Assembly (NCBI GenBank): GCA_024516035.1
Contig: CM044966.1
Location: forward strand, 15,204,346 to 15,268,345
Origin: Bactericera cockerelli
Lineage: Eukaryota; Arthropoda; Insecta; Hemiptera; Triozidae
Reading direction: 5' to 3'
DNA length: 64,000 nucleotides
Of the stretch, positions 1 through 64,000 are shown in pieces (the stretch's first letter is position 1; every line of letters starts with the position of its first letter). The notes under the pieces are model-generated. The model was not told the origin of the DNA. It saw only the letters and a program-made list of their open reading frames with translations, and did not search any database. The translations under genes and the position numbers were made by a program.

Positions 1-95
1 ATTTTTCCGTTAGAAAAGTCTGCTCCGACCGGGAATCGTACTCAGGATCTCTAGACTACGGGCAGTAGTCAAAAACCGTTACGCCACAAAGTCTG
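1..95 (-). mobile_element. SINE family F (tRNA-like head), partial
   Basis: On the minus strand, CTCCGTGGCGTAACGGTT-like sequence (here partly mutated), then GTTCGATCCCCGGT-type B box and GAGCAGACTTTTC. Other copies: 22439-22592 (-), 33733-34060 (+), 35800-36012 (-), 39345-39690 (-), 53625-53800 (+, body only), 54165-54335 (-). Full copies end in a body with AATGGAGGGTAAAACCCC. Confidence 0.75.
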
Positions 96-574
96 TAGGT
101 ATACACATAATAATAATATTATTAGGTTACAGTATAAATACAGGTGTGACAATAAATGTGACATGACATGTGTATGTTTATGTACATTGTACATCATTAT
201 TTGTTGGGCTCGTTTGCTGAATTGCTCAACGAGAAAAAAACGTGCATTTAAAAATGCTCAATGCACTCTCATCGCGATATAATTGTAGTCGTCGAGAGAT
301 CACGCGCTGACCTTTTTGATAAATGCTCAAACAAAGCTCTCTTTCGAGTCTCTCCTCTCTCTCTATCTCGAGTCTGGTCCTTTTTGGAGCACCATGTGGT
401 GAAACTGTTTTATTTTTTAGCCCAGTGGCCAGCCTAGGTTATAAATAATGGAGAAAATTTTCAAATTTACCGAAAGACCGAACATAAATAATTTATGTTT
501 TATTTAAATTAAACTAGAAGTACCTATGACGAAATTGGAGACTTCCCATCAATAATAATAATAATGCTTTTTCT

Positions 575-855
575 TTGTGTTATTATGTCACAATTTTAGT
601 GGGTAGCGCAGAATCATAGGACTTTACCACTTTAATTTACAATATCTTATATTTTATTTTTTTGCCTAAGATTCTGCCACTGGTCGCTGCTTCACATCAA
701 AGCAGCTACTCATTTTTCCTCACGAGGTATGAGTGGACCCCGAACATCCAAGTACAGAGCAGAAAAAATCCTCCCCCGCTGGGAATCGAACCTAGGTCAC
801 CATGTGTGCAATGCCTAGCGCGCTAACTCGATCTGCCACAGTGACTACAACTCGC
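575..855 (-). mobile_element. SINE family C
   Basis: The minus-strand head has GTGACTACAGTG-type start, GAGTTAGCGCGCTAGGCATT and GGTTCGATTCCCAGCG; the body has CTGTACTTGGATGTTCGGGG and TACCTCGTGAGGAAAAATGA. Other copies: 20725-20920 (+), 25380-25590 (-), 26375-26610 (-), 37390-37565 (+), 42500-42600 (-), 50280-50500 (-), 52030-52310 (+). Confidence 0.8.
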
Positions 856-869
856 TCTGCCACAGTGAC

Positions 870-1335
870 TACTGAGACTTCCCATCAAGTTGACATTTTC
901 ATGTCTTTGCTCTGGCACATAACCAAAATTATGTGACGAAATTATGTAACGATATTATGTAACGATATTATGTAACGATATTATGTAACGATATTATGTA
1001 ACGATATTATGTAACGAAATATCGAATTGTAAAGGGAGAGAAGTCTTCTAATATCGGATATCGATATTATGGTTTCGATATTATCGATATACTAATATCG
1101 ATATTTTCGTTTCGATATTGCAACCCTAAGAGAAGAGAGAAGGTATGTGTCATGCGCACAATACGAAATTTGGTCAGTTGGGTTTTGGACCTTGAATAGT
1201 AAAGATGAAAATGTCGAAATGGTTGCAGACTCGTATGCAAGCGTTTTTTTAAACAAAAATTTAACATCGCTTTCAACTGCATGGTCATATTTTCACTTCG
1301 TGCTTCACTATTTCAAATTCTTACTAACCACTGTC
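870..1335 (+). repeat. Interspersed repeat with (TATGTAACGATAT)n and ATATCGATAT motifs
   Basis: Shared with an inverted copy at about 42600-42960, including the ATGTCTTTGCTCTGGCACAT start, a 13-bp tandem repeat (six units here, two there) and a stretch ending AACATCGCTTTCAACTG. Short open frames inside are present in both copies but look incidental. Confidence 0.75.
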
Positions 1336-1339
1336 ACGG

Positions 1340-2184
1340 AAAGGTCCTTGAGATTATACAAAATAAAGCGCAAAAATTTGAAATTACAATTTACAATAAT
1401 CTTTTGAAGAAAAAAGTGATAAAAAATTCATATCACTGAGTTTTAAATAAATTTATTGCTTAAATTTGTTGCTTCATCAATAAAAGCCATCAGTTCTTAG
1501 CTTTTAAATAATATTTGTTGTTTGTAGTTGTCTTTAGTACCATAGTTGAATAATTATCTTTTTCGTCTGAATAGGTACATTAAAATGAAAAGGAGCTATT
1601 CTTGAAGTTATGGCACCAATGGGTGTTTGGGGATATGGGTTTCACCCATCAAAATGCAAGCATGTTAAAGGCTTGTCCTGGTGCACTGTTTCAAGACTTT
1701 GAGAAGATCAAGAAGATTGAGTAGTGCCAATTCTCTTTTCATTTGACAGGTAAATATAGCACAAAAGATAATCCTTGTAAGACTTGCTTGTATTACAGTG
1801 TGTACAATGACGCTTTCAGCTGATAAACTTTGATCAATATTAGGCCATAGTGTGTAGAAATAAGAAGTGTGGAAACCACCCCCTGCCGGCCTGCATTGTG
1901 GCCACTAGTATTGCAAAAGAGTCTCCCCTCCTCTTCCCTCATCAAATTTCTTCCCCTGTATCAAATGTAAACACAATCATAAACAGTTCATATCGAGACA
2001 GACCGCATGAAATATTCTACTCCTTTGCAATGTTGTGCGCTATGTGGCATTTTCATGCAACTGGGGTTTGTTTCCTCACTTCTGATTTCTACATGCTATG
2101 ATTAGGCCTTTAGTAACAGTATTTTGCATCACTAGTCACTTTGGAAATGTCAAAGCAACTAGTGCCCTTATTTTGACCCAGCTT
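1340..2184. other. No recognised gene
   Basis: Mostly AT-rich single-copy DNA. The stretch 1860-2060 is less AT-rich, but no frame shows splice sites or family resemblance. Confidence 0.5.
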
Positions 2185-2284
2185 NNNNNNNNNNNNNNNN
2201 NNNNNNNNNNNNNNNNNNNNNNNNNNNNNNNNNNNNNNNNNNNNNNNNNNNNNNNNNNNNNNNNNNNNNNNNNNNNNNNNNNNN
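2185..2284. other. Assembly gap, 100 N
   Basis: A run of exactly 100 N, the usual placeholder for a scaffold join of unknown size. Sequence on the two sides need not be adjacent in the genome. Confidence 0.97.
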
Positions 2285-2439
2285 TTAGCACTGGGACAAA
2301 TTTGAATTGGAATGTGCATTCGCTGTTATTATTATTATTCTTAGGACTTTTATGATTGGAAACTCTCGTCAATATACCTAATATTACATTTGGTTTGGGG
2401 GTGCTGTCAAAATTTTACGAAAAGAAAAACTATGCAACA

Positions 2440-2560
2440 TTTAATACATGTCTGCAAGGCCTAGTGGTGAAGTGGTTATGTCAGGGAGAGGGAATTCTAA
2501 CTAGGGGGCCAATAGTTCAAGTCTCACGTGTAGTGATTATCGAGAATTCTGTTAGAGTGG
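2440..2560 (+). mobile_element. Degenerate tRNA-like SINE fragment
   Basis: GGCCTAGTGGTGAAGTGGTT resembles an A box and AGTTCAAGTCTCACG a B box, spaced as in a tRNA-derived head. No matching copy was found in the window. Confidence 0.45.
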
Positions 2561-2599
2561 TTAGGTATCATAATAAATTCATTTCTTTTAATTTATAAA

Positions 2600-3860
2600 A
2601 ATGATTAGCTGACGCAAATATGTATGATGATAATTTTGGAATAACGTTTATTTTTCACGACCATTGTAGGTTTTTTTTCAACATACATGAGAAAAAAAAT
2701 GTTCAAAAGAAAGAAAATAAGAATTTATAAAGGACTTACTCTTTACTCTACTGATTATTTGGAGAAGAATCCATTCGCTGGATTTCGAACAAAACTTGTG
2801 AATGGCTTTTTCATTGAAGTCAGAATCAAATATGTATGTTTGAAATCATTTTTTTGTCAAGTGAAAACAGAAAACTTAATAAAAGATGTCAACTGAATAG
2901 ATTTTGTTTTTCCATACCTCATTTGAAATGTAATTACCTAATTTCTATGTGATAAAAAAACAATACAATCTATACTTTTTTCATTAAAAGTAAAAATATA
3001 CATTTTTAACTTTAAAGAGAATGAATTGATAATGCTAATTTAATTTTAATATCCTTTATAAGAAGTTTCAAACCCAACTGAAATTGATTGCACAAATTTA
3101 ATCTTAAAATGAATTCAAAAAGGATAAAATAAATGTTATAATTATAGACCTATATGTTTATAAAACTTTGGGTAAAATAAACTGTTAGCTAAAGTCAGTG
3201 ATTAATTGTTATTTGTTACACTGTACTTTAAATCATTTAATAAATTGTAACCGATAGTTAAATAATTTTCAAAACAAAAACACGTGAAATTATTAACATA
3301 AATTCGTGGAACGAAAGGGTATAGGACAACGCGGTACGCACAGACGCACTACGCGGTAGGTACTAATTTGTTAGTTCCGGATTCCGGAAGGAGTTCAGTG
3401 GATGAAGGGGAAGCCGGAGGGCTTCCCCTCTTCCTCCTCTGAACGGAAATCTAAAAATAATTCGAATTTTTACCACATCAGTCACATCACTCTATTAGCT
3501 CTGCAGTCAGTTAGAAATTTTTAAGCGGACACTATTTGCCTCCTTCTCGTCTCCCCCGAGACCAAACCGCTGTGCTGGTTGGTTTGGTTGCTCCATGCCT
3601 TCTCTTTCAATAAGGCATGAGCAGAGAAAAGAGAAATGCTCTACGGAGCGCGGCAGCGTTCCGCACGGAGAAACCAAAAAGTAAGAAGCGCGTTAGATAT
3701 AGCTCCGTGAAGTTGGCTCGCCCCTAAAACCAATATGAAAGCTTTATTAGTCAAAAGTTTATGTTTATGTTCTCTACAATCAAGCTTGGCTAAGGTTTAT
3801 CTAATTAGGTACCTAGTTTTTATTTAGCATGATTTTTTTTATCATAATGATATTTTTTAT
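2600..3860. other. No recognised gene; AT-rich with one GC-richer patch
   Basis: 2600-3290 is AT-rich. 3320-3720 is GC-richer with a small inverted repeat around 3398-3430 (GGGGAAGCC / GGCTTCCCC). No open frame or splice pair supports an exon. Confidence 0.5.
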
Positions 3861-3899
3861 GAATTTTTGTTCGAAATATGCGTAATGATTTTCATTCAC

Positions 3900-4000
3900 T
3901 TCAAGCTAGAGAGACATGAAAAAAAAAAACTTTTCTTTCCTTTTCGTCTGGGGGTGCTGGAGTTCCGCAGCTCCTTAGCACCGGCCGTCCCTGCATACAA
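3900..4000 (+). repeat. Interspersed repeat family L
   Basis: Shares TCTGGGGGTGCTGGAGTTCC and GCTCCTTAGCACCGGCCG with copies at 43450-43555 and 55575-55675. Function unknown. Confidence 0.7.
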
Positions 4001-4266
4001 TTGTATTTATAGAATGCATGTTTACAAATTTACATACTTGCACTATTCAGGACTTCCATAAGATCTCACCCAGGCCTGGGTTTCTCGGAAACGACTCAAA
4101 ATATCTAAGAACGCAAAAACCCGTATTCGTTTATTTTAAGGGGATTAATTTTCAGCTGCTTACCAGGCCCCAGTCAGGCTGGGCATGAACCAACATTTAA
4201 AATCTTAAATAGAATGTTATGTCGTGTGGCATATTGTTGTAAGGTCTCATTGAGAGAAGTTCACTG

Positions 4267-4299
<33 letters not shown>

Positions 4300-4359
4300 A
4301 GTTAGACACAACATACCGTTCTCGAGATACAGGGCCGGACGTCCTCAGCAATATCCATA

Positions 4360-4430
4360 TTTTGGCATAATGGGACTACCTGTCTTGCGCTGACAGTCTA
4401 AATAAAGCACTACTTATACTTATACATTTA
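4360..4430 (+). mobile_element. Retroposon 3' end (LINE-like tail)
   Basis: TTGGCATAATGGGACTACCT and CTAAATAAAGCACTACTTAT followed by short T/A repeats. Copies: 26708-26772 (+), 33370-33432 (-), 50236-50270 with 50505-50532 (+, split). A fixed 3' end with AATAAA fits a non-LTR retroposon tail. Confidence 0.65.
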
Positions 4431-4539
4431 TAGTGAAGTGGCGGTCTAGCTCAAAATATTTTGTTTGAGTAAGAGAACAAAGGTTAGAGGACTCTCAAGT
4501 GTATAATATTTTACTAGGGTTAGGGATATTAGACTTTTA

Positions 4540-5170
4540 AAACTTATGGAAAAGTTAGGGATTTTTTCACATATTATAAGGGAAATTTCGACTTACCTCT
4601 TTATTTACATATGTGGGATTTTTGACTTACCTCTCACTCGTTATTACTAAAACTTATGGAAAGTTGGGGATTTCAGAGATTTTTTGACTTGCCTCTTTAT
4701 TAAGAAATAATCTGGGGTTTTTTGACTTACCTCTCACTCGTTATTACTAAAACTTACGGAAAGTTGGGGATTTCAGGATTTTTGACTTGCCTCTTTATTA
4801 AGAAATAATCTGGGGTTTTTTGACTTACCTCTCGCTCGTTCTTATTAAAACTTACGGAAAGTTAGACATTTTTCACATATTATCATAAGGGAATTTTCGA
4901 CTTACCTCTTCATTTAAATATGTGGGATTTTTGACTCACCTCTCGCTCGTTATTAGTAAAACTTGTGGAAAAGTTGGGGATTTCATAGAGATTTTTGACT
5001 TACCTCTTTATTAAGAAATCTGGGATTTTTGACTTACCTCTCGCTCGTTATTACTAAAACTTTTGGAAAAGTTGGGGATTTCATAGAGATTTTTGACTTA
5101 CCCCTTTATTAAGAAATCTGGGATTTTTGACTTACCTCTCGCTCGTTATTACTAAAACTTATGGAAAGGT
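4540..5170. repeat. Satellite with paired AGGTAAGT motifs
   Basis: Degenerate tandem units of about 95-110 bp: AAACTTATGGAAAGTTGGGG, a TTTTTGACTTACCTCT half followed by TTATTAAGAAAT, then a second TTTTTGACTTACCTCT half followed by CGCTCGTTATTACT. On the minus strand most halves contain AG|GTAAGTC, a perfect 5' splice-site consensus, about twice per unit. No adjacent exon was recognised. Confidence 0.85.
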
Positions 5171-5199
5171 TAGGCATGGCCCGCAAGATGGCTACTAAG

Positions 5200-5985
5200 G
5201 ATTGAATCGTATTGCTATAGACGACAGGCCGGTACTGTTTGAAGTCTTCGGAAGTGAAGCCACTCTCGTGAATGATTCTGGAATGAGAAGAGACAAGGGG
5301 GTTGATTAGTACGATGAAAGAATATATTCCGAGGTGAAGCCACTTTTGTGAACACTGAGATCATATAACATAGAGAGAACCCGATGTATCAGGATTTGCG
5401 TCCAAGAGGGACCATCAGCTGTTTTCAAAATCAGTGCCGGAGTTGTAGTAATTTTTCTCTCGCGAAGGGACCGGGTACCTAAACTACCTAATTCTTCTAA
5501 AATAATATTTTTCCTTTTTTCATACTTACATATTAGTTATTTTTGTCTTTGCTTCTTCTTTTGCTTTCATTATTTTCTACTTATTATATAGTAATATAAG
5601 GCTTGGTATGTGACGTGAAAATTAAGGATGTTTCGTTATTCGCCACTGCAAGAGGTAAACAAAAAATTCAAATAAATTGAACCAATCAGAAGCCGGGATT
5701 TGTTGAAAAAGGGACCATCAGTTGTTCACAGTTGGACGCATAAATTTGTTCAACTCGAGATAGGCAAGAACCTCTCTATGATATATGATCTCAGTGTTTG
5801 TGAATGATTCTGGAATGAGAAGAGACAAGGAGGTTGATTATTAAGAGGAAAGAAGATATCCTCAGGTTGATTATTAAGAGGAAAGAAGATATCCTCAGGT
5901 AAAGTCACTTTCGTGAATGATTCTGGAATGAGAAGAGACAAGGAGGTTGATTATTCAGAGGAAAGAAGATAAATAATGAAATGTA
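5200..5985. repeat. Repeated GATTCTGGAATGAGAAGAGAC blocks
   Basis: The block CTGGAATGAGAAGAGACAAG with GAGGTTGATTA appears at 5275, 5810 and 5920; a 33-bp AAAGAAGATATCCTCAGG unit is duplicated at 5850-5900. No gene is seen. Confidence 0.7.
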
Positions 5986-6099
5986 AAAATAGATAACAAT
6001 ATGTATATGTGCACAGAAAACGGAATAAAGTTGGAAAAGTTTGAGAAAAATAATTCAAGATAAAATATGTATTAAAAATAAAATGGAAAAATATGAGTG

Positions 6100-6470
6100 G
6101 GTAGGAGAATTGAGAGAGAGAGAGGGAGAGAGATAAATATGTACTCTGTCAAAAGCAAAAAGGAGGGCTAGAGTAAGAAAGAAGAAGGAGATATAAGGAG
6201 AGAGGGAGGGAAGGAGAGATAGCTAAACAGGAAAATAGGGAGGGAGAAAGAGAGAGGGAGATATAAAGAGCCAGTAGGCGAAGCAGGAGCGAGAGAGAAA
6301 GAGAGAGGGTGATATAAAGAAAGATGGAGGGAAAGGAATCGGATATGACATTCAAACTATGAGAGGGATGGGAATATGAAATTTACGAGAGAGGGAGAGA
6401 GACAGATGTATAGAGATATGAATGAAGTTAAAAGAGCGAGCGAGATAGAGAGACGGGACAGAGGTTTCCC
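6100..6470. repeat. GA-rich low-complexity tract
   Basis: Purine-rich on the plus strand (GAGAGAGAGGG-type). Open frames here are compositional artefacts. Confidence 0.9.
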
Positions 6471-6639
6471 TAAGGAAAAACGACACTAGCGCTGCGAGGA
6501 AAAGACGGTCAGTGCGGGAACTAAAACTTTCCCTTATCGATTTTTCTCTCCCTTTTCTTCTCTCTCCCTCCCTTTCCTTCTCTCTCCCTCTTTCTCTCTC
6601 CCTTTCCTAATATATCATACTTCTTGTTAATACATCTTC

Positions 6640-6990
6640 CCACCTGTGTGTCCTTGAGCGGGTGAGCTCGTCACCTCGGAAGGTCGATGGTTCGAGTCCC
6701 AAATTGGGTGTGATTTTAGAACAGCTAGTTTCAGTAACCGTGATATCACGGTTGTGCTCCTCACAAATATAATTATGATGATTTGTGGCTGACTTATAAA
6801 ATAGGACTAAAAACAGTTTTGTTTTAAATGGAGTGACTTATCGACCTCAGTAGCGGCGGACTTGTAACCTGGAGGTCGGTGGTGCAAGTTCCGGTTTCAG
6901 CGTAGATTTAGTAAAGCGAGTTTGAGTAGTTGTGACATCACGAAAGTGATTAACACAAATATGATAACATCTAACTGTGATAACTTTTAA
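6640..6990 (+). mobile_element. Two SINE family B copies, one degenerate
   Basis: 6840-6985 has CGACCTCAGTAGCGGCGGAC, AACCTGGAGGTCGG, GTAAAGCGAGTTTGAGTAG and TGACATCACGAAAGTGATTA; 6655-6770 is a diverged relative. Other copies: 11480-11605 (-), 14465-14625 (-), 20650-20715 (- body), 21065-21165 (- head), 25715-25865 (+), 29300-29400 (- body), 40020-40135 (+), 44785-44935 (-), 55035-55190 (-), 56870-57015 (-). Confidence 0.78.
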
Positions 6991-7199
6991 ATGGAGTAAC
7001 TTAAGAACTGACTGTAACTTGAGATCCCTAATTTGTCTGCCTTATCATAGGATAAGGAAAGTAAAAACTGAGGCTCTTAGTAATGCTGTGCTACCCACAA
7101 AAAATGTGAAAAATCTACTTCACCACAGAGAATTTGGACTGCTTCGACCCACTCCGAGTATTTCAATATCCCTTCTTCCCACATAACTTATCTTCTGTC

Positions 7200-7740
7200 C
7201 TTCTCTTTAACATTTTTTACTATTCGTCCTTTTAAACTTCCCACGTCATGTTTTTTTTCACTCTCATTCTATCTCTTTTTCTGTTTTTTTTTTTTTCTCT
7301 CACTTTCTTTCTTTTTCTTCTTTTTTTCTCTCACTTTCTTTCTCTCTTTTTTTTCACTTTCTTTCTTTCTTTCTATCTCTTTCTCTTCTTCTTCTCTCTT
7401 TCTCTTCTTCTTCTCTCTTTCTCTCACTCTTTAATTGTTTCTCCCTCCTTCCCTTCTTTACTTCTTTTTTAATTTTCTTTATATCTTTCTTTCTTTTTTA
7501 TCTCTCTCTTTTTCTTTCTTTCTTACTCACTCTCTCTCTCCCCAACATTTACAATTCTATATTTGAACCTTCCCACGGCTCTGTAGCTCTCTTTCTTAAT
7601 AATATGTACTCTTTCTTTCCCTTCTCTCCCTTTCACTTTCTCTCCCAAACAGTTCATATCATATAACCTTCCCACTGCTTTCATACCAAACTCTCCTCCT
7701 GAATACGTATTCTCTCCCTCCCTCTCTCTCTTCCGGTCCC
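7200..7740. repeat. CT-rich low-complexity tract
   Basis: Long CTTT/CTCT runs on the plus strand. The open frame here (Phe/Leu/Ser only) is compositional. Confidence 0.9.
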
Positions 7741-7959
7741 CAGTTTGGTAACTGCTGAGCGTCGGCGTCGTTAGGTCTGGATGGAAAAATGGCGAGAATC
7801 TTCAGGATAAAGTGGGGCAGAAGCGGAAAAAAACGTGGTAAGCTGTAGATAATGAGTGGTAAGCTACCTGCTTGCCATGCGGAAAGTCTAGGGTTCGAAT
7901 CTCAGAGCCGAAAAAATATTTGTACTGAAAATTTGGTTAATTTGTTTGTTATTATTTTT

Positions 7960-8212
7960 TTTAAAGTGGGGTTTAACGTCGCTTTCAACTGCCATGGTCA
8001 TATCACGACGGGGGTTTTACCCTCCATTCGCAGGAAACTCACAAACCTGCTACTCACATTGACCTCACCCAGCCTGAGTGGGGCCGGGAAAAGCCAGCGT
8101 CACGAGAATTAGAATTTGAATGGTCACCCATCCAAGTCTTAACCTCGCTGGATGTCGCTTAACTTCGGTGTTCTGAAGGGAACCGGTGTATTCAACATGC
8201 CATCGACGCTGG
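7960..8212 (-). mobile_element. 5S-rRNA-derived SINE
   Basis: The minus strand from 8212 reads CAGCGTCGATGGCATGTTGAA, then ACACCGGTTC, CACCGAAGTTAAGC and GACTTGGATGGGTGACC. This is the order of an animal 5S rRNA gene, including its box A/C promoter region, but diverged. It is followed by a body (CTCAGGCTGGGTGAG ... GTAAAACCCCCGTCG ... GACCATGGCAG). Body-only or partial relatives: 10390-10530, 22835-22925, 54825-54915; another 5S-like head is at 18280-18350 (+). Confidence 0.75.
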
Positions 8213-8339
8213 CTAATTTGTTTGTTAGGAGCAACGTGTATATGTTGTCCAATATTGAAGTATACTACGGGATATGCAACCTGCAATACAGACTTAAGTT
8301 GCGTTTGTGTTATGGCTATGAAATAGAAAAGACTGTGAT

Positions 8340-8742
8340 AAGGTACGAGCGTACGAATTGCTCAGTGGTTAAGCACTCGTTTGCCATACGGAAGGTGCCG
8401 GGTTCGAACCCCCGCGCCGACAAAAATTTGTACTCAAAATTTGGATACGGTTGTTTGTTAAGGGACACCTTCCGGTGCGCTCGTGATGACCCAGCACCTA
8501 AATGGAAAGCAGTGTGTCACTTCTCGCCCATCAGAGGGGAGACATACTACGGGATGGGCAGGCTACAACACAAACCACAAGCGTCTACAGTAGCTCCTGT
8601 TTCATGTAGGTACCATTTTCTTAGTCATTAAGATTTCAGGTTAGTCATAAGTTTATTATAATTTTAGTCATAAATAAGTTAAGTTAGAGACAATGTATTA
8701 TGGATGTATTCGTAGATTAAAAACAAGGCTGTGAAACACTCA
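8340..8742 (+). mobile_element. SINE family D, left part (split by an insertion)
   Basis: The head has GAATTGCTCAGTGGTTAAGC and GGGTTCGAACCCCCGC; the body has ACCTTCCGGTGCGCTCGTGA, ATCAGAGGGGAGACATACTA and CAAGCGTCTACAGTAGCTCC. The tail AAGGCTGTGAAACACTCA is cut at 8742 and resumes at 9761. Other copies: 7850-7930 (head), 13750-13905 (-), 17935-18215 (-), 29550-29632 (-), 48625-48690 (head), 55810-56005 (+). Confidence 0.82.
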
Positions 8743-9760
8743 CAGGGTGTCTACTAAATGGTCAAAGTAAAATTCCCTGACTTTTCCAGGTTTTCCAGGC
8801 CATGTTTCCAGTTTTTCCAGTTTCTCCAGTCTACTTTTTTAAGGAGACATTATATGTCATATAATAGGTATTATAAGACCTCAATTTGCCTTCTTTTTTT
8901 TTTTCTTTTATTTTGCAAGCCCACCGCCACCGCCAACGAACCAAACATTTTTTCTAAATCAATTAAATGAGTTTTCTGGTACGTTCTACGATATCAACAT
9001 TTAGTACTGGGGAATAGACATCAGCAGGATGTCGAATGGGTGGATATTATGTACAAATTGCTTACTCATGTACTGATTGATTATTAGTACACAAAAGGTA
9101 ACGCATATTAAAATAATAGTAAATCTGCAAATTAGAAATGTCATATTTTTAGAAAACGTGTTTGGTTCCTTGCTTTTTTTTTCAAATAAAAAATCTAGTG
9201 TGATCACCACAAGACTTTCCTTACCCTATTGCTAAGAAATCACCAATTCTTTTCTCGTAAATTTGATAAAAGTTCGCAACGGTACCGGTAGCTCTTACCA
9301 AAAATGTGTTAGGAATGTTAAAAAAAGAAATACACAAATTATATTCTTATATTTTTTGAAATTTCGCCGAATACTACTTTCCTCAACTAAATGTAATAAA
9401 TCAACACAAAAATAGGAACCCTAAAGAAAATTGAGGAACTTTCAGGGAAAACCCTGAAAAAAAAGTCCTGCTAAATTTTTGTTAATCTTATCAAAAAGTG
9501 ATTCAGAGTGTTTTGTGTTTCTTACCAAAGAAGCATTATCACACTGCCTGGACTACAGTGGCGCCGCAGGCGAATTTTTTTTATTTATCATTTTCATGAC
9601 AAAATTGGATCTTCAAAAAAATTCCCTGACTTTTTATGTTTTTTCACAAAATTCCCTGACTTACGGTGTTTTTTCACAAAATTCCCTGACTTTTCTGGTC
9701 TCGAAAAATTCCCTGACAATTCCAGGTTTTCCAGGTTTTCCCTGACCAGTAGACACCCTG
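8743..9760. mobile_element. 1,018-bp TIR element with ACTCA target duplication
   Basis: Begins CAGGGTGTCTACT and ends AGTAGACACCCTG, a 13-bp perfect inverted repeat. The subterminal regions repeat AAATTCCCTGACTTTTCC on both sides. It is flanked by ACTCA at 8738-8742 and 9761-9765. The related SINE at 55985-56003 has the uninterrupted AAACACTCATCTT. No transposase is encoded, so it is non-autonomous. Confidence 0.88.
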
Positions 9761-9997
9761 ACTCATCTTAAAAAAAAAAACAAGTTGAAATCATCTTTCT
9801 TTTAAACGTTTTGATAAAGACCAGCCAGGTGTTGAGTCCACCCGTCGGTCGGACCTTTTTGTAGCCAAGACAAGATAGTAGGTAATCTTGCAGCTGCTTC
9901 AATGTAGTTCAAAGGGATGACAATTAAATAAAGGTATTGGGGGAATTGTGTCTCATTCAAATCAGTGGTTCTCTCCATCTGCTTGAAGGATGACACT

Positions 9998-10130
9998 TAG
10001 GGCGGAATTAATAGACAACATCAATAACTTAAGTCGTTGGTAAGTGTCGGATTTTCCTATCTTACACAGTACGCAATCCGTGACTTAGCGCCACAGAGGT
10101 ATTACAAAAACGTCTCTTAATTCCGCCCTT
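9998..10130. mobile_element. MITE, ~131 bp, copy 1
   Basis: TIRs AGGGCGGAATTAATAGAC and GTCTCTTAATTCCGCCCT. Internal CTTACACAGTACGCA and GTGACTTAGCG are shared with the next copy. Flanked by TTA. Confidence 0.82.
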
Positions 10131-10260
10131 AGGGCGAAATTAATAGACAAATTCTATATCACAAGTCACTGCTGAGCGTCGGTTTAACCTATCTTACTCA
10201 GTACGCATTCTATGACTAATACACAGAGGTATTAGAAAAACGTCTATTAATTCCGCCCTT
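10131..10260. mobile_element. MITE, ~130 bp, copy 2 in tandem
   Basis: Starts immediately after copy 1 with AGGGCGAAATTAATAGAC and ends GTCTATTAATTCCGCCCT. Same internal order, diverged. Further copies: 11249-11376 (opposite orientation) and a diverged one at about 39805-39950. Confidence 0.82.
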
Positions 10261-10544
10261 AAAGAAGGTGTAGGTAGGTATTGTGTGAATTTGGTGTCAT
10301 CCAGATCAGTGATTCTCAACCTTTTCTCCACGATCGCCCTGTTTTTTAAATTTGTGTATTTAATATCGCCTTTAACTGCCTGGTCATATCCGAACGCGGC
10401 CGGTGGTAAAATGTTTTGGCAATACTGCCACATAAACTGGACTAAAATGAGGTCATATCACAACGGGGGTTTTACCCTCCATTCGCTAGAAACTCACAAA
10501 CTATAAGCTACTCAAATTAACCTCAACCAAAATGATCACGTAAT

Positions 10545-10915
10545 AATCACACTCTGAGGGTTAGGTGGTAGAAAATGCTTTGACCATTAAGCTCGCCTAG
10601 TGGGACTATTATTATAAAAAAGACTTTTTAAGTCAAAAGAAAAAGGAACCTAATGAGAACGTCACAGACCTCAAGCGTCTTCAGTTCCTAGCTCCTGTTT
10701 AATAATCACACTCTTTAGTGGAAGGTAACCACCAGGCGATGTTAATGCTCAAAGCATTTTCTAACAACTAACCCTCAGAGTCTTATTATTATGTGGTCAC
10801 AAACTCAAATTAATGAGGAAAAATAAATTCGTGCACCGGATGGGATTCGAACCAACGGATCCCTACGGTACCTGGATTACCAGACTAGCGCGTTAACCGC
10901 TTGACTACCAGTACA
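10545..10915 (-). mobile_element. SINE family E with partial inverted copy
   Basis: 10700-10915 on the minus strand has the head TGGTAGTCAAGCGGTTAACG, GGTTCGAATCCCATCCGG, then CCTCATTAATTTGAGTTTGT, ACCCTCAGAG-type body and a CTTCCACTAAAGAG end. 10545-10610 is an opposite-strand body piece. Other copies: 21245-21410 (+), 32680-32800 (+ body), 45705-45900 (-), 47340-47640 (-), 52850-53000 (-), 53130-53310 (-). Confidence 0.75.
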
Positions 10916-12182
10916 TATGGCTACGAGATAAATGTGAAACGCACTCATTAAAAAATAAAATGTGAGTAATGGCAGCAAACAGAGATGACAGTAATAAAAC
11001 ACTCAACCCTGTGGGACGCGACATTCAGCCGAGTTCATTGAACTTATCAATTTCGCAGAATTTTCCGACGAATTTTTTTCCAAAAGTTGAAGTCGAGTAA
11101 AGGACGGAACTTTATTCGACTCTATTTCAGCCAGAGGAGACTGAAAAATAAAATGTCAAAGACCGGCCTTGAATCAAAGCAAATATTAACTTATTTACCT
11201 TCTAACTTTCAAGTAGATACTGCTATGTACAGTGAGTGCTAAATACTCAGAGCGGAATTAATAGACGTTTTTGTAATACCTCTGTGACGCTAAGTCACGG
11301 ATTGTGTACTGTGTAAGATAGGGAAAAACGATGCTAAGCAATGACTTGTGAATTTGTCAATATTAAGTTCGCCCTTATTGTACTCCGCTGAGAACCTATT
11401 TTTTTTGTACCTCGTTTTTATGAAGTTAGGTTGTAGGGATAATATTTGTGTAACTTAGCTCAGATAGATAAGGGTTCGACGATTTAAGATTGTATAACAC
11501 AATAATTACTCAAACTAGCTTTACTAAATCTCCGCTGAAACCGGGACTTGAACCGACCTCCAGGTTACAAGTCCGTCGCCTTATCGATCAGGCTACTGAG
11601 GTCGCTTTGAAATTTATATGAATGAGTAGTGAACCAAGGTGCAAGGGTAAGAAGACATCCTCTTCCATCCAACCTCTACATCGTCAGTGTCACTCATCAT
11701 TTTCCCGAGCTTCCAAGGGGAACGTCCGCTTTATAGAGTACATCACAGCTACACACAGAAGACACCCTTTTCATCAAATTAACCCGAATTTTCCAGTAGT
11801 GTATCGCACTGGCATTGCACGCCTGGTCACCCGGGTTCGAATCCTGATTGGCTATTATTATTATTATTATGAAACTCTTTATTAGAAGAACAAATATACA
11901 AACAAATAATGGTAAAAATATAAATACAAAAATGACAAAATAAAGAGGAAAAAAATAAACAAATATATACATCATAATTATGTCCTAACTGAAGGGCTGG
12001 GTTATTGCTTATGGAAATCTCTTCCACCCAACCCTTAAACCGGCTAGGAAATTTACATCAGTGTACTTTGTATAGTCCAGACATTATCTCGTGAGTACAC
12101 ACAGCAACAGCATTGATCAGTTGATTAGAGATTTATCAACCGGTTTAAATATAACGGATAAGTAAACTAGACAGATAGAGAA

Positions 12183-12540
12183 AAGTTTGTCCCGCTAGCT
12201 CAGTGGTAAAGGCGGCACTCCATGAATCCAGAGATTCCAGAGGTCGCGGGTTCTAAACCCAGCCGGGACGCATGACAAGTTATCCTCCCATTTAGGATTT
12301 TTACCACATAATAATACGTATTGGGCTTACTGTTGAAATAACCTAGAATAAATAGTCCTAATCAGGCTGTATAAATAAGGCGAGTCCCATTATTCCAGCA
12401 GTAAGCCCAAGACATATTATTATGTGGTAAAATTCCCAAATGAGAGGATAACTTGTCATGTCCCGGCTGGGTTTCGAACCCACGACCTCTGGAATCTTTG
12501 GATTCATTGCCGCCTTTAAGACTGAGCTACCACGACAGAC
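12183..12540. mobile_element. Two SINE family A copies in inverted orientation
   Basis: Plus copy from 12189 (CCCGCTAGCTCAGTGGTAAA, GGTCGCGGGTTCTAAACCC) runs to its TATAAATAAGGCGA tail near 12385. A minus copy then runs from 12385 to 12540. They are tail to tail and could fold into a hairpin of ~170-bp arms. Other family A copies: 14690-14905 (+), 27925-28085 (-), 28395-28520 (-), 28940-29147 (-), 48045-48225 (-), 51225-51362 (+), 51640-51805 (-), 51850-51955 (-); tail-only pieces at 19070-19115 and 42172-42215. Confidence 0.8.
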
Positions 12541-13019
12541 TGCAGGGGTGAAAAAAGAAAGCTAGTCAACGATGACTCATCAAGTCATCACACATAAAAG
12601 CTTTCAAGTCCTTTTACGTACTCGACAGAGTCTTTAAGCTTTTCTAGGCGGCGCAAATCAGGCTGTCATATAGCTGTCAGTAACAGCTCACCAGTCTATC
12701 TACCTTTCTATTTTTTTTTTTTTTTTTTCATACGAGGAAAATTTGCATCAAACATCAGCATAAGTTAATGCCTGTGAGCCGGCGAGAAGGTTTTTTACCG
12801 TCTAAAAACCTCTTACTGGTTGTGTTTTCTTTTATGTTGCCCTGGGACTGCCGTGTGGCATTACTTCAGGGCTATCTACCTATATATCTTTGAGATCAGC
12901 ATAATAATAATAATTACGAGTATAATAACAAAATTAGACCAATTATCAACGCGGGGGACGAGAGGGAGTGTGTAAAATAGTAAACTGTTAAAACTTACCA
13001 CTATAGGGGGTTTTTATAC

Positions 13020-13395
13020 ATACGAAATCTGGTGTAAACATCACACGACTTTCCTTATCTCCCAAAAAGGAGTCGAATTCCGCCACTGATGGTGACTCAA
13101 CGGTAACAGATAACTAAAAACCAATACCAAATTCGTAATCAGCACTTCAAAATCATTGAATTTGATATGTCACAACCTTCATCTAGGATGAATAATAAAA
13201 AAGTTAGTCAAAGTGGGTCTCCACATACACACCCACACACCAGACCACACACACGGACCAATGGCTGAAAACAACTTTTTTGGTATCCTGAGGCTATGAT
13301 TCGTCCAGAAATGTGAAAAACTGGGTAAGTCAAATTTTCGGCGAGTACAATACCTTCCTTATTATAGGATAAGAAGGAAAGTAAAAATACAAATA
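13020..13395 (-). mobile_element. Element J, minus-strand copy
   Basis: Bounded by GACTTTCCTTATCTCCCAAA and TTATTATAGGATAAGAAGG, with GTGACTCAACGGTAACAGAT inside. It is related to the longer copy at 31583-32220. Confidence 0.65.
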
Positions 13396-14964
13396 ATTAT
13401 GTTGTCCCGTGTTAATATTTTCTCTGCGGGCCGCAGAAAGGAGCTGTCGGGCCGCAGGTTGGACAACCCTGTTCTAGCAGTTAGGTAGGACTCTAGTATG
13501 AGGATAGGACATGCATTAATATTTATTTTTTTCTTTCAATTAATTACTTTTTTTATTTACAAAACATAACAATCAACGAAATATATAAAAATGAGATCAG
13601 ATAGTGTATGTAAAAAATAAAATAAAATTTCGTCAATTTGCTATTTAAATTAATAAATAAAAAAGTGTGATATCTAGCCCTCTGTGTCATAGTTAATGAC
13701 ATGTGTTGGGCTAGATCATGTACTAAGTGTCCTATTGGTTGATTTATTTATAAAAAATCTTCGTAGCCATGAAACAGGAGCTACTGTAGACGCTTGTGGT
13801 CTGTGTTGTAGCCTGCCCATCCCGTAGTATGCCTCCCCTCTGATGGGCGAGAAGTGACACAATACTTCCCATTTAGGTGCGGGGTCAACACGAGCGCACC
13901 GGAAGTTGTCCCGTGTTAATATTTTATCTGCGGGCCGCAGTTTGGATAACCCTGTTCTAGCTGTTAGGTAGGACTCTCGTTCTAGTACGAGGAGGGACAT
14001 ACATAAGGTAATAGAAAGCAATAAACATAATATATGTAGGTCTACATTGACACGAGTTCAAAAGTTCAAATGAAAAATAAAATATTTAACGACCTCTGTG
14101 TCGCCCTGCTGTAAATTCTGCGAGACAGCGGTTCCGAAAGTGTGGTCCCTGGCAAGAGAAGGGTGCTCGGCCTTCTCTGGGATTAAGGGCCGGATTATAA
14201 AACAGGATTAAAGTGAAGATAAACCTACTGTCCCTCAAGTCGGGCTACTGAAAATCCGACTGAATTGAGGCAGCGTCTAGTATAAATTTAATCATGTTTC
14301 ATAATTTGGCCTCAAGAGCTGAAAAATACCAAGTGTTATACCGACTTAATTGGGGAAGCGCCTAGCTTAAATTTAATCATGTTTCATAATTTGGCCTCAA
14401 GAACTGAAAAAATACCAAGTATATTATACCAGAATAAAACCTTCTTATTCCACTTTTAAAGTTTAAAAAAAAAGTTATCATATTTGTGTTAATCACTTTC
14501 GCGATATCACAACCACTCAAACTAGCTTTACTAAATCTACGCTGAAATCGGGACTTGAACCACCGACCTCCAGGCTACAAGTCCGCCGCCCCATCGATCA
14601 AGCTACTGAGGTCGGTTCCTATTCCACTTATTCGAAAAAGTTCGAACCAAAACTTGTTAAGACGAAGATGGTCATAATCCCAAATGGGAGAATAACTTGA
14701 CATTTCTGTCTGAGTAGCTCAGTGACAAAGGCGGTACTCTGTAAGTCCAAAGATACCAGAGGTCGCGGGTTCGAAACCCAGCCGGGACATGACAAGTTAT
14801 TCTCCCATTTGGGATTTTTACCACATAATAATATGTCTTGGGCTTACTGCTGGAATAATGGGACTTAATCGTCCTAATCGGGCAGTATAAATGAGGCGAA
14901 ATTATTATTTTTTCCCGACACAGGATTTCAAACCCACGACCTCTGGATTACCTTACGAGACGAG

Positions 14965-17750
14965 GTCAATTAAGTTGGCCCAGCCCAGTTGGAATTTTCA
15001 TGTTTTTCTTAGTGCAATCGTTTGTACTTCGTTTGTACCGGATTGTACCGTTGGAATTTTCGTTTGTACCCATACCGTTCTCGAGATATTTGACTTTTTT
15101 GTGGGCTGGGCCAACTTAACGACAGCCCAGCCCAGTCGAAATTTCGAAATTTTCTTTTTATAAATGGATAGTGCGTCGTTTGTAGACGTTTGTACCGTTA
15201 AAATTTTCGTTTGTACCCAAACCGTTCACGAGATATTTAAGTTTAAAGTTTGGGTGCCAGCCCAGCCCAAGTAACTTTTTCAACTTTTTAAAATGCCAAT
15301 CGATAGAGCGTCGCTTGTAGACGTTTGTACCGTTGAAATTTTCGTTTGTACGCCTACGGTTCTCGAGATATTGAGGAAAATAGATGAGAAAAACGCAAGA
15401 AAGCATTGTGCGTTTTGAATGCACCTACACAAATTCCTCGAAAAGGAGCATCGTTATTCGAAGAGGGGTGCGTTCAAAGACATATACTCGATTTTGATTT
15501 TCTTATGAAATAATTTGAGTAGATTGAACAAGCCAGTGCTGCAGTGGATAATTTCTCGATTAGCTAATCGATTGAATGTCTTAATTCTTAGCTTCCAGCC
15601 AATCGATTACCTTGATAAGTTGTTACCTTCCATATAATTTTCATCGTTTGTACCCACGTGGTTACCCATTTACGAGGACTTTAGTTTTTGCGGTACATCA
15701 GAGAAAGTATGCAATATCTCTGGAACCAAATGGGTACAAACGACGAAATTTAGCCGATCGATTACCTTGATTAGAACTTACCTTCCATCAAATTTTCATC
15801 GTTTGTACCCACGTGGTTACCCATTTACGAGGACTTTAGTTTTTGCGGTACATCAGAGCAAATATGCAATATCTCTGGAACCAAATGGGTACAAACGACG
15901 AAACTTAGCCAATCGATTACCTTGATAAGTTGTTACCTTCCATCAAATTTTCATCGTTTGTACTCTTACCGTTCTCGAGATATTGAGGAAAATAGATGAG
16001 AAAAACGCAAAAAAGCATTGTGCGTTTTGAATGCACCTACACAAATTCCTCGAAAAGGAGCATCGTTATTCCAAGAGGGGTGCGTTCAAAGACATGTACT
16101 CGATTTTGTTTTTCTTATGAAATAATTTGAGTAGATTAAAAAAGCCAATGCTGCAGTGGATAATTTCTCGATTAGCTAATAGATTAACTGTATTAATACT
16201 TAGCTTCCATATAATTTTCATCGTTTGTACCTACGCGGTTACCCATTTACGAGGACTTTAGTTTTTGCGGTACATCAGAGAAAATATGCAATATCTCTGG
16301 AACCAAATGGGTACAAACGACGAAAATTAGATGGAAGGTAAGTATTAATCAAGTTAATCGATTGGCTAAATTTCGTCGTTTGTAGAATTGAAGGCAAAAT
16401 GTCAAATATGATAAAATACCCCTTCAACTTTCGCTGAGTATGCAAACAAGTGGTTTCAAATGCTTGGTAAAGCTTTATTCACCAATGGCTATCTTCAGTT
16501 CAAATTTTAAAAAAATTCTTAAAGAAGAAGTTATATGTTGACATGTTTTGCTTTAGATTCGACTCGATCTGAGATTTTGGATGTTTTCAGAAATCGAACG
16601 AACTTATCTTTCGAACCGTACGTCCGATTTCAATGAACTAAAGTGCTATTGATAGATCAAGTGTATTGTAAGATAAGCTGTTCTCATTCATTGTCTGTCA
16701 TTTTACAAAAAGGGTTACTTTTTAACGGAAAACACTTTTGACACACAACTGGGTTAAGAATGGCCTGGGTTATCAAAAAGTATGCATGCGATTTCAAAAA
16801 AAATCAATGATATTACTAATGAAGTTAATCGATTGGCTAAATTTTGTCGTTTGTACCCATTTGGTTCTAGATATATTGCATATTTTCTCTGATCTACCGC
16901 AAAAACTCAAGTCTTCGTAAATGGGTAACCACGTGGGTACAAACGATGAAAATTATATGGAAGGTAAGTACTAATCAAGGTATTCGGTTGGCTAAATTTC
17001 GTCGTTTGTACCCATTGGGTTCCAGAGATATTGCATATTTTCTCTGATCTACCGCAAAAACTCAAGTCCTCGTAAATGGGTAACCGCGTGGGTACAAACG
17101 GTGAAAATTATGTGGAAGGTAAGTGTGGAATTAATACATTCAATCGATTAGCTAATCGAGAAATTATCCACTGCAGCACTGGCTTGTTCAATGTACTCAA
17201 ATTATTTCATAAGAAAAACAAAATCGTATACATGTCTTTGAACGCACCCCTCTTCGAAAAACGATGTTACTTTTCGAGGAATTTGTGTAGGTGCATTCAA
17301 AACGCACAATGCTTTCTTGCGTTTTTCTCATCTATTTTCCTCAATATCTCGAGAACCGTAGGCGTACAAACGAAAATTTCAACGGTACAAACGTCTACAA
17401 GCGACGCTCTGTCGATTGGCATTTTAAAAAGTTGAAAAAGTTACTTGGGCTGGGCTGGCACCCAAACTTTAAACTTAAATATCTCGTGAACGGTTTGGGT
17501 ACAAACGAAAATTTTAACGGTACAAACGTCTACAAACGACGCACTATCCATTTATAAAAAGAAAATTTCGAAATTTCGACTGGGCTGGGCTGTCGTTAAG
17601 TTGGCCCAGCCCACAAAAAAGTCAAATATCTCGAGAACGGTATGGGTACAAACGAAAATTCCAACGGTACAATCCGGTACAAACGAAGTACAAACGATTG
17701 CACTAAGAAAAACATGAAAATTCCAACTGGGCTGGGCCAACTTAATTGAC
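14965..17750. mobile_element. 2.8-kb foldback element with ~0.8-kb inverted arms
   Basis: Left end GTCAATTAAGTTGGCCCAGC, right end the reverse complement (CTTAATTGAC). The arms (about 14965-15775 and 16985-17750) match closely for ~770-800 bp, with identical open frames on opposite strands. Inside, 15640-16380 and 16830-17110 repeat blocks of TTTCATCGTTTGTACCCACG. Direct flanks CTTACGAGACG at 14952-14962 and 17751-17761 look like an 11-bp target duplication, with two extra bases (AG) on the left. Long TIRs with a 9-11-bp duplication resemble Mutator-like or foldback elements; no transposase was recognised. Confidence 0.85.
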
Positions 17751-17934
17751 CTTACGAGACGCCCTGACCACTGAGCTACCATCAGGACAGATTTGTGAAC
17801 CGCTGGAAGTTAGTTACCGTGTGACAAAGTACAGGCATGTCCTTGAGCCCTCATTTAAATTAATTGCATGTCAATCCCGATGGTGCGATACTCAAATATT
17901 TAATCATTATTATTTATTTTTATAAAGATGAGTG

Positions 17935-18215
17935 TTTTACAGCCTTTTCTATTTCGTAGCCATGAAACAGGAGCTACAGTAGACGCTTGTGGTCTGTGTT
18001 GTAGCCTGCCCATCCCGTAGTTTGCCTCCCCTCTAATGGGCGAGAAGTGACACAATACTCCCCAATTAGGTGCTGGGTCAACACGAGCGCACCGGAAGGT
18101 ATCCCTTACAAACAATTGTAACCGAATGAATAATACAATTTTTTGCCGGCACGGGGGATCGAACCCGGTACCTAACGCATGGCAAGCGAGTGCTTAACCA
18201 CTGAGCTAATCGCGC
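17935..18215 (-). mobile_element. SINE family D, near-complete
   Basis: Minus-strand head GCGATTAGCTCAGTGGTTAAG, GGGTTCGATCCCCCGTGCC, body with CGGTGCGCTCGTGTTGACCC, end GTAGCTCCTGTTTCATGGCT and ...AAGGCTGTAAAACACTCATC. Confidence 0.8.
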
Positions 18216-18279
18216 GCTCAGTGGTTAATTATTCACGTTTATTTTCTTCAAATTGGAAACCATCATCATTCTGACAGCG

Positions 18280-18350
18280 TCGATGGCGCTTTGACTGCAC
18301 CAGACCTCGTAAGTTCACCGAAGTTAAGCAACGTCCATTGAGATGAAGAC
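18280..18350 (+). mobile_element. 5S-like SINE head
   Basis: GCGTCGATGGCGCTTTGACT, CTCGTAAGTTCACCGAAGTT and AAGCAACGTCCATTGAGATG follow 5S rRNA order but are diverged. It is too short and altered to be a 5S gene. Confidence 0.6.
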
Positions 18351-18699
18351 TTCGTGATGCTGACATTCCAGCATCACGAAGCATTTATAGTTCCCCGGCC
18401 AGACTATTATTATACACGTCAAAAACATTTTAAGAGAAAGAATCTCACACAATAACATTTCGGAATGAACCCAGTGCTGGTAGTGAGCTAGTGCATAGGT
18501 CTTGCTCTCTCATCTAGCAATTATGACACTCGAATTGTTAATACTCAGGAATCGCACTCGAGAGTCAATTACCTAAATATTTCACTCACTCACTACCACA
18601 TAGTTCCTCATTCTCCCTCTTCTAATTGCTACTGATGTAGAAAAGGTAAATAACATCTATGACGTTAAACAGGGAGAAGTCCAGTGTCCCGCTAGAGGG

Positions 18700-18990
18700 C
18701 TATAAACAGAGAACAGACTAGCCAACTCTTACAAGCCAGGCTAGCTTGCAGTTTCCCAAGGGTTTAATGGCTTATCACGGCACGAACGACCTGTTGCAAC
18801 ACAGAGTTAAAGTGCCTAATAAGAAGAAGAAAAGAAAAAAAATGGCTTATAAAGAAAAGTCCAAGTCCTCATGATGGTTGATCGCACATAGAAATATGTG
18901 GTTCAGGACAAGCCAACTTTGAATTAAAGTTGGCTGGAGACCATCTCTCACCCCTCCAGCTGTAGCCAAGCTGTCTACAACAACAACAAC
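18700..18990 (-). mobile_element. Interspersed repeat family H
   Basis: Contains GTTGTTGTAGACAGCTTGGC, AACCACATATTTCTATGTGC, GATCAACCATCATGAGGACT and GCAAGCTAGCCTGGCTTGTA. Copies at 43680-43915 (+) and 48338-48610 (+), each running into the TTTATAGTCCCCCAGCCAG motif. Confidence 0.72.
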
Positions 18991-19488
18991 CAGTTATAAA
19001 CAATAATTCCGTGTCCGTGAGACCGTCCATCAACTTGGGCTTTAGTGCGCCTGTCTTCTGGACTAATGGATAGTGGGGCTTAATAGTCCTAATCGGGCAG
19101 TATAAAAAAGGCGATATTATCATAATTTTCGTCAATGTTTTAACTTTAACACCCGAATTTATGAACAACGAATTTTGTCTGAGCACTGTCTCAAGCAAGA
19201 TATTGGCCAATAATATTAAAGGAAATCATGCTTCAGACCATGCTCAAACGGCGTTTTCCTGTTCATAAATACGGCTGTAAGTGTCTTAATAACCTATAAT
19301 TAATTAGAACCCTTTGGCTGTACGGAGTGGCCTTGCTTCCCAATGCCAGAAAAACTTAAAGTGTCGATCAAAATATCATTGATAAAAACACAAACAGCAC
19401 TAATCAGTTGATTAGCGCTTTATCGCCCTGTTTAATGTAAGAGATAAACTCACCCTGCAAGCAACAGGGTGGACCTGCATATACTTAC

Positions 19489-19531
19489 TTCATTTGTTTG
19501 ACTATGGTAGATTTCCCTGATTCTCCAGCAC
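19489..19531 (-). CDS. G-protein alpha subunit (Gi/Go type), 43-bp P-loop exon
   Basis: On the minus strand, TTTGCCTTTCAG is followed by exactly 43 bp and then GTAAGTATA. Entering with one base from the previous exon (G|GT), it encodes (G)AGESGKSTIVKQM and ends in phase 2 at AA|, so the next residue is most likely K. GAGESGKST is the P-loop (G1 box) that binds the nucleotide phosphates in heterotrimeric G alpha proteins. Known: the second coding exon of animal Gi/Go genes is a 43-bp exon with this content and these phases. TIVKQM(K) fits Gi/Go; Gs has KQMR, Gq has STFIKQMR. No other exon of the gene was found in the window, so its introns must exceed the flanking repeat-filled DNA or the contig is isolated. 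The base sequence is intact. Confidence 0.88.
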
Positions 19532-19614
19532 CTGAAAGGCAAAACAAAAACATCCACTCATTAGATTCTGGCTAAACAATAAAAGATAATTATTTTTTTA
19601 TAAGAACAAAATAA

Positions 19615-20330
19615 CAGGGGTCTCCTCCGATTATTACTTCCGAGAAATTTCTAATATTAGAAATCGGAAGTATTGTGTTCGTTTTTGTAAAAAAAAATAT
19701 TTTTTTGCTCCGATTTCAATTTTTTTCATATTTCTGGACGTTTCATAACCTCCTGAGCAAATTTGGTTTTGTGTCCGTCTGTCGGTCTGTCTGTCTGTTA
19801 AAACGATTCCTTGTAACGCGCAAATCTCGGAAACTACTCAACCGATTTTGATGAAACTTTGCACACATCTAGGAGACATTCTGTAGATGGTCAAATTTTA
19901 AATTCATCGAATTCGTAATAGCGGCTCTGGGTGAAAGAGACCATGCGCCTGACCACTAACTTTTTACTTAAATGCTTATATCTCGTGAACGGTACACCCG
20001 ATTTTGATGAAATTTTGTGTGTATATGCATATTATTGTTTTACACAGACTTTTTATATTTTCTTTATAATTAATTATAATTTGACTCTAATATTTAAGAA
20101 AATCCGAAATTTTGGACAATAAAGTCAAAAAATAAGAACCACGACTTGCCGATACAGAATTTTTTGTAGAATCTAGAATGTAGAAAAAACGGTTTTCTAC
20201 CATATAAAACAAATTTGAAGAAAATCGGTTCAGCCGTTTTGGAGATATAAGTAATTTAGTATAAAAACTCAAAATTCGCACGTGTACACAATGTGAAACA
20301 ATCACGAGGAAGTATTGTGTCCATAATTGG
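19615..20330 (+). mobile_element. Non-coding repeat with ATATTAGAAATCGGAAGTA palindrome
   Basis: Starts with a palindromic TTCTAATATTAGAA end, has (GTCT)n, and TCGGAAACTACTCAACCGAT and TATCTCGTGAACGGTACACC motifs. Related pieces at 42975-43195 and 48925-49075. The style resembles element J; no protein is encoded. Confidence 0.6.
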
Positions 20331-21419
20331 CAGTGTTTTTTTTTGTTTGTTCATATATTGAACTTTTTGGACCTCGGCCCCAATTTACCGGTATTTTGGG
20401 GGGCACCCGCTTTGACTAACATTATTCATCCTAGATGGGGATTGTGATATATCAAATCCAATGATTTTGAGGTGCTGATTAAATTTTAGCTATCTGTTAC
20501 CGTTGAGTCACCAGTAGCGGAATTCGACTTCTTTTCAGGGGATAAGGAAAGTCGTGTGATAATTACACCAGATTTTTTGGAATTTGGATGGACTAGATTC
20601 TCTCTGCGAACCTCTGAGCTACAACGGTTGATTGATTAAAGAAGTCGAAGTTAAAAAAAGTTATCATATTTGAATTCATCACTTTCGTGATATATCACAA
20701 CTACTTAGACTCGCTTTACTAATAAATTTCAGGTACCTAGCGTGAGTTAGCGCGCTAGGCATTGCACGCACGGTGGGTGACCCAGGATCGATCCCCAGCG
20801 GAGCAGGAATTTTTCTGCTCTGTACTTGGATGTTCGGGGTCCACTCATACCTCGTGAGGAAAAATGAGAAGTTACTTGTATGAGTAACGACCAGTGGCGG
20901 CATTACCAGAGTAAAAAGAAATTAATGAAATAGAATAATTCCAAAAAATAGAGGAGGCTCTTAGTAATGTTGCGCTACCCACAAAAATTGTGAAGAGGCC
21001 TACATACTAATTTTGCATCGTCGAAGGACCTGCCTCAGCAGAGTTAAAGCGCTAAAAAGAAGAAAACAAAATGCTGAACTTTGGACTTGAACCAACGAGC
21101 CGCGCCGGCTTCTAGATTACAAGTCCACCGCCTTAACGATCAAGCTACTGAGGTCGGTTGATTGATCTAAGAGAAAGTACTTGACTGTCTGTGTAATTTC
21201 TGCGATAATTACGTAGAGATGTAGATAATATATGTAGATGTCTATTACAGTGCACTGGTTAGTCAAGTGATTAACGCGCTAGTCTGATTATCCACGTAGC
21301 GTAGGGATCCGTTGGTTCGAATCCCACCCAGTGCACGAATTTTTCCTCATTAATTTGAGTTTGTGACCACATAATAATAAGACTCTGAGGGTTAGGTGAT
21401 AAAAAATGCTATATTCTAT

Positions 21420-22332
21420 TCTATATCAGGGTGGTGGACGCTCAGATCTATGAAAATTATATGGACGCTCAGATCTATGAAAAGAGCCAATCAATAGGCT
21501 CCTTTCATGTACAATTTTTTTTTTTTTTTTACTTTCCTTATCCTATAATAAGGAAAGTATTGTATTTTTACATAGGTTGACGTAAAAAAACACAAATCTG
21601 AAGTGGCTCTACTGACAGCATTGGATGGAGAAAGTTCGTCAATTAAAACTTCACCAGATACACGAGAGGTAGAAGGTACCACGTCTCTAATAGGTACCTA
21701 AGATTTTTTGATAGAGATTACAATCAACATCCAAATCGAAGATATTTAAAAAAAAAAAAAAATTAACAGCCAAAGCAACAGATAAAAAACCATATAGGTC
21801 CAATCACCGGCGAACTACGTCATCAGTTTGCCTCCACTGCGTTTAGAGATAAACAAAAAAAATCGATTGAATTTGAATAAATAGGTATTCACTAGAGTAC
21901 CTCAGCAAATAAGCTGAATTGGAACCAGTTGTTCTGATATATATGTATTAATTTTGATGTAGGTATGTAATATTTCTGTTTCAAATAAAAGTTTATTTAT
22001 TTATTTAGGTATTCACTGTAAGTTAATATACGTTTAATATGGTTTCAAGTTGGACTAAAAAGTAGGTATTCAAAACTTAGAGATAGATAGATAGATAAAT
22101 ATAGGTAGTTGTATTTCTTTAATTTTAAAAATGTTAAAACTTAGAGCAATGGGTTCCAAACTTAGTTCTTGTTCATCGCAGCCCCCCTTTATCTAAACCA
22201 GGCATGTCAAACTCAAAATGTATGAAGGGCCATTTTTCAGTTGTGCTGATCATTGGCGGGCCGCAGGTACTCAACCCCTCCCCCTCTCGTAAAAAAAAGA
22301 TCCTGACGTAAAGTGAAAAAAAAAATTCAGGG
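21420..22332. other. No recognised gene up to the contig end
   Basis: AT-rich DNA with short GATA repeats (about 22080-22100) and element-J ends at 21533-21570. No exon with splice sites was recognised, so neither the next CSPG exon nor the first G-alpha exon is visible here. Confidence 0.5.
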
Positions 22333-22432
22333 NNNNNNNNNNNNNNNNNNNNNNNNNNNNNNNNNNNNNNNNNNNNNNNNNNNNNNNNNNNNNNNNNNNN
22401 NNNNNNNNNNNNNNNNNNNNNNNNNNNNNNNN
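22333..22432. other. Assembly gap, 100 N
   Basis: Exactly 100 N between the contig with the G-alpha exon and the contig with the CSPG gene. The right edge lies at the start of a minus-strand SINE-F. The order and distance of the two genes therefore depend on scaffolding. Confidence 0.97.
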
Positions 22433-22603
22433 AAAAGATAACGACACCGGGGATCGAACTCCGGGATTTGCCAGCCTCACATGTTCGGAGGGAATAGAAG
22501 TTTCTGTGCGAAAAGTCTGCTCCAACCGGGAATTGAACTCAGGATCTCCGCACCACGGGCAGAGGTCACACCCGTTGCGCCACGGAGTCTGGGGGGGGCT
22601 CAC

Positions 22604-22779
22604 CTGGTTAAGGATGGGCTCGGTGAAGTCCGCCCGCACACTGAACCGGAAAGTGTCGTTCAGGTCGGGGTCTCGGAAGGGGGAGCTGTGCTGGTAGGAG
22701 ACGCGAGAGGCGTTCACGTCGCCCTGTGTGAAGTTCAGGGGGAGCTCATACGCTGCCTTGTCGTTCACGTGCAGGAAAC
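22604..22779 (-). CDS. CSPG gene exon E21 (last exon recognised)
   Basis: The 176-bp exon enters in phase 1 after ATCAATCAG. It encodes FLHVNDKAAYELPLNFTQGD and VNASRVSYQHSSPFRDPDLN, then DTFRFSVRADFTEPILNQ, ending in phase 0 at CAG|GTGAGC. NFTQGDVNASRVSYQH...DTFRFSV is a full CSPG core. The intron after it starts with a C-run and a SINE within 12 bp, and the contig ends 170 bp further left. A 44-bp inverted copy of its 5' end is at 39006-39049. Confidence 0.9.
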
Positions 22780-22929
22780 CTGATTGATAGAACAGATAGA
22801 AAATTCGTTATTATTTTAAAAAAAAATATAATAATGGTCATATTACGACGGAGGTTTCACTTTCCATTCGCAAACCAGCTTCTCAAATTGATCAAACCCA
22901 GCCTGAGTGAGGCCCAGAAGTGTGGCCAG

Positions 22930-23085
22930 TTCCAGAAACACTCTCTACTCTCATAATCTCCGTTTCAACTGTCACACAACGCACTCTGATTGGTTATTGC
23001 GTTCAAATGAACCAATCAGAGTCCGTTGTGTGACAGTTGAAAGAGAGATTCGGGGATTTGGAGAGTAGAAAGTGTTTCTGGAATG
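22930..23085. mobile_element. Hairpin MITE, ~155 bp
   Basis: Left arm TTCCAGAAACACTCTCTACT ... ACTCTGATTGGTT, right arm AACCAATCAGAGTCCGTTGT ... AGAAAGTGTTTCTGGAA. The arms pair over most of their ~70 bp with one indel zone. Confidence 0.8.
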
Positions 23086-23908
23086 GACTAGGTACAGGTG
23101 TTTTACCATCGACACTGACTATTATGAGATAATAATAATATCACAACCACTTTTTATTTTCGAACATTAATAAAATTAATAAAACATGTATCAATATTTT
23201 AAAAAGGTACTCCTGCTCCATCTTCGATGAATCCATAACTGCGAGGGTGGTATCTGGATCCCCTCAGCCTCAAAGATACCGCTCGAATGACGGCGAAATG
23301 AATTTTTGTTTTACTCTTTTTTTTCAGAGACTGAGGCTGGTATGCAGAGACGATTTTGTAATCCCTATAGGGTTCACTGTAGGGTGGTCCTGAGCTTGCT
23401 ATAGGGAATACTTCGACCTTGACAATTTATTATTTATTAAAGAAACATCTGATTGCACATGCGCACAGACGCTTTAAACAAACGTCTCTGAATAACAAAA
23501 TCAGCTGAAGGGACAAATGACCCAGGCAGGCATCCCTACAGTGAGGACTCTGCATACAACCCTGACTATCATAAGCTGTATTTTACTTTCTAACCAAAGT
23601 TAACCAAACGGGAATAAAATGAACCAAACTGGAATCAAGTCATTTTTCTTTTGAAAGAGGAAAAATTTCCTCTTCCAAAGTTAACCAAAATGGAAGTAGA
23701 AAATTCTTGCTTCCAGTTCTTTTATAGGGTCCATTGTTTATCTTTAAAAGTACCGAAATGCATTTTTCTTTCACGAATGTGATGAAGTTGACCTTGGAAT
23801 AAAATGGAAATATTTGGAAAAAAACCTAACCTGGAATTTTTTTTTTTAATCCAAAAGAAAAATAGGCCTTATCATACATGTTTATTTTAGTGCTCACTCA
23901 AAACTCAC

Positions 23909-23993
23909 CATGTGCCGGGAGCTGTGTCACCACGAACAGCACAGTGCGCTCTCTATCTGAGCTCCACGCAGCCAGCTCGTGGGCGGAGATTAC
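23909..23993 (-). CDS. CSPG gene exon E20
   Basis: The 85-bp exon starts after ATTCCAG and encodes VISAHELAAWSSDRERTVLF and VVTQLPAH, ending in phase 1 at G|GTGAGT. It gives the helix/strand segment that precedes the FLHV...FTQGDV core in E21. Confidence 0.85.
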
Positions 23994-23999
23994 CTGGAA

Positions 24000-24115
24000 T
24001 TCATACACAATTATGTAGAAATACCATTTTCCAAATTATGTAAAAATACCATTTTCCAAATTATGTAAAAATATAATTTTCCAAATTAAGTAAAAATACC
24101 ATTTTCCAAATTTGT
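24000..24115. repeat. 26-bp tandem repeat, four units
   Basis: Four copies of AATTATGTAAAAATACCATT followed by TTCCAA, immediately upstream (right) of the E20 acceptor region. Confidence 0.85.
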
Positions 24116-24367
24116 ACAGCTCATAAAGAGACTTTAACTATACTATGACGAACCTCGGATAATCGAGGACCAGCAAATTCTTGTTCATTTGTTCTTGATT
24201 TACATAAACCTCCCTAGGGGGGGGGGGGAGGTTAAATTGAGGTAAAGGGGGTGGAAGTGGGGGCAAAAGATAGAAGTGGTCGAGACGGATCTTTTGACTG
24301 TAATATGTTGAGCCTCGGATAAACGAGACCAGAGTTATATCAAATTCTTTGCTAAATATATTTGTAC

Positions 24368-24632
24368 TGTTTTTCTTACTACTGGTATTTCATACATTAT
24401 AATAACTGCATTATAATTCATTGTAAAAATATAATCATTGTATTACATTATTATTATGATGATAAAAATGTTCACTTATTTGAAATCTTTTAAAAATATT
24501 GTTTTTCTTACTACTGGTATTTCATACATTATAATAACTGCATTATAATTCATTGTAAAAATATAATCATTGTATTACATTATTATTATGATGATAAAAA
24601 TGTTCACTTATTTGAAATCTTTTAAAAATATT
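24368..24632. repeat. 132-bp direct duplication
   Basis: GTTTTTCTTACTACTGGTAT at 24369 and again at 24501; the intervening 132 bp are repeated with no evident change. Confidence 0.9.
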
Positions 24633-24949
24633 GTTAAAAAAATATCCTAGAAAGCAGGACTTTGTACTCAAGTGTCGTCACACGGTTGTATATAAATAAA
24701 TATACTTCTTCTTCTCGTATACTCTGTAATTTTAATCTTATTGTAACATAATTATTTAATTTTTTTCCAAATTATTTTGGTCTGAGGTATTTATTTATAT
24801 TTGGAATTCGAAGTTTTAAACTATTTCAAATAAAATATTTCATTGAGATCTTCTGGGACTGGACATGCGCCCACTTTTTTTTTTAATTGTGTATCTTTAC
24901 CATCTATTGACTACTGTGCACTGGTGGTCAATTGGTCAAGGACAGTTCA

Positions 24950-25185
24950 ACTAACGTTGAATAGAGACCATCACTTCTCCAGCTGTAGCCAAGCTGGCTA
25001 CAACAACAACCATCACTCCCCCAGCTGTAGCCAAGCTGGCTAAAACAACAACCATCACTCCCCCAGCTGTAGCCAAGCTGGCTACAACAACAACCATCAC
25101 TCCCCCAGCTGTAGCCAAGCTGGCTACAACAACAACAACCATCACTCCCCCAGCTGTAGCCAAGCTGGCTACAACACCAACAACC
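24950..25185. repeat. About 41-bp tandem repeat next to the E19 donor
   Basis: Five to six copies of CCCCCAGCTGTAGCCAAGCT followed by GGCTACAACAACAACCATCACT. The unit derives from the start of the family-H interspersed repeat (43680, 48340), not from the exon. It ends about 10 bp from the E19 donor. Confidence 0.85.
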
Positions 25186-25194
25186 ACAACTTAC

Positions 25195-25343
25195 CTTGCT
25201 CAGCATAGGGAAAACGGAGAGACCCGAAGCTCGCGCGAGCGTCAACGAAGGCACCCGAGTGGAGGCGAGGAAGGAGAAGGGGGGCGTGGTGTGCACTGAG
25301 TCGGAGACCGTGGCTTCGAACCCCGCGGACGGCGAGGAATCTC
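25195..25343 (-). CDS. CSPG gene exon E19
   Basis: The 149-bp exon enters in phase 1 after CTCCCAG. It encodes DSSPSAGFEATVSDSVHTTP and PFSFLASTRVPSLTLARASG, then LSVFPMLSK, ending in phase 0 at AAG|GTAAGT. With E18 it reads FSHAGDSSPSAGFEATVSDS, the end of a CSPG repeat (F-x-A-x-VSDS). Confidence 0.88.
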
Positions 25344-26795
25344 CTGGGAGAGGAAATAATAAATAAATAAATGTGTTTCTTTGTGTTATTATAGCACATT
25401 TTTTAGTGGGTACCGCAGAGTTATAGGACTTTTCCATATCTCTTAATATCCTAACATTTTATTTTTGCCTATAATACCGCCACTGGTCGCTGAAAAAATC
25501 CTGCAGAAAAAATCCTGCCCGCTGGGAATCGAACCCAGGTCACCGTGCGTGCAATGCCTAGCGCGCTAACTCACTCTGCCACGGTGATTTCATCTGGGAG
25601 AGGAAATAATACCATACAATACAATACTCTGTTTATCCTGCAAGAATGAGGCAAGAGTGAGTCCCTTTACTCTCACAGTCCAAACAAAGTCTCATTTTTC
25701 AGTACTTCTTGTCGGTGACCGACCTCAGTAGCTTGATCGATAAGGCGGTGGACTTGTAACCTGGAGGTCGGTGGTTCAAGTCCCGGTTTCAGCGTAGATT
25801 TAGTGAAGCGAGTTTGAGTAGTTGTGATATCACGAAAGTGATTAACACAAATAATATGATAGCTAAAATAAAAAAAAAAAAACAATACAATACGCGTATA
25901 ATACAAAACCACGTTGATCCTGCAAGAATAAGACTTTTTTTTCTGTTCTTTTTACGAGGGGAAAATTTTTCCAAGGAAACAGTGAACCCGATACGCAAAT
26001 AGCAAACAAAACCGAACCCAAGAACAAGGACCACGGAGTATAAACACATAGTGATATGTATCTACAATTCTACACCCCCAAGTCCCAGCTATCGAGAAAG
26101 GCCTTACCAACTATGAGATCGGGAGGATGGGATTTGGCGAACTAAAACAACCCCTCGTTGAACCAAGGTAGAAAATCTGGGAACTATGATATTGCATCCA
26201 AGAATAAGACTAAAGAGTCCCTTTAGTCCCACAGCCTAAACCTAGTCTTATTTTTTAATATTCCTTATCGGTAATTTTATAGTACAAGTATAATTACAAT
26301 TAAAGCAACAAATAAACTAGTATGCATGAATTTATTTGTGGTGAAGCACAAGGCATCTTCACAATTTTTGTGGGTAGTGCAACATTACTAAGAGCCTCCT
26401 TCACTTTTCGAATTCTAGTACATTGATTTCTTTTTACTCTGGTAATTCCGCCACTGGTAAAACATTACTCATACAAGTAACTACTCATTTTTCCTCACGA
26501 GGTATGAGTGGACCCCGAACATCCAAGTGCAGAACAGAAAAATTCTTGTCCCGCTGGGGATCAAACCCAGATCAACATGTGTGTAATGCCTCGCGCGCTA
26601 ACTCACTCAGTAACTTACAACAAATTTATAGTATGACTAGCGTCACTTAAAATGACTCACCCCGTATATATTTATACTCAAATAAATAAAGAGGTGCTTT
26701 TTTAAACTGTTGGCATAATGGGACTACCTGTCTTGCGCTGACAGTCTAAATAAAGCACTACTTATACTTATATTGCCATAATATATGTTTAATTT

Positions 26796-27464
26796 ATTCA
26801 CTTACCTGCATGTGAGAACACGACCATGCCTGAGTGTATCTGAGCCTGGCTGAAGTTGTATATGGGCAGACCAGGGCTGGACTGGAAAGCTAGGAGTATG
26901 TTATATGTTTTATTTATTCACTTACCTGCATGTGAGAACACGACCATGCCTGAATGTATCTGAGCCTGGCTGAAGTTGTATATGGGCAGACCAGGGCTGG
27001 ACTGGAAGCTAGGAGTATGTTATATGTTTTATTTATTCACTTACCTGCATGTGAGAACACGACCATGCCTGAGTGTATCTGGGCCTGGCTAAAGTTGTAT
27101 ATGAGCAGACCAGGGCTGGACTAGGAGTATGTTTTATTTATTCACTTACCTGCATGTGAGAACACGACCATGCCTGAGTGTATCTGAGCCTGGCTGAAGT
27201 TGTATATGAGCAGACCAGGGCTGGACTAGGAGTATGTTTTATTTATTCGCTTACCTGCATGTGAGAACACGACCATGCCTGAGTGTATCTGAGCCTGGCT
27301 GAAGTTGTATATGGGGAGAGCAGGGCTGGACTAGGAGTATGTTATATTTATTCACTTACCTGCATGTGAGAACACGACCATGCCTGAGTGTATCTGAGCC
27401 TGGCTGAAGTTGTATATGGGGAGAGCAGGGCTGGACTAGGAGTATGTTTTATTTATTCACTTAC
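26796..27464 (-). repeat. Six tandem copies of the 3' half of E18 with donor (105-120 bp units)
   Basis: Donor copies at 26804, 27043, 27148, 27253, 27358 and 26924 (AC positions on the plus strand) are spaced 120, 119, 105, 105, 105 and 105 bp, leading to the true donor at 27463. Each unit includes about 76-80 bp of exon, GTAAGT and ~25 bp of intron. On the minus strand each copy is preceded by CATACTCCTAG, an acceptor-like sequence formed at the duplication seam. Confidence 0.92.
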
Positions 27465-27620
27465 CTGCATGTGAGAACACGACCATGCCTGAGTGTATCT
27501 GAGCCTGGCTGAAGTTGTATATGGGCAGACCAGGGCTGGACTGGAAGGCGAGGTGACCGTGATGAGAGGAGAGAATGGTGTAGGTGAGGTTCTCGGGGGG
27601 CGTGTCCAGATCTACACAGG
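27465..27620 (-). CDS. CSPG gene exon E18
   Basis: The 156-bp exon enters in phase 1 after TTCTCAG. It encodes CVDLDTPPENLTYTILSSHH, then LPIYNFSQAQIHSGMVVFSH and ends in phase 1 at CAG|GTAAGT. DLDTPPENLTYTI and FSQAQIHSGMVVFSHAG are CSPG landmarks. Its 3' half plus donor is repeated six more times on its left. Confidence 0.9.
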
Positions 27621-27689
27621 CTGAGAAGTAATAGATACAATTCAAATAAATAAATAATAACCAGGATGCCTATGTTTAGGTAAAGCTAG

Positions 27690-27865
27690 CCGACCTCCAT
27701 GGCTCAGTGATTAAGAGCATTGGTTACTGACCCGGAGGTTGCGGGTTCGAATCCCGGCCGGAGCGGAAAATTCTGACCGAGTTTTTCGTTTCCGGAATGG
27801 CATGGATGTAAAGGTAAAGTGCCCTGAAGTAATGCGAAAGGGGTTCCGGGGCACAAAAAAAAGGT
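27690..27865 (+). mobile_element. SINE family G
   Basis: Head CCATGGCTCAGTGATTAAGA and GCGGGTTCGAATCCCGGCCG, body GAATGGCATGGATGTAAAGG and CCTGAAGTAATGCGAAAGG. A second copy with the same tail is at 32330-32495, so this is a SINE and not a tRNA gene. Confidence 0.75.
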
Positions 27866-28150
27866 AAAGCTTATCAGCACACTAAGGGATTTCCCTTGTA
27901 TTGTGCTAGAGGTAAATATAATAATAATAATTAATATCGCCTTATTTATCCTGCCCGATTGGGACTATCAAGTCCCATTATTCCAGCAGTACGCCCAAGA
28001 CAAATTATTAAGTGGTAAAATTCCCAAATGGGAGGATAACTTGTCATGTCTCGGCTGTATTTCGAACCCAGAACCTCTGGATTCATAAAGAAATATATGT
28101 TCAAAAGTATCTTGAGAGAGAGAGAGGAAAAAAAACAATGGTTTACTCAC

Positions 28151-28343
28151 CCAAGACCTCATCACTGAGCGTGACGGTGGCTCCCCGGTAGATGGTGAGA
28201 CCGGTGTTGTTCCGGAGGCGGGGCGGTTGATCGTTCACCGGTGAGATGAGGATCTGAACGGTGGCCGGGTTCGATTCCTTGTCCCCCGCTCTCGCCACCA
28301 GCGTGAAGCTGTCGTTGTGGCTCTCGGACCCGTCGTGGATGTA
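28151..28343 (-). CDS. CSPG gene exon E17
   Basis: The 193-bp exon starts after GGTCCCCAG. It encodes YIHDGSESHNDSFTLVARAG, then ATVQILISPVNDQPPRLRNN and LTIYRGATVTLSDEVL, ending in phase 1 before GTGAGT. It completes one CSPG repeat (YIHDGSE..DSFTLVA), has the ISPVNDQPP linker and begins the next. Its acceptor region is amplified upstream. Confidence 0.9.
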
Positions 28344-29310
28344 CTGGGGACCAAATACAAACCAAAGTTCAATACTGGGGACCAAATACCAAATTTCAAT
28401 AATAATATCGCCTTATTTATACTGCCCGATTAGGACTATGAAAGTCCCATTACTCCAGAAGCCCAAGACATATTATTATGTGGTAAAAATCCCAAATGGC
28501 AGGATAACTTGTCATGTTCAATACTGGTTCAATACCAAAGTTCAATACTGGGGACCAAATACATACCAAATTTCAATACTGGGGACCAAATATACTAAAT
28601 TTCAATACTGGGGACCAAATATACCAAAGTTCAATACTGGGGACCAAATATACCAAACTTCAATACTGGGGACCAAATATGCTAAAGTTCAATACTGGGG
28701 ACCAAATACATACCAAACTTCAATACTGGGGACCAAATACCAAACTTCAATACTGGGGAGATACATGGGTTAGAATACATCTTTTTCAATACCAAATTTC
28801 AATACTGGGGAGATACATGGGTTAGAATTCATCTTTTTCAATACCAAATTTCAATACTGGGGACCAAATATACCAAAGTTCAATACTGGGGACCAAATAA
28901 CAAAGTCAATACTGGGGACCAAATACATACCAAATTTCAATAATAATAATATCGCCTTATTTATACTGCCCGATTAGGACTATTAAAGTCCCATTACTCC
29001 AGCAGTAAGCCCAAGACATATTATTATGTGGTAAAAATCCCAAATGGGAGGATAACTTGTCATGTCCCGGTTGGGTTTCGAACCCACGACCTCTGGATTC
29101 TCTGGATTCACAGAGTGCCGCCTTTACCACTGAGCTACAGGGACAGACTGGGGAACAAATACCAAAGTTCAATACTGGGGACCAAATATACCAAAGTTCA
29201 ATACTGGGGACCAAATATATCAAACTTCAATACTGGGGACCAAATACATACCAAAGTTCAATACTGGGGACCAAGTACATACCAAAGTTCAATACTGGGG
29301 ACCAGAAGGT
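28344..29310. repeat. About 28-bp array built from the E17 acceptor region
   Basis: Roughly 18 copies of CAATACTGGGGACCAAATA followed by TACCAAAGTT or similar. On the minus strand each unit reads ATTTGGTCCCCAG|TATTGAA, so it repeats the E17 3' splice site. The array is interrupted by two minus-strand SINE-A copies (about 28395-28520 and 28940-29147). Confidence 0.9.
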
Positions 29311-29631
29311 TAGAAAGTTATCACATTTGTGTTTATTGACTTTCGTGATATCACAACTACTCAAACTCGCTTTACTAAATCTACGGTGAAACCGGGACTT
29401 AGGACATAATATGTATATATTTTTTTTTTTCTTGTTTATTTTATTATTATTGTCAATTTTATATTTATTTTTTACCATTGTTTGTCTGTATATATGTTCT
29501 ACTAATAAAGAGTTTCTCAATAAATAAATAAAAAAAATAATACAAATTTTTGTCGGCGCGGGGGTTCGAACCCGAGACCTTCCGCATGGCAAGCGAGTGC
29601 TTAACCACTGAGCTATTCGTGCGCTGGCTCA

Positions 29632-30607
29632 AGTCTCACCTGGATCTGGCTTGTGTCTCACCTGGATCTGACTTGAGTCTCACCTGGATCTGACTTGTGT
29701 CTCACCTGGATCTGACTTGTGTCTCACCTGGATCTGACTTGAGTCTCACCTGGATCTGGCTTGAGTCTCACCTGGATCTGACTTGTGTCTCACCTGGATC
29801 TGACTTGAGTCTCACCTGGATCTGGCTTGAGTCTCACCTGGATCTGACTTGAGTCTCACCTGGATCTGACTTGTGTCTCACCTGGATCTGACTCAAGTCT
29901 CACCTGGATCTGGCTTGTGTCTCACCTGGATCTGGCTTGTGTCTCACCTGGATCTGACTTGAGTCTCACCTGGATCTGACTTGTGTCTCACCTGGATCTG
30001 ACTCAAGTCTCACCTGGATCTGGCTTGTGTCTCACCTGGATCTGACTTGAGTCTCACCTGGATCTGACTTGAGTCTCACCTGGATCTGACTTGAGTCTCA
30101 CCTGGATCTGACTTGAGTCTCACCTGGATCTGGCTTGTGTCTCACCTGGATCTGACTTGAGTCTCACCTGGATCTGACTTGTGTCTCACCTGGATCTGAC
30201 TTGTGTCTCACCTGGATCTGACTTGAGTCTCACCTGGATCTGACTTGTGTCTCACCTGGATCTGACTTGTGTCTCACCTGGATCTGACTTGTGTCTCACC
30301 TGGATCTGACTTGTGTCTCACCTGGATCTGACTTGTGTCTCACCTGGATCTGACTTGTGTCTCACCTGGATCTGACTTGTGTCTCACCTGGATCTGACTT
30401 GAGTCTCACCTGGATCTGACTTGTGTCTCACCTGGATCTGACTTGTGTCTCACCTGGATCTGACTTGTGTCTCACCTGGATCTGACTTGTGTCTCACCTG
30501 GATCTGACTTGTGTCTCACCTGGATCTGACTTGAGTCTCACCTGGATCTGACTTGTGTCTCACCTGGATCTGACTTGTGTCTCACCTGGATCTGACTTGT
30601 GTCTCAC
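29632..30607. repeat. 22-bp minisatellite of about 44 units built from the E16 donor junction
   Basis: The unit on the plus strand is GTCTCACCTGGATCTGACTT plus two bases. On the minus strand each unit reads GATCCAG|GTGAGAC, an exon end followed by a near-consensus 5' splice site. Variants (GTGTCT/GAGTCT, GACTT/GGCTT, CTCAA) are interspersed. The array runs straight into the true donor of E16, whose own last bases CAGATCCAG begin the series. Confidence 0.95.
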
Positions 30608-30850
30608 CTGGATCTGGCCCGCCTGCAGCTGCTGCGGGGTCCACCGCATGATAGCCACCCGGTTGCTGCTGAAGTAGAGGGCGCCGTGGCGACACTGGCG
30701 GATCACCCGGTACTCGGTGACCCGCCCCGAGTAGTAGGGGGAGAGGAGGGGCAGGAGGGAGGGGAGCAGGGTGATGTTGCCGCCCTCGTCCACGGAGGCG
30801 GGCGCCCCCGAGCTCAGGTAGATGTGCTCGGGGACTATGATGATGTTCAC
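30608..30850 (-). CDS. CSPG gene exon E16
   Basis: The 243-bp exon (81 codons, phase 0/0) starts after a run of C and CAG. It encodes VNIIIVPEHIYLSSGAPASV and DEGGNITLLPSLLPLLSPYY, then EYRVIRQCRHGALYFSSNRV and WTPQQLQAGQIQ before GTGAGAC. It has the whole first two thirds of a CSPG repeat. Both ends are copied: a 22-bp donor array on the left, 5'-end fragments on the right. Confidence 0.9.
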
Positions 30851-30951
30851 CTGGGGGGGGGGACAAGATGTAATAAAAAAAACCACCATATTGAAGGGGT
30901 TTCATTGCGCATTAAAACCCCTTCAATAACATTAGGTGAGAAATAATAAAT

Positions 30952-31303
30952 GAGCTCAGGTAGATGTGCTCGGGGACTATGATGATGTTCACCTGGGGGG
31001 GGGAGGGTAAGATATTGAAGGGGTTTTAATGGGTTATAAAATCCCTTCAAGATAGTGCAATATAGTCTGGCTCGGGGACTATGATGATGTTCACCTGGGG
31101 GTAGGGTAAGATATTGAAGGGGTTTTTTAATGGGTTATAAAACCCCTTCAAGATAGTGCAATATAGTCTGGCTCGGGGACTATGATGATGTTCACCTGGG
31201 GGGGGGGGGGGGGAAATAAAATTAAAAAATATATCCCCGTCTTTAGAAATAATAAATGAGCTCAGGTAGATGTGCTCGGGGACTATGATGAGATGATGCT
31301 CAC
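30952..31303 (-). repeat. Four fragments of the E16 5' end with poly-C acceptors
   Basis: Pieces of the first 25-46 bp of E16 with its CCCC...CAG acceptor occur at 30952-30992, 31069-31094, 31171-31195 and 31258-31303; a fifth piece without the acceptor is at 32294-32330. The C-run varies from about 5 to 13. Two fragments are fused to GTCTGGCT, the start of the 40-bp minisatellite motif. Short ATTGAAGGGGTTTT hairpins lie between them. Confidence 0.8.
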
Positions 31304-31314
31304 CTGCAGGGGGG

Positions 31315-31560
31315 GATCATTAGGTGAGAAATAAAATTTAAAAAAAATTAGGTGAGAAATAAAATTAAAAAAAAAAAAAAATAGGTGAGAAATAAAATAA
31401 AATAAAAAAATTGGTGAGAAATAAAATTAAAAAAAAATTGGGTGAGAAATAAAATTAAAAAAAATTAGGTGAGAAATAAAATTAAAAAAAAAAAAAATTA
31501 GGTGAGATTTAAATTTAAAAAAAAAATTAGGTGAGAAATAAAATTAAAAAAAAAAATATA
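31315..31560. repeat. About 28-bp A-rich tandem repeat
   Basis: Eight to nine copies of TTAGGTGAGAAATAAAATT plus an A-run of varying length. It lies in the intron between E15 and E16; a single related copy is at 32520-32560. No coding content. Confidence 0.85.
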
Positions 31561-31582
31561 TCCCCGTCTTTATTATTTTTAT

Positions 31583-32222
31583 TACTTTCCTTATCCTATA
31601 ATAAGGAAAGTATTGTATTCGTCGAAAATTTGACCTACCCAGTTTTTCACATTTCTGGACGAATCATAGCCTCAGGATACCAAAAAAGCTGTTTTCAGCC
31701 ATTGGTCCGTGCGTCTGTCTGTCTGTCTGTCTGTCTGTCTGTGTGTGTGTCTGTGTGTGAACAGGATATCTCGAGAACGGTAAGAGCTAGAGACTTGAAA
31801 TTTGGTATGGAAATTAATTTTATACACCAGACGAACCACGAAACTTTTGGTTGAAATCGGCCGCATCCCACGGCCGCAGGGCCGCAAATATTAGCCGCAA
31901 GCGCCGCTTCTTTGAATTGGTTAGAGATACAAATTTTTTTGGAGAACAACATTTTCTTGGATTAAAAAAATAATAGGGGTCTATTCTGATCATTTTTTTG
32001 TTATCTTGAACTTTTTGGACCTCGACTCCAATTTACCGGTATTTTGGAGGGACCCGCTTTGACTAACTTTTTTATTATTCATCCTAGTTGGGGGTTGTGA
32101 CATATCAAATTCAATGATTTTGAAGTGCTGATTACGAATTTCGCATTTATTTTTACTTATCTGTTACCGTTGAGTCACAAGTGGCGGAATTCGACTCCTT
32201 TTTGGGGGATAAGGAAAGTCGT
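31583..32222 (+). mobile_element. Element J, longest copy (~640 bp)
   Basis: Ends are ACTTTCCTTATCC and GGATAAGGAAAGT, a 13-bp inverted repeat; the left end continues into a small palindrome (CCTATAATAAGG). The interior has a (GTCT)n tract and CGAGAACGGTAAGAGCTAGA. Related pieces: 20345-20560 (+), 21533-21570, 36415-36450, 54365-54600 (-). No transposase is visible. Confidence 0.7.
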
Positions 32223-33064
32223 GTGATGTTTACACCAGATTTTTTTTTTTGTTAAGTCTGGCTGGGGGACTATAGACAGGGAGGAGACCAGCAGTGAGCT
32301 CAGTTAGATGTGCTCGGGGACTATGATGAGGATCATTGGCTCAGTGGTTAAGAGCATTAGTTCCTGACCCGGAGGTTGCGGGTTCGAATCCCGGCCGGAG
32401 CAGAAAATTCTAACAGAGTTTTTCGGTTAACGGAATGGCATGGATGTAGAGGTAATGTGCCCTGAAGTAATGCGAAAGCGGTTCCGCGGCACAACTATAT
32501 TAAAATTAAAAAAAGGGAGGATCATTAGGTGAGAAATAAAATTAAAAAAAAAAAAAAAAAAATATCCCCGCCTTCTTCACAGTTTTTAAGTTCGAAGACG
32601 GGTATACCTTTAATTAATTGTATTAAATAAATGTATCTTTGAGGTTATTAAGGGAAAATAACCTCATCATAAGAGAATTTTTCCTCATTAATTCGAGTTT
32701 GTAACCACATAATAATAAGACTCTGAGGGTTAGGTGGTAGAAAATGTTTTGAGCTTTAACCTCGCCTGGTGGTTACCTTCCACTAAAGAGAGTTATTGTT
32801 ATTATTATGTTATTGTTATTGTTGTTGTTATTATCATTATTATTATTATTATTATTGTTATTTTACATTTTACTATTTACCATTTTATACATCATGTTTA
32901 TATCTATACTTGTCTTATAGTGAGTAGCATATAATAGGTTGATCCCCATTTATTGTGAGGGAAGCAACTGTTTGTTTTTCACTTTAAATAAATAAATTCA
33001 AATTATTGTTATTATTATTGTTGTTGCGTCTAGTAGAGACAACCTGTATATTATGAAAGCTTAC

Positions 33065-33228
33065 CCGGAGACCCCGGATCCAGAGAATCCCGTTGGTGAC
33101 GTCCAACAGGAAGAAGTCCTGGGTTCGATTCTGGCCGCCCGCCTGCACATAGTGGAGCCGCTCCTCATTGATGGCGGCCTGGTCGAACCAGGCGGGACTG
33201 GTGGGCTCTGGACTCGCCGTGGCTGCCC
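33065..33228 (-). CDS. CSPG gene exon E15
   Basis: The 164-bp exon enters in phase 1 after GCCTAG. It encodes AATASPEPTSPAWFDQAAIN and EERLHYVQAGGQNRTQDFFL, then LDVTNGILWIRGLR, ending in phase 0 at CGG|GTAAGC. FDQAAINEERLHYVQAG is a CSPG core. A 72-bp 5' copy lies at 33546-33617. Confidence 0.87.
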
Positions 33229-33305
33229 CTAGGCGCGGCACAACAATTATTATTATTAGCCCCGAAAAAAATAAATAAAATATATACATATGTCCTAACT
33301 AAAGG

Positions 33306-33543
33306 ATTTATGCACAATATTGAAGGGGTTTTATAATGTATTAGTTCTTTTAAGCTACGAAAGTTTTTTTTTTTAAGTATAAGTAGTGCTTTATTTAGAC
33401 TGTCAGCGCAAGACAGGTAGTCCCATTATGTTTAGTTCAAAATGAGCTCCGTCAGATAAGCTCAGTACTATTAAAGAATGCACAAGTCATAATAGAGTGC
33501 ATCATATTGAAGGGGTTTTATAGCGCATTAAAACCCCTTCAAT
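33306..33543. mobile_element. TIR-like element ending in TTGAAGGGGTTTTA hairpin
   Basis: ATATTGAAGGGGTTTTATAA on the left and a complete hairpin (TTGAAGGGGTTTTATAGCGC / AAAACCCCTTCAA) on the right; interrupted by a retroposon tail at 33370-33432. A clean copy is at 38393-38563. Single hairpins: 30891-30930, 31013-31050, 31110-31152, 39066-39104, 39270-39308. Confidence 0.7.
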
Positions 33544-33545
33544 TA

Positions 33546-33617
33546 GCCGCTCCTCATTGATGGCGGCCTGGTCGAACCAGGCGGGACTGGTGGGCTCTGG
33601 ACTCGCCGTGGCTGCCC
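33546..33617 (-). pseudogene. Copy of the 5' end of exon E15 with acceptor
   Basis: 72 bp matching the start of E15, with the acceptor changed from CCTAG to CCCAG but still ending in AG. No donor is present. It directly abuts a TTGAAGGGGTTTTA...TAAAACCCCTTCAA hairpin at 33506-33543. Confidence 0.8.
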
Positions 33618-33732
33618 CTGGGCGCCGGCACAACATTTATTATTATTATTATTTGCAATACCAAGGGTTGGGTGGAAGAGATTGCCACAGGCAATAACCC
33701 TGCCTTTTAGGTAGGACAATAATTAATAGGAC

Positions 33733-34060
33733 AGCCTCCGTGGCGTAATGGTTGTGACTACTGCCCGTAGTCCAGAGATCCCGAGTTCGATCCCCGGTTA
33801 GAGCAGACTTTTCGAAGAAAATTCCGTTCCCTCCATACACGTGAGGCTGGCATTTCCGGCCCTACCCAGGCTGGGTGAGCTTAATGTGGGTAGCTGGTAC
33901 GATTCCCAGCGAATGGAGGGTAAAACCCCCGTCCTAATCCAGGACGTTAAAGCAAATAGAATCGTTGTTGTTAGGAAGGGCATCCAGCCGTAAAAAAAAA
34001 TGTGCCAAAACCAACCAACCTCAACCATGAGGTTGAAGAACGTCGAACCTGCTTGAGCGG
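33733..34060 (+). mobile_element. SINE family F, near-complete copy
   Basis: A tRNA-like head (CCTCCGTGGCGTAATGGTTG ... GAGTTCGATCCCCGG) is followed by GAGCAGACTTTTCG, CCAGGCTGGGTGAG, a GTAAAACCCCCGTCC segment and a GAACGTCGAACCTGCTTGAG tail. Many copies with this same head-body order show it is a mobile SINE, not a tRNA gene. Confidence 0.8.
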
Positions 34061-34794
34061 GATAAGACAGAGTAAAAGAAGAAGAAGAATACCAAGGGTT
34101 GGGTGGAAGAGATTGCCACAGGCAATAACCCCGCCCTTTAGGTAGGTCATTAACTTCATTTTCTTTTTTTTTTCTTTTTTTCCTGTATCTTTGCTTAATC
34201 TTATTGTTTTTCTTTATAATTTCATTCTATTTTACTATATGTATATATTTTTGTTCTACCTAATAAAGCTTACTATAATAATAATACCTAATAATAATTC
34301 TGGCAAATAAAAAAAGTCTGGCTGGGGGACTATAAACAGGGAGTGGACTAGCAGTCTGGCTGGGGGACTTAAAACAGGGAGCGGACCAGCAGTCTGGCTG
34401 GTCTACTCCCTGTTTATAGTCCCCCAGCCAGACTGCTGGCTTTTCCTTTTCATTGTTTTTATTGTTTCCATTTTTTTCATTCATTTATGTACGTATATTA
34501 TAAAGAATTTAAATGTGTTGATAACAGAAATAACCCAATGAGAGTGGCCCGAAACAATTTACCTACGGCAATGCCTCATTTTGTAGAGTAGGGTTAGGAA
34601 AAATAAATACAGGACCGTAATTCGTGTGCAGCCATATGGGAATTACAGATATTTTTTCATTATTTTTTAAAAGTTTCCATGGATTTATATTTCACAAATA
34701 AACATCTATCTTCAACAAATAATGAGGGTATACCCACCTTCAAAAGATAAAAATCTTGTGCTGAAGGTGGGGATATTAATTAACAGGGACTTAC

Positions 34795-34863
34795 CTCTTT
34801 CATTGGTGCTGAGAGGCGGGTCCAGTTCCAAGTACCCGTAGGTGGGCGTCTGGGTGACGTCAG
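34795..34863 (-). CDS. Possible E14 extension: in-frame copy of the E14 3' end with second donor
   Basis: On the minus strand, 87 bp after the E14 donor, a second AG|GTAAGTCCC donor follows a diverged copy of the exon end (DVTQTPTYGYLELDPPLST). The offset 34882-34795 is 87 bp, or 29 codons, and no stop lies between, so use of this donor would lengthen the product by 29 residues without changing phase. Whether it is used cannot be seen. It may be an alternative 5' splice site or a silent duplicate. Confidence 0.45.
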
Positions 34864-34881
34864 ATATTAACAGGGACTTAC

Positions 34882-34987
34882 CTATGTCATTGGTGCTGAG
34901 GGGCGGGTCCAGTTCCAAGTACCCGTAGCTGGGCGCCTGGGTGACGTGGTACACAATATCCGAGGCCGGCACCCCGGGCTGCTCGAT
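34882..34987 (-). CDS. CSPG gene exon E14
   Basis: The 106-bp exon starts after TTGCCAG with IEQPGVPASDIVYHVTQAPS and continues YGYLELDPPLSTNDI, ending in phase 1 at G|GTAAGT. It is the PxYGYLEL strand of a CSPG repeat. An 87-bp tandem copy of its 3' end with donor follows at 34795-34863, and the frame stays open through both. Confidence 0.87.
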
Positions 34988-36036
34988 CTGGCAACACAGA
35001 ATAGACAAGGGAGCACCATTAGTTGATCAAACTGATTATTATTATTATAGTAAGCTTTGTAGAACAAAAATATATACATATAGTAAAATAGAATGAAATT
35101 ATAAAGCAAAACAATAAGATTAAGCAAAGATAAAGGAAAAAAAGAGAATGAAGTTAATGTCCTACCTAAAGGACGGGGTTATTGCCTGTGGCAATCTCTT
35201 CCACCCAACTGATCAGAGGTCTAGCCAGCGTCACGATGGTGCGTTGAATGTACCATTTCTCGTAGGATCAACTTTTTTTTATTTTATTTTTTTATTTATA
35301 TTGAATCTTAAATAAATAAATATCGAATCTATCAATTAATACTCTTCCTATTTTAAGTTTTTATTATTTTTTATCAAATTATGACGTTGTACACATGTTT
35401 GAATGTACATTATTTATTCATTTATTTTTAAACAAGAATTGACGGGATGTATTCCCATTTATTACAATATTATTAAAAATAAAATAAAAATCACATGTAT
35501 AATTCATTTTGACAACAACAAAAATATATCTACTTTGTCAGCTATATTGTTCTCCAATTTTTGCATTCGCTGGAGTGGGGAGAATTCGCCTTTGTTTGTT
35601 CTATTCCGTCGAAGTTTGAAAGTATTTTTATTCCTGGAGTTAAATTGTTTAACATGAAAAGTTGATCAAATAAGTCTGGAGTATCGATTTTATTATGAAA
35701 GATCTTGTGTAGGAATGTCAGGTCTAGCATATTTCTTCGAAGTTCAAGTGATTTATGTACACAATTATCTTATCTTATCAACGACGTTAACACCCCCGGT
35801 CGTATATGACCATACCGTCGAAAAACGACGTTCTTCTTTTACTCTGTCTTATCCCGCTCAAGCAGGGTCGACGTTGTTCAACCTCATGGTTGAGGTTGGT
35901 TGGTTTTGGCACATTTTTTACAGCTGGATGCCCTTCCTAACGCCAACGATTCTATTTAATTTAACGTCCTGGATTAGGACGGGGGTTTTACCCTCCATTC
36001 GCTGGGAATCGTTAAACCCCAATAAAAAATACTCAC

Positions 36037-36236
36037 CAGCAAACTCTGTCTCGTGATCACGAAGCCGGTAGACTCTTCAATGAGCAGCGTCTCGTTGCGC
36101 ATGCGCACGAGGTCGGAGTAGTAAAGGCCGGGATATATGGAGACCAGAGCGACGGTGTCGTTCCAGGCCCGGTCCCCCGCGTCTAGGCGGAGCTTGAACA
36201 CGTCCCGGCGGATCATGTGACCCGGGCCTAGCGCTC
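36037..36236 (-). CDS. CSPG gene exon E13
   Basis: The 200-bp exon enters in phase 1 after CCCCCAG. It encodes GALGPGHMIRRDVFKLRLDA and GDRAWNDTVALVSIYPGLYY, then NETLLIEESTGFVITRQSLL, ending in phase 0 at CTG|GTGAGT. It ends one CSPG repeat (RRDVFKLRLDAG) and starts the next. Confidence 0.88.
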
Positions 36237-37052
36237 CTGGGGGAAGCAATGAATTTTACACCATCACTGAACCACTATTCAATACACTGGACCACTATTC
36301 AGTACACTGGACCACTATTCAGTACACTGAACCAAAAGAGTTTTAGTGGAAGAGATTGCCAAAAAAAAAAAACCAAAAGAGTGATTGCCATTATGTGTGT
36401 TTATACTATTTTTTCTACTTTCCTTATCCTATAATTAGTAAAGTATTGTATTTCCTTTTTATTGTTTATATTGTTGCCATTTTTTAATTATATAAGCAGT
36501 ACATATTATATGTCTTTTCTTATCTGATAAATTTGAATGTGAATTTATTTATTTCAAGTGAAAAACGAACAGTTGATTCCCTCACAATAAATGGGGATCA
36601 GCCTATTATATGCTACTCACTATAAGACAAGTATAGATATAAACATGAGGTATAAAATTTAAGAAAGGTAAATAGTAAAATGTAAAAAGTATAATAAAAA
36701 AAATAAATGCTTGACAGACATGTACTGATGTACCTTCATAAGATGTTTGACAAGTACATGGGCAGTAATAATTGATTTAAAGTAAGTGGAGAAATAGGTT
36801 GGCCTTAATCAATTAACAAATTCAATTGAAGAGAATGCCGAAGGCATTATCACCACCCTTGATCAGGCTTTGTTTATATTTATTTCACCATGTTACAATG
36901 TTCATTGTATATAAAAAAAAATGTAAATAAAGCTTGGTCCAATTGTTTATAAATTGTTTATAAAACAAAATTTAACTAGATTATTGAAAGTACTAGGGCC
37001 AAGAGAAAATTCCAGATCAAGAATTTAATAATAATAATAATAACACCCTCAC

Positions 37053-37255
37053 CATTCTGCACATACACCAGGGCGCCCTCACTGACGTCTCGCTGGGAGA
37101 AGCTGGTGATGGACAGGTCGCCCCTCTTCTGGGCCTCCCCGCCCCTGAGGTCTCCCCCACTCGGGGACGTGGCGGGGCCGCCACCACGGGGGGACAGTGC
37201 GGGGGGCGGACGGAACTGGAGCTCTCCGTAGCTGGGGTACTCCAGGATGTCGTAT
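37053..37255 (-). CDS. CSPG gene exon E12
   Basis: The 203-bp exon starts after TTCTCAG and encodes KYDILEYPSYGELQFRPPPA, a Gly/Pro/Arg-rich insert, then LSITSFSQRDVSEGALVYVQ, ending in phase 1 before GTGAGG. It is a CSPG core (YPSYGEL...FSQRDVSEGALVY) with a ~30-residue low-complexity insertion. Confidence 0.88.
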
Positions 37256-37592
37256 CTGAGAATTATAATAATGTTTCTTTATTTATTTACACTTTATTTA
37301 AACGACGTATTATATACAATACAAATATTTACAAATTAAAATACAATATAATAGAAGAAAAAATATACAATATAATAATGTTTATTTTAGTAGTCACTGT
37401 GGTCGAGTGAGTTAGCGCTCTAGGCATTGCACACATGGTGACCTGGGTTCGATTCCCAGCGGGGGAGGATTTTTTCTGCTCTGTACTTGGATGTTCGGGG
37501 TCCACTCATACCTCGTGAGGAAAAATGAGCAGCTGCTTTGATGTGAAGCAGCGACTATCAGGTGTGAGGGTGGCCTTAATACTTATACTTAC

Positions 37593-37647
37593 TTAATCTG
37601 GGCGGGGTTCATATCCACATTGGTTTCACTGCCCAGGTGTGAGGGTG
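37593..37647 (-). pseudogene. Copy of the 3' end of exon E11 with donor
   Basis: About 55 bp matching the 3' end of E11 and followed by the same GTAAGTATAAG donor. It lies downstream, with a SINE and a retroposon tail between the copies. A short internal stretch of the exon is missing. Confidence 0.8.
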
Positions 37648-37853
37648 TCCTTAATACTTATATTTATTTTTTATTTATTTATTTACACTTTATTATACAA
37701 TATAATATAATAGAAGAAAATACAATATAATAGAAGAAAAAAATAAAGAAAAAATAAATAAATATATACATAATATAAGAGTATGTTCTAACTAAAGGGC
37801 GGGGTTATTGCCTTAGGCAATCTCTTCCACCCAACCCTTGTACTTATACTTAC

Positions 37854-37998
37854 TTAATCTGGGCGGGGTTCATGTCCACATTGGTTTCACTCCCCAGGTG
37901 CTCAGGTGTGAGGGTAGCCTCACCCCCCTCCCTCACTATGAGGCTGCTAGAGTTCACAACTCGCACGTACGGGGCCGATGCGTGGATGTGAAGAATAC
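37854..37998 (-). CDS. CSPG gene exon E11
   Basis: The 145-bp exon enters in phase 1 after CTCGCAG. It encodes ILHIHASAPYVRVVNSSSLI and VREGGEATLTPEHLGSETNV, then MNPAQI, and ends in phase 2 at AA|GTAAGT. The pattern VREGGEATLTPEHL is the start of a CSPG repeat. A copy of its 3' end and donor lies at 37593-37647. Confidence 0.87.
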
Positions 37999-39005
37999 CT
38001 GCGAGGAATAAATAGGTAAATAAAATAAAATCAAAAAAAAGTTATAAAAAAAAGTTATCATAGTTGTGTTATCACTTTCGTGATATGAGTCTGGCTGGGG
38101 GACTATAAACAGGGAGTAGACAAGCAGTCTGGCTGGGGGACTATAAACTGATAAGAGACCCAACACATGCTTGCGCACTTCGGGTCTCTTCTACTGCAAT
38201 TTAAATAACAAAAAAACAATTTTAAGAATTTTATCTATGTATATAATATTATTTTATTTAAGTTTTGTTTCTGTGCTTCTTAATTGTTATATGTTTAAAA
38301 AAAATAAATGATGAAAAAGTATTAAAAAAAAAAAATATGTAATGGGTAGTTAAACGTAGAAGCAATAGGTATAGGTGCACACAGAATTTATGCACAATAT
38401 TGAAGGGGTTTCATAATGCATTAGTTCTTTTAAGCTACGAAAGTTTAGTTCAAAATGAGGCCCATCAGATAAGCTCAGTACTATAAAAGAATGCACAAGT
38501 CATAATAAAATGCATCGTATTGAAGGGGTTTTAATGCGCATTAAAACCCCTTCAATATTTTACCTCCAGCAAATCTTCTTCTTCTTTTTTTAATACGAGT
38601 TAATATGGGGTTTAATATAAAAGACCTGTTTGACTGCTGGAGTAGAGGGACTTTTCAGTCTTACCTCGACAGTATAAAAGAGGTTTATTCTATTCATTCA
38701 ATTCAATTCTATCTTATCTTCTTTGGACTACATCTACCAACTTTAATTTGATTGTTTGAAAACAAAGCTATTATTTACATTAGATAAAAGCTACATTTTA
38801 ATTGCACTATCATCATCATTGTACAGACAGTGGAGGAATGACTCAGCACTTCTACGACTGCCTTTACAAGGAGGCGAATAATTGACAAGGGTCCCCAGAA
38901 CCAAGCCAATGCTGGTCTACTCCCTGTTTATAGTCCCCCAGCCAGACAATTTACAAATAAATAAAATTAATATATTTAAAAAAAAAAAATCCATTTATCA
39001 ATCAG

Positions 39006-39049
39006 GTTTCCTGCACGTGAACGACAAGGCAGCCTATGAGCTCCCCCTG
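39006..39049 (+). pseudogene. Inverted copy of the E21 5' end with acceptor
   Basis: On the plus strand, TTATCAATCAG is followed by 44 bp matching the start of E21 (FLHVNDKAAYELPL). It is in the opposite orientation to the gene, about 16 kb from E21 in the E10-E11 intron. It stops just before a TTGAAGGGGTTTTA hairpin. Confidence 0.85.
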
Positions 39050-39110
39050 CCCTTCAATACACTATCTTGAAGGGGTTTTATAACCCATTAAAACCCCTTC
39101 AATATCTTAC

Positions 39111-39210
39111 CTTCGACAAAGTGGGCCCCGTCCGATACCCGCAGTACCACTGAGGGATGTGTCAGGTTGCTCTGGTGGCGGTATCTCACTCTGCCGGAGT
39201 CTATGTCGGC
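39111..39210 (-). CDS. CSPG gene exon E10
   Basis: The 100-bp exon starts after TTTCAG and encodes ADIDSGRVRYRHQSNLTHPS and VVLRVSDGAHFVE. E9-E10 reads AEFSQADIDSGRVRYRH, a textbook CSPG core ending in RVSDG. It ends in phase 1, G|GTAAGA. The intron begins with a short hairpin (39066-39104). Confidence 0.9.
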
Positions 39211-40309
39211 CTGAAAGTTCACAAAATCTCATCATTACCTGTCCAGTCATTTTACTATTGATTTTTTGTTATTGAAGGGGTTTTAATGCGCTATGAAACC
39301 CCTTCAATATGGTGGTTCTTTATTACATGTCCTTTTCTCCTTCTTTTACTCTGTCTTATCCCGCTTAAGCAGGGTCGACGTTGTTCAACCTCATGCTTGA
39401 GGTTGGTTGGTTTTGGCACATTTTTACGGCTGGATGCCCTTCCTAACGCCAACGATTCTACTTAATTTAACGTCCTGGATTAGGACGGGGGTTTTACCCT
39501 CCATTCGCTGGGAATCGTACCAACTACCCACATTAACCTCACCCAGCCTGGGTAGGGCCGGAATTGCCAGCCTCACGTGTTCGGAAGGAACAGAATTTTC
39601 TATGCGAAAAGTCTGCTCCGACCGGGGATCGAACTCAGGATCTCTGGACTACGGGCAGTAGTCACAACCGTTACGCCACGGAGGCTGGCTTTATTACATC
39701 TTGTCCATTCAATAGAATAGAAAAGTACATCATTACCTGTCCAATCAATTTACATCTTGTCCATTTAAAATAGAGTAGAAAATTTGCTTGCAAGTAAAAT
39801 CCAAGGGTATTAATAGACATTTCTGTTGTACTTCCGCGGACATAAGTCTAGATTTTGCGTATCGTTTTAATTGAGGAAATGCAATTTCTGACACGAACTT
39901 GTAATCCTGATTTTATCTACTAATTTTGCCCTAAGAGTACAGATGTCAGTCTGTATATCTGTGTGAATGTCTGTCTGTATGTCTGTCTATATCTCTGTAT
40001 GTCTGTATATCTTTCTGTAACCGACCTCAGTAGCTTGATCGATAAGGCAGCGGATTTGTAACCTTCAGCGTAGATTTAGTAAAACGAGTTTGAGTAGTTG
40101 GGATATCACGAAAGTGATTAACATAAATAGAGAGGAAATGCAGCAGCTGTGATGGGCACAGTGCCTCGCTCCTCAGAGTTGGAGAGCATTTTTTATATTT
40201 TATAAATAATTTTGTAAATAAATATCTATTTGAAGAGTGTAATTTATCTAGGTAAAAAAAAAAAGATAACTAAATATATCTCTGTATGTCTGTATTCTGT
40301 ATATATTTC

Positions 40310-40765
40310 TGTACAAGGCTATGGAAATTACCTGTGAGAACTCAACGAGGGCCTCTTTCGAAGTCAATCTGTATATCTGTCTGAATGTCTGTCTATGTCT
40401 CTGTGTTCTGTATATCTTTCTGTACAAGACTATGTGGAAATTACCTGTGAGAACTCAGCCAGGGCTGGAAGGGGTGATAACTTATTAAAATATATCTCTA
40501 TATGTCTGTATTCTGTATATCTTTCTGTACAAGGCTATAGAAATTACCTGAGGACTCAGCGAGGGCCTCTTTCGAAATCAGTCTGTATATCTGTCTATGT
40601 CTCTGTGTTCTGTATATCTTTCTGTACAAGGCTATGGAAATTACCTGTGAGAACTCAGCGAGGGCCTCTTTCGGAGTCAGTCTGTATATCTGTCTGAATG
40701 TCTGTCTGTGTATCTGTCTATATCTCTGTATGTCTGTATTCTGTACAAGACTATGTGGAAATTAC
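40310..40765. repeat. About 100-120-bp repeats carrying the E9 donor end
   Basis: Four degenerate copies plus the true site of AATTACCTGTGAGAACTCAG (plus strand), the E9 exon end with its donor at 40330, 40443, 40546, 40643 and 40764. They are separated by (CTGTATGT)-like microsatellite. The extent of exon copied varies; the copy at 40546 has lost bases near the junction. Confidence 0.85.
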
Positions 40766-41017
40766 CTGTGAGAACTCAGCGAGGGGTGGGAGGGGTCGAA
40801 TAGGCGTGACCGCCGAGTACAGAGCTCCGCCCTCACTGGCGCGCACGCTGTAGATAATGTTGTGGGGCGTGGCGTCCATGTCTTCATCCGCGTACGAGAG
40901 ATGCGAGGGGAGGAGCAAGTGGGAGGAGTCAGAGACGAGCTCTAGCGTCTGATTGGCTGAGCGGTGAGGCGCGTTGTCATTGGTGAGAGCGACCGAGACG
41001 GATATAGTTCCGATGTA
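40766..41017 (-). CDS. CSPG gene exon E9
   Basis: The 252-bp exon (84 codons, phase 0/0) starts after CTCCAG with YIGTISVSVALTNDNAPHRS, has YADEDMDATPHNIIYSV and ends PPLAEFSQ before GTAATT. It holds an NDNAPH linker and the first half of the next CSPG repeat. Both ends have been copied: donor ends on the left (40330-40650), a 171-bp 5' part on the right (41323-41493). Confidence 0.88.
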
Positions 41018-41322
41018 CTGGAGATGTAGACGAGGGATCAATCAATTTTACTGTATATTTATACATTACTGTATGTTTACAATTAAGGTAAAGATAAAAT
41101 TAAATTTGATATATATTTGAAATACATTTAAAGTAAATTACACATTTAAAATATATTATTAAACATTAAAATATGTCGATAACTTCTGTACTAAAAAAAA
41201 AAAGATGGAAACAGAAAGTTTGAAGAATGGAAATTAGAACAGAAAGTTTGAAGAATAGAAATTAGAACAGAAAGTTTGAAGAATAGAAATTAGAACAGAA
41301 AGTTTGAAGAATAGAAATTAGA

Positions 41323-41493
41323 GCTGTAGATAATGTTGTGGGGCGTGGCGTCCATGTCTTCATCCGCGTACGAGAGATGCGAGGGGAGGAGCAAGTGGGA
41401 GGAGTCACAGACGAGCTCTAGCGTCTGATTGGCTGAGCGGTGAGGCGCGTTGTCATTGGTGAGAGCGACCGAGACGGAGATAGTTCCGATGTA
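41323..41493 (-). pseudogene. Partial duplicate of exon E9 (5' part plus acceptor)
   Basis: 171 bp almost identical to the first 57 codons of E9, with the CTCCAG acceptor intact and an S-to-C change (LVCDSS). It has no donor and runs into a GAATAGAAATTAGAACAGAA tandem repeat (41220-41322). Two shorter copies of the acceptor region lie at about 41611-41645 and 41752-41786. Since transcription runs right to left, these acceptors come before the true one. Confidence 0.8.
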
Positions 41494-42237
41494 CTGGAGA
41501 TGTAGACGAGGGAGATGTTGAGTGATATAGGGAACAGATGTCCTTGTCAAATATATCGATATATCGCTCGAAACATATCGATATATTTTTCTGAGGGGTA
41601 TTTTTTTCTAGAGATAGTTCCGATGTACTGGAGATATAGACGATGGAGATGTTGAGTGATATAGGGAACAGATGTCCTTGTCAAATATATTGATATCGAT
41701 GTATCGCTCGAAACATATCGATATATTTTTCTGAGGGGTATTTTTTTCTAGAGATAGTTCCGATGTACTGGAGATATAGACGAGGGAGATGTTGAGTGAT
41801 ATAGGGAACGGATGTCCTTTTTAGTAAATATATCGGACCTCTCAAATCGGACATTTTTTTTTCATACATGGAGTATGAAAAGAAATGTGAAAAAACAGAA
41901 AAAAAAGAAGAACAAAAAAAATGTTTCTAGGAAAAAAAAATGTTTCTAGGAAAAAAAAATGTATTAACTGATGGATATGCTGTGTACTGGCAATCAGAAA
42001 AAATGCTGACAGCATCTTTGTTATATTTTTTTATAATAAATATAACATTTGTTTCTCTCTATCGATATATCGCTCGAAACATATCGATATATTTTTCCGA
42101 GGGGTTTCTAGAGAAGGCCGGGAATTGGCGGGAAAACGGTTTTTTGGTTCTGTAGACCTACAAAAAGTTGCTCAGTCCTAATCGGGCAGTATAAATAGGG
42201 CGATATTATTATTATTATTCTTAAATGAGTCAATTAC

Positions 42238-42352
42238 CTGGAAGTCCTCCTTGTCAATGCTGACGGCAACGAATTCAATTCTGTCTGTCCTAGACTCACT
42301 GTCGTCATGCGAGTACAGGATCAGACTCCTACTCAGCTGAGTGCCGCTGAAA
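42238..42352 (-). CDS. CSPG gene exon E8
   Basis: The 115-bp exon starts after TTCTGCAG. With the two bases carried from E7 it reads SFSGTQLSRSLILYSHDDSE, followed by DRIEFVAVSIDKEDFQ, ending CAG|GTAATT, phase 0. It supplies the core LSRSLILYSHDD...IEFVAVS of a CSPG repeat. Confidence 0.87.
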
Positions 42353-43859
42353 CTGCAGAAAACAAGGACACAAGAGGTATTATTATTATTATAAGGACAA
42401 AAGAGGTATTATTATTATAAGGACATAAGAGGTATTATACAAAAAAATAATTCAAATTTATTTTCGGAGTTCTATTTGTTGTAATGGGATATTGCGTTGA
42501 TTAGAGCGGATGTAAAAAAAATTCCTGCGCCGCTGGGAATCGAACCCAGGTCATCATGCGTACAATGCCTAGCGCGCTAACTCACTCTGCCACGGTGACT
42601 ACTGAAATGACCATACAGTTGAAAGCAATGTTAAATTTTTGTTTAAAAAAACGCTTGCATACGAGTCTGCAACCATTGCGACATTTTCATCTTTACTATT
42701 CAAGGTCCAAAACCCAACTGACCAAATTTCGTATTGTGCGCATGACACACACTTTCCCTCTTCTCTTAGGGTTGCAATATCGAAACGAAAATATCGATAT
42801 TAGGTATATCGATAATATCGAAACCATAATATCGATATCCGATATTAGAAGACTTCTCTCCCTTTACAATTCAATATTTCGTTACATAATATCGTTACAT
42901 AATTTCGTCACATAATTTTGGTTATGTGCCAGAGCAAAGACATGAAAATGTCAAAAATTGACAAAAGAGTGCAAAAATGAGGGAGGCCTTCGACTTGCCG
43001 ATACAGAATTTTTCGTGGAATCTAGAATGTAGGGATAATGGTATTCTACTATTTAAAATAAATTTGAAAAAAATCGGTTGATCTGTTTTGGAGATACAAG
43101 TGATTTAATGTAAAATCTCAAAATTGCCACGTGTATACAATGTGAAACAATAACGAGGAAGTACTGTGTCCAATATTGGCAGAGTATTTTTTAACAATGA
43201 ATATTTATTTAAAGAGAGGTCTGTAACACGCGGAGTCCTATTATTACAAATCTACAGTTGGATTTTTTTTTGTTGTATAAATATAGTTTTTATAAGTTGA
43301 ATAAATAGGTTACCACTATTTTATTCTCACTAGGTGCGGCTGGCGGGAAAATGTTTTGGGGGTGCTTTATAGAGTCCCTCTTTCAGTATCTTAAGAGTTT
43401 GTTAACTATGCCAACATAATAATTGTACATTATTTATTCTAGAAATGTGATCATTTTTATTGTGTACGAGCTAAGACTTGAGAAAATCTTCTCTTTTTTT
43501 TGTCTGGGGGTGCTGCAGTTCCGCAGCTCCTTAGCACCGACCGCGCCTGATTCTAACATTTTTTTTTTTTTCTTCAAAAATAGAATGTTCCTATTTTAAT
43601 CAAGAATTTTTCATGATTATTAGGAAAAATGTATTAGGACTTTTATTATTAGGAAAACTAAGGAAAAATCCATTGATTAGTTGTTGTTGTTGTAGCCAGC
43701 TTGGCTAAAGCTGGAGGGTTGAGTGATGGTCTCCAGCCAACTTTATTTCAAAGTTGCCTCGTCCTGAACCACATATTTCTATGTGCGATCAACCATCATG
43801 AGGACTTGGACTTTTATTTATAAGCCATTAAAACCTTAGGAAACTGCAAGCTAGCCTGG

Positions 43860-44180
43860 CTTGTAAGGGTTGGCTACTCTGTTCTCTGTTTATAGTCCCC
43901 CAGCCAGATTGCTGGTTTACTCACTGTTTATAGTCCCCGAGCCAGACTGCTGGTCTACTCACTGCTTATAGTCCCCCAGCCAGACTGCTGCTCTATTCCC
44001 TGTTTATAGTCCCCCAACCAGACTGCTGGTCTACCTATTTATAATCCCCAAGCCAGACTGCTGGTCTACTCCCTGTTTATAGTCCCCCAACCAGACTACT
44101 GGTCTACCTGTTTATAATCCCCAAGCCAGACTGCTGGTCTACTCCCTCGTTCTAGTGTATTGGGGTGTGTATGAATTAAA
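43860..44180. repeat. About 40-bp minisatellite, 'CTGTTTATAGTCCCCCAGCCAG' type
   Basis: Eight or so imperfect copies of a unit reading CTGGTCTACTCCCTGTTTATAG then TCCCCCAGCCAGACTG. The same unit occurs in short runs at 34310-34440, 38085-38160, 38910-38950 and 56085-56200. It looks like the amplified end of the family-H repeat (see 43680-43900). Confidence 0.8.
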
Positions 44181-44189
44181 AAAAAAAAA

Positions 44190-44700
44190 TAGTTACCTGG
44201 TGATGTTCCTGGCTAATTGACAAGGGCCCCCAGAACTGGTCTGATCCCTGTTTATAGTCCCCCAACCAGACTGCTGGTCTACTCACTGTTTATAGTCCCC
44301 CAGCCAGACTGCTGGTCTACTCCCCCTTTCTAGTGTATTGGGTGTGTATGAATTTAAAAAAAAAATAGTTACCTGGTGATGTTCCTGGCTAATTGACAAG
44401 GGCCCCCAGAACTGGTCTGATCCCTGTTTATAGTCCCCAACCCAGACTGCTGGTCTACTTCCTCTTTCTAGTGTATTGGGTGTGTATGAATTAAAAAATA
44501 AAAAAAGTAGTTATCTGGTGATGTTCCTGGCTAATTGACAAGGGCCCCCAGAACTGGTCTGATCCCTTTTTATAGTCCCCCAGCCAGACTGCTGGTCTAC
44601 TCACTGATTATAGTCCCTCAGCCAGACTGCTGGTCTACTCACTGTTTATAATCCCCAACCCAGACTGCTGGTCTACTTCCTGTTTCTAGTGTATTGGGCG
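44190..44700. repeat. Three higher-order repeats carrying the E7 donor end
   Basis: Three units of about 140-190 bp, each with the E7 exon end plus donor (plus-strand ACCTGGTGATGTTCCTGG), then CTAATTGACAAGGGC and copies of a ~40-bp motif (TTTATAGTCCCCCAGCCAGA). In the third unit the donor GT is changed to AT (position 44514). Confidence 0.82.
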
Positions 44701-44962
44701 TGTATGAATAGTTCTGGGCTTAATAGCTTTACTTATAAAACTTTGCCCTTATATGATTTTCTATTATTATCATTATTATTAAAATAAAAAAAAGTTATCA
44801 TATTTGTGTTAATCACTTTCGTGATATCACAACTACTCAAACTCGCTTTACAAAATCTACGCTGAAACCGGGACTTGAACCACCGACCTCCAGGTTACAA
44901 GTCCGCCGCCTTATCGATCAAGCTACTGAGGTCTTATTATTTAAAAAAAAAAGTGTAGTTAC

Positions 44963-45117
44963 CTGGTGATGTTCCTGGTCACAATCTTCTTGCTGGTCAC
45001 AGCCTCGGTGAGGTCAAGGCGACCATGACGGGGCGGGGAAGTGACGCGGTAGAACAGAGAGGACACGCCGTGACACACGATGCCTCCCGAGAGGCGCTCC
45101 TGTCCCCCTTCCACTAC
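44963..45117 (-). CDS. CSPG gene exon E7
   Basis: The 155-bp exon follows a run of nine C and CAG. It encodes VVEGGQERLSGGIVCHGVSS, then LFYRVTSPPRHGRLDL and KKIVTRNIT, ending in phase 2 at AG|GTAACT. The pattern FYRVTSPPRHGRL is a CSPG strand. Copies of its last ~16 bp and donor lie at about 44197, 44373 and 44515. Confidence 0.87.
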
Positions 45118-45199
45118 CTGGGGGGGGGGTCAAGTGAGATATAAAGTTTTAAAACAGAATAACAACACTCTTTAAATAAACATGGTTTTTTGATATGTT

Positions 45200-45425
45200 A
45201 ACTAGCGGGCTGTCGCCCGCTTTGCGGGCCGAGGCATGGCCGTGAAAGCAAAAAATCCTTTTCCGCCCATGGCAGGTGTTGTAGTGGGAATATCGAAAAA
45301 TCCCGTCTTATTGCACATTTAGACTATAAGACAAAGCTACGTACCAAATTTCAGCTCCCTAGGACTTACCAGTTCGGAGAAACAGTGATGAATCAGTGAG
45401 TGAAACTCTCTTTTATAAGTATAGA
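45200..45425 (+). mobile_element. Interspersed repeat 'CGGGCTGTCGCCCGCTTTGC'
   Basis: ACTAGCGGGCTGTCGCCCGC, GGCCGAGGCATGGCCGTGAA and CCCGTCTTATTGCACAT are shared with 55224-55447, with the same order and length (~225 bp). No coding content. Confidence 0.75.
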
Positions 45426-46004
45426 TAACAACACTCTTTAAATATACATGGTTTTCTTTATATAAACCTTGAATCATCCCAAGAAACAAGAAGAAAAGAA
45501 AAATGTTTAAAAATGTTAAGTTTGTCAGTACTGTGTCTCACGGCAAGCATCACAGTGATGTCAGTCTGTAGTAAATATATTTACTATTTCTCTCTGTAAA
45601 ATATTCATCCTATAAAATATATAAGACCTGTTTGACTGCCGAGGTAAAGGGACTTTTCAGTCTTATCTCGGCAGTATAAACAAGGTATATTCTATTCTAT
45701 TCTCTACTGGAAGGTAACCACCAGGCGAGGTTAATGCTCAAAACATTTTCTACCATTTGACCCTCAGAGTGGTCATTATTATGTGGTCACAAACTCAAAT
45801 TAATGAGGAAAATTCATGCACTGGGTGGGATTTGAAACAACGAATCCCTACGCTACCTGGATTACCAGACTAGCGCCTTGACCACTTGACTATCAATGCA
45901 CAAAAGATGACTCGTTGACTCGCATTGAGATTTTTATTATAGTAAAAAAAATGTCCCGGCTGGGTTTCGAACCCGCGACCTGTGGATTGAGTCAGCCATC
46001 TGGT

Positions 46005-46936
46005 TGGCTTACCTGTAGGTTACTGATGGTGACTGTCAGGGGTGTAGTGTTGACTTACCTGTAGGTTACTGATGGTGACTGTCAGGGGTGTAGAGTTGAC
46101 TTACCTGTAGGTTACTGATGGTGACTTACCTGTAGGTTACTGATGGTGACTTACCTGTAGGTTACTGATGGTGACTGTCAGGGGTGTAGAATTAACTTAC
46201 CTGTAGGTTACTGATGGTGACTGTCAGGGGTGTAGAGTTGACTTACCTGTAGGTTACTGATGGTGACTGTCAGGGGTGTAGAATTGACTTACCTGTAGGT
46301 TACTGATGGTGACTGTCAGGGGTGTAGAGTTGACTTACCTGTAGGTTACTGATGGTGACTGTCAGGGGTGTAGAATTAACTTACCTGTAGGTTACTGATG
46401 GTGACTGTCAGGGGTGTAGAGTTGACTTACCTGTAGGTTACTGATGGTGACTGTCAGGTGTATAGAGTTGACTTACCTGTAGGTTACTGATGGTGACTGT
46501 CAGGGGTGTAGAGTTGACTTACCTGTAGGTTACTGATGTCGAATGTCAGGTGTGTAGAGTTGACTTACCTGTAGGTTGCTGATGGTGACTGTCAGGGGTG
46601 TAGAGTTGACTTACCTGTAGGTTACTGATGGTGACTGTCAGGGGTGTAGAGTTGACTTACCTGTAGGTTGCTGATGGTGACTGTCAGGGGTGTAGAGTTG
46701 ACTTACCTGTAGGTTACTGATGGTGACTGTCAGGGGTATAGAGTTGACTTACCTGTAGGTTGCTGATGGTGACTGTCAGGGGTGTAGAGTTGACTTACCT
46801 GTAGGTTACTGATGGTGACTGTCAGGGGTGTAGAGTTGGCTTACCTGTAGGTTACTGATGATGACTGTCAGGGGTGTAGAGTTGACTTACCTGTAGGTTG
46901 CTGATGGTGACTGTCAGGGGTGTAGAGTTGACTTAC
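46005..46936. repeat. 46-bp minisatellite of about 20 units built from the E6 donor junction
   Basis: Each unit carries, on the minus strand, GTAAGTCAACTC, a CCCCTGACAG segment, then the exon-end sequence TCACCATCAGTAACCTACAG, ending again at a donor. So every unit repeats the 3' end of E6 with a consensus 5' splice site. Two units near 46130-46160 are shortened. A few units carry the exon's own variant base (TTGCTGATGG against TTACTGATGG on the plus strand), which suggests exchange between exon and array. Confidence 0.93.
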
Positions 46937-47044
46937 CTGTAGGTTGCTGATGGTGACTGTCAGTTTCCTCAGCAGACTCACGTCAGGCGTGTACACAAAG
47001 CTGAGGTTCTGGCCCGTCACTACTTCACAGTGGGGCGCTGATAC
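46937..47044 (-). CDS. CSPG gene exon E6
   Basis: The 108-bp exon, phase 0/0, starts after TTGCAG with VSAPHCEVVTGQNLSFVYTP and ends LTVTISNLQ before GTAAGTC. Its last ~31 bp plus donor seed the 46-bp array on its left. I chose the rightmost donor because it is contiguous with the unique exon sequence. Confidence 0.85.
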
Positions 47045-47661
47045 CTGCAACCAGAATAGATGAAACTCAGTTAGGAGTGTTAGTGCGCTTACACAACGAA
47101 GCCCTAGACCCTATTTATTTTTTTACACTTTATTAATAGCACATAATATTATATACAACACAAATAATTACAAATTAAAATACAATATAATAGAAGAAGA
47201 AAATAAAGAAATATGTACATAATTTATGTCCTAACTAAAGGGCGAGGTTATTGCCTTTGGCAATCCTTCCACCCAACCCTTCCAAGACCCTAGAACTTCG
47301 GGTAGCCCTTCTAACATACAGAATAATCTCACCATGTTATTATAATAATAACACTCTAAAGTAACCACCAGGCTAGGTTAATGCTCAAAGCATTTCTTAT
47401 CACCTAACCCCTAAAGGACTCTGAATGTTACAGACTTCTCTTTAAATAAATATTCATTGAAAAAAAAAAAATAAAAAAAAAACCCCTAACCCTCAGAGTC
47501 TTATTATTATGTGGTTATTATGAGTCTTATTATCAAATTAATGAGGAGAAATTCATGCACTGGGTGGGATTCGAACCAACGGATCCCTACGCTACCTGGA
47601 TTACCAGACTAGCGCGTTAACCACTTGACCACCAGTGCACACGCATCTTCAACAGACTTAC

Positions 47662-47788
47662 TTGGAAGGTCAGTGTGTCCGTCACATTGGAGTAGGTTGT
47701 GCGATGCAGAGAATAGTACAGCTCTCCCGTGTTGATCTCGGCCTGAGTGAACACATCTCCGGAGGTTAGACCCACGCTGTTGCCCCGC
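47662..47788 (-). CDS. CSPG gene exon E5
   Basis: The 127-bp exon enters in phase 2 after CTCAG and encodes GLTSGDVFTQAEINTGELYY followed by SLHRTTYSNVTDTLTFQ. This is the most canonical CSPG core in the window (GDVFTQ...I..G.L.Y). The donor is CAA|GTAAGT, phase 0. Confidence 0.88.
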
Positions 47789-48924
47789 CTGAGTGGGACA
47801 GAGAAACAAAACTATACAACATGCCCATTCTCCTTGTCCATTAGGACTATAGAGTCCCATTATTCCAGCAGTAAGCCCAAGACGTATTATAACCAATAAC
47901 CATTCATTTAGAACACATTAATATGTTTTATTTTTTCCAGTGATGAATTTCAGCATTCCTCAGAATGTATAATTTTTCTCTAAAAAACCCCTTCATATTT
48001 CAATTGATTTTTATCACAGTCAAAACATAAGACTTTCTTACGAAGTCCCAATATTTCTTATGAAGTCCCAATATTCCAGCAGTAAGCCCAAGACGTATTA
48101 TTGTGTGGTAAAAATCCCAAATGGAAGGATAACTTGTCATGTCCCGGCTGGGTTTTGAGCCCGCGAAAACCGGAACCTCTGGATTCACAGAGTGCCGCTT
48201 TTACCACTGAGCTACCGGGACATGTATGTAACTTAACAAGAAATTTATAAGATATTTTTTTAAATACAAAGATAACAATAACATAACAAATTTGAATAAT
48301 TATAAACTCATTTTTCCCCTTGATAACTAATTTCTAATCGTTTGTTGTTGTTGTAGCCAGCTTGGCTACAGCTGGAGGGGTGAGTGATGGTCTCCAGCCA
48401 ACTTTATTCCAAAGTTGGCTCGTCCTGAACCACATATTTCTATGCGCGATCAACCATCATGAGGAGGACTTGGACTTTTTTTTTATAAGCCATTAAACCC
48501 TTAGGAAACTGCAAGCTAGCCTGGCTTATAAGGGTTGGCTAGTCTGTTCTCTGTTTATAGTCCTCTAGCGAGACACTGGTCTTCTCCCTCTTTAACGTCC
48601 CCCAGCTAGACTATTCTAATCGTTTCTTTTAGCTCAGTGGTATGATACTCGCTTGTCATACGGAAGGTCCCGGGATCGAACCAGGAGCTGACAAGAAAAT
48701 TGTATTCTTTGTTACATTAATAATTGTAAGGGATACCATCTTATTTATTTATTATACAAAACAATCAACAATGAATTATTATGAACAAGGAAAAAAACCT
48801 GAACAATATTTACAAAATAATACCTAGAAAAAAAAATTAAATTTGAATTTACAATTGTCTTGTAATCTGGGGCGAAGTTAATGCCTTAGGCATTCTCTGC
48901 CACTTAACCCCGAATACAAAAAAA

Positions 48925-49690
48925 AACAAAATTTCTCAGGAGGTTATGAAACGCCCAGAAAATAATATGAAAAATAATTGAAATCGGAGCAAAAAAATAT
49001 TTTTTTTTTGACAAAAACCAACACAATACTTCCGATTTCTAATATTAGAAGTTTATCGGAAGTAATATGTTATCGAATCGTTATATGAAATGATTGATCC
49101 AAAATTTACCAAAAATTAACCCTTTGATGTAATCCGGGTCTTGTAAGTCTTGTAATCCGGGGCGAAGTTAATGCCTTAGGCATTCTCTGCCACTTAACTC
49201 CGGATACAAAAAGAAACATAAAAAATATGTAACTTAACAAGAAATTTATAAGTAGTATATTGTAGTATACCTATTGAATCGTTATATGAAACGATTGATC
49301 CAAAATTCAACAAAAATTAACCCTTTGATGTAATCCGGGTCTTGTAAGTCTTGTAATCCGGGGCGAAGTTAATGCCTTAGGCATTCTCTGCCACTTAACT
49401 CCGGATACAAAAAGAAACATAAAAAATATGTAACTTAACAAGAAATTTATAAGTAGTATATTGTAGTATACCTATTGAATCGTTATATGAAACGATTGAT
49501 CCAAAATTCAACAAAAATTAACCCTTTGATGTAATCCGGGTCTTGTAAGTCTTGAAATCCGGGGCGAAGTTAATGCCTTAGGCATTCTCTGCCACTTAAC
49601 TCCGGATACAAAAAGAAACATAAAAAAAATGTAACTTAACAAGAAATTTATAAGTAGTTATTGCCTATGGCAATCTCTTCCACCTAAAGG
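48925..49690. repeat. Tandem ~220-bp repeats
   Basis: Three copies of a block with ATTAACCCTTTGATGTAATC, GGGGCGAAGTTAATGCCTTA, TCTCTGCCACTTAACTCCGG and GAATCGTTATATGAAACGAT, period ~220 bp (about 49120, 49320, 49545). Ends just before the retroposon tail next to E4's donor side. Confidence 0.8.
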
Positions 49691-49938
49691 GTTGGGTGGA
49701 AGAGATTGCCATAGGCAATTACCCCGCCCTTTAGTTAGGACATAGGTTTTTATATATTTTCTATTCTTTTTCATTTTTATTGTATACATTGTTTCCATTT
49801 TTTTCATTGTTAAAATAATTATTCGTATGTGCATTATGCATAATGTTCATTTATATCTAATAAAGCGTTGTATAATAATAATAAAAATGAATCGTTATAG
49901 GAAATGATTGATCCAAAATTTAACCCTTTGATGCCCAC

Positions 49939-50183
49939 CTGGACAGGTTCCCATAGGAGAGCGGACGCAGTATCTTGTAGACGATCGTGTTGGGCGGCAC
50001 GGGGAGGGGGGCGGTCACCCAGCTCAGGTGGGCGGGGACTAGGAGCAGCTCTCGCGAGTGGGCGTCGAACGGGACGCTCCCATTGGACGCGGGGGCGAGG
50101 GAGAGGGAGACGAAGCGAAGGGGGAAGAGAGAGGGGGCGGGGGGTGTGTCCGGGGGCGGAGCGTTGCGCAGAGACACGGTGAA
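49939..50183 (-). CDS. CSPG gene exon E4
   Basis: The 245-bp exon starts after TTCCAG with FTVSLRNAPPP, completing DSFR-FTVSL from E3. It continues to PFDAHSRELLLVPAHLSW and NTIVYKILRPLSYGNLS and ends in phase 2 before GTGGGC. It contains the linker between two CSPG repeats and the first half of the next. Confidence 0.87.
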
Positions 50184-52364
50184 CTGGAAGAGAATGCGCA
50201 TGCGCAGGATCTTGTTACTAGAATGGCATAAAACTGTTGGCATAATGGGACTACCTGTCTTGCGCTTTTAATCGCAGAACCACTTAAAATCGCAGAACCA
50301 CTTTTAATTTACAATATCTTGTATTTTTTTTTTGCCTATGATTCTGCCAGTGGTCGCTGCTTCACATCAAAGCAGCTACTCATTTTTCCTCACGAGGTAT
50401 GAGTGGACCCCGAACATCCAAGTACAGAGCAGAAAAATTCCTACACCGCTGGGGATCGAACCCAGGTCACCATGTGTGCAATGCCTAGCGCGCTAACTCA
50501 CTACTTATATAAAGCACTACTTATACTTATAATAGGAGCTTTGGGTGGAAGAGATTGCCACAGGCAATAACCCCGCCCTTTAGGTAGGACATTAACTTCA
50601 TTCTCTGTTTTTTTTCCTGTATCTGTGATTAATCTTATTGTTTTTCTTTATAATTTCATTCTATTTTACTATATTTATATGTTTTTGTTCTACCTAATAA
50701 AGCTTACTATAATAATTGAGAGCAAGATTTTTAATTTGGCTACCTCGACTGGATCTAAAATGCTACTGAAAGTTCTCGTGATTCGAGAAAGTTCGGAAAA
50801 TACCGAGTTGGTTTCGGCAGTTGAGCACATTAACCCTTGATGGGAAGTTAACTCAATTATTATTAACCTTTTATTGTTCGGCCGGAACAATAATAATAAT
50901 ACTAATAATAGGAGCAGAAGTCACCGTGGTCGAGTGTAAGTAGGCGAGGACACAACGAGGACCCTGGCCCTATACCCTAGACCCTGGTACCTACAGCTTG
51001 ATATAGACGATTTTCGGGACTCCGTTGTGGCCGCTTACATTTAATAACATGGTTGGATTGTTTTCCGTGGGACCACGGGCTCATTTCATAAAAAAAACTT
51101 TACACTTCATACTTGATGAGTTACGAAATATGTAGCTAAGTGTAAAGTATATCCGTTTCATAAAGCTTTACAAGTCACTTTATAATTTTCCTTTGAACTG
51201 TCTCTCAAACGCACATTCCTAAAGTGTAAATCGTGGGTTCGAAACCTAGCCGGGACATGACAAGTTATCCTCCCATTTGGGATTTTTACCACATAATAAT
51301 AAGTCTTGGGCTTACTGATGGAATAATGGGGCAGTATAAATAAGGCGATATTATTATTATTATTTAATTCATTTTCTTGTGTCTTAAAGTTTTCTCTATT
51401 TTATTCAAATAAATAATAAGCACTAGTACAAATGGAAAAAAATGTGTGGCAGAGTTCACTTGACAAATGACTTTAAAAATCAATTCGTAAAGTTTCTTTA
51501 TGGAACAGAATTTGAATCTTGAAGTGTGAACACGTCAAGTATGAAAAGTAAGTGCTTAATGTAATAGGCCACACATTGACAAGGCATAATACGGGATGGA
51601 CAGGGTACAGTACATATCACACATGTCTACAAGAAAGCCTATAAGTCTCATTATTCCAGCAGTAAGCTCAAGACGTCTTATTATTGCGGTAAAAATCCCA
51701 AATGGGAGGATAACTTGTCACGTCCCGGCTGGATTTCGAACCCGCGACCTCTGGCATCTCTGGATTCACAGAGTGTCGCCTTTACCACTGAGCTACCGGG
51801 ACAGACGGTAATGATAGTAATGATAAAAAATCAAAACCTCGTATCAAAACTCAAATGGGAGGATAACTTGTCGTGTCCCGGCTGGGTTTCGCAACCAGAA
51901 TCTCTGGATTCGCGGAGTACCGCCTTTATCACTGAACTACCGGGACAGACTGTTTAACAGCTACTGTAGCTGCTGTTTCATGGCTACGCATTAAAAAAGG
52001 CTGTGAAACATAACTATATCTTTAATAAATAAAATGAGTAGTCACCGTGGCAAAGTGAGTTAGCGCTAGGCATTGCACGCGCACGCACGGTTACCTGGGT
52101 TCGATCCCCAGCGGAGCAGGATTTTTTCTGCTCTGTACTTGGGTGTTCGGGGTCCAGTCATACCTCGTTAGGAAAATTGAGTAGCTGCTTTAATGTTAGC
52201 AGCGACCAGTGGCGAAATTATAGGCAAAAATTAGATATTGGGTTATTAAAGATACGGAAAAGTCCTATAATTCTGAGCTACCTACTAAAATTGTGATACA
52301 TAATAACACAAAGAAACACATTATTATTATTATTATCATCTTTAATAAATAATTTGTATCTTAC

Positions 52365-52580
52365 CCTGAAGCTGTCCTCAGTGGGAGTGCCTTCCCGGTG
52401 CAGGTATCGAACCTGCGACCTCTTCACTTGGAGGTCAGTGAACTCGCTCGCGCTCTGCCAGTTATCGGTCGCTTGTTGTGTACTTGGCGTTTGTTTTGCA
52501 GCACCACCACCGCCGCCCGAAGCAGACGAAGGCTCCACTTTGAGTGTTTGCAGGGAGCCGAATTCGGGGGGCGTGGTTAT
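52365..52580 (-). CDS. CSPG gene exon E3
   Basis: The 216-bp exon (72 codons, phase 0/0) begins after TTGCAG with ITTPPEFGSLQTLKVEPSSA, so E2-E3 reads VVIVYK-ITTPPEFGSL, a typical CSPG strand. It continues through a Ser/Gly/Ala-rich loop to FTDLQVKRSQVRYLHREG and ends EDSFR before GTAAGA. The low-complexity GGGG-AA loop is an insertion relative to a plain CSPG repeat. Confidence 0.88.
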
Positions 52581-55500
52581 CTGCAACACAAATACAAGAA
52601 GTAGGAATAGCCTATAAAACTTATACGTGAAATAAATTTAATTGTTTATCTCCAGTTACTATGATTTTTTTTTATATAAGGAGAGGCCTCAGATACCAAT
52701 CAGATTTTGTACAACTTTATTGTGTTTTATGTATTTATGTTAAAATGTGTAAATTTAATTGTAAAAATAAAGCCTATTTACATTACATTTACATTACTAT
52801 GAAATTTGCCTCTTCTTTCATAATAATAATAATAATAATGATAATAATAACACTCTTTAGTCGAAGGTAACCACCAGGCGAGGTTAATGCTCAAAGCATT
52901 TTCTACCACCTAACCCTCAGAGTCTTATTATTATGTGGTCACAAACTCAAATGAATGAGGAAAAATTCATGCACTGCCTGGGATTCGAACCAAAGGATCC
53001 CCTTCTTAGAAACTAGTACATTAATAGTTAGAATAAGTTTTTCAGTATAACTCAGCCCTCAGCCAGGCTTGGGGAGCTAATTTGTGGGCCTCCAGCCAAC
53101 TTAGGGTAAACCCCCCGTCTCGAACTACCCAATAATAACACTCTTTAGTGGAAGGTAAACACCAGGCGAGGTTAATGCTCAAAGCATTTTCTACCACCTA
53201 ACCCTCAGAGTCTTATTATTATGTGGTCACAAACTCAAATTAATGAGGAAAAATTCATGCACTGGGTGGGATTCGAACCAACGAATCCCTACCCTACCTG
53301 GATTACTATAAAAATTGGACATAGGTATTTTTAACATTATTTTATTTTGTATTATTTCTTGTTTTTGTAAATTGTAATCTACGACTAATTGTTGTGAATA
53401 ATTAAATATATACCTGGATTACCAGACTAGCGTCTTAACCACTTGACAACCTTTTAGACTTTTAGTATGTTTACAACCTCACCCTTCATGACAAGTATTC
53501 GAAGGGATTGGCTGCGACGCGTCTCACAGACTAGTCATATACCATGTACCCCCTTCTAAGGCATTTGTTATTGATTGAACTATAACAGCAATACTACATA
53601 CTGGGTGATATAATATGGGATAATACCCTCCATTCCCAGCGAATGGAGGGTAAAACCCCCATCCAAATCCAGGTGGTTAAATGAAAATAGAATCGTTGGC
53701 GTTAGGAGGGACATCCAGCCTTAAAAAATGAAAAAAACCAACCAACCTCAACCATAAGGTTGAACAACGTCGACCCTGCTCAAGCGGGATAAGACAGAGG
53801 GGATTAATAGAAGAGAAGAAGAAGGGTTGAAAAGCTTTTAATTAAAATGTGAGCTGCAGATTCGAAATCCGCAACTCGTCAAAAAATAATAATAATAATA
53901 AGTTTTTATGCTTATATTGTATTGTATATATGTCTAATAATAATAAAGTTGATTAGAGGGAGCAAGTCGAAAGTTCGAGATTCGTTATTGAAATAAAGAA
54001 AAGTGAGAAGTTTGTATGAACAAATAAAGACTTGCTTTAACGAAACACGTCTTCAGTGAGGTTCGAAATCACAAACAAATTTCCAGAAAAAATAGACACA
54101 GTTATTATAGACTGATCTGGAAAGTTCCACAAGTGAAGTTTCAATTATCACACCGACCTTTATTACCCACATTGACCTCACCCAGCCTGGGTAGGGTCAG
54201 AAATGCCAGCCTCTCTTGTTCGGAGGGGACAAAACTTTTCTGTTCAAAAAGTCTGCCCCAACCAGGACTCGAACGCAGGATCTCTGGACTACGGACAGTA
54301 GTCACAACCGTTACGCCACGGAGGCTGGCCTGAACCAGTACGGAAGAAATAAACTGATGTGACACCACACGACTTTCCTTGTCACTCGAAAATAAGTCGA
54401 ATTCCGCCACTGATGACTCAACAGTTGGCTAAAACTTAATGTTGAAATCGTAATCAGCACCTCAAAATCATTAGATGTCACAACCCCATCTAAGATTAAT
54501 AGTAAAAAAAGTAAGTCCAAGCGGGACCCTCCAAACTATTGGTAAATTGGGGCCGGGTTACAAAAAGTTCAAGATATCGAAAAAATGATTAGATTAAACC
54601 CCTATTATTTTTTCATTCTAAAAAAATGAGGAAGGTAGAAAAAAAGGAGACAGTAGTTTTTCAATTCTTGCATCGTATAGATTTCAGCTTATGGGCTTGG
54701 AATCGAACCCTCAACGATTCATTTGCAAGTTCAAATACTCCTACGTTAAAACCAATCAATTTCGCAATCCAAAATACGTGAAATAGATTTTTAGGGTTTA
54801 CACTTTACTGTATGGTCAATATTGTCATATCACGACGGGGATTTTACCCTTCACTCGCTGGAAACTCACAAACTCGCTGCTCAAATTAACCTCACCTAGC
54901 CTGAGAGGTGTCGGGAATAGTTTGTTTACCATGCCAATCATAATAATGATGCATTGATTACTAGAAATGTGTGATGATTTTCACATATTATACATTAATT
55001 ACTAGAAATGTGTGATGATTTTCACATATTATGAATTAATAAGGTTAAGTTATCATGTTTGTGTTAATCACTGTCGTGATATCACAACTACTCAAACTCG
55101 CTTTAACAAATCAATGCTGAAACCGGGACTTGAACCACCGACCTCCAGGTTACTAGTCCGCCGCCTTATCGATCAAGCTACTGGGGTCAATTTATGAATT
55201 AATTACTAGATATATGTAATGACTAGCGGGCTGTCGCCCGCTTTGCGGGCCGAGGCATGGCCGTGAAAGCAAAAAATCCTTTTTCGCCAATGGCAGGTGT
55301 TGTAGTGGGAATTTCGAAAAATCCCGTCTTATTGCACATCTAGACTATGAGACAAAGCTACCTACCAAATTTCAGCTTCCTAGGACTTACGGTTTGGGCT
55401 GTAGAGCGATGATCAGTCAGTGACTTTGACATTTATATATTAAGATTTTCACATATTATGCATTAATTACTAGAAATGTGTGATGATTTTCACATGTTGT

Positions 55501-55809
55501 GCATTAATTACTAGAAACGTGAGATGATTTTCACATATTATGCATTAATTACTAGAAATGTGTGATGATTTTCACTGTGTACGAGCTCGGACTTGAGAAA
55601 ATCCTCTCTTTTTCTTTCTCGCCTGGGGGTGCTGGAGTTCCACGGCTCCTTAGCACCGGCCGAGCCTGGTATCTTGTTACCCTCTGCACTCGCACACACG
55701 AGATTGGTTGAAAACAGGAACCTATCAACCGACATCGACAACTCTCGTCCTCAACTTTCTTTTGAAAGGACTTTAATTTAGGAAGATTTTTGAAGGACCT
55801 TTTTTTCAA

Positions 55810-56005
55810 AAGCGCTCGAAGGTCCCGGGTTCGATCTCCCGTGCCGACAAAAATTTGCACCTAAATGGGAAGTATTGTGTCATTTCTCGCCCATCAGAGG
55901 GGAGGCATACTACGGGATGGGCAGGCTACAACACAGACCACAAGCGTCTACTGTAGCTCCTGTTTCACGGCTACGAAATAAAAAAAAGGCTGTAAAACAC
56001 TCATC
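55810..56005 (+). mobile_element. SINE family D, copy with intact tail
   Basis: Short head GGTCCCGGGTTCGATCTCCC, body CATCAGAGGGGAGGCATACT and end GGCTGTAAAACACTCATC. It serves as the paralogous empty site for the insertion at 8743-9760. Confidence 0.8.
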
Positions 56006-56204
56006 TTTTTTTTTTTAAAAAAAAAGGGGGGTGGGTTTAGAAGACCTTATTTCTAGGAATATTTTTGGAGGTCTTAATAAAAAAAAAGTCTGGCTGGGGG
56101 ACTATGAACAGGGAGGAGACCAGCAGTCTGGCTGGGGGACTATAAACGGGAATAGACCAGCAGTCTGGCTGGGGGACTATAAACAGGGAGTAGACCAGCA
56201 TGGG

Positions 56205-57440
56205 CTTGGTTCTGGGGGCTCTTGTCAATTATTAGCCTCCTTGTAAAGACAGTGGTAGAAGTGCTGAGTCATTCCTCCACTGTCTGGCTACCATCGTTCA
56301 CGATGACGCCACCCTATGATGATTAAAACAAGGGTTTTAGGAGGACCATTTTTTCAAGGACAATATTTGAAGGACTCTTTTTATCAAGAAAGATTTTTGG
56401 AGAAACTTTTTTTTTCTCAAGGATAACTTTTGGAGATTTTTTTTTTAGATGATCTTGATTTCAAGGATAAAATAAGGACAAATGATCCAGGTCTCTCGGT
56501 AACAACATATTACCAGATTTCCCCCAACAGCTTACGAAATACGAGGACTGTACTTCACCAAAGTGTAGGTGAATCTTTTGATTAATGAAATTAGATTATC
56601 GGAAGACTTAACTTCCCACAAAAAATCCATTATTTATGTGGTCAAAATTCATAAATAAATAATAATAATAGACAGCCCGAGGGGCGAAATTGAATGATTC
56701 CCTCCTATTTACAGAACCTGTAACTTGTGAGAAGTTCTACACAGAAAACGACATAACGCACTCGACGGTAAAAAAACACGAATAATACGCCTTCATTAAA
56801 ATTGAGTTCTGCAATATGCAGACTTGAGTTACTGAATGAATTATTATGCAATACCTAGTTATTTTTAAGTTACCATATATTATTTGTGTTAATCACATTC
56901 GTGTTATAACAACTACCCAAACTCGCTTTATTAAATTACGCTGAATCCGGGACTTGAACCAGTGACCTCCAAGTTACTAGGTCGCCGCCTTATCGATCAA
57001 GTTACTGACGTAGCTACTGGGTGGGATCCAAACCATGTGCTAGATTGTTTATACAGGGTGGTCAAAAAGTACCTCTACTATGTAAATATTTAATAACTTT
57101 TGATCAACAGGACAGAAAACATTAAAATAAATTGCAATAGACAGCAGTTTTTATGGAGTTTTTTTACTCAGGGTGTGTGAAAAGTTATGTCGGTTAAATA
57201 GTTTACTCTAGAACTCATGTTATCATAGGTTTATTTTAGAGCATTCAAAAAAACTCAGGATCTCTGGACTACGGGCAGTAGTCACAACCATTATTATTAA
57301 ACATGTTAGATCAAGTTTTATTTACAAATAACATAGAATATATTATACAAACATAGATACTAAAATTAAGAAAACAAAACTTGATCAAGGGCGGTGCTAA
57401 TGCCAACGGCATTCTCTTCCTTACGCCACGGAGGCTGTAA
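56205..57440. other. E2-E3 intron, no recognised gene
   Basis: Holds a family-H-type piece (56190-56300), a SINE-B (56870-57015), a repeat starting ACAGGGTGGTCAAAAAGTAC at 57053, and SINE-F fragments at 57255-57295 and 57425-57437 apparently split by another retroposon tail. Confidence 0.55.
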
Positions 57441-60400
57441 ATAAAAATAAATAAGAACTTGTAGACAATCACAACCTAAATAAGGACACTCACCTTGTAG
57501 ACAATCACAACCTAAATAAGGACTCTCACCTTGTAGACAATCACAACCTAATTAGGAACTCTCACCTTGTAGACAATCACAACCTAATTAGGAACTCTCA
57601 CCTTGTAGACAATCACAACCTAATTAGGAACTCTCACCTTGTAGACAATCACAACCTAAATAAGGACTCTCACCTTGTAGACAATCACAACCTAAATAAG
57701 GACTCTCACCTTGTAGACAATCACAACCTAAATAAGGACTCTCACCTTGTAGACAATCACAACCTAAATAAGGACTCTCACCTTGTAGACAATCACAACC
57801 TAAATAAGGACTTTCACCTTGTAGACAATCACAACCTAAATAAGGACTCTTACCTTGTAGACAATCACAACCTAATTAGGAACTCTCACCTTGTAGACAA
57901 TCACAACCTAATTAGGAACTCTCACCTTGTAGACAATCACAACCTAATTAGGAACTCTCACCTTGTAGACAATCACAACCTAAATAAGGACTTTCACCTT
58001 GTAGACAATCACAACCTAAATAAGGACTCTTACCTTGTAGACAATCACAACCTAATTAGGAACTCTCACCTTGTAGACAATCACAACCTAATTAGGAACT
58101 CTCACCTTGTAGACAATCACAACCTAATTAGGAACTCTCACCTTGTAACCAATCACAACCTAATTAGGAACTCTCACCTTGTAGACAATCACAACCAATT
58201 AGAAACTCCACTTGTAGACAATCACAACCTAATTAGGAACTCCACCTTGTAGACAATCCCTAAACACAACCTAATTAGGAACTCCTCACCTTGTAGACAA
58301 TCACAACCTAAATAGGACACCTCACCTTGTAGACAATCACAACCTAATTAGGAACTCTCACCTTGTAGACAATCACAACCTAATTAGGAACTCTCACCTT
58401 GTAGACAATCACAACCTAATTAGGACTCTCACCTTGTAGACAATCACAACCTAATTAGGACTCTCACCTTGTAGACAATCACAACCTAATTAGGAACTTC
58501 ACCTTGTAGACAATCACAACCTAAATTAGGACTCTCACCTTGTAGACAATCACAACCTAAATAGGACTCTCACTTGTAGACAATCACAACCTAAATAAGA
58601 ACTCCACCTTGTAGACAATCACAACCTAAATAAGGACTTTCACCTTGTAGACAATCACAACCTAAATAAGGAACTCTCACCTTGTAGACAATCACAACCT
58701 AAATAAGGAACTTCACCTTGAACAATCACAACCTAAATAAGGAACTCTCACTTGTAGACAATCACAACCTAATTAGGAACTCACCTTGTAGACAATCACA
58801 ACCTAATTAGGAACTCTCACCTTTAGACAATCACAACCTAATTAGGAACTCTCACCTTGTAGACAATCACAACCTAAATAAGGACTTCACCTTGTGACAA
58901 TCACAACCTAATTAGGATCTACCTTGTAGACATACAACCTAATTAGGACTCTCACCTGTAGACAATCAAACCTAATTAGGAACTCTCACCTGTAGACAAT
59001 CACAACCTAATAGAACCTCACCTTGTAGACAATCACACCTAATAGGACTCTCACCTTGTAGACAATCACAACCTAAATAGGACTCTACCTTGTAGACAAT
59101 CACAACCTAATTAGGAACTCTCCTTGTAGACAATCACAACCTAATTAGGAACTCTCACCTTGTAACAATCACAACCTAATTAGGAACTCTCACCTTGTAG
59201 ACAATCACAACCTAATTAGGAACTCTCACCTTGTAAACAAATAAACCTACTTAGTGAAATCAACCTTTAGACATCACACTATTAGGAACTCTCACCTTGT
59301 AGACAATCACAACCTAATTAGAACTCTCACTTAAATCACAACCTAATAGAACTACCTGTAGACATCACAACCTAATTAGAACTCTCACCTTGTAGACAAT
59401 CACAACCTAATTAGGAACTCTCACCTTGTAGACAATCACAACCTAATTAGGAACTCTCACCTTGTAGACAATCACAACCTAATAAGGACTCTCACTTGTA
59501 GAACACACCTAATTAGGACTTCACCTTGTAGACAACAAACCAATTAGGAACTCTCACCTTGTAGACAATCACAACCTAATTAGGACTCTCACCTTGTAGA
59601 CAATCAACCTAAATAAGGACTCTCACCTTGTAGAATACAACCTATTGAACTCTCACCTTTAGACATCAAACCTAATTAGGAACTCACCTTGTAGACATCA
59701 CACTAATTAGGAACTCACCTTGTAGACAATCACCTAATTAGGAATCATCACCTTTGGAAAATCCTCCTTAATAAACCTATTAGACCTACACTAATTAGGA
59801 ATCTCACCTACCTTGTAGACAATCACAACCTAATTAGGACTCTCACCTTTAGACAATCACAACCAATTAGGACTCTCACCTTGTAACAATCACAACCTAA
59901 TAGGACTCACCTTGTAGACATCACAACTAATTAGGATCTCACTTGTAGACAATCACAACCTAATTAGGACTCTCACTTGTAGACAATCACAACCTATAGA
60001 CTCTCACTTGTAGACAATCACAACCTAATAGGACTCTCACTTGTAGACAATCACAACCTAATAGGACTCTCACTTGTAGCAATCACAACCTAATAGGACT
60101 TCACTTGTAGACAATACAACTATAGACTTCACTTGTAGACAATCACAACCTAATTAGGAATCTCACCTTGTAGACAACAACTAATGGACTCTACCTGTAA
60201 CACAACTAATAGGAACTCACCTGTAGACAATCACAACTAATAGGAATCTCACCTGTAACATCACAACCTAATTAGACTCTCACTTGTAGACAATCACAAC
60301 TAATTAGGATTCATTGTAGACAATCACAACTATGACTTCACCTTGTAGACAATCACAACCTAATAGGAACTCTACTTGTAGACAATCACAACTATAGACT

Positions 60401-62285
60401 CTACCTTGTAGACAATCACAACTAATTAGGAACTTCACCTTGTAGACAATCAACTAATAGGCTTCACCTTGTAGACATCACAACTAATTAGGAACTCTCA
60501 CTTTAGACAATCACAACTAATAGGACTCTCACTTTAGACAATCACAACCTATAGACTTACTTGTAGACAATCACAACTAATAGGACTCTCACCTTGTAGA
60601 CAATCAAACTAATAGGAACTCTCACTTGTAGACAATCAAACCAATAGGACTCCACTGTAGACAATCAAACTATAGGACTCTACTTGTAGACAATCAAACC
60701 TAATTAGGAACCTCACCTTGTAGACAATCACAACTAATAAGGACTCTCACCTTGTAGCAATCACAACCTAATAGGACTCTCACTGTAGACATCAAACCTA
60801 ATAGGACTCACCTGTAGACATCACAACCTAATAGGAACTCTCACCTTGTAGACAATCACAACCTAATAGGACTCCACCTTGTAACATCACAACCAATAGG
60901 ACCTCACTTGAGACAACAACTATAGACTTCACTTGTAGAAATCAAACTATAGGACTACTTGTAGACATCCAACCTTAGACCTACTTGTAGCATACACTAT
61001 AGACTTACTTGTGACATCCATAAGACTCACTGTAGACAATACAACATAGACCCTTCTTGTAGACAATCACAACCTAATTAGGAACTCTCACCTTGTAGAC
61101 AATCACAACCTAATTAGGAACTCTCACCTTGTAGACAATCACAACCTAATTAGGAACTACCTGTAGCATACAACCCATTGAACTCTCACTTGTAGACAAT
61201 CACAACCTAAATAAACTCTCACCTTGTAGACAATCACAACCTAATTAGGAACTCTCACCTTGTAGAACATCACAACCTAATTAGGAACTCTCACCTTGTA
61301 GACAATCACAACCTAATTAGGAACTCTCACCTTGTAGACAATCACAACCTAATTAGGACTCTCACCTTGTAGACAATCACAACCTAATTAAGGACTCTCA
61401 CCTTGTAGACAATCACAACCTAATTAGGAACTCTCACCTTGTAGACAATCACAACCTAATTAAGGAACTCTCACCTTGTAGACAATCACAACCTAATTAG
61501 GAACTCTCACCTTGTAGACAATCACAACCTAAATAAGGACTCTCACCTTGTAGACAATCACAACCTAATTAGGAACTCTCACCTTGTAGACAATCACAAC
61601 CTAAATAAGGACTCTCACCTTGTAGACAATCACAACCTAAATAAGGACTCTCACCTTGTAGACAATCACAACCTAATTAGGAACTCTCACCTTGTAGACA
61701 ATCACAACCTAAATAAGGACTCTCACCTTGTAGACAATCACAACCTAATTAGGAACTCTCACCTTGTAGACAATCACAACCTAAATAAGGACTCTCACCT
61801 TGTAGACAATCACAACCTAATTAGGAACTCTCACCTTGTAGACAATCACAACCTAAATAAGGACTCTCACCTTGTAGACAATCACAACCTAAATAAGGAC
61901 TCTCACCTTGTAGACAATCACAACCTAATTAGGAACTCTCACCTTGTAGACAATCACAACCTAATTAGGAACTCTCACCTTGTAGACAATCACAACCTAA
62001 ATAAGGACTCTCACCTTGTAGACAATCACAACCTAAATAAGGACTCTCACCTTGTAGACAATCACAACCTAAGGGTTGGGTGGAAGAGATCGCCTAAGGC
62101 AATAACCCCGCCCTTTAGTTAGGACATATATTATGTATTAATTTATTTTTTCTTTATTTTTTTCTTCTATTATATTGTATGCTAATTTGTAATTATTTGT
62201 GTTGTATATAATATGTCCTATTAATAAAGTGTAAATAAATAATAAATAAATAAAACCTAAATAAGGACTCTCACCTTGTAGACAA
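57440..62285. repeat. 36-bp minisatellite of about 130 units built from the E2 donor junction
   Basis: Units of 36 bp contain, on the minus strand, the last bases of E2 (GTTGTGATTGTCTACAAG) followed by |GTGAGAG and about 10 bp of intron, so each intact unit holds an exon end and a 5' splice site. Two unit types alternate irregularly: one with CTAAATAAGGACT, one with CTAATTAGGAACT (plus strand). The outer parts (57440-58150 and 61080-62070) are almost uniform. The centre (about 58180-61060) has many 1-6 base losses per unit. A retroposon tail (62071-62253) separates the last clean unit from the real exon. Copy number is estimated from length, not counted exactly. Confidence 0.93.
62071..62253 (+). 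mobile_element. Retroposon 3' tail (family I) inside the E2 array
   Basis: Starts with the recurrent motif GGGTTGGGTGGAAGAGATCG, continues with CCCCGCCCTTTAGTTAGGAC and a T-rich stretch, and ends in AATAAAG plus a TAAA-rich tail. Other copies or parts: 11840-12040 (-), 33650-33720, 34090-34280, 35040-35210 (-), 37675-37840 (-), 47105-47275 (-), 49680-49885, 50530-50715. The shared 3' end with a poly-adenylation-like signal suggests LINE-type retroposition; no reverse transcriptase is present. Confidence 0.65.
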
Positions 62286-62457
62286 TCACAACCTCGGGGT
62301 CATCCGAGTTGACGGAGAAGGAGAGATTGGTGGGTGTGATGTGGGTGTGAGAGTTGTGGATGAGCAGGGCTCCCGTGTTGTTCACCTGGTGGAGCTGGAG
62401 GGGGTAGACAGCTACGCTGAGGTAGGCCACATTACTGGTGGCTATACCATCCGACAC
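62275..62457 (-). CDS. CSPG gene exon E2
   Basis: The 183-bp exon is phase 0 at both ends. It opens with VSDGIATSNVAYLSVAVYP, which completes the CSPG repeat begun in E1 (FKLRVQ joins VSDG), and ends DDPEVVIVYK before GTGAGA. The last 24 exon bases plus the donor are the seed of the huge 36-bp array on its left. A 57-bp copy of its 5' end with acceptor lies at 62493-62549. Confidence 0.88.
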
Positions 62458-62492
62458 CTGGAGTAGAATAGAATAGAATAAAATAGTTGTAG

Positions 62493-62549
62493 GGGGTAGA
62501 CAGCTACGCTGAGGTAGGCCACATTACTGGTGGCTATACCATCCGACAC
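62493..62549 (-). pseudogene. Copy of the 5' end of exon E2 with its acceptor
   Basis: 57 bp matching the first 19 codons of E2 and preceded on the minus strand by TTTCAG, so the acceptor was copied too. It lies 36 bp upstream of the true E2 acceptor and has no donor. Confidence 0.75.
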
Positions 62550-62790
62550 CTGAAATAGAATAGAATAGTTGTAGGAGATTGGTGGGTGAGATGAGGATGA
62601 GTTTTTGACAGAAATTTATTTGAAAAATCTGCTTCAAAAGAGAATAATTGTATACGGAAACTTTCCTTCTGCCTTCCCTTGCAAGACTTTTCCTATGTAT
62701 TTTCTCATTGATATGTCATTTGTGAAAAAAATGTATGTTCAATTCTCAGTAGCTTAGGAAAAATACCTTTGTATATGTTATCCTGTTATT

Positions 62791-62821
<31 letters not shown>

Positions 62822-62897
62822 CAGAATCTCTGGACTCAGATCTCAGAATATGGGCAGTGGTCACAACCTTTACATCACGAAGGCTGGATAAACTCAC

Positions 62898-63045
62898 CTG
62901 TACTCTGAGCTTGAAGGCCGCGCTGGGCCCGCGGCCCGTGTGCACGTACTGGACGCGGCCCTCCCTCAGCTGCAGACTCGTGAAGGCGGCCGAGGGGGCG
63001 TGGTCTAGCTCCACGTGACCCAGGAGGCCCGTGGGGGGGGGGGCC
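62898..63045 (-). pseudogene. Partial duplicate of exon E1 (3' part plus donor)
   Basis: About 148 bp nearly identical to the 3' part of E1, including the CTCAC|CTG donor border. It lacks the first ~90 bp and the acceptor. It differs by a missing serine/alanine codon and an S-to-R change (LREGR for LSEGR). Upstream on the minus strand there is an A-rich stretch and no pyrimidine tract, so it is probably not an exon. It may be a real tandem duplication or two haplotypes placed in series. Confidence 0.75.
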
Positions 63046-63059
63046 GAGGATGAACTTTT

Positions 63060-63480
63060 TTTTTCTCGTTTTTATTTGTGTTTATACATTTTTATTTTTT
63101 CTTTTCTAGTCCTCAAATTATTTAAATGCTCTTTGTTCCTACCTACCTAGTACACCTATTTTAATTATATAACTTAGATTTAATTTAATTTGTTAATTAG
63201 CATGTAAGTTTGTACACATACAATAAATGTATCCTTTAGTACAATAAAATTGAAATTGAAAATTGAAATTGAAAATTAAATTTGAAAAATTGAAAATTAA
63301 AATTGAAAAATTGAAATTGAAATTGAAAATTGAAATTGAAAATTAAAATTGAAATTGAAAATTGAAATTGGAAATTGAAATTGAAAATTGTAATTGAAAA
63401 TTTTAATTGAAAATTGAAATTGAAATTGAAAATTAAAATTGAAAAATTGAAATTGAAATTGAAAATTGAAATTGAAACTC
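63060..63480. repeat. E1-E2 intron start: (GAAATTGAAAATT)n microsatellite and T/A-rich DNA
   Basis: 63240-63478 is built from TTGAAAATTGAAATTGAAA units reaching the E1 donor. 63060-63240 is AT-rich without gene content. Confidence 0.88.
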
Positions 63481-63482
63481 AC

Positions 63483-63740
63483 CTGTACTCTGAGCTTGAA
63501 GGCCGCGCTGGAGGGCCCGCGGCCCGTGTGCACGTACTGGACGCGGCCCTCACTCAGCTGCAGACTCGTGAAGGCGGCCGAGGGGGCGTGGTCTAGCTCC
63601 ACGTGACCCAGGAGGCCCGTGGGGGGGGCGGCCGCTGCTGAGGAGGAGGAGGAGTCGTTCACGTGGAAGAGGAGCTCGGAGGGGGGCGAGTCTAGGTCTG
63701 AGGCGAGCAGCAGGTCAGGGGTCAGGGTCTTGCGGGTGCC
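63483..63740 (-). CDS. CSPG gene exon E1 (CSPG repeat)
   Basis: The 258-bp exon gives residues 1-86 of the chained product. It starts after a poly-C/AG acceptor and ends CAG|GTGAGT (phase 0). It encodes GTRKTLTPDLLLASDLDSPP, a serine/alanine-rich stretch, GLLGHVELDHAPSAAF and EGRVQYVHTGRG, then FKLRVQ. That is a complete CSPG repeat except for the VSDG tail, which the next exon supplies. This is the most 5' exon recognised; no start codon or signal peptide is present, so the gene continues beyond the right edge. A partial copy lies at 62898-63045. Confidence 0.85.
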
Positions 63741-64000
63741 CTGGGGGGGGGTGAAAGTAAATAAAGTTTGTTAATGTTGATAGCTAAAGATAGAAAAAAA
63801 TGGTCGGAAAGGATTTCATAGGTTCTGTAAAGTAAAGAAAAGGGAAAGGGGGGGAAAAAAGCGTTGAAAATTTAAGATGAAATATATTAATAAATAAATA
63901 AAAAATATGTAGTATTCAAATAGTTTGAAGTATATCGTACAACCATAAAAAAATAAACCCCTATAAGGGAGACCCATACTCTGAAAAGGGTGTATACCGG
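63741..64000. other. Intron upstream of E1, no recognised exon
   Basis: On the minus strand the E1 acceptor is a run of nine C followed by AG. The rest is A-rich DNA to the window edge. Confidence 0.6.

Follow-up and report, generated by a model that had tools for sequence, protein, structure and literature searches.

Duplications across exon–intron borders in a CSPG4-like gene and in myosin genes of the psyllid Bactericera cockerelli

Amphioxus mirages are minisatellite-like duplications across exon–intron borders, at either end of an exon; the excerpted parts of two reports describe them in Adh3, the globins BflGb6 and BflGb9, TnC and PGBD5 (PMC3087553; PMC3902484). According to the same excerpts, their units are approximately 10–160 bp long with AG/GT signals in many of them, unit numbers differ between haplotypes (6 and 3 in BflGb6), and RT-PCR was reported for the globins (PMC3087553; PMC3902484). 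Somatic instability is also reported for Adh3, a case known here via part of PMC3087553.

The border arrays of B. cockerelli show the mirage pattern and are thus of a known kind, here in an insect and with a measured hotspot. As in amphioxus, the repeat units span the exon–intron border (17/50 donors in five genes under a strict rule), and the arrays are minisatellite-like with splice signals in many units (E6 and E16). Unlike in amphioxus, about half of the donors of one gene and several other genes are affected, the hotspot was measured against introns, and one array reaches about 128 unit lengths. The amphioxus globins have RT-PCR, whereas the psyllid arrays are known here from DNA alone. 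A literature search of open-licence PMC papers found no report of border minisatellites in insects. The old amphioxus observation thereby becomes open to testing in an insect that lends itself to rearing and to the sequencing of families.

Three other systems are related. In the Rogers model, introns are gained by tandem duplication across AGGT, and the doubling of a splice site, as seen here, is the event it requires; in the psyllid, however, the extra copy lengthens an existing intron, and no intron gain was observed. Introners and intron-making transposons likewise multiply many splice sites in one genome. They are one element family in many genes, whereas the psyllid copies each match their own exon (the units of E2, E6, E16 and E18 are mutually different), and we do not class them as introners. 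Duplicated mutually exclusive exons also place repeated coding pieces with splice sites inside one gene, but the psyllid copies are mostly exon ends rather than whole exons, and their units are nearly identical. The muscle myosin locus L033, in which domain matches were found and the scan gave no exon, looks like ordinary duplicated mutually exclusive exons, and 0/5 of its donors were copied.

The host gene and its border copies

The window, that is, the whole 64,000-bp stretch of DNA analysed, contains 21 internal exons of a CSPG4-like gene on the minus strand. The exons were called by our own scan of splice sites and codons, independently of annotation and RNA. The chain from E1 to E21 has consistent phases and forms a single open frame of 1193 aa. 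The CSPG4 assignment is based on Cadherin_3/CSPG repeats and on nearest homologues called CSPG4. Pfam Cadherin_3 was above the cut-off in one of the 10 reading frames tried, and also in 8 genome matches. The closest proteins are from psyllids, with the CSPG4 of Cacopsylla melanoneura at 74% over 100%, and the structure match of the host protein was PDB 7ml7_B (6e-13). Amphioxus had been considered as the source of the DNA and was rejected; a GFP-family search without any match carries little weight there. A protein search with a single exon as the query gave no match, nor did a Pfam search of seven further open frames of the window. The orthologous protein of a related psyllid spans the junctions from E1 to E21 without an array-sized insert, which indirectly favours undisturbed regular splicing. 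Gene predictors mistake border copies for exons, and our own exon scanner did so, which is a practical warning for gene prediction.

A border was scored as copied when a same-strand local copy reached at least 8 bp past the junction in both directions; the strict rule required at least 8 ungapped bases on both sides. By the basic rule, 10/21 donors (E1, E2, E6, E7, E9, E10, E11, E14, E16 and E18) and 4/21 acceptors (E2, E9, E15 and E16) had a same-strand copy (Table 1). The weak E10 copy drops out under the strict rule, leaving 9/21 donors. The exon scan and the copy rule thus confirm the splice-junction copies noticed in the original prediction: its nine donor-copied exons (all of the above except E10) were recovered by the rule, and the inverted distant copy at E21 was found as well. 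Its acceptor copies stood for the four exons above, and that of E17 did not. In the window copy of the gene, the copies are strictly tandem at the donor in U5, E6, E16 and E18 and lie within 5 bp of it in E14, while the remaining six lie 91–548 bp from the donor. The E9 donor copies, between 40270 and 40664, could not be traced as an array by unit.

Table 1. Exon borders and arrays of the CSPG4-like gene, in window coordinates.
Feature	Position	Strand	Description
E1	63483..63740	-	First 5′ exon of the original chain; donor copy at about 62890-63046, 160 bp, 97%
E2	62275..62457	-	Acceptor copy 62485-62568; donor is the seed of the 36-bp array
36-bp array	57458..62072	-	~128 unit lengths; unit is the last 20 bases of E2 plus donor
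E6	46937..47044	-	Donor is the seed of the 46-bp array
46-bp array	46003..46963	-	20 units traced beyond the real E6 donor; GT in 20/20
E7	44963..45117	-	Three donor copies, near 44485-44530, 44352-44388 and 44170-44212
E9	40766..41017	-	Copy of the acceptor and 171 exon bases at 41323-41513 (99%); two shorter copies
E10	39111..39210	-	Weak donor copy 38520-38573, 85%; fails strict rule
E11	37854..37998	-	Donor copy 37580-37639, 97%
E14 and copy	34779..34987	-	E14 is 34987-34882; one 87-bp donor copy behind it
E15	33065..33228	-	Acceptor copy 33545-33648, 97%
E16	30608..30850	-	Acceptor copies 31171-31207, near 30952 and near 31258; donor is the seed of the 22-bp array
22-bp array	29633..30616	-	44 E16-donor units traced; AGGT in 44/44
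E17	28151..28343	-	Acceptor adjoins a 29-bp minisatellite; AG and only ~2 exon bases in common; fails rule
E18	27465..27620	-	Donor is the seed of the 105-119-bp array
105-119-bp array	26782..27547	-	Last 78 bases of E18 plus donor; ~7 units (TRF)
E21	22604..22779	-	Acceptor end 22729-22789 inverted at 39056-38996; one copy, 95%

The original prediction reported a 5′ splice site in every array unit. This held for all traced units of the E6, E16 and E18 arrays (4/4 in E18) and failed for E2, where 76 AAGGTGAG and 88 GTRAGA were counted within the ~128 unit lengths and units often had no intact donor. The almost regular direction of copying, also noted there, does not count as an independent observation. 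It is forced by geometry: whenever a stretch across a border is duplicated in tandem, one of the two copies stays attached to the exon and the second falls within the intron.

Donor excess against the intron background

In this gene, 40% of intron positions fall within local repeats. This raw coverage was dropped as a background because it counts large arrays many times, and a collapsed measure was used (12.2% in the donor sense and 12.9% in the acceptor sense). Against it, the 10/21 donors (48%) were in clear excess (p = 7e-5; p = 4e-4 at 9/21 without E10), while the 4/21 acceptors showed no significant excess (p = 0.28). Pooled over five genes, 18/50 donors were copied against 4.7 expected (p = 3e-7), and 17/50 against 3.8 under the strict rule. 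At GC-matched intron positions, 5.85 of 50 were expected, and base composition alone does not explain the excess. The test hardly ever registered single 40-bp duplications (1/31 and 1/150), so these counts are lower bounds.

The four myosin genes in the pool were picked before their DNA was seen, and not by the reader who made the original prediction. Their donors were copied in 7/21 cases against 1.6 expected (p = 6e-4), and in 7/29 when loci first left out were included (p = 1.2e-3). MYO7 exon 9 entered the sample once its acceptor array was already known; leaving it out gives 6/20 (p = 2.8e-3). The number of events in one gene, which had been called unusual, is thus matched at a similar rate elsewhere, and a local process that repeatedly duplicates exon borders is supported also beyond this gene. 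The muscle myosin L033, three kinase donors and an additional exon of L034 that had no clear donor lie outside the 50 exons. In the three kinase loci, 0/3 donors were copied, and L039 had no clear donor.

It is improbable that there is no hotspot at all, and that duplication is uniform in introns, a repeat-rich gene was picked and exon-anchored copies survive longer. The 40% repeat coverage and the unremarkable acceptors of this gene would fit such an account, but its donors stand at four times the collapsed background, and the excess was replicated in the preselected genes. The excess also rises with copy identity (15/50 donors against 2.1 expected at ≥92%, and 10/50 against 1.2 at ≥96%), and slow decay of exon-anchored copies therefore does not account for it. 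An 80-bp duplication was detected about equally at donors and in introns (0.97 and 0.88).

The donor duplication signal was highest at the junction (0.34 at −5 to +5), fell to 0.12 at +100 to 150 and 0.02 at +150 to 250, and was approximately at background by 100–150 bp. A real exon edge is needed for the signal: intronic donor-like sites of equal score were copied in 2/43 cases against 13/32 real donors (p = 2e-4). That the donor motif is itself prone to slip, any CAGGTRAGT seeding repeats whether spliced or not, is very unlikely. It would account for the whole-genome excess of tandem donor motifs over reversed-motif pairs (756 against 19 and 2792 against 64), a ratio of about 40:1 that has the reversed motif as its sole control and counts unit pairs rather than arrays. 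Intronic donor-like sites with a score of at least 6, however, were at background level (2/43 sense, 1/27 antisense). The isolated motif and its reverse had similar frequencies (5 and 3; 6 and 7) in 194 kb that include two near-copies of the gene. Among the genome motif matches listed, all on C1, those of the first motif count fell in 7 places (5 different units) and those of the second in 4 places (3 different units).

The expectation that repeats lie nearer to borders than chance was thus borne out for donors, where no refuting result was found, and not for acceptors. An acceptor excess was not established in any test (p = 0.28 in this gene, 0.065, and 0.12 for 7/50 under the strict rule), and some acceptor calls were poorly in register (B:U6, L035:2 and U7 of the copies). 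The larger excess at donors than at acceptors (18 against 9, p = 0.07) is only suggestive.

Taken jointly, the results are probably best explained by exon–intron borders of this psyllid being hotspots of local tandem or near-tandem duplication, chiefly at 5′ splice sites. Each duplication would take in about 20–150 bp across the border; the copy attached to the exon would stay functional and the other would turn intronic. Such duplications could persist because they can leave the spliced message as it is, whereas those inside an exon would change the protein sequence. From two copies onwards, minisatellite slippage or unequal exchange may expand the array to tens of units. We infer that the donor excess is mutational in origin, that selection purges exon-interior and many acceptor duplications, and that the first donor is the one used. 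One point against the hotspot is that a GC-step mutational hotspot alone should affect both exon ends, yet an acceptor excess was not established. The uncopied donors of the muscle myosin locus and the kinase loci also count against it. The interpretation in the original prediction is, overall, partly supported; of its proposals, replication slippage, template switching and R-loops are candidate mechanisms, and a role as decoy donors is hypothetical.

Gene copies and variation of array units

Two further copies of the gene (A and B′) exist beside the window copy (B), with exons differing by about 2%. Some arrays are common to the copies with very different unit numbers, and others are missing. 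In A/B′/B, the extra copies numbered 7/17/1 at E1, 26/4/1 at E11 (approximately 26 detected in A) and 1/11/1 at E14, and the E2 array was present in B only. Unit numbers range from 1 to 26, or from 0 to more than 60, among three separately assembled copies, be they alleles or paralogues.

An assembly artefact, in which a draft from noisy reads collapsed or expanded repeats, is the least probable account. In the psyllid Diaphorina citri, allelic segments have been reported to appear as false tandem copies (PMC9933525). The gene of the window sits on its own contig piece, with a contig break 171 bp beyond E21. The E2 array, which begins about 200 bp beyond the real donor, is crowded with 1-bp indels in its middle. 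Its units are clean at the array ends, however, and the same borders carry arrays in all three assembled copies and in other genes; the unit numbers may still be wrong.

Over eight arrays, the substitution level was 0.52% in unit donors, 1.82% in exon-derived parts and 4.79% in intron-derived parts, with variable columns at 3/72, 18/281 and 16/117, respectively. The lower variation of unit donors and exon-derived parts could mean selection. Unit conservation was rejected as proof of it, since the units are related by descent and the array columns are not independent. Selection might retain border copies if additional 5′ splice sites bound U1 snRNP, had a buffering or regulatory effect on splicing, or protected long introns. 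The excess is indeed greatest at donors, pseudo-donors within introns are not duplicated, and donor columns are the least variable. We nevertheless consider this retention unlikely: the unit numbers swing widely between near-identical gene copies, E2 units frequently have no intact donor, and the low variation extends to exon-derived bases, as expected from re-copying off a fixed exon.

A stronger form of the hotspot explanation is tentative. Junctions of working exons may be a targeted duplication hotspot in this insect lineage, at about 7 times the intron rate, with a cause tied to the exon edge or splicing rather than to the donor motif, and gene architecture may be rewritten between near-identical copies. 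Should borders truly be hot, gene structure itself would determine how fast intron length, cryptic splice sites and perhaps also new introns or protein repeats come about. The 87-bp E14 array of copy B′ keeps the reading frame open across all 11 units; were a later donor to be used, it could supply a 29-residue repeat to the protein. A predicted protein of D. citri has a 22-residue repeat at the type of place where border arrays occur.

Host gene and its border copies

Scanning the window for splice sites and codons gave 21 internal exons (E1–E21) on the minus strand, with a gap-free phase chain and a single open frame of 1193 residues. The closest protein was Cacopsylla melanoneura CSPG4 (74% identity across the entire query), followed by a Diaphorina citri protein. 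Pfam Cadherin_3 and the human-type CSPG4 structure 7ml7_B (6e-13) were also matched, and by these matches the predicted product is CSPG4-like. The protein matches place the source among psyllids or their near relatives. Two 100-base N runs join three contig pieces. The last exons are absent from the window because the contig piece that carries the gene begins 171 bp beyond E21.

Border copies are local duplicates spanning an exon–intron junction. All nine donors (5′ splice sites) named in the original prediction had one, and a weak copy was found at the E10 donor. Four of its five acceptors (3′ splice sites) had a copy, E17 being the exception, and the claimed inverted copy of E21 was present. 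Strict tandem placement was seen in some donor copies only, the others lying 91–548 bp off. The direction of copying (donors downstream, acceptors upstream), also noted there, carries no information. Inverted pieces are exchanged between E10 and E21, as the window and gene copy A show. The E2 array has clean ends and a middle full of 1-bp indels, which suggests consensus errors and an uncertain unit number.

Coordinates of the features (window positions unless contig C12, which carries the window, is named)
Feature	Coordinates	Remark
N runs	2185-2284; 22333-22432	
E21 start	22729-22789	
Inverted E21 start	38996-39056	directly behind E10
E2 array	57458-62072	
Region of the three gene copies (A, B' and B)	C12:15000001-15298000	side by side
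Inverted E10 pieces, copy A	C12:15022437-15022495; 15022638-15022678	directly behind E21
E14 donor array, copy B'	C12:15150365-15149390	87-bp unit, 11 units, open, in frame

Excess of copies at donors

Local repeats covered 40% of intron positions in the window gene; with arrays collapsed to ancestral positions, the background was 12.2% in the donor sense and 12.9% in the acceptor sense. Against it, 10/21 donors of the window gene had a copy (p = 7e-5) and acceptors showed no significant excess (4/21, p = 0.28). All p values are binomial and assume independent exons, an assumption that holds only approximately. The window exons were pooled with another eight exons located further upstream in the gene and with exons of four myosin genes (n = 50). 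Here the predicted copying beyond chance held for donors (18/50 vs. 4.7 expected, p = 3e-7) but was not established for acceptors (9/50 vs. 5.1, p = 0.065). The donor excess rose with copy identity (15/50 vs. 2.1 at 92%; 10/50 vs. 1.2 at 96%); the acceptor values were 7/50 vs. 2.8 (p = 0.02) and 5/50 vs. 1.4 (p = 0.013). Requiring at least eight ungapped bases on both sides gave 17/50 donors (p = 9e-8) and 7/50 acceptors (p = 0.12).

Five myosin loci had been chosen by domain matches before their DNA was viewed; the scan detected no exon in one of them. Among the remaining four, 7/21 donors had a copy (p = 6e-4), indicating that donor copying recurs outside the window gene. The count was 7/29 (p = 1.2e-3) when the excluded donors of the fifth myosin and of kinases were added, and 6/20 (p = 2.8e-3) without the later-added MYO7 exon 9, which has an acceptor array on its 5′ side and a 22-bp donor array on its 3′ side.

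Position, composition and motif

The duplication rate was maximal at the junction (−5 to +5: donor 0.34, acceptor 0.18) and was 0.12 and 0.10 at +100 to 150. Beyond +150, the donor rate dropped to 0.02 and then returned to 0.07–0.13, and the acceptor rate stayed at about 0.1. GC-rich intron positions were duplicated up to twice as often, so composition accounts for part of the excess; GC-matched positions gave 5.85 expected donors vs. 18 observed. At a donor score of at least 6, 2/43 sense and 1/27 antisense intronic sites were duplicated, whereas 13/32 real donors were, which argues that the motif alone is not enough and an exon edge is required. The laxer score of 5 gave 8/82, 8/59 and 14/37. 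Genome-wide, CAGGTAAGT pairs at 10–40 bp spacing numbered 756 vs. 19 for the reversed motif, and CAGGTGAGT pairs 2792 vs. 64; both figures count motif pairs, to which arrays contribute most, and the reversed motif is the one control type.

Origin of the arrays and copies of the gene

We consider it rather likely that exon edges are recurrently duplicated, with minisatellite expansion and filtering. Edges would be duplicated repeatedly, the duplicated borders would expand as minisatellites, and the need for intact exons would filter the duplications. Selection for extra donors, though improbable, is the main rival, since donor and exon-derived parts of the array units vary less than intron-derived parts. 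A related psyllid's protein spans the junctions without array-sized inserts, which fits exon-proximal donor use; that species may also be without arrays. The same pattern, named 'mirages', is described for amphioxus in the accessible text of PMC3087553 and PMC3902484, and no insect counterpart was found in the literature searched; we therefore class the psyllid copies with mirages. The new part is the scale and the hotspot measurements.

Near-identical gene copies A and B' share a contig with the nearby window copy (B). Divergence is 1.8–2.2% in exons and 3.2–4.3% in colinear blocks. Donors were duplicated in 8/21 (A), 8/26 (B') and 11/29 (B), and acceptors in 3/21, 5/26 and 6/29. Unit numbers at common sites differ (A/B'/B: E1 7/17/1; E11 26/4/1; E14 1/11/1), and the E2 array is present only in B. 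A is without E3–E10, and B' is without E17 and E18, beside a 5000-base N run. The three are probably unpurged alleles, because D. citri assemblies commonly carry alleles as false tandem copies (PMC9933525, accessible text); three copies also allow paralogy. Elsewhere in the genome, many kinase matches occur in near-identical pairs.

The E14 array of B' could give rise to a protein repeat of 29 residues. Residues 436–479 of a predicted D. citri protein hold a 22-residue repeat of the exon end matching U6 (an exon upstream of E1), located at the donor of that exon; this may be a border copy that the annotation of this second psyllid treats as coding.
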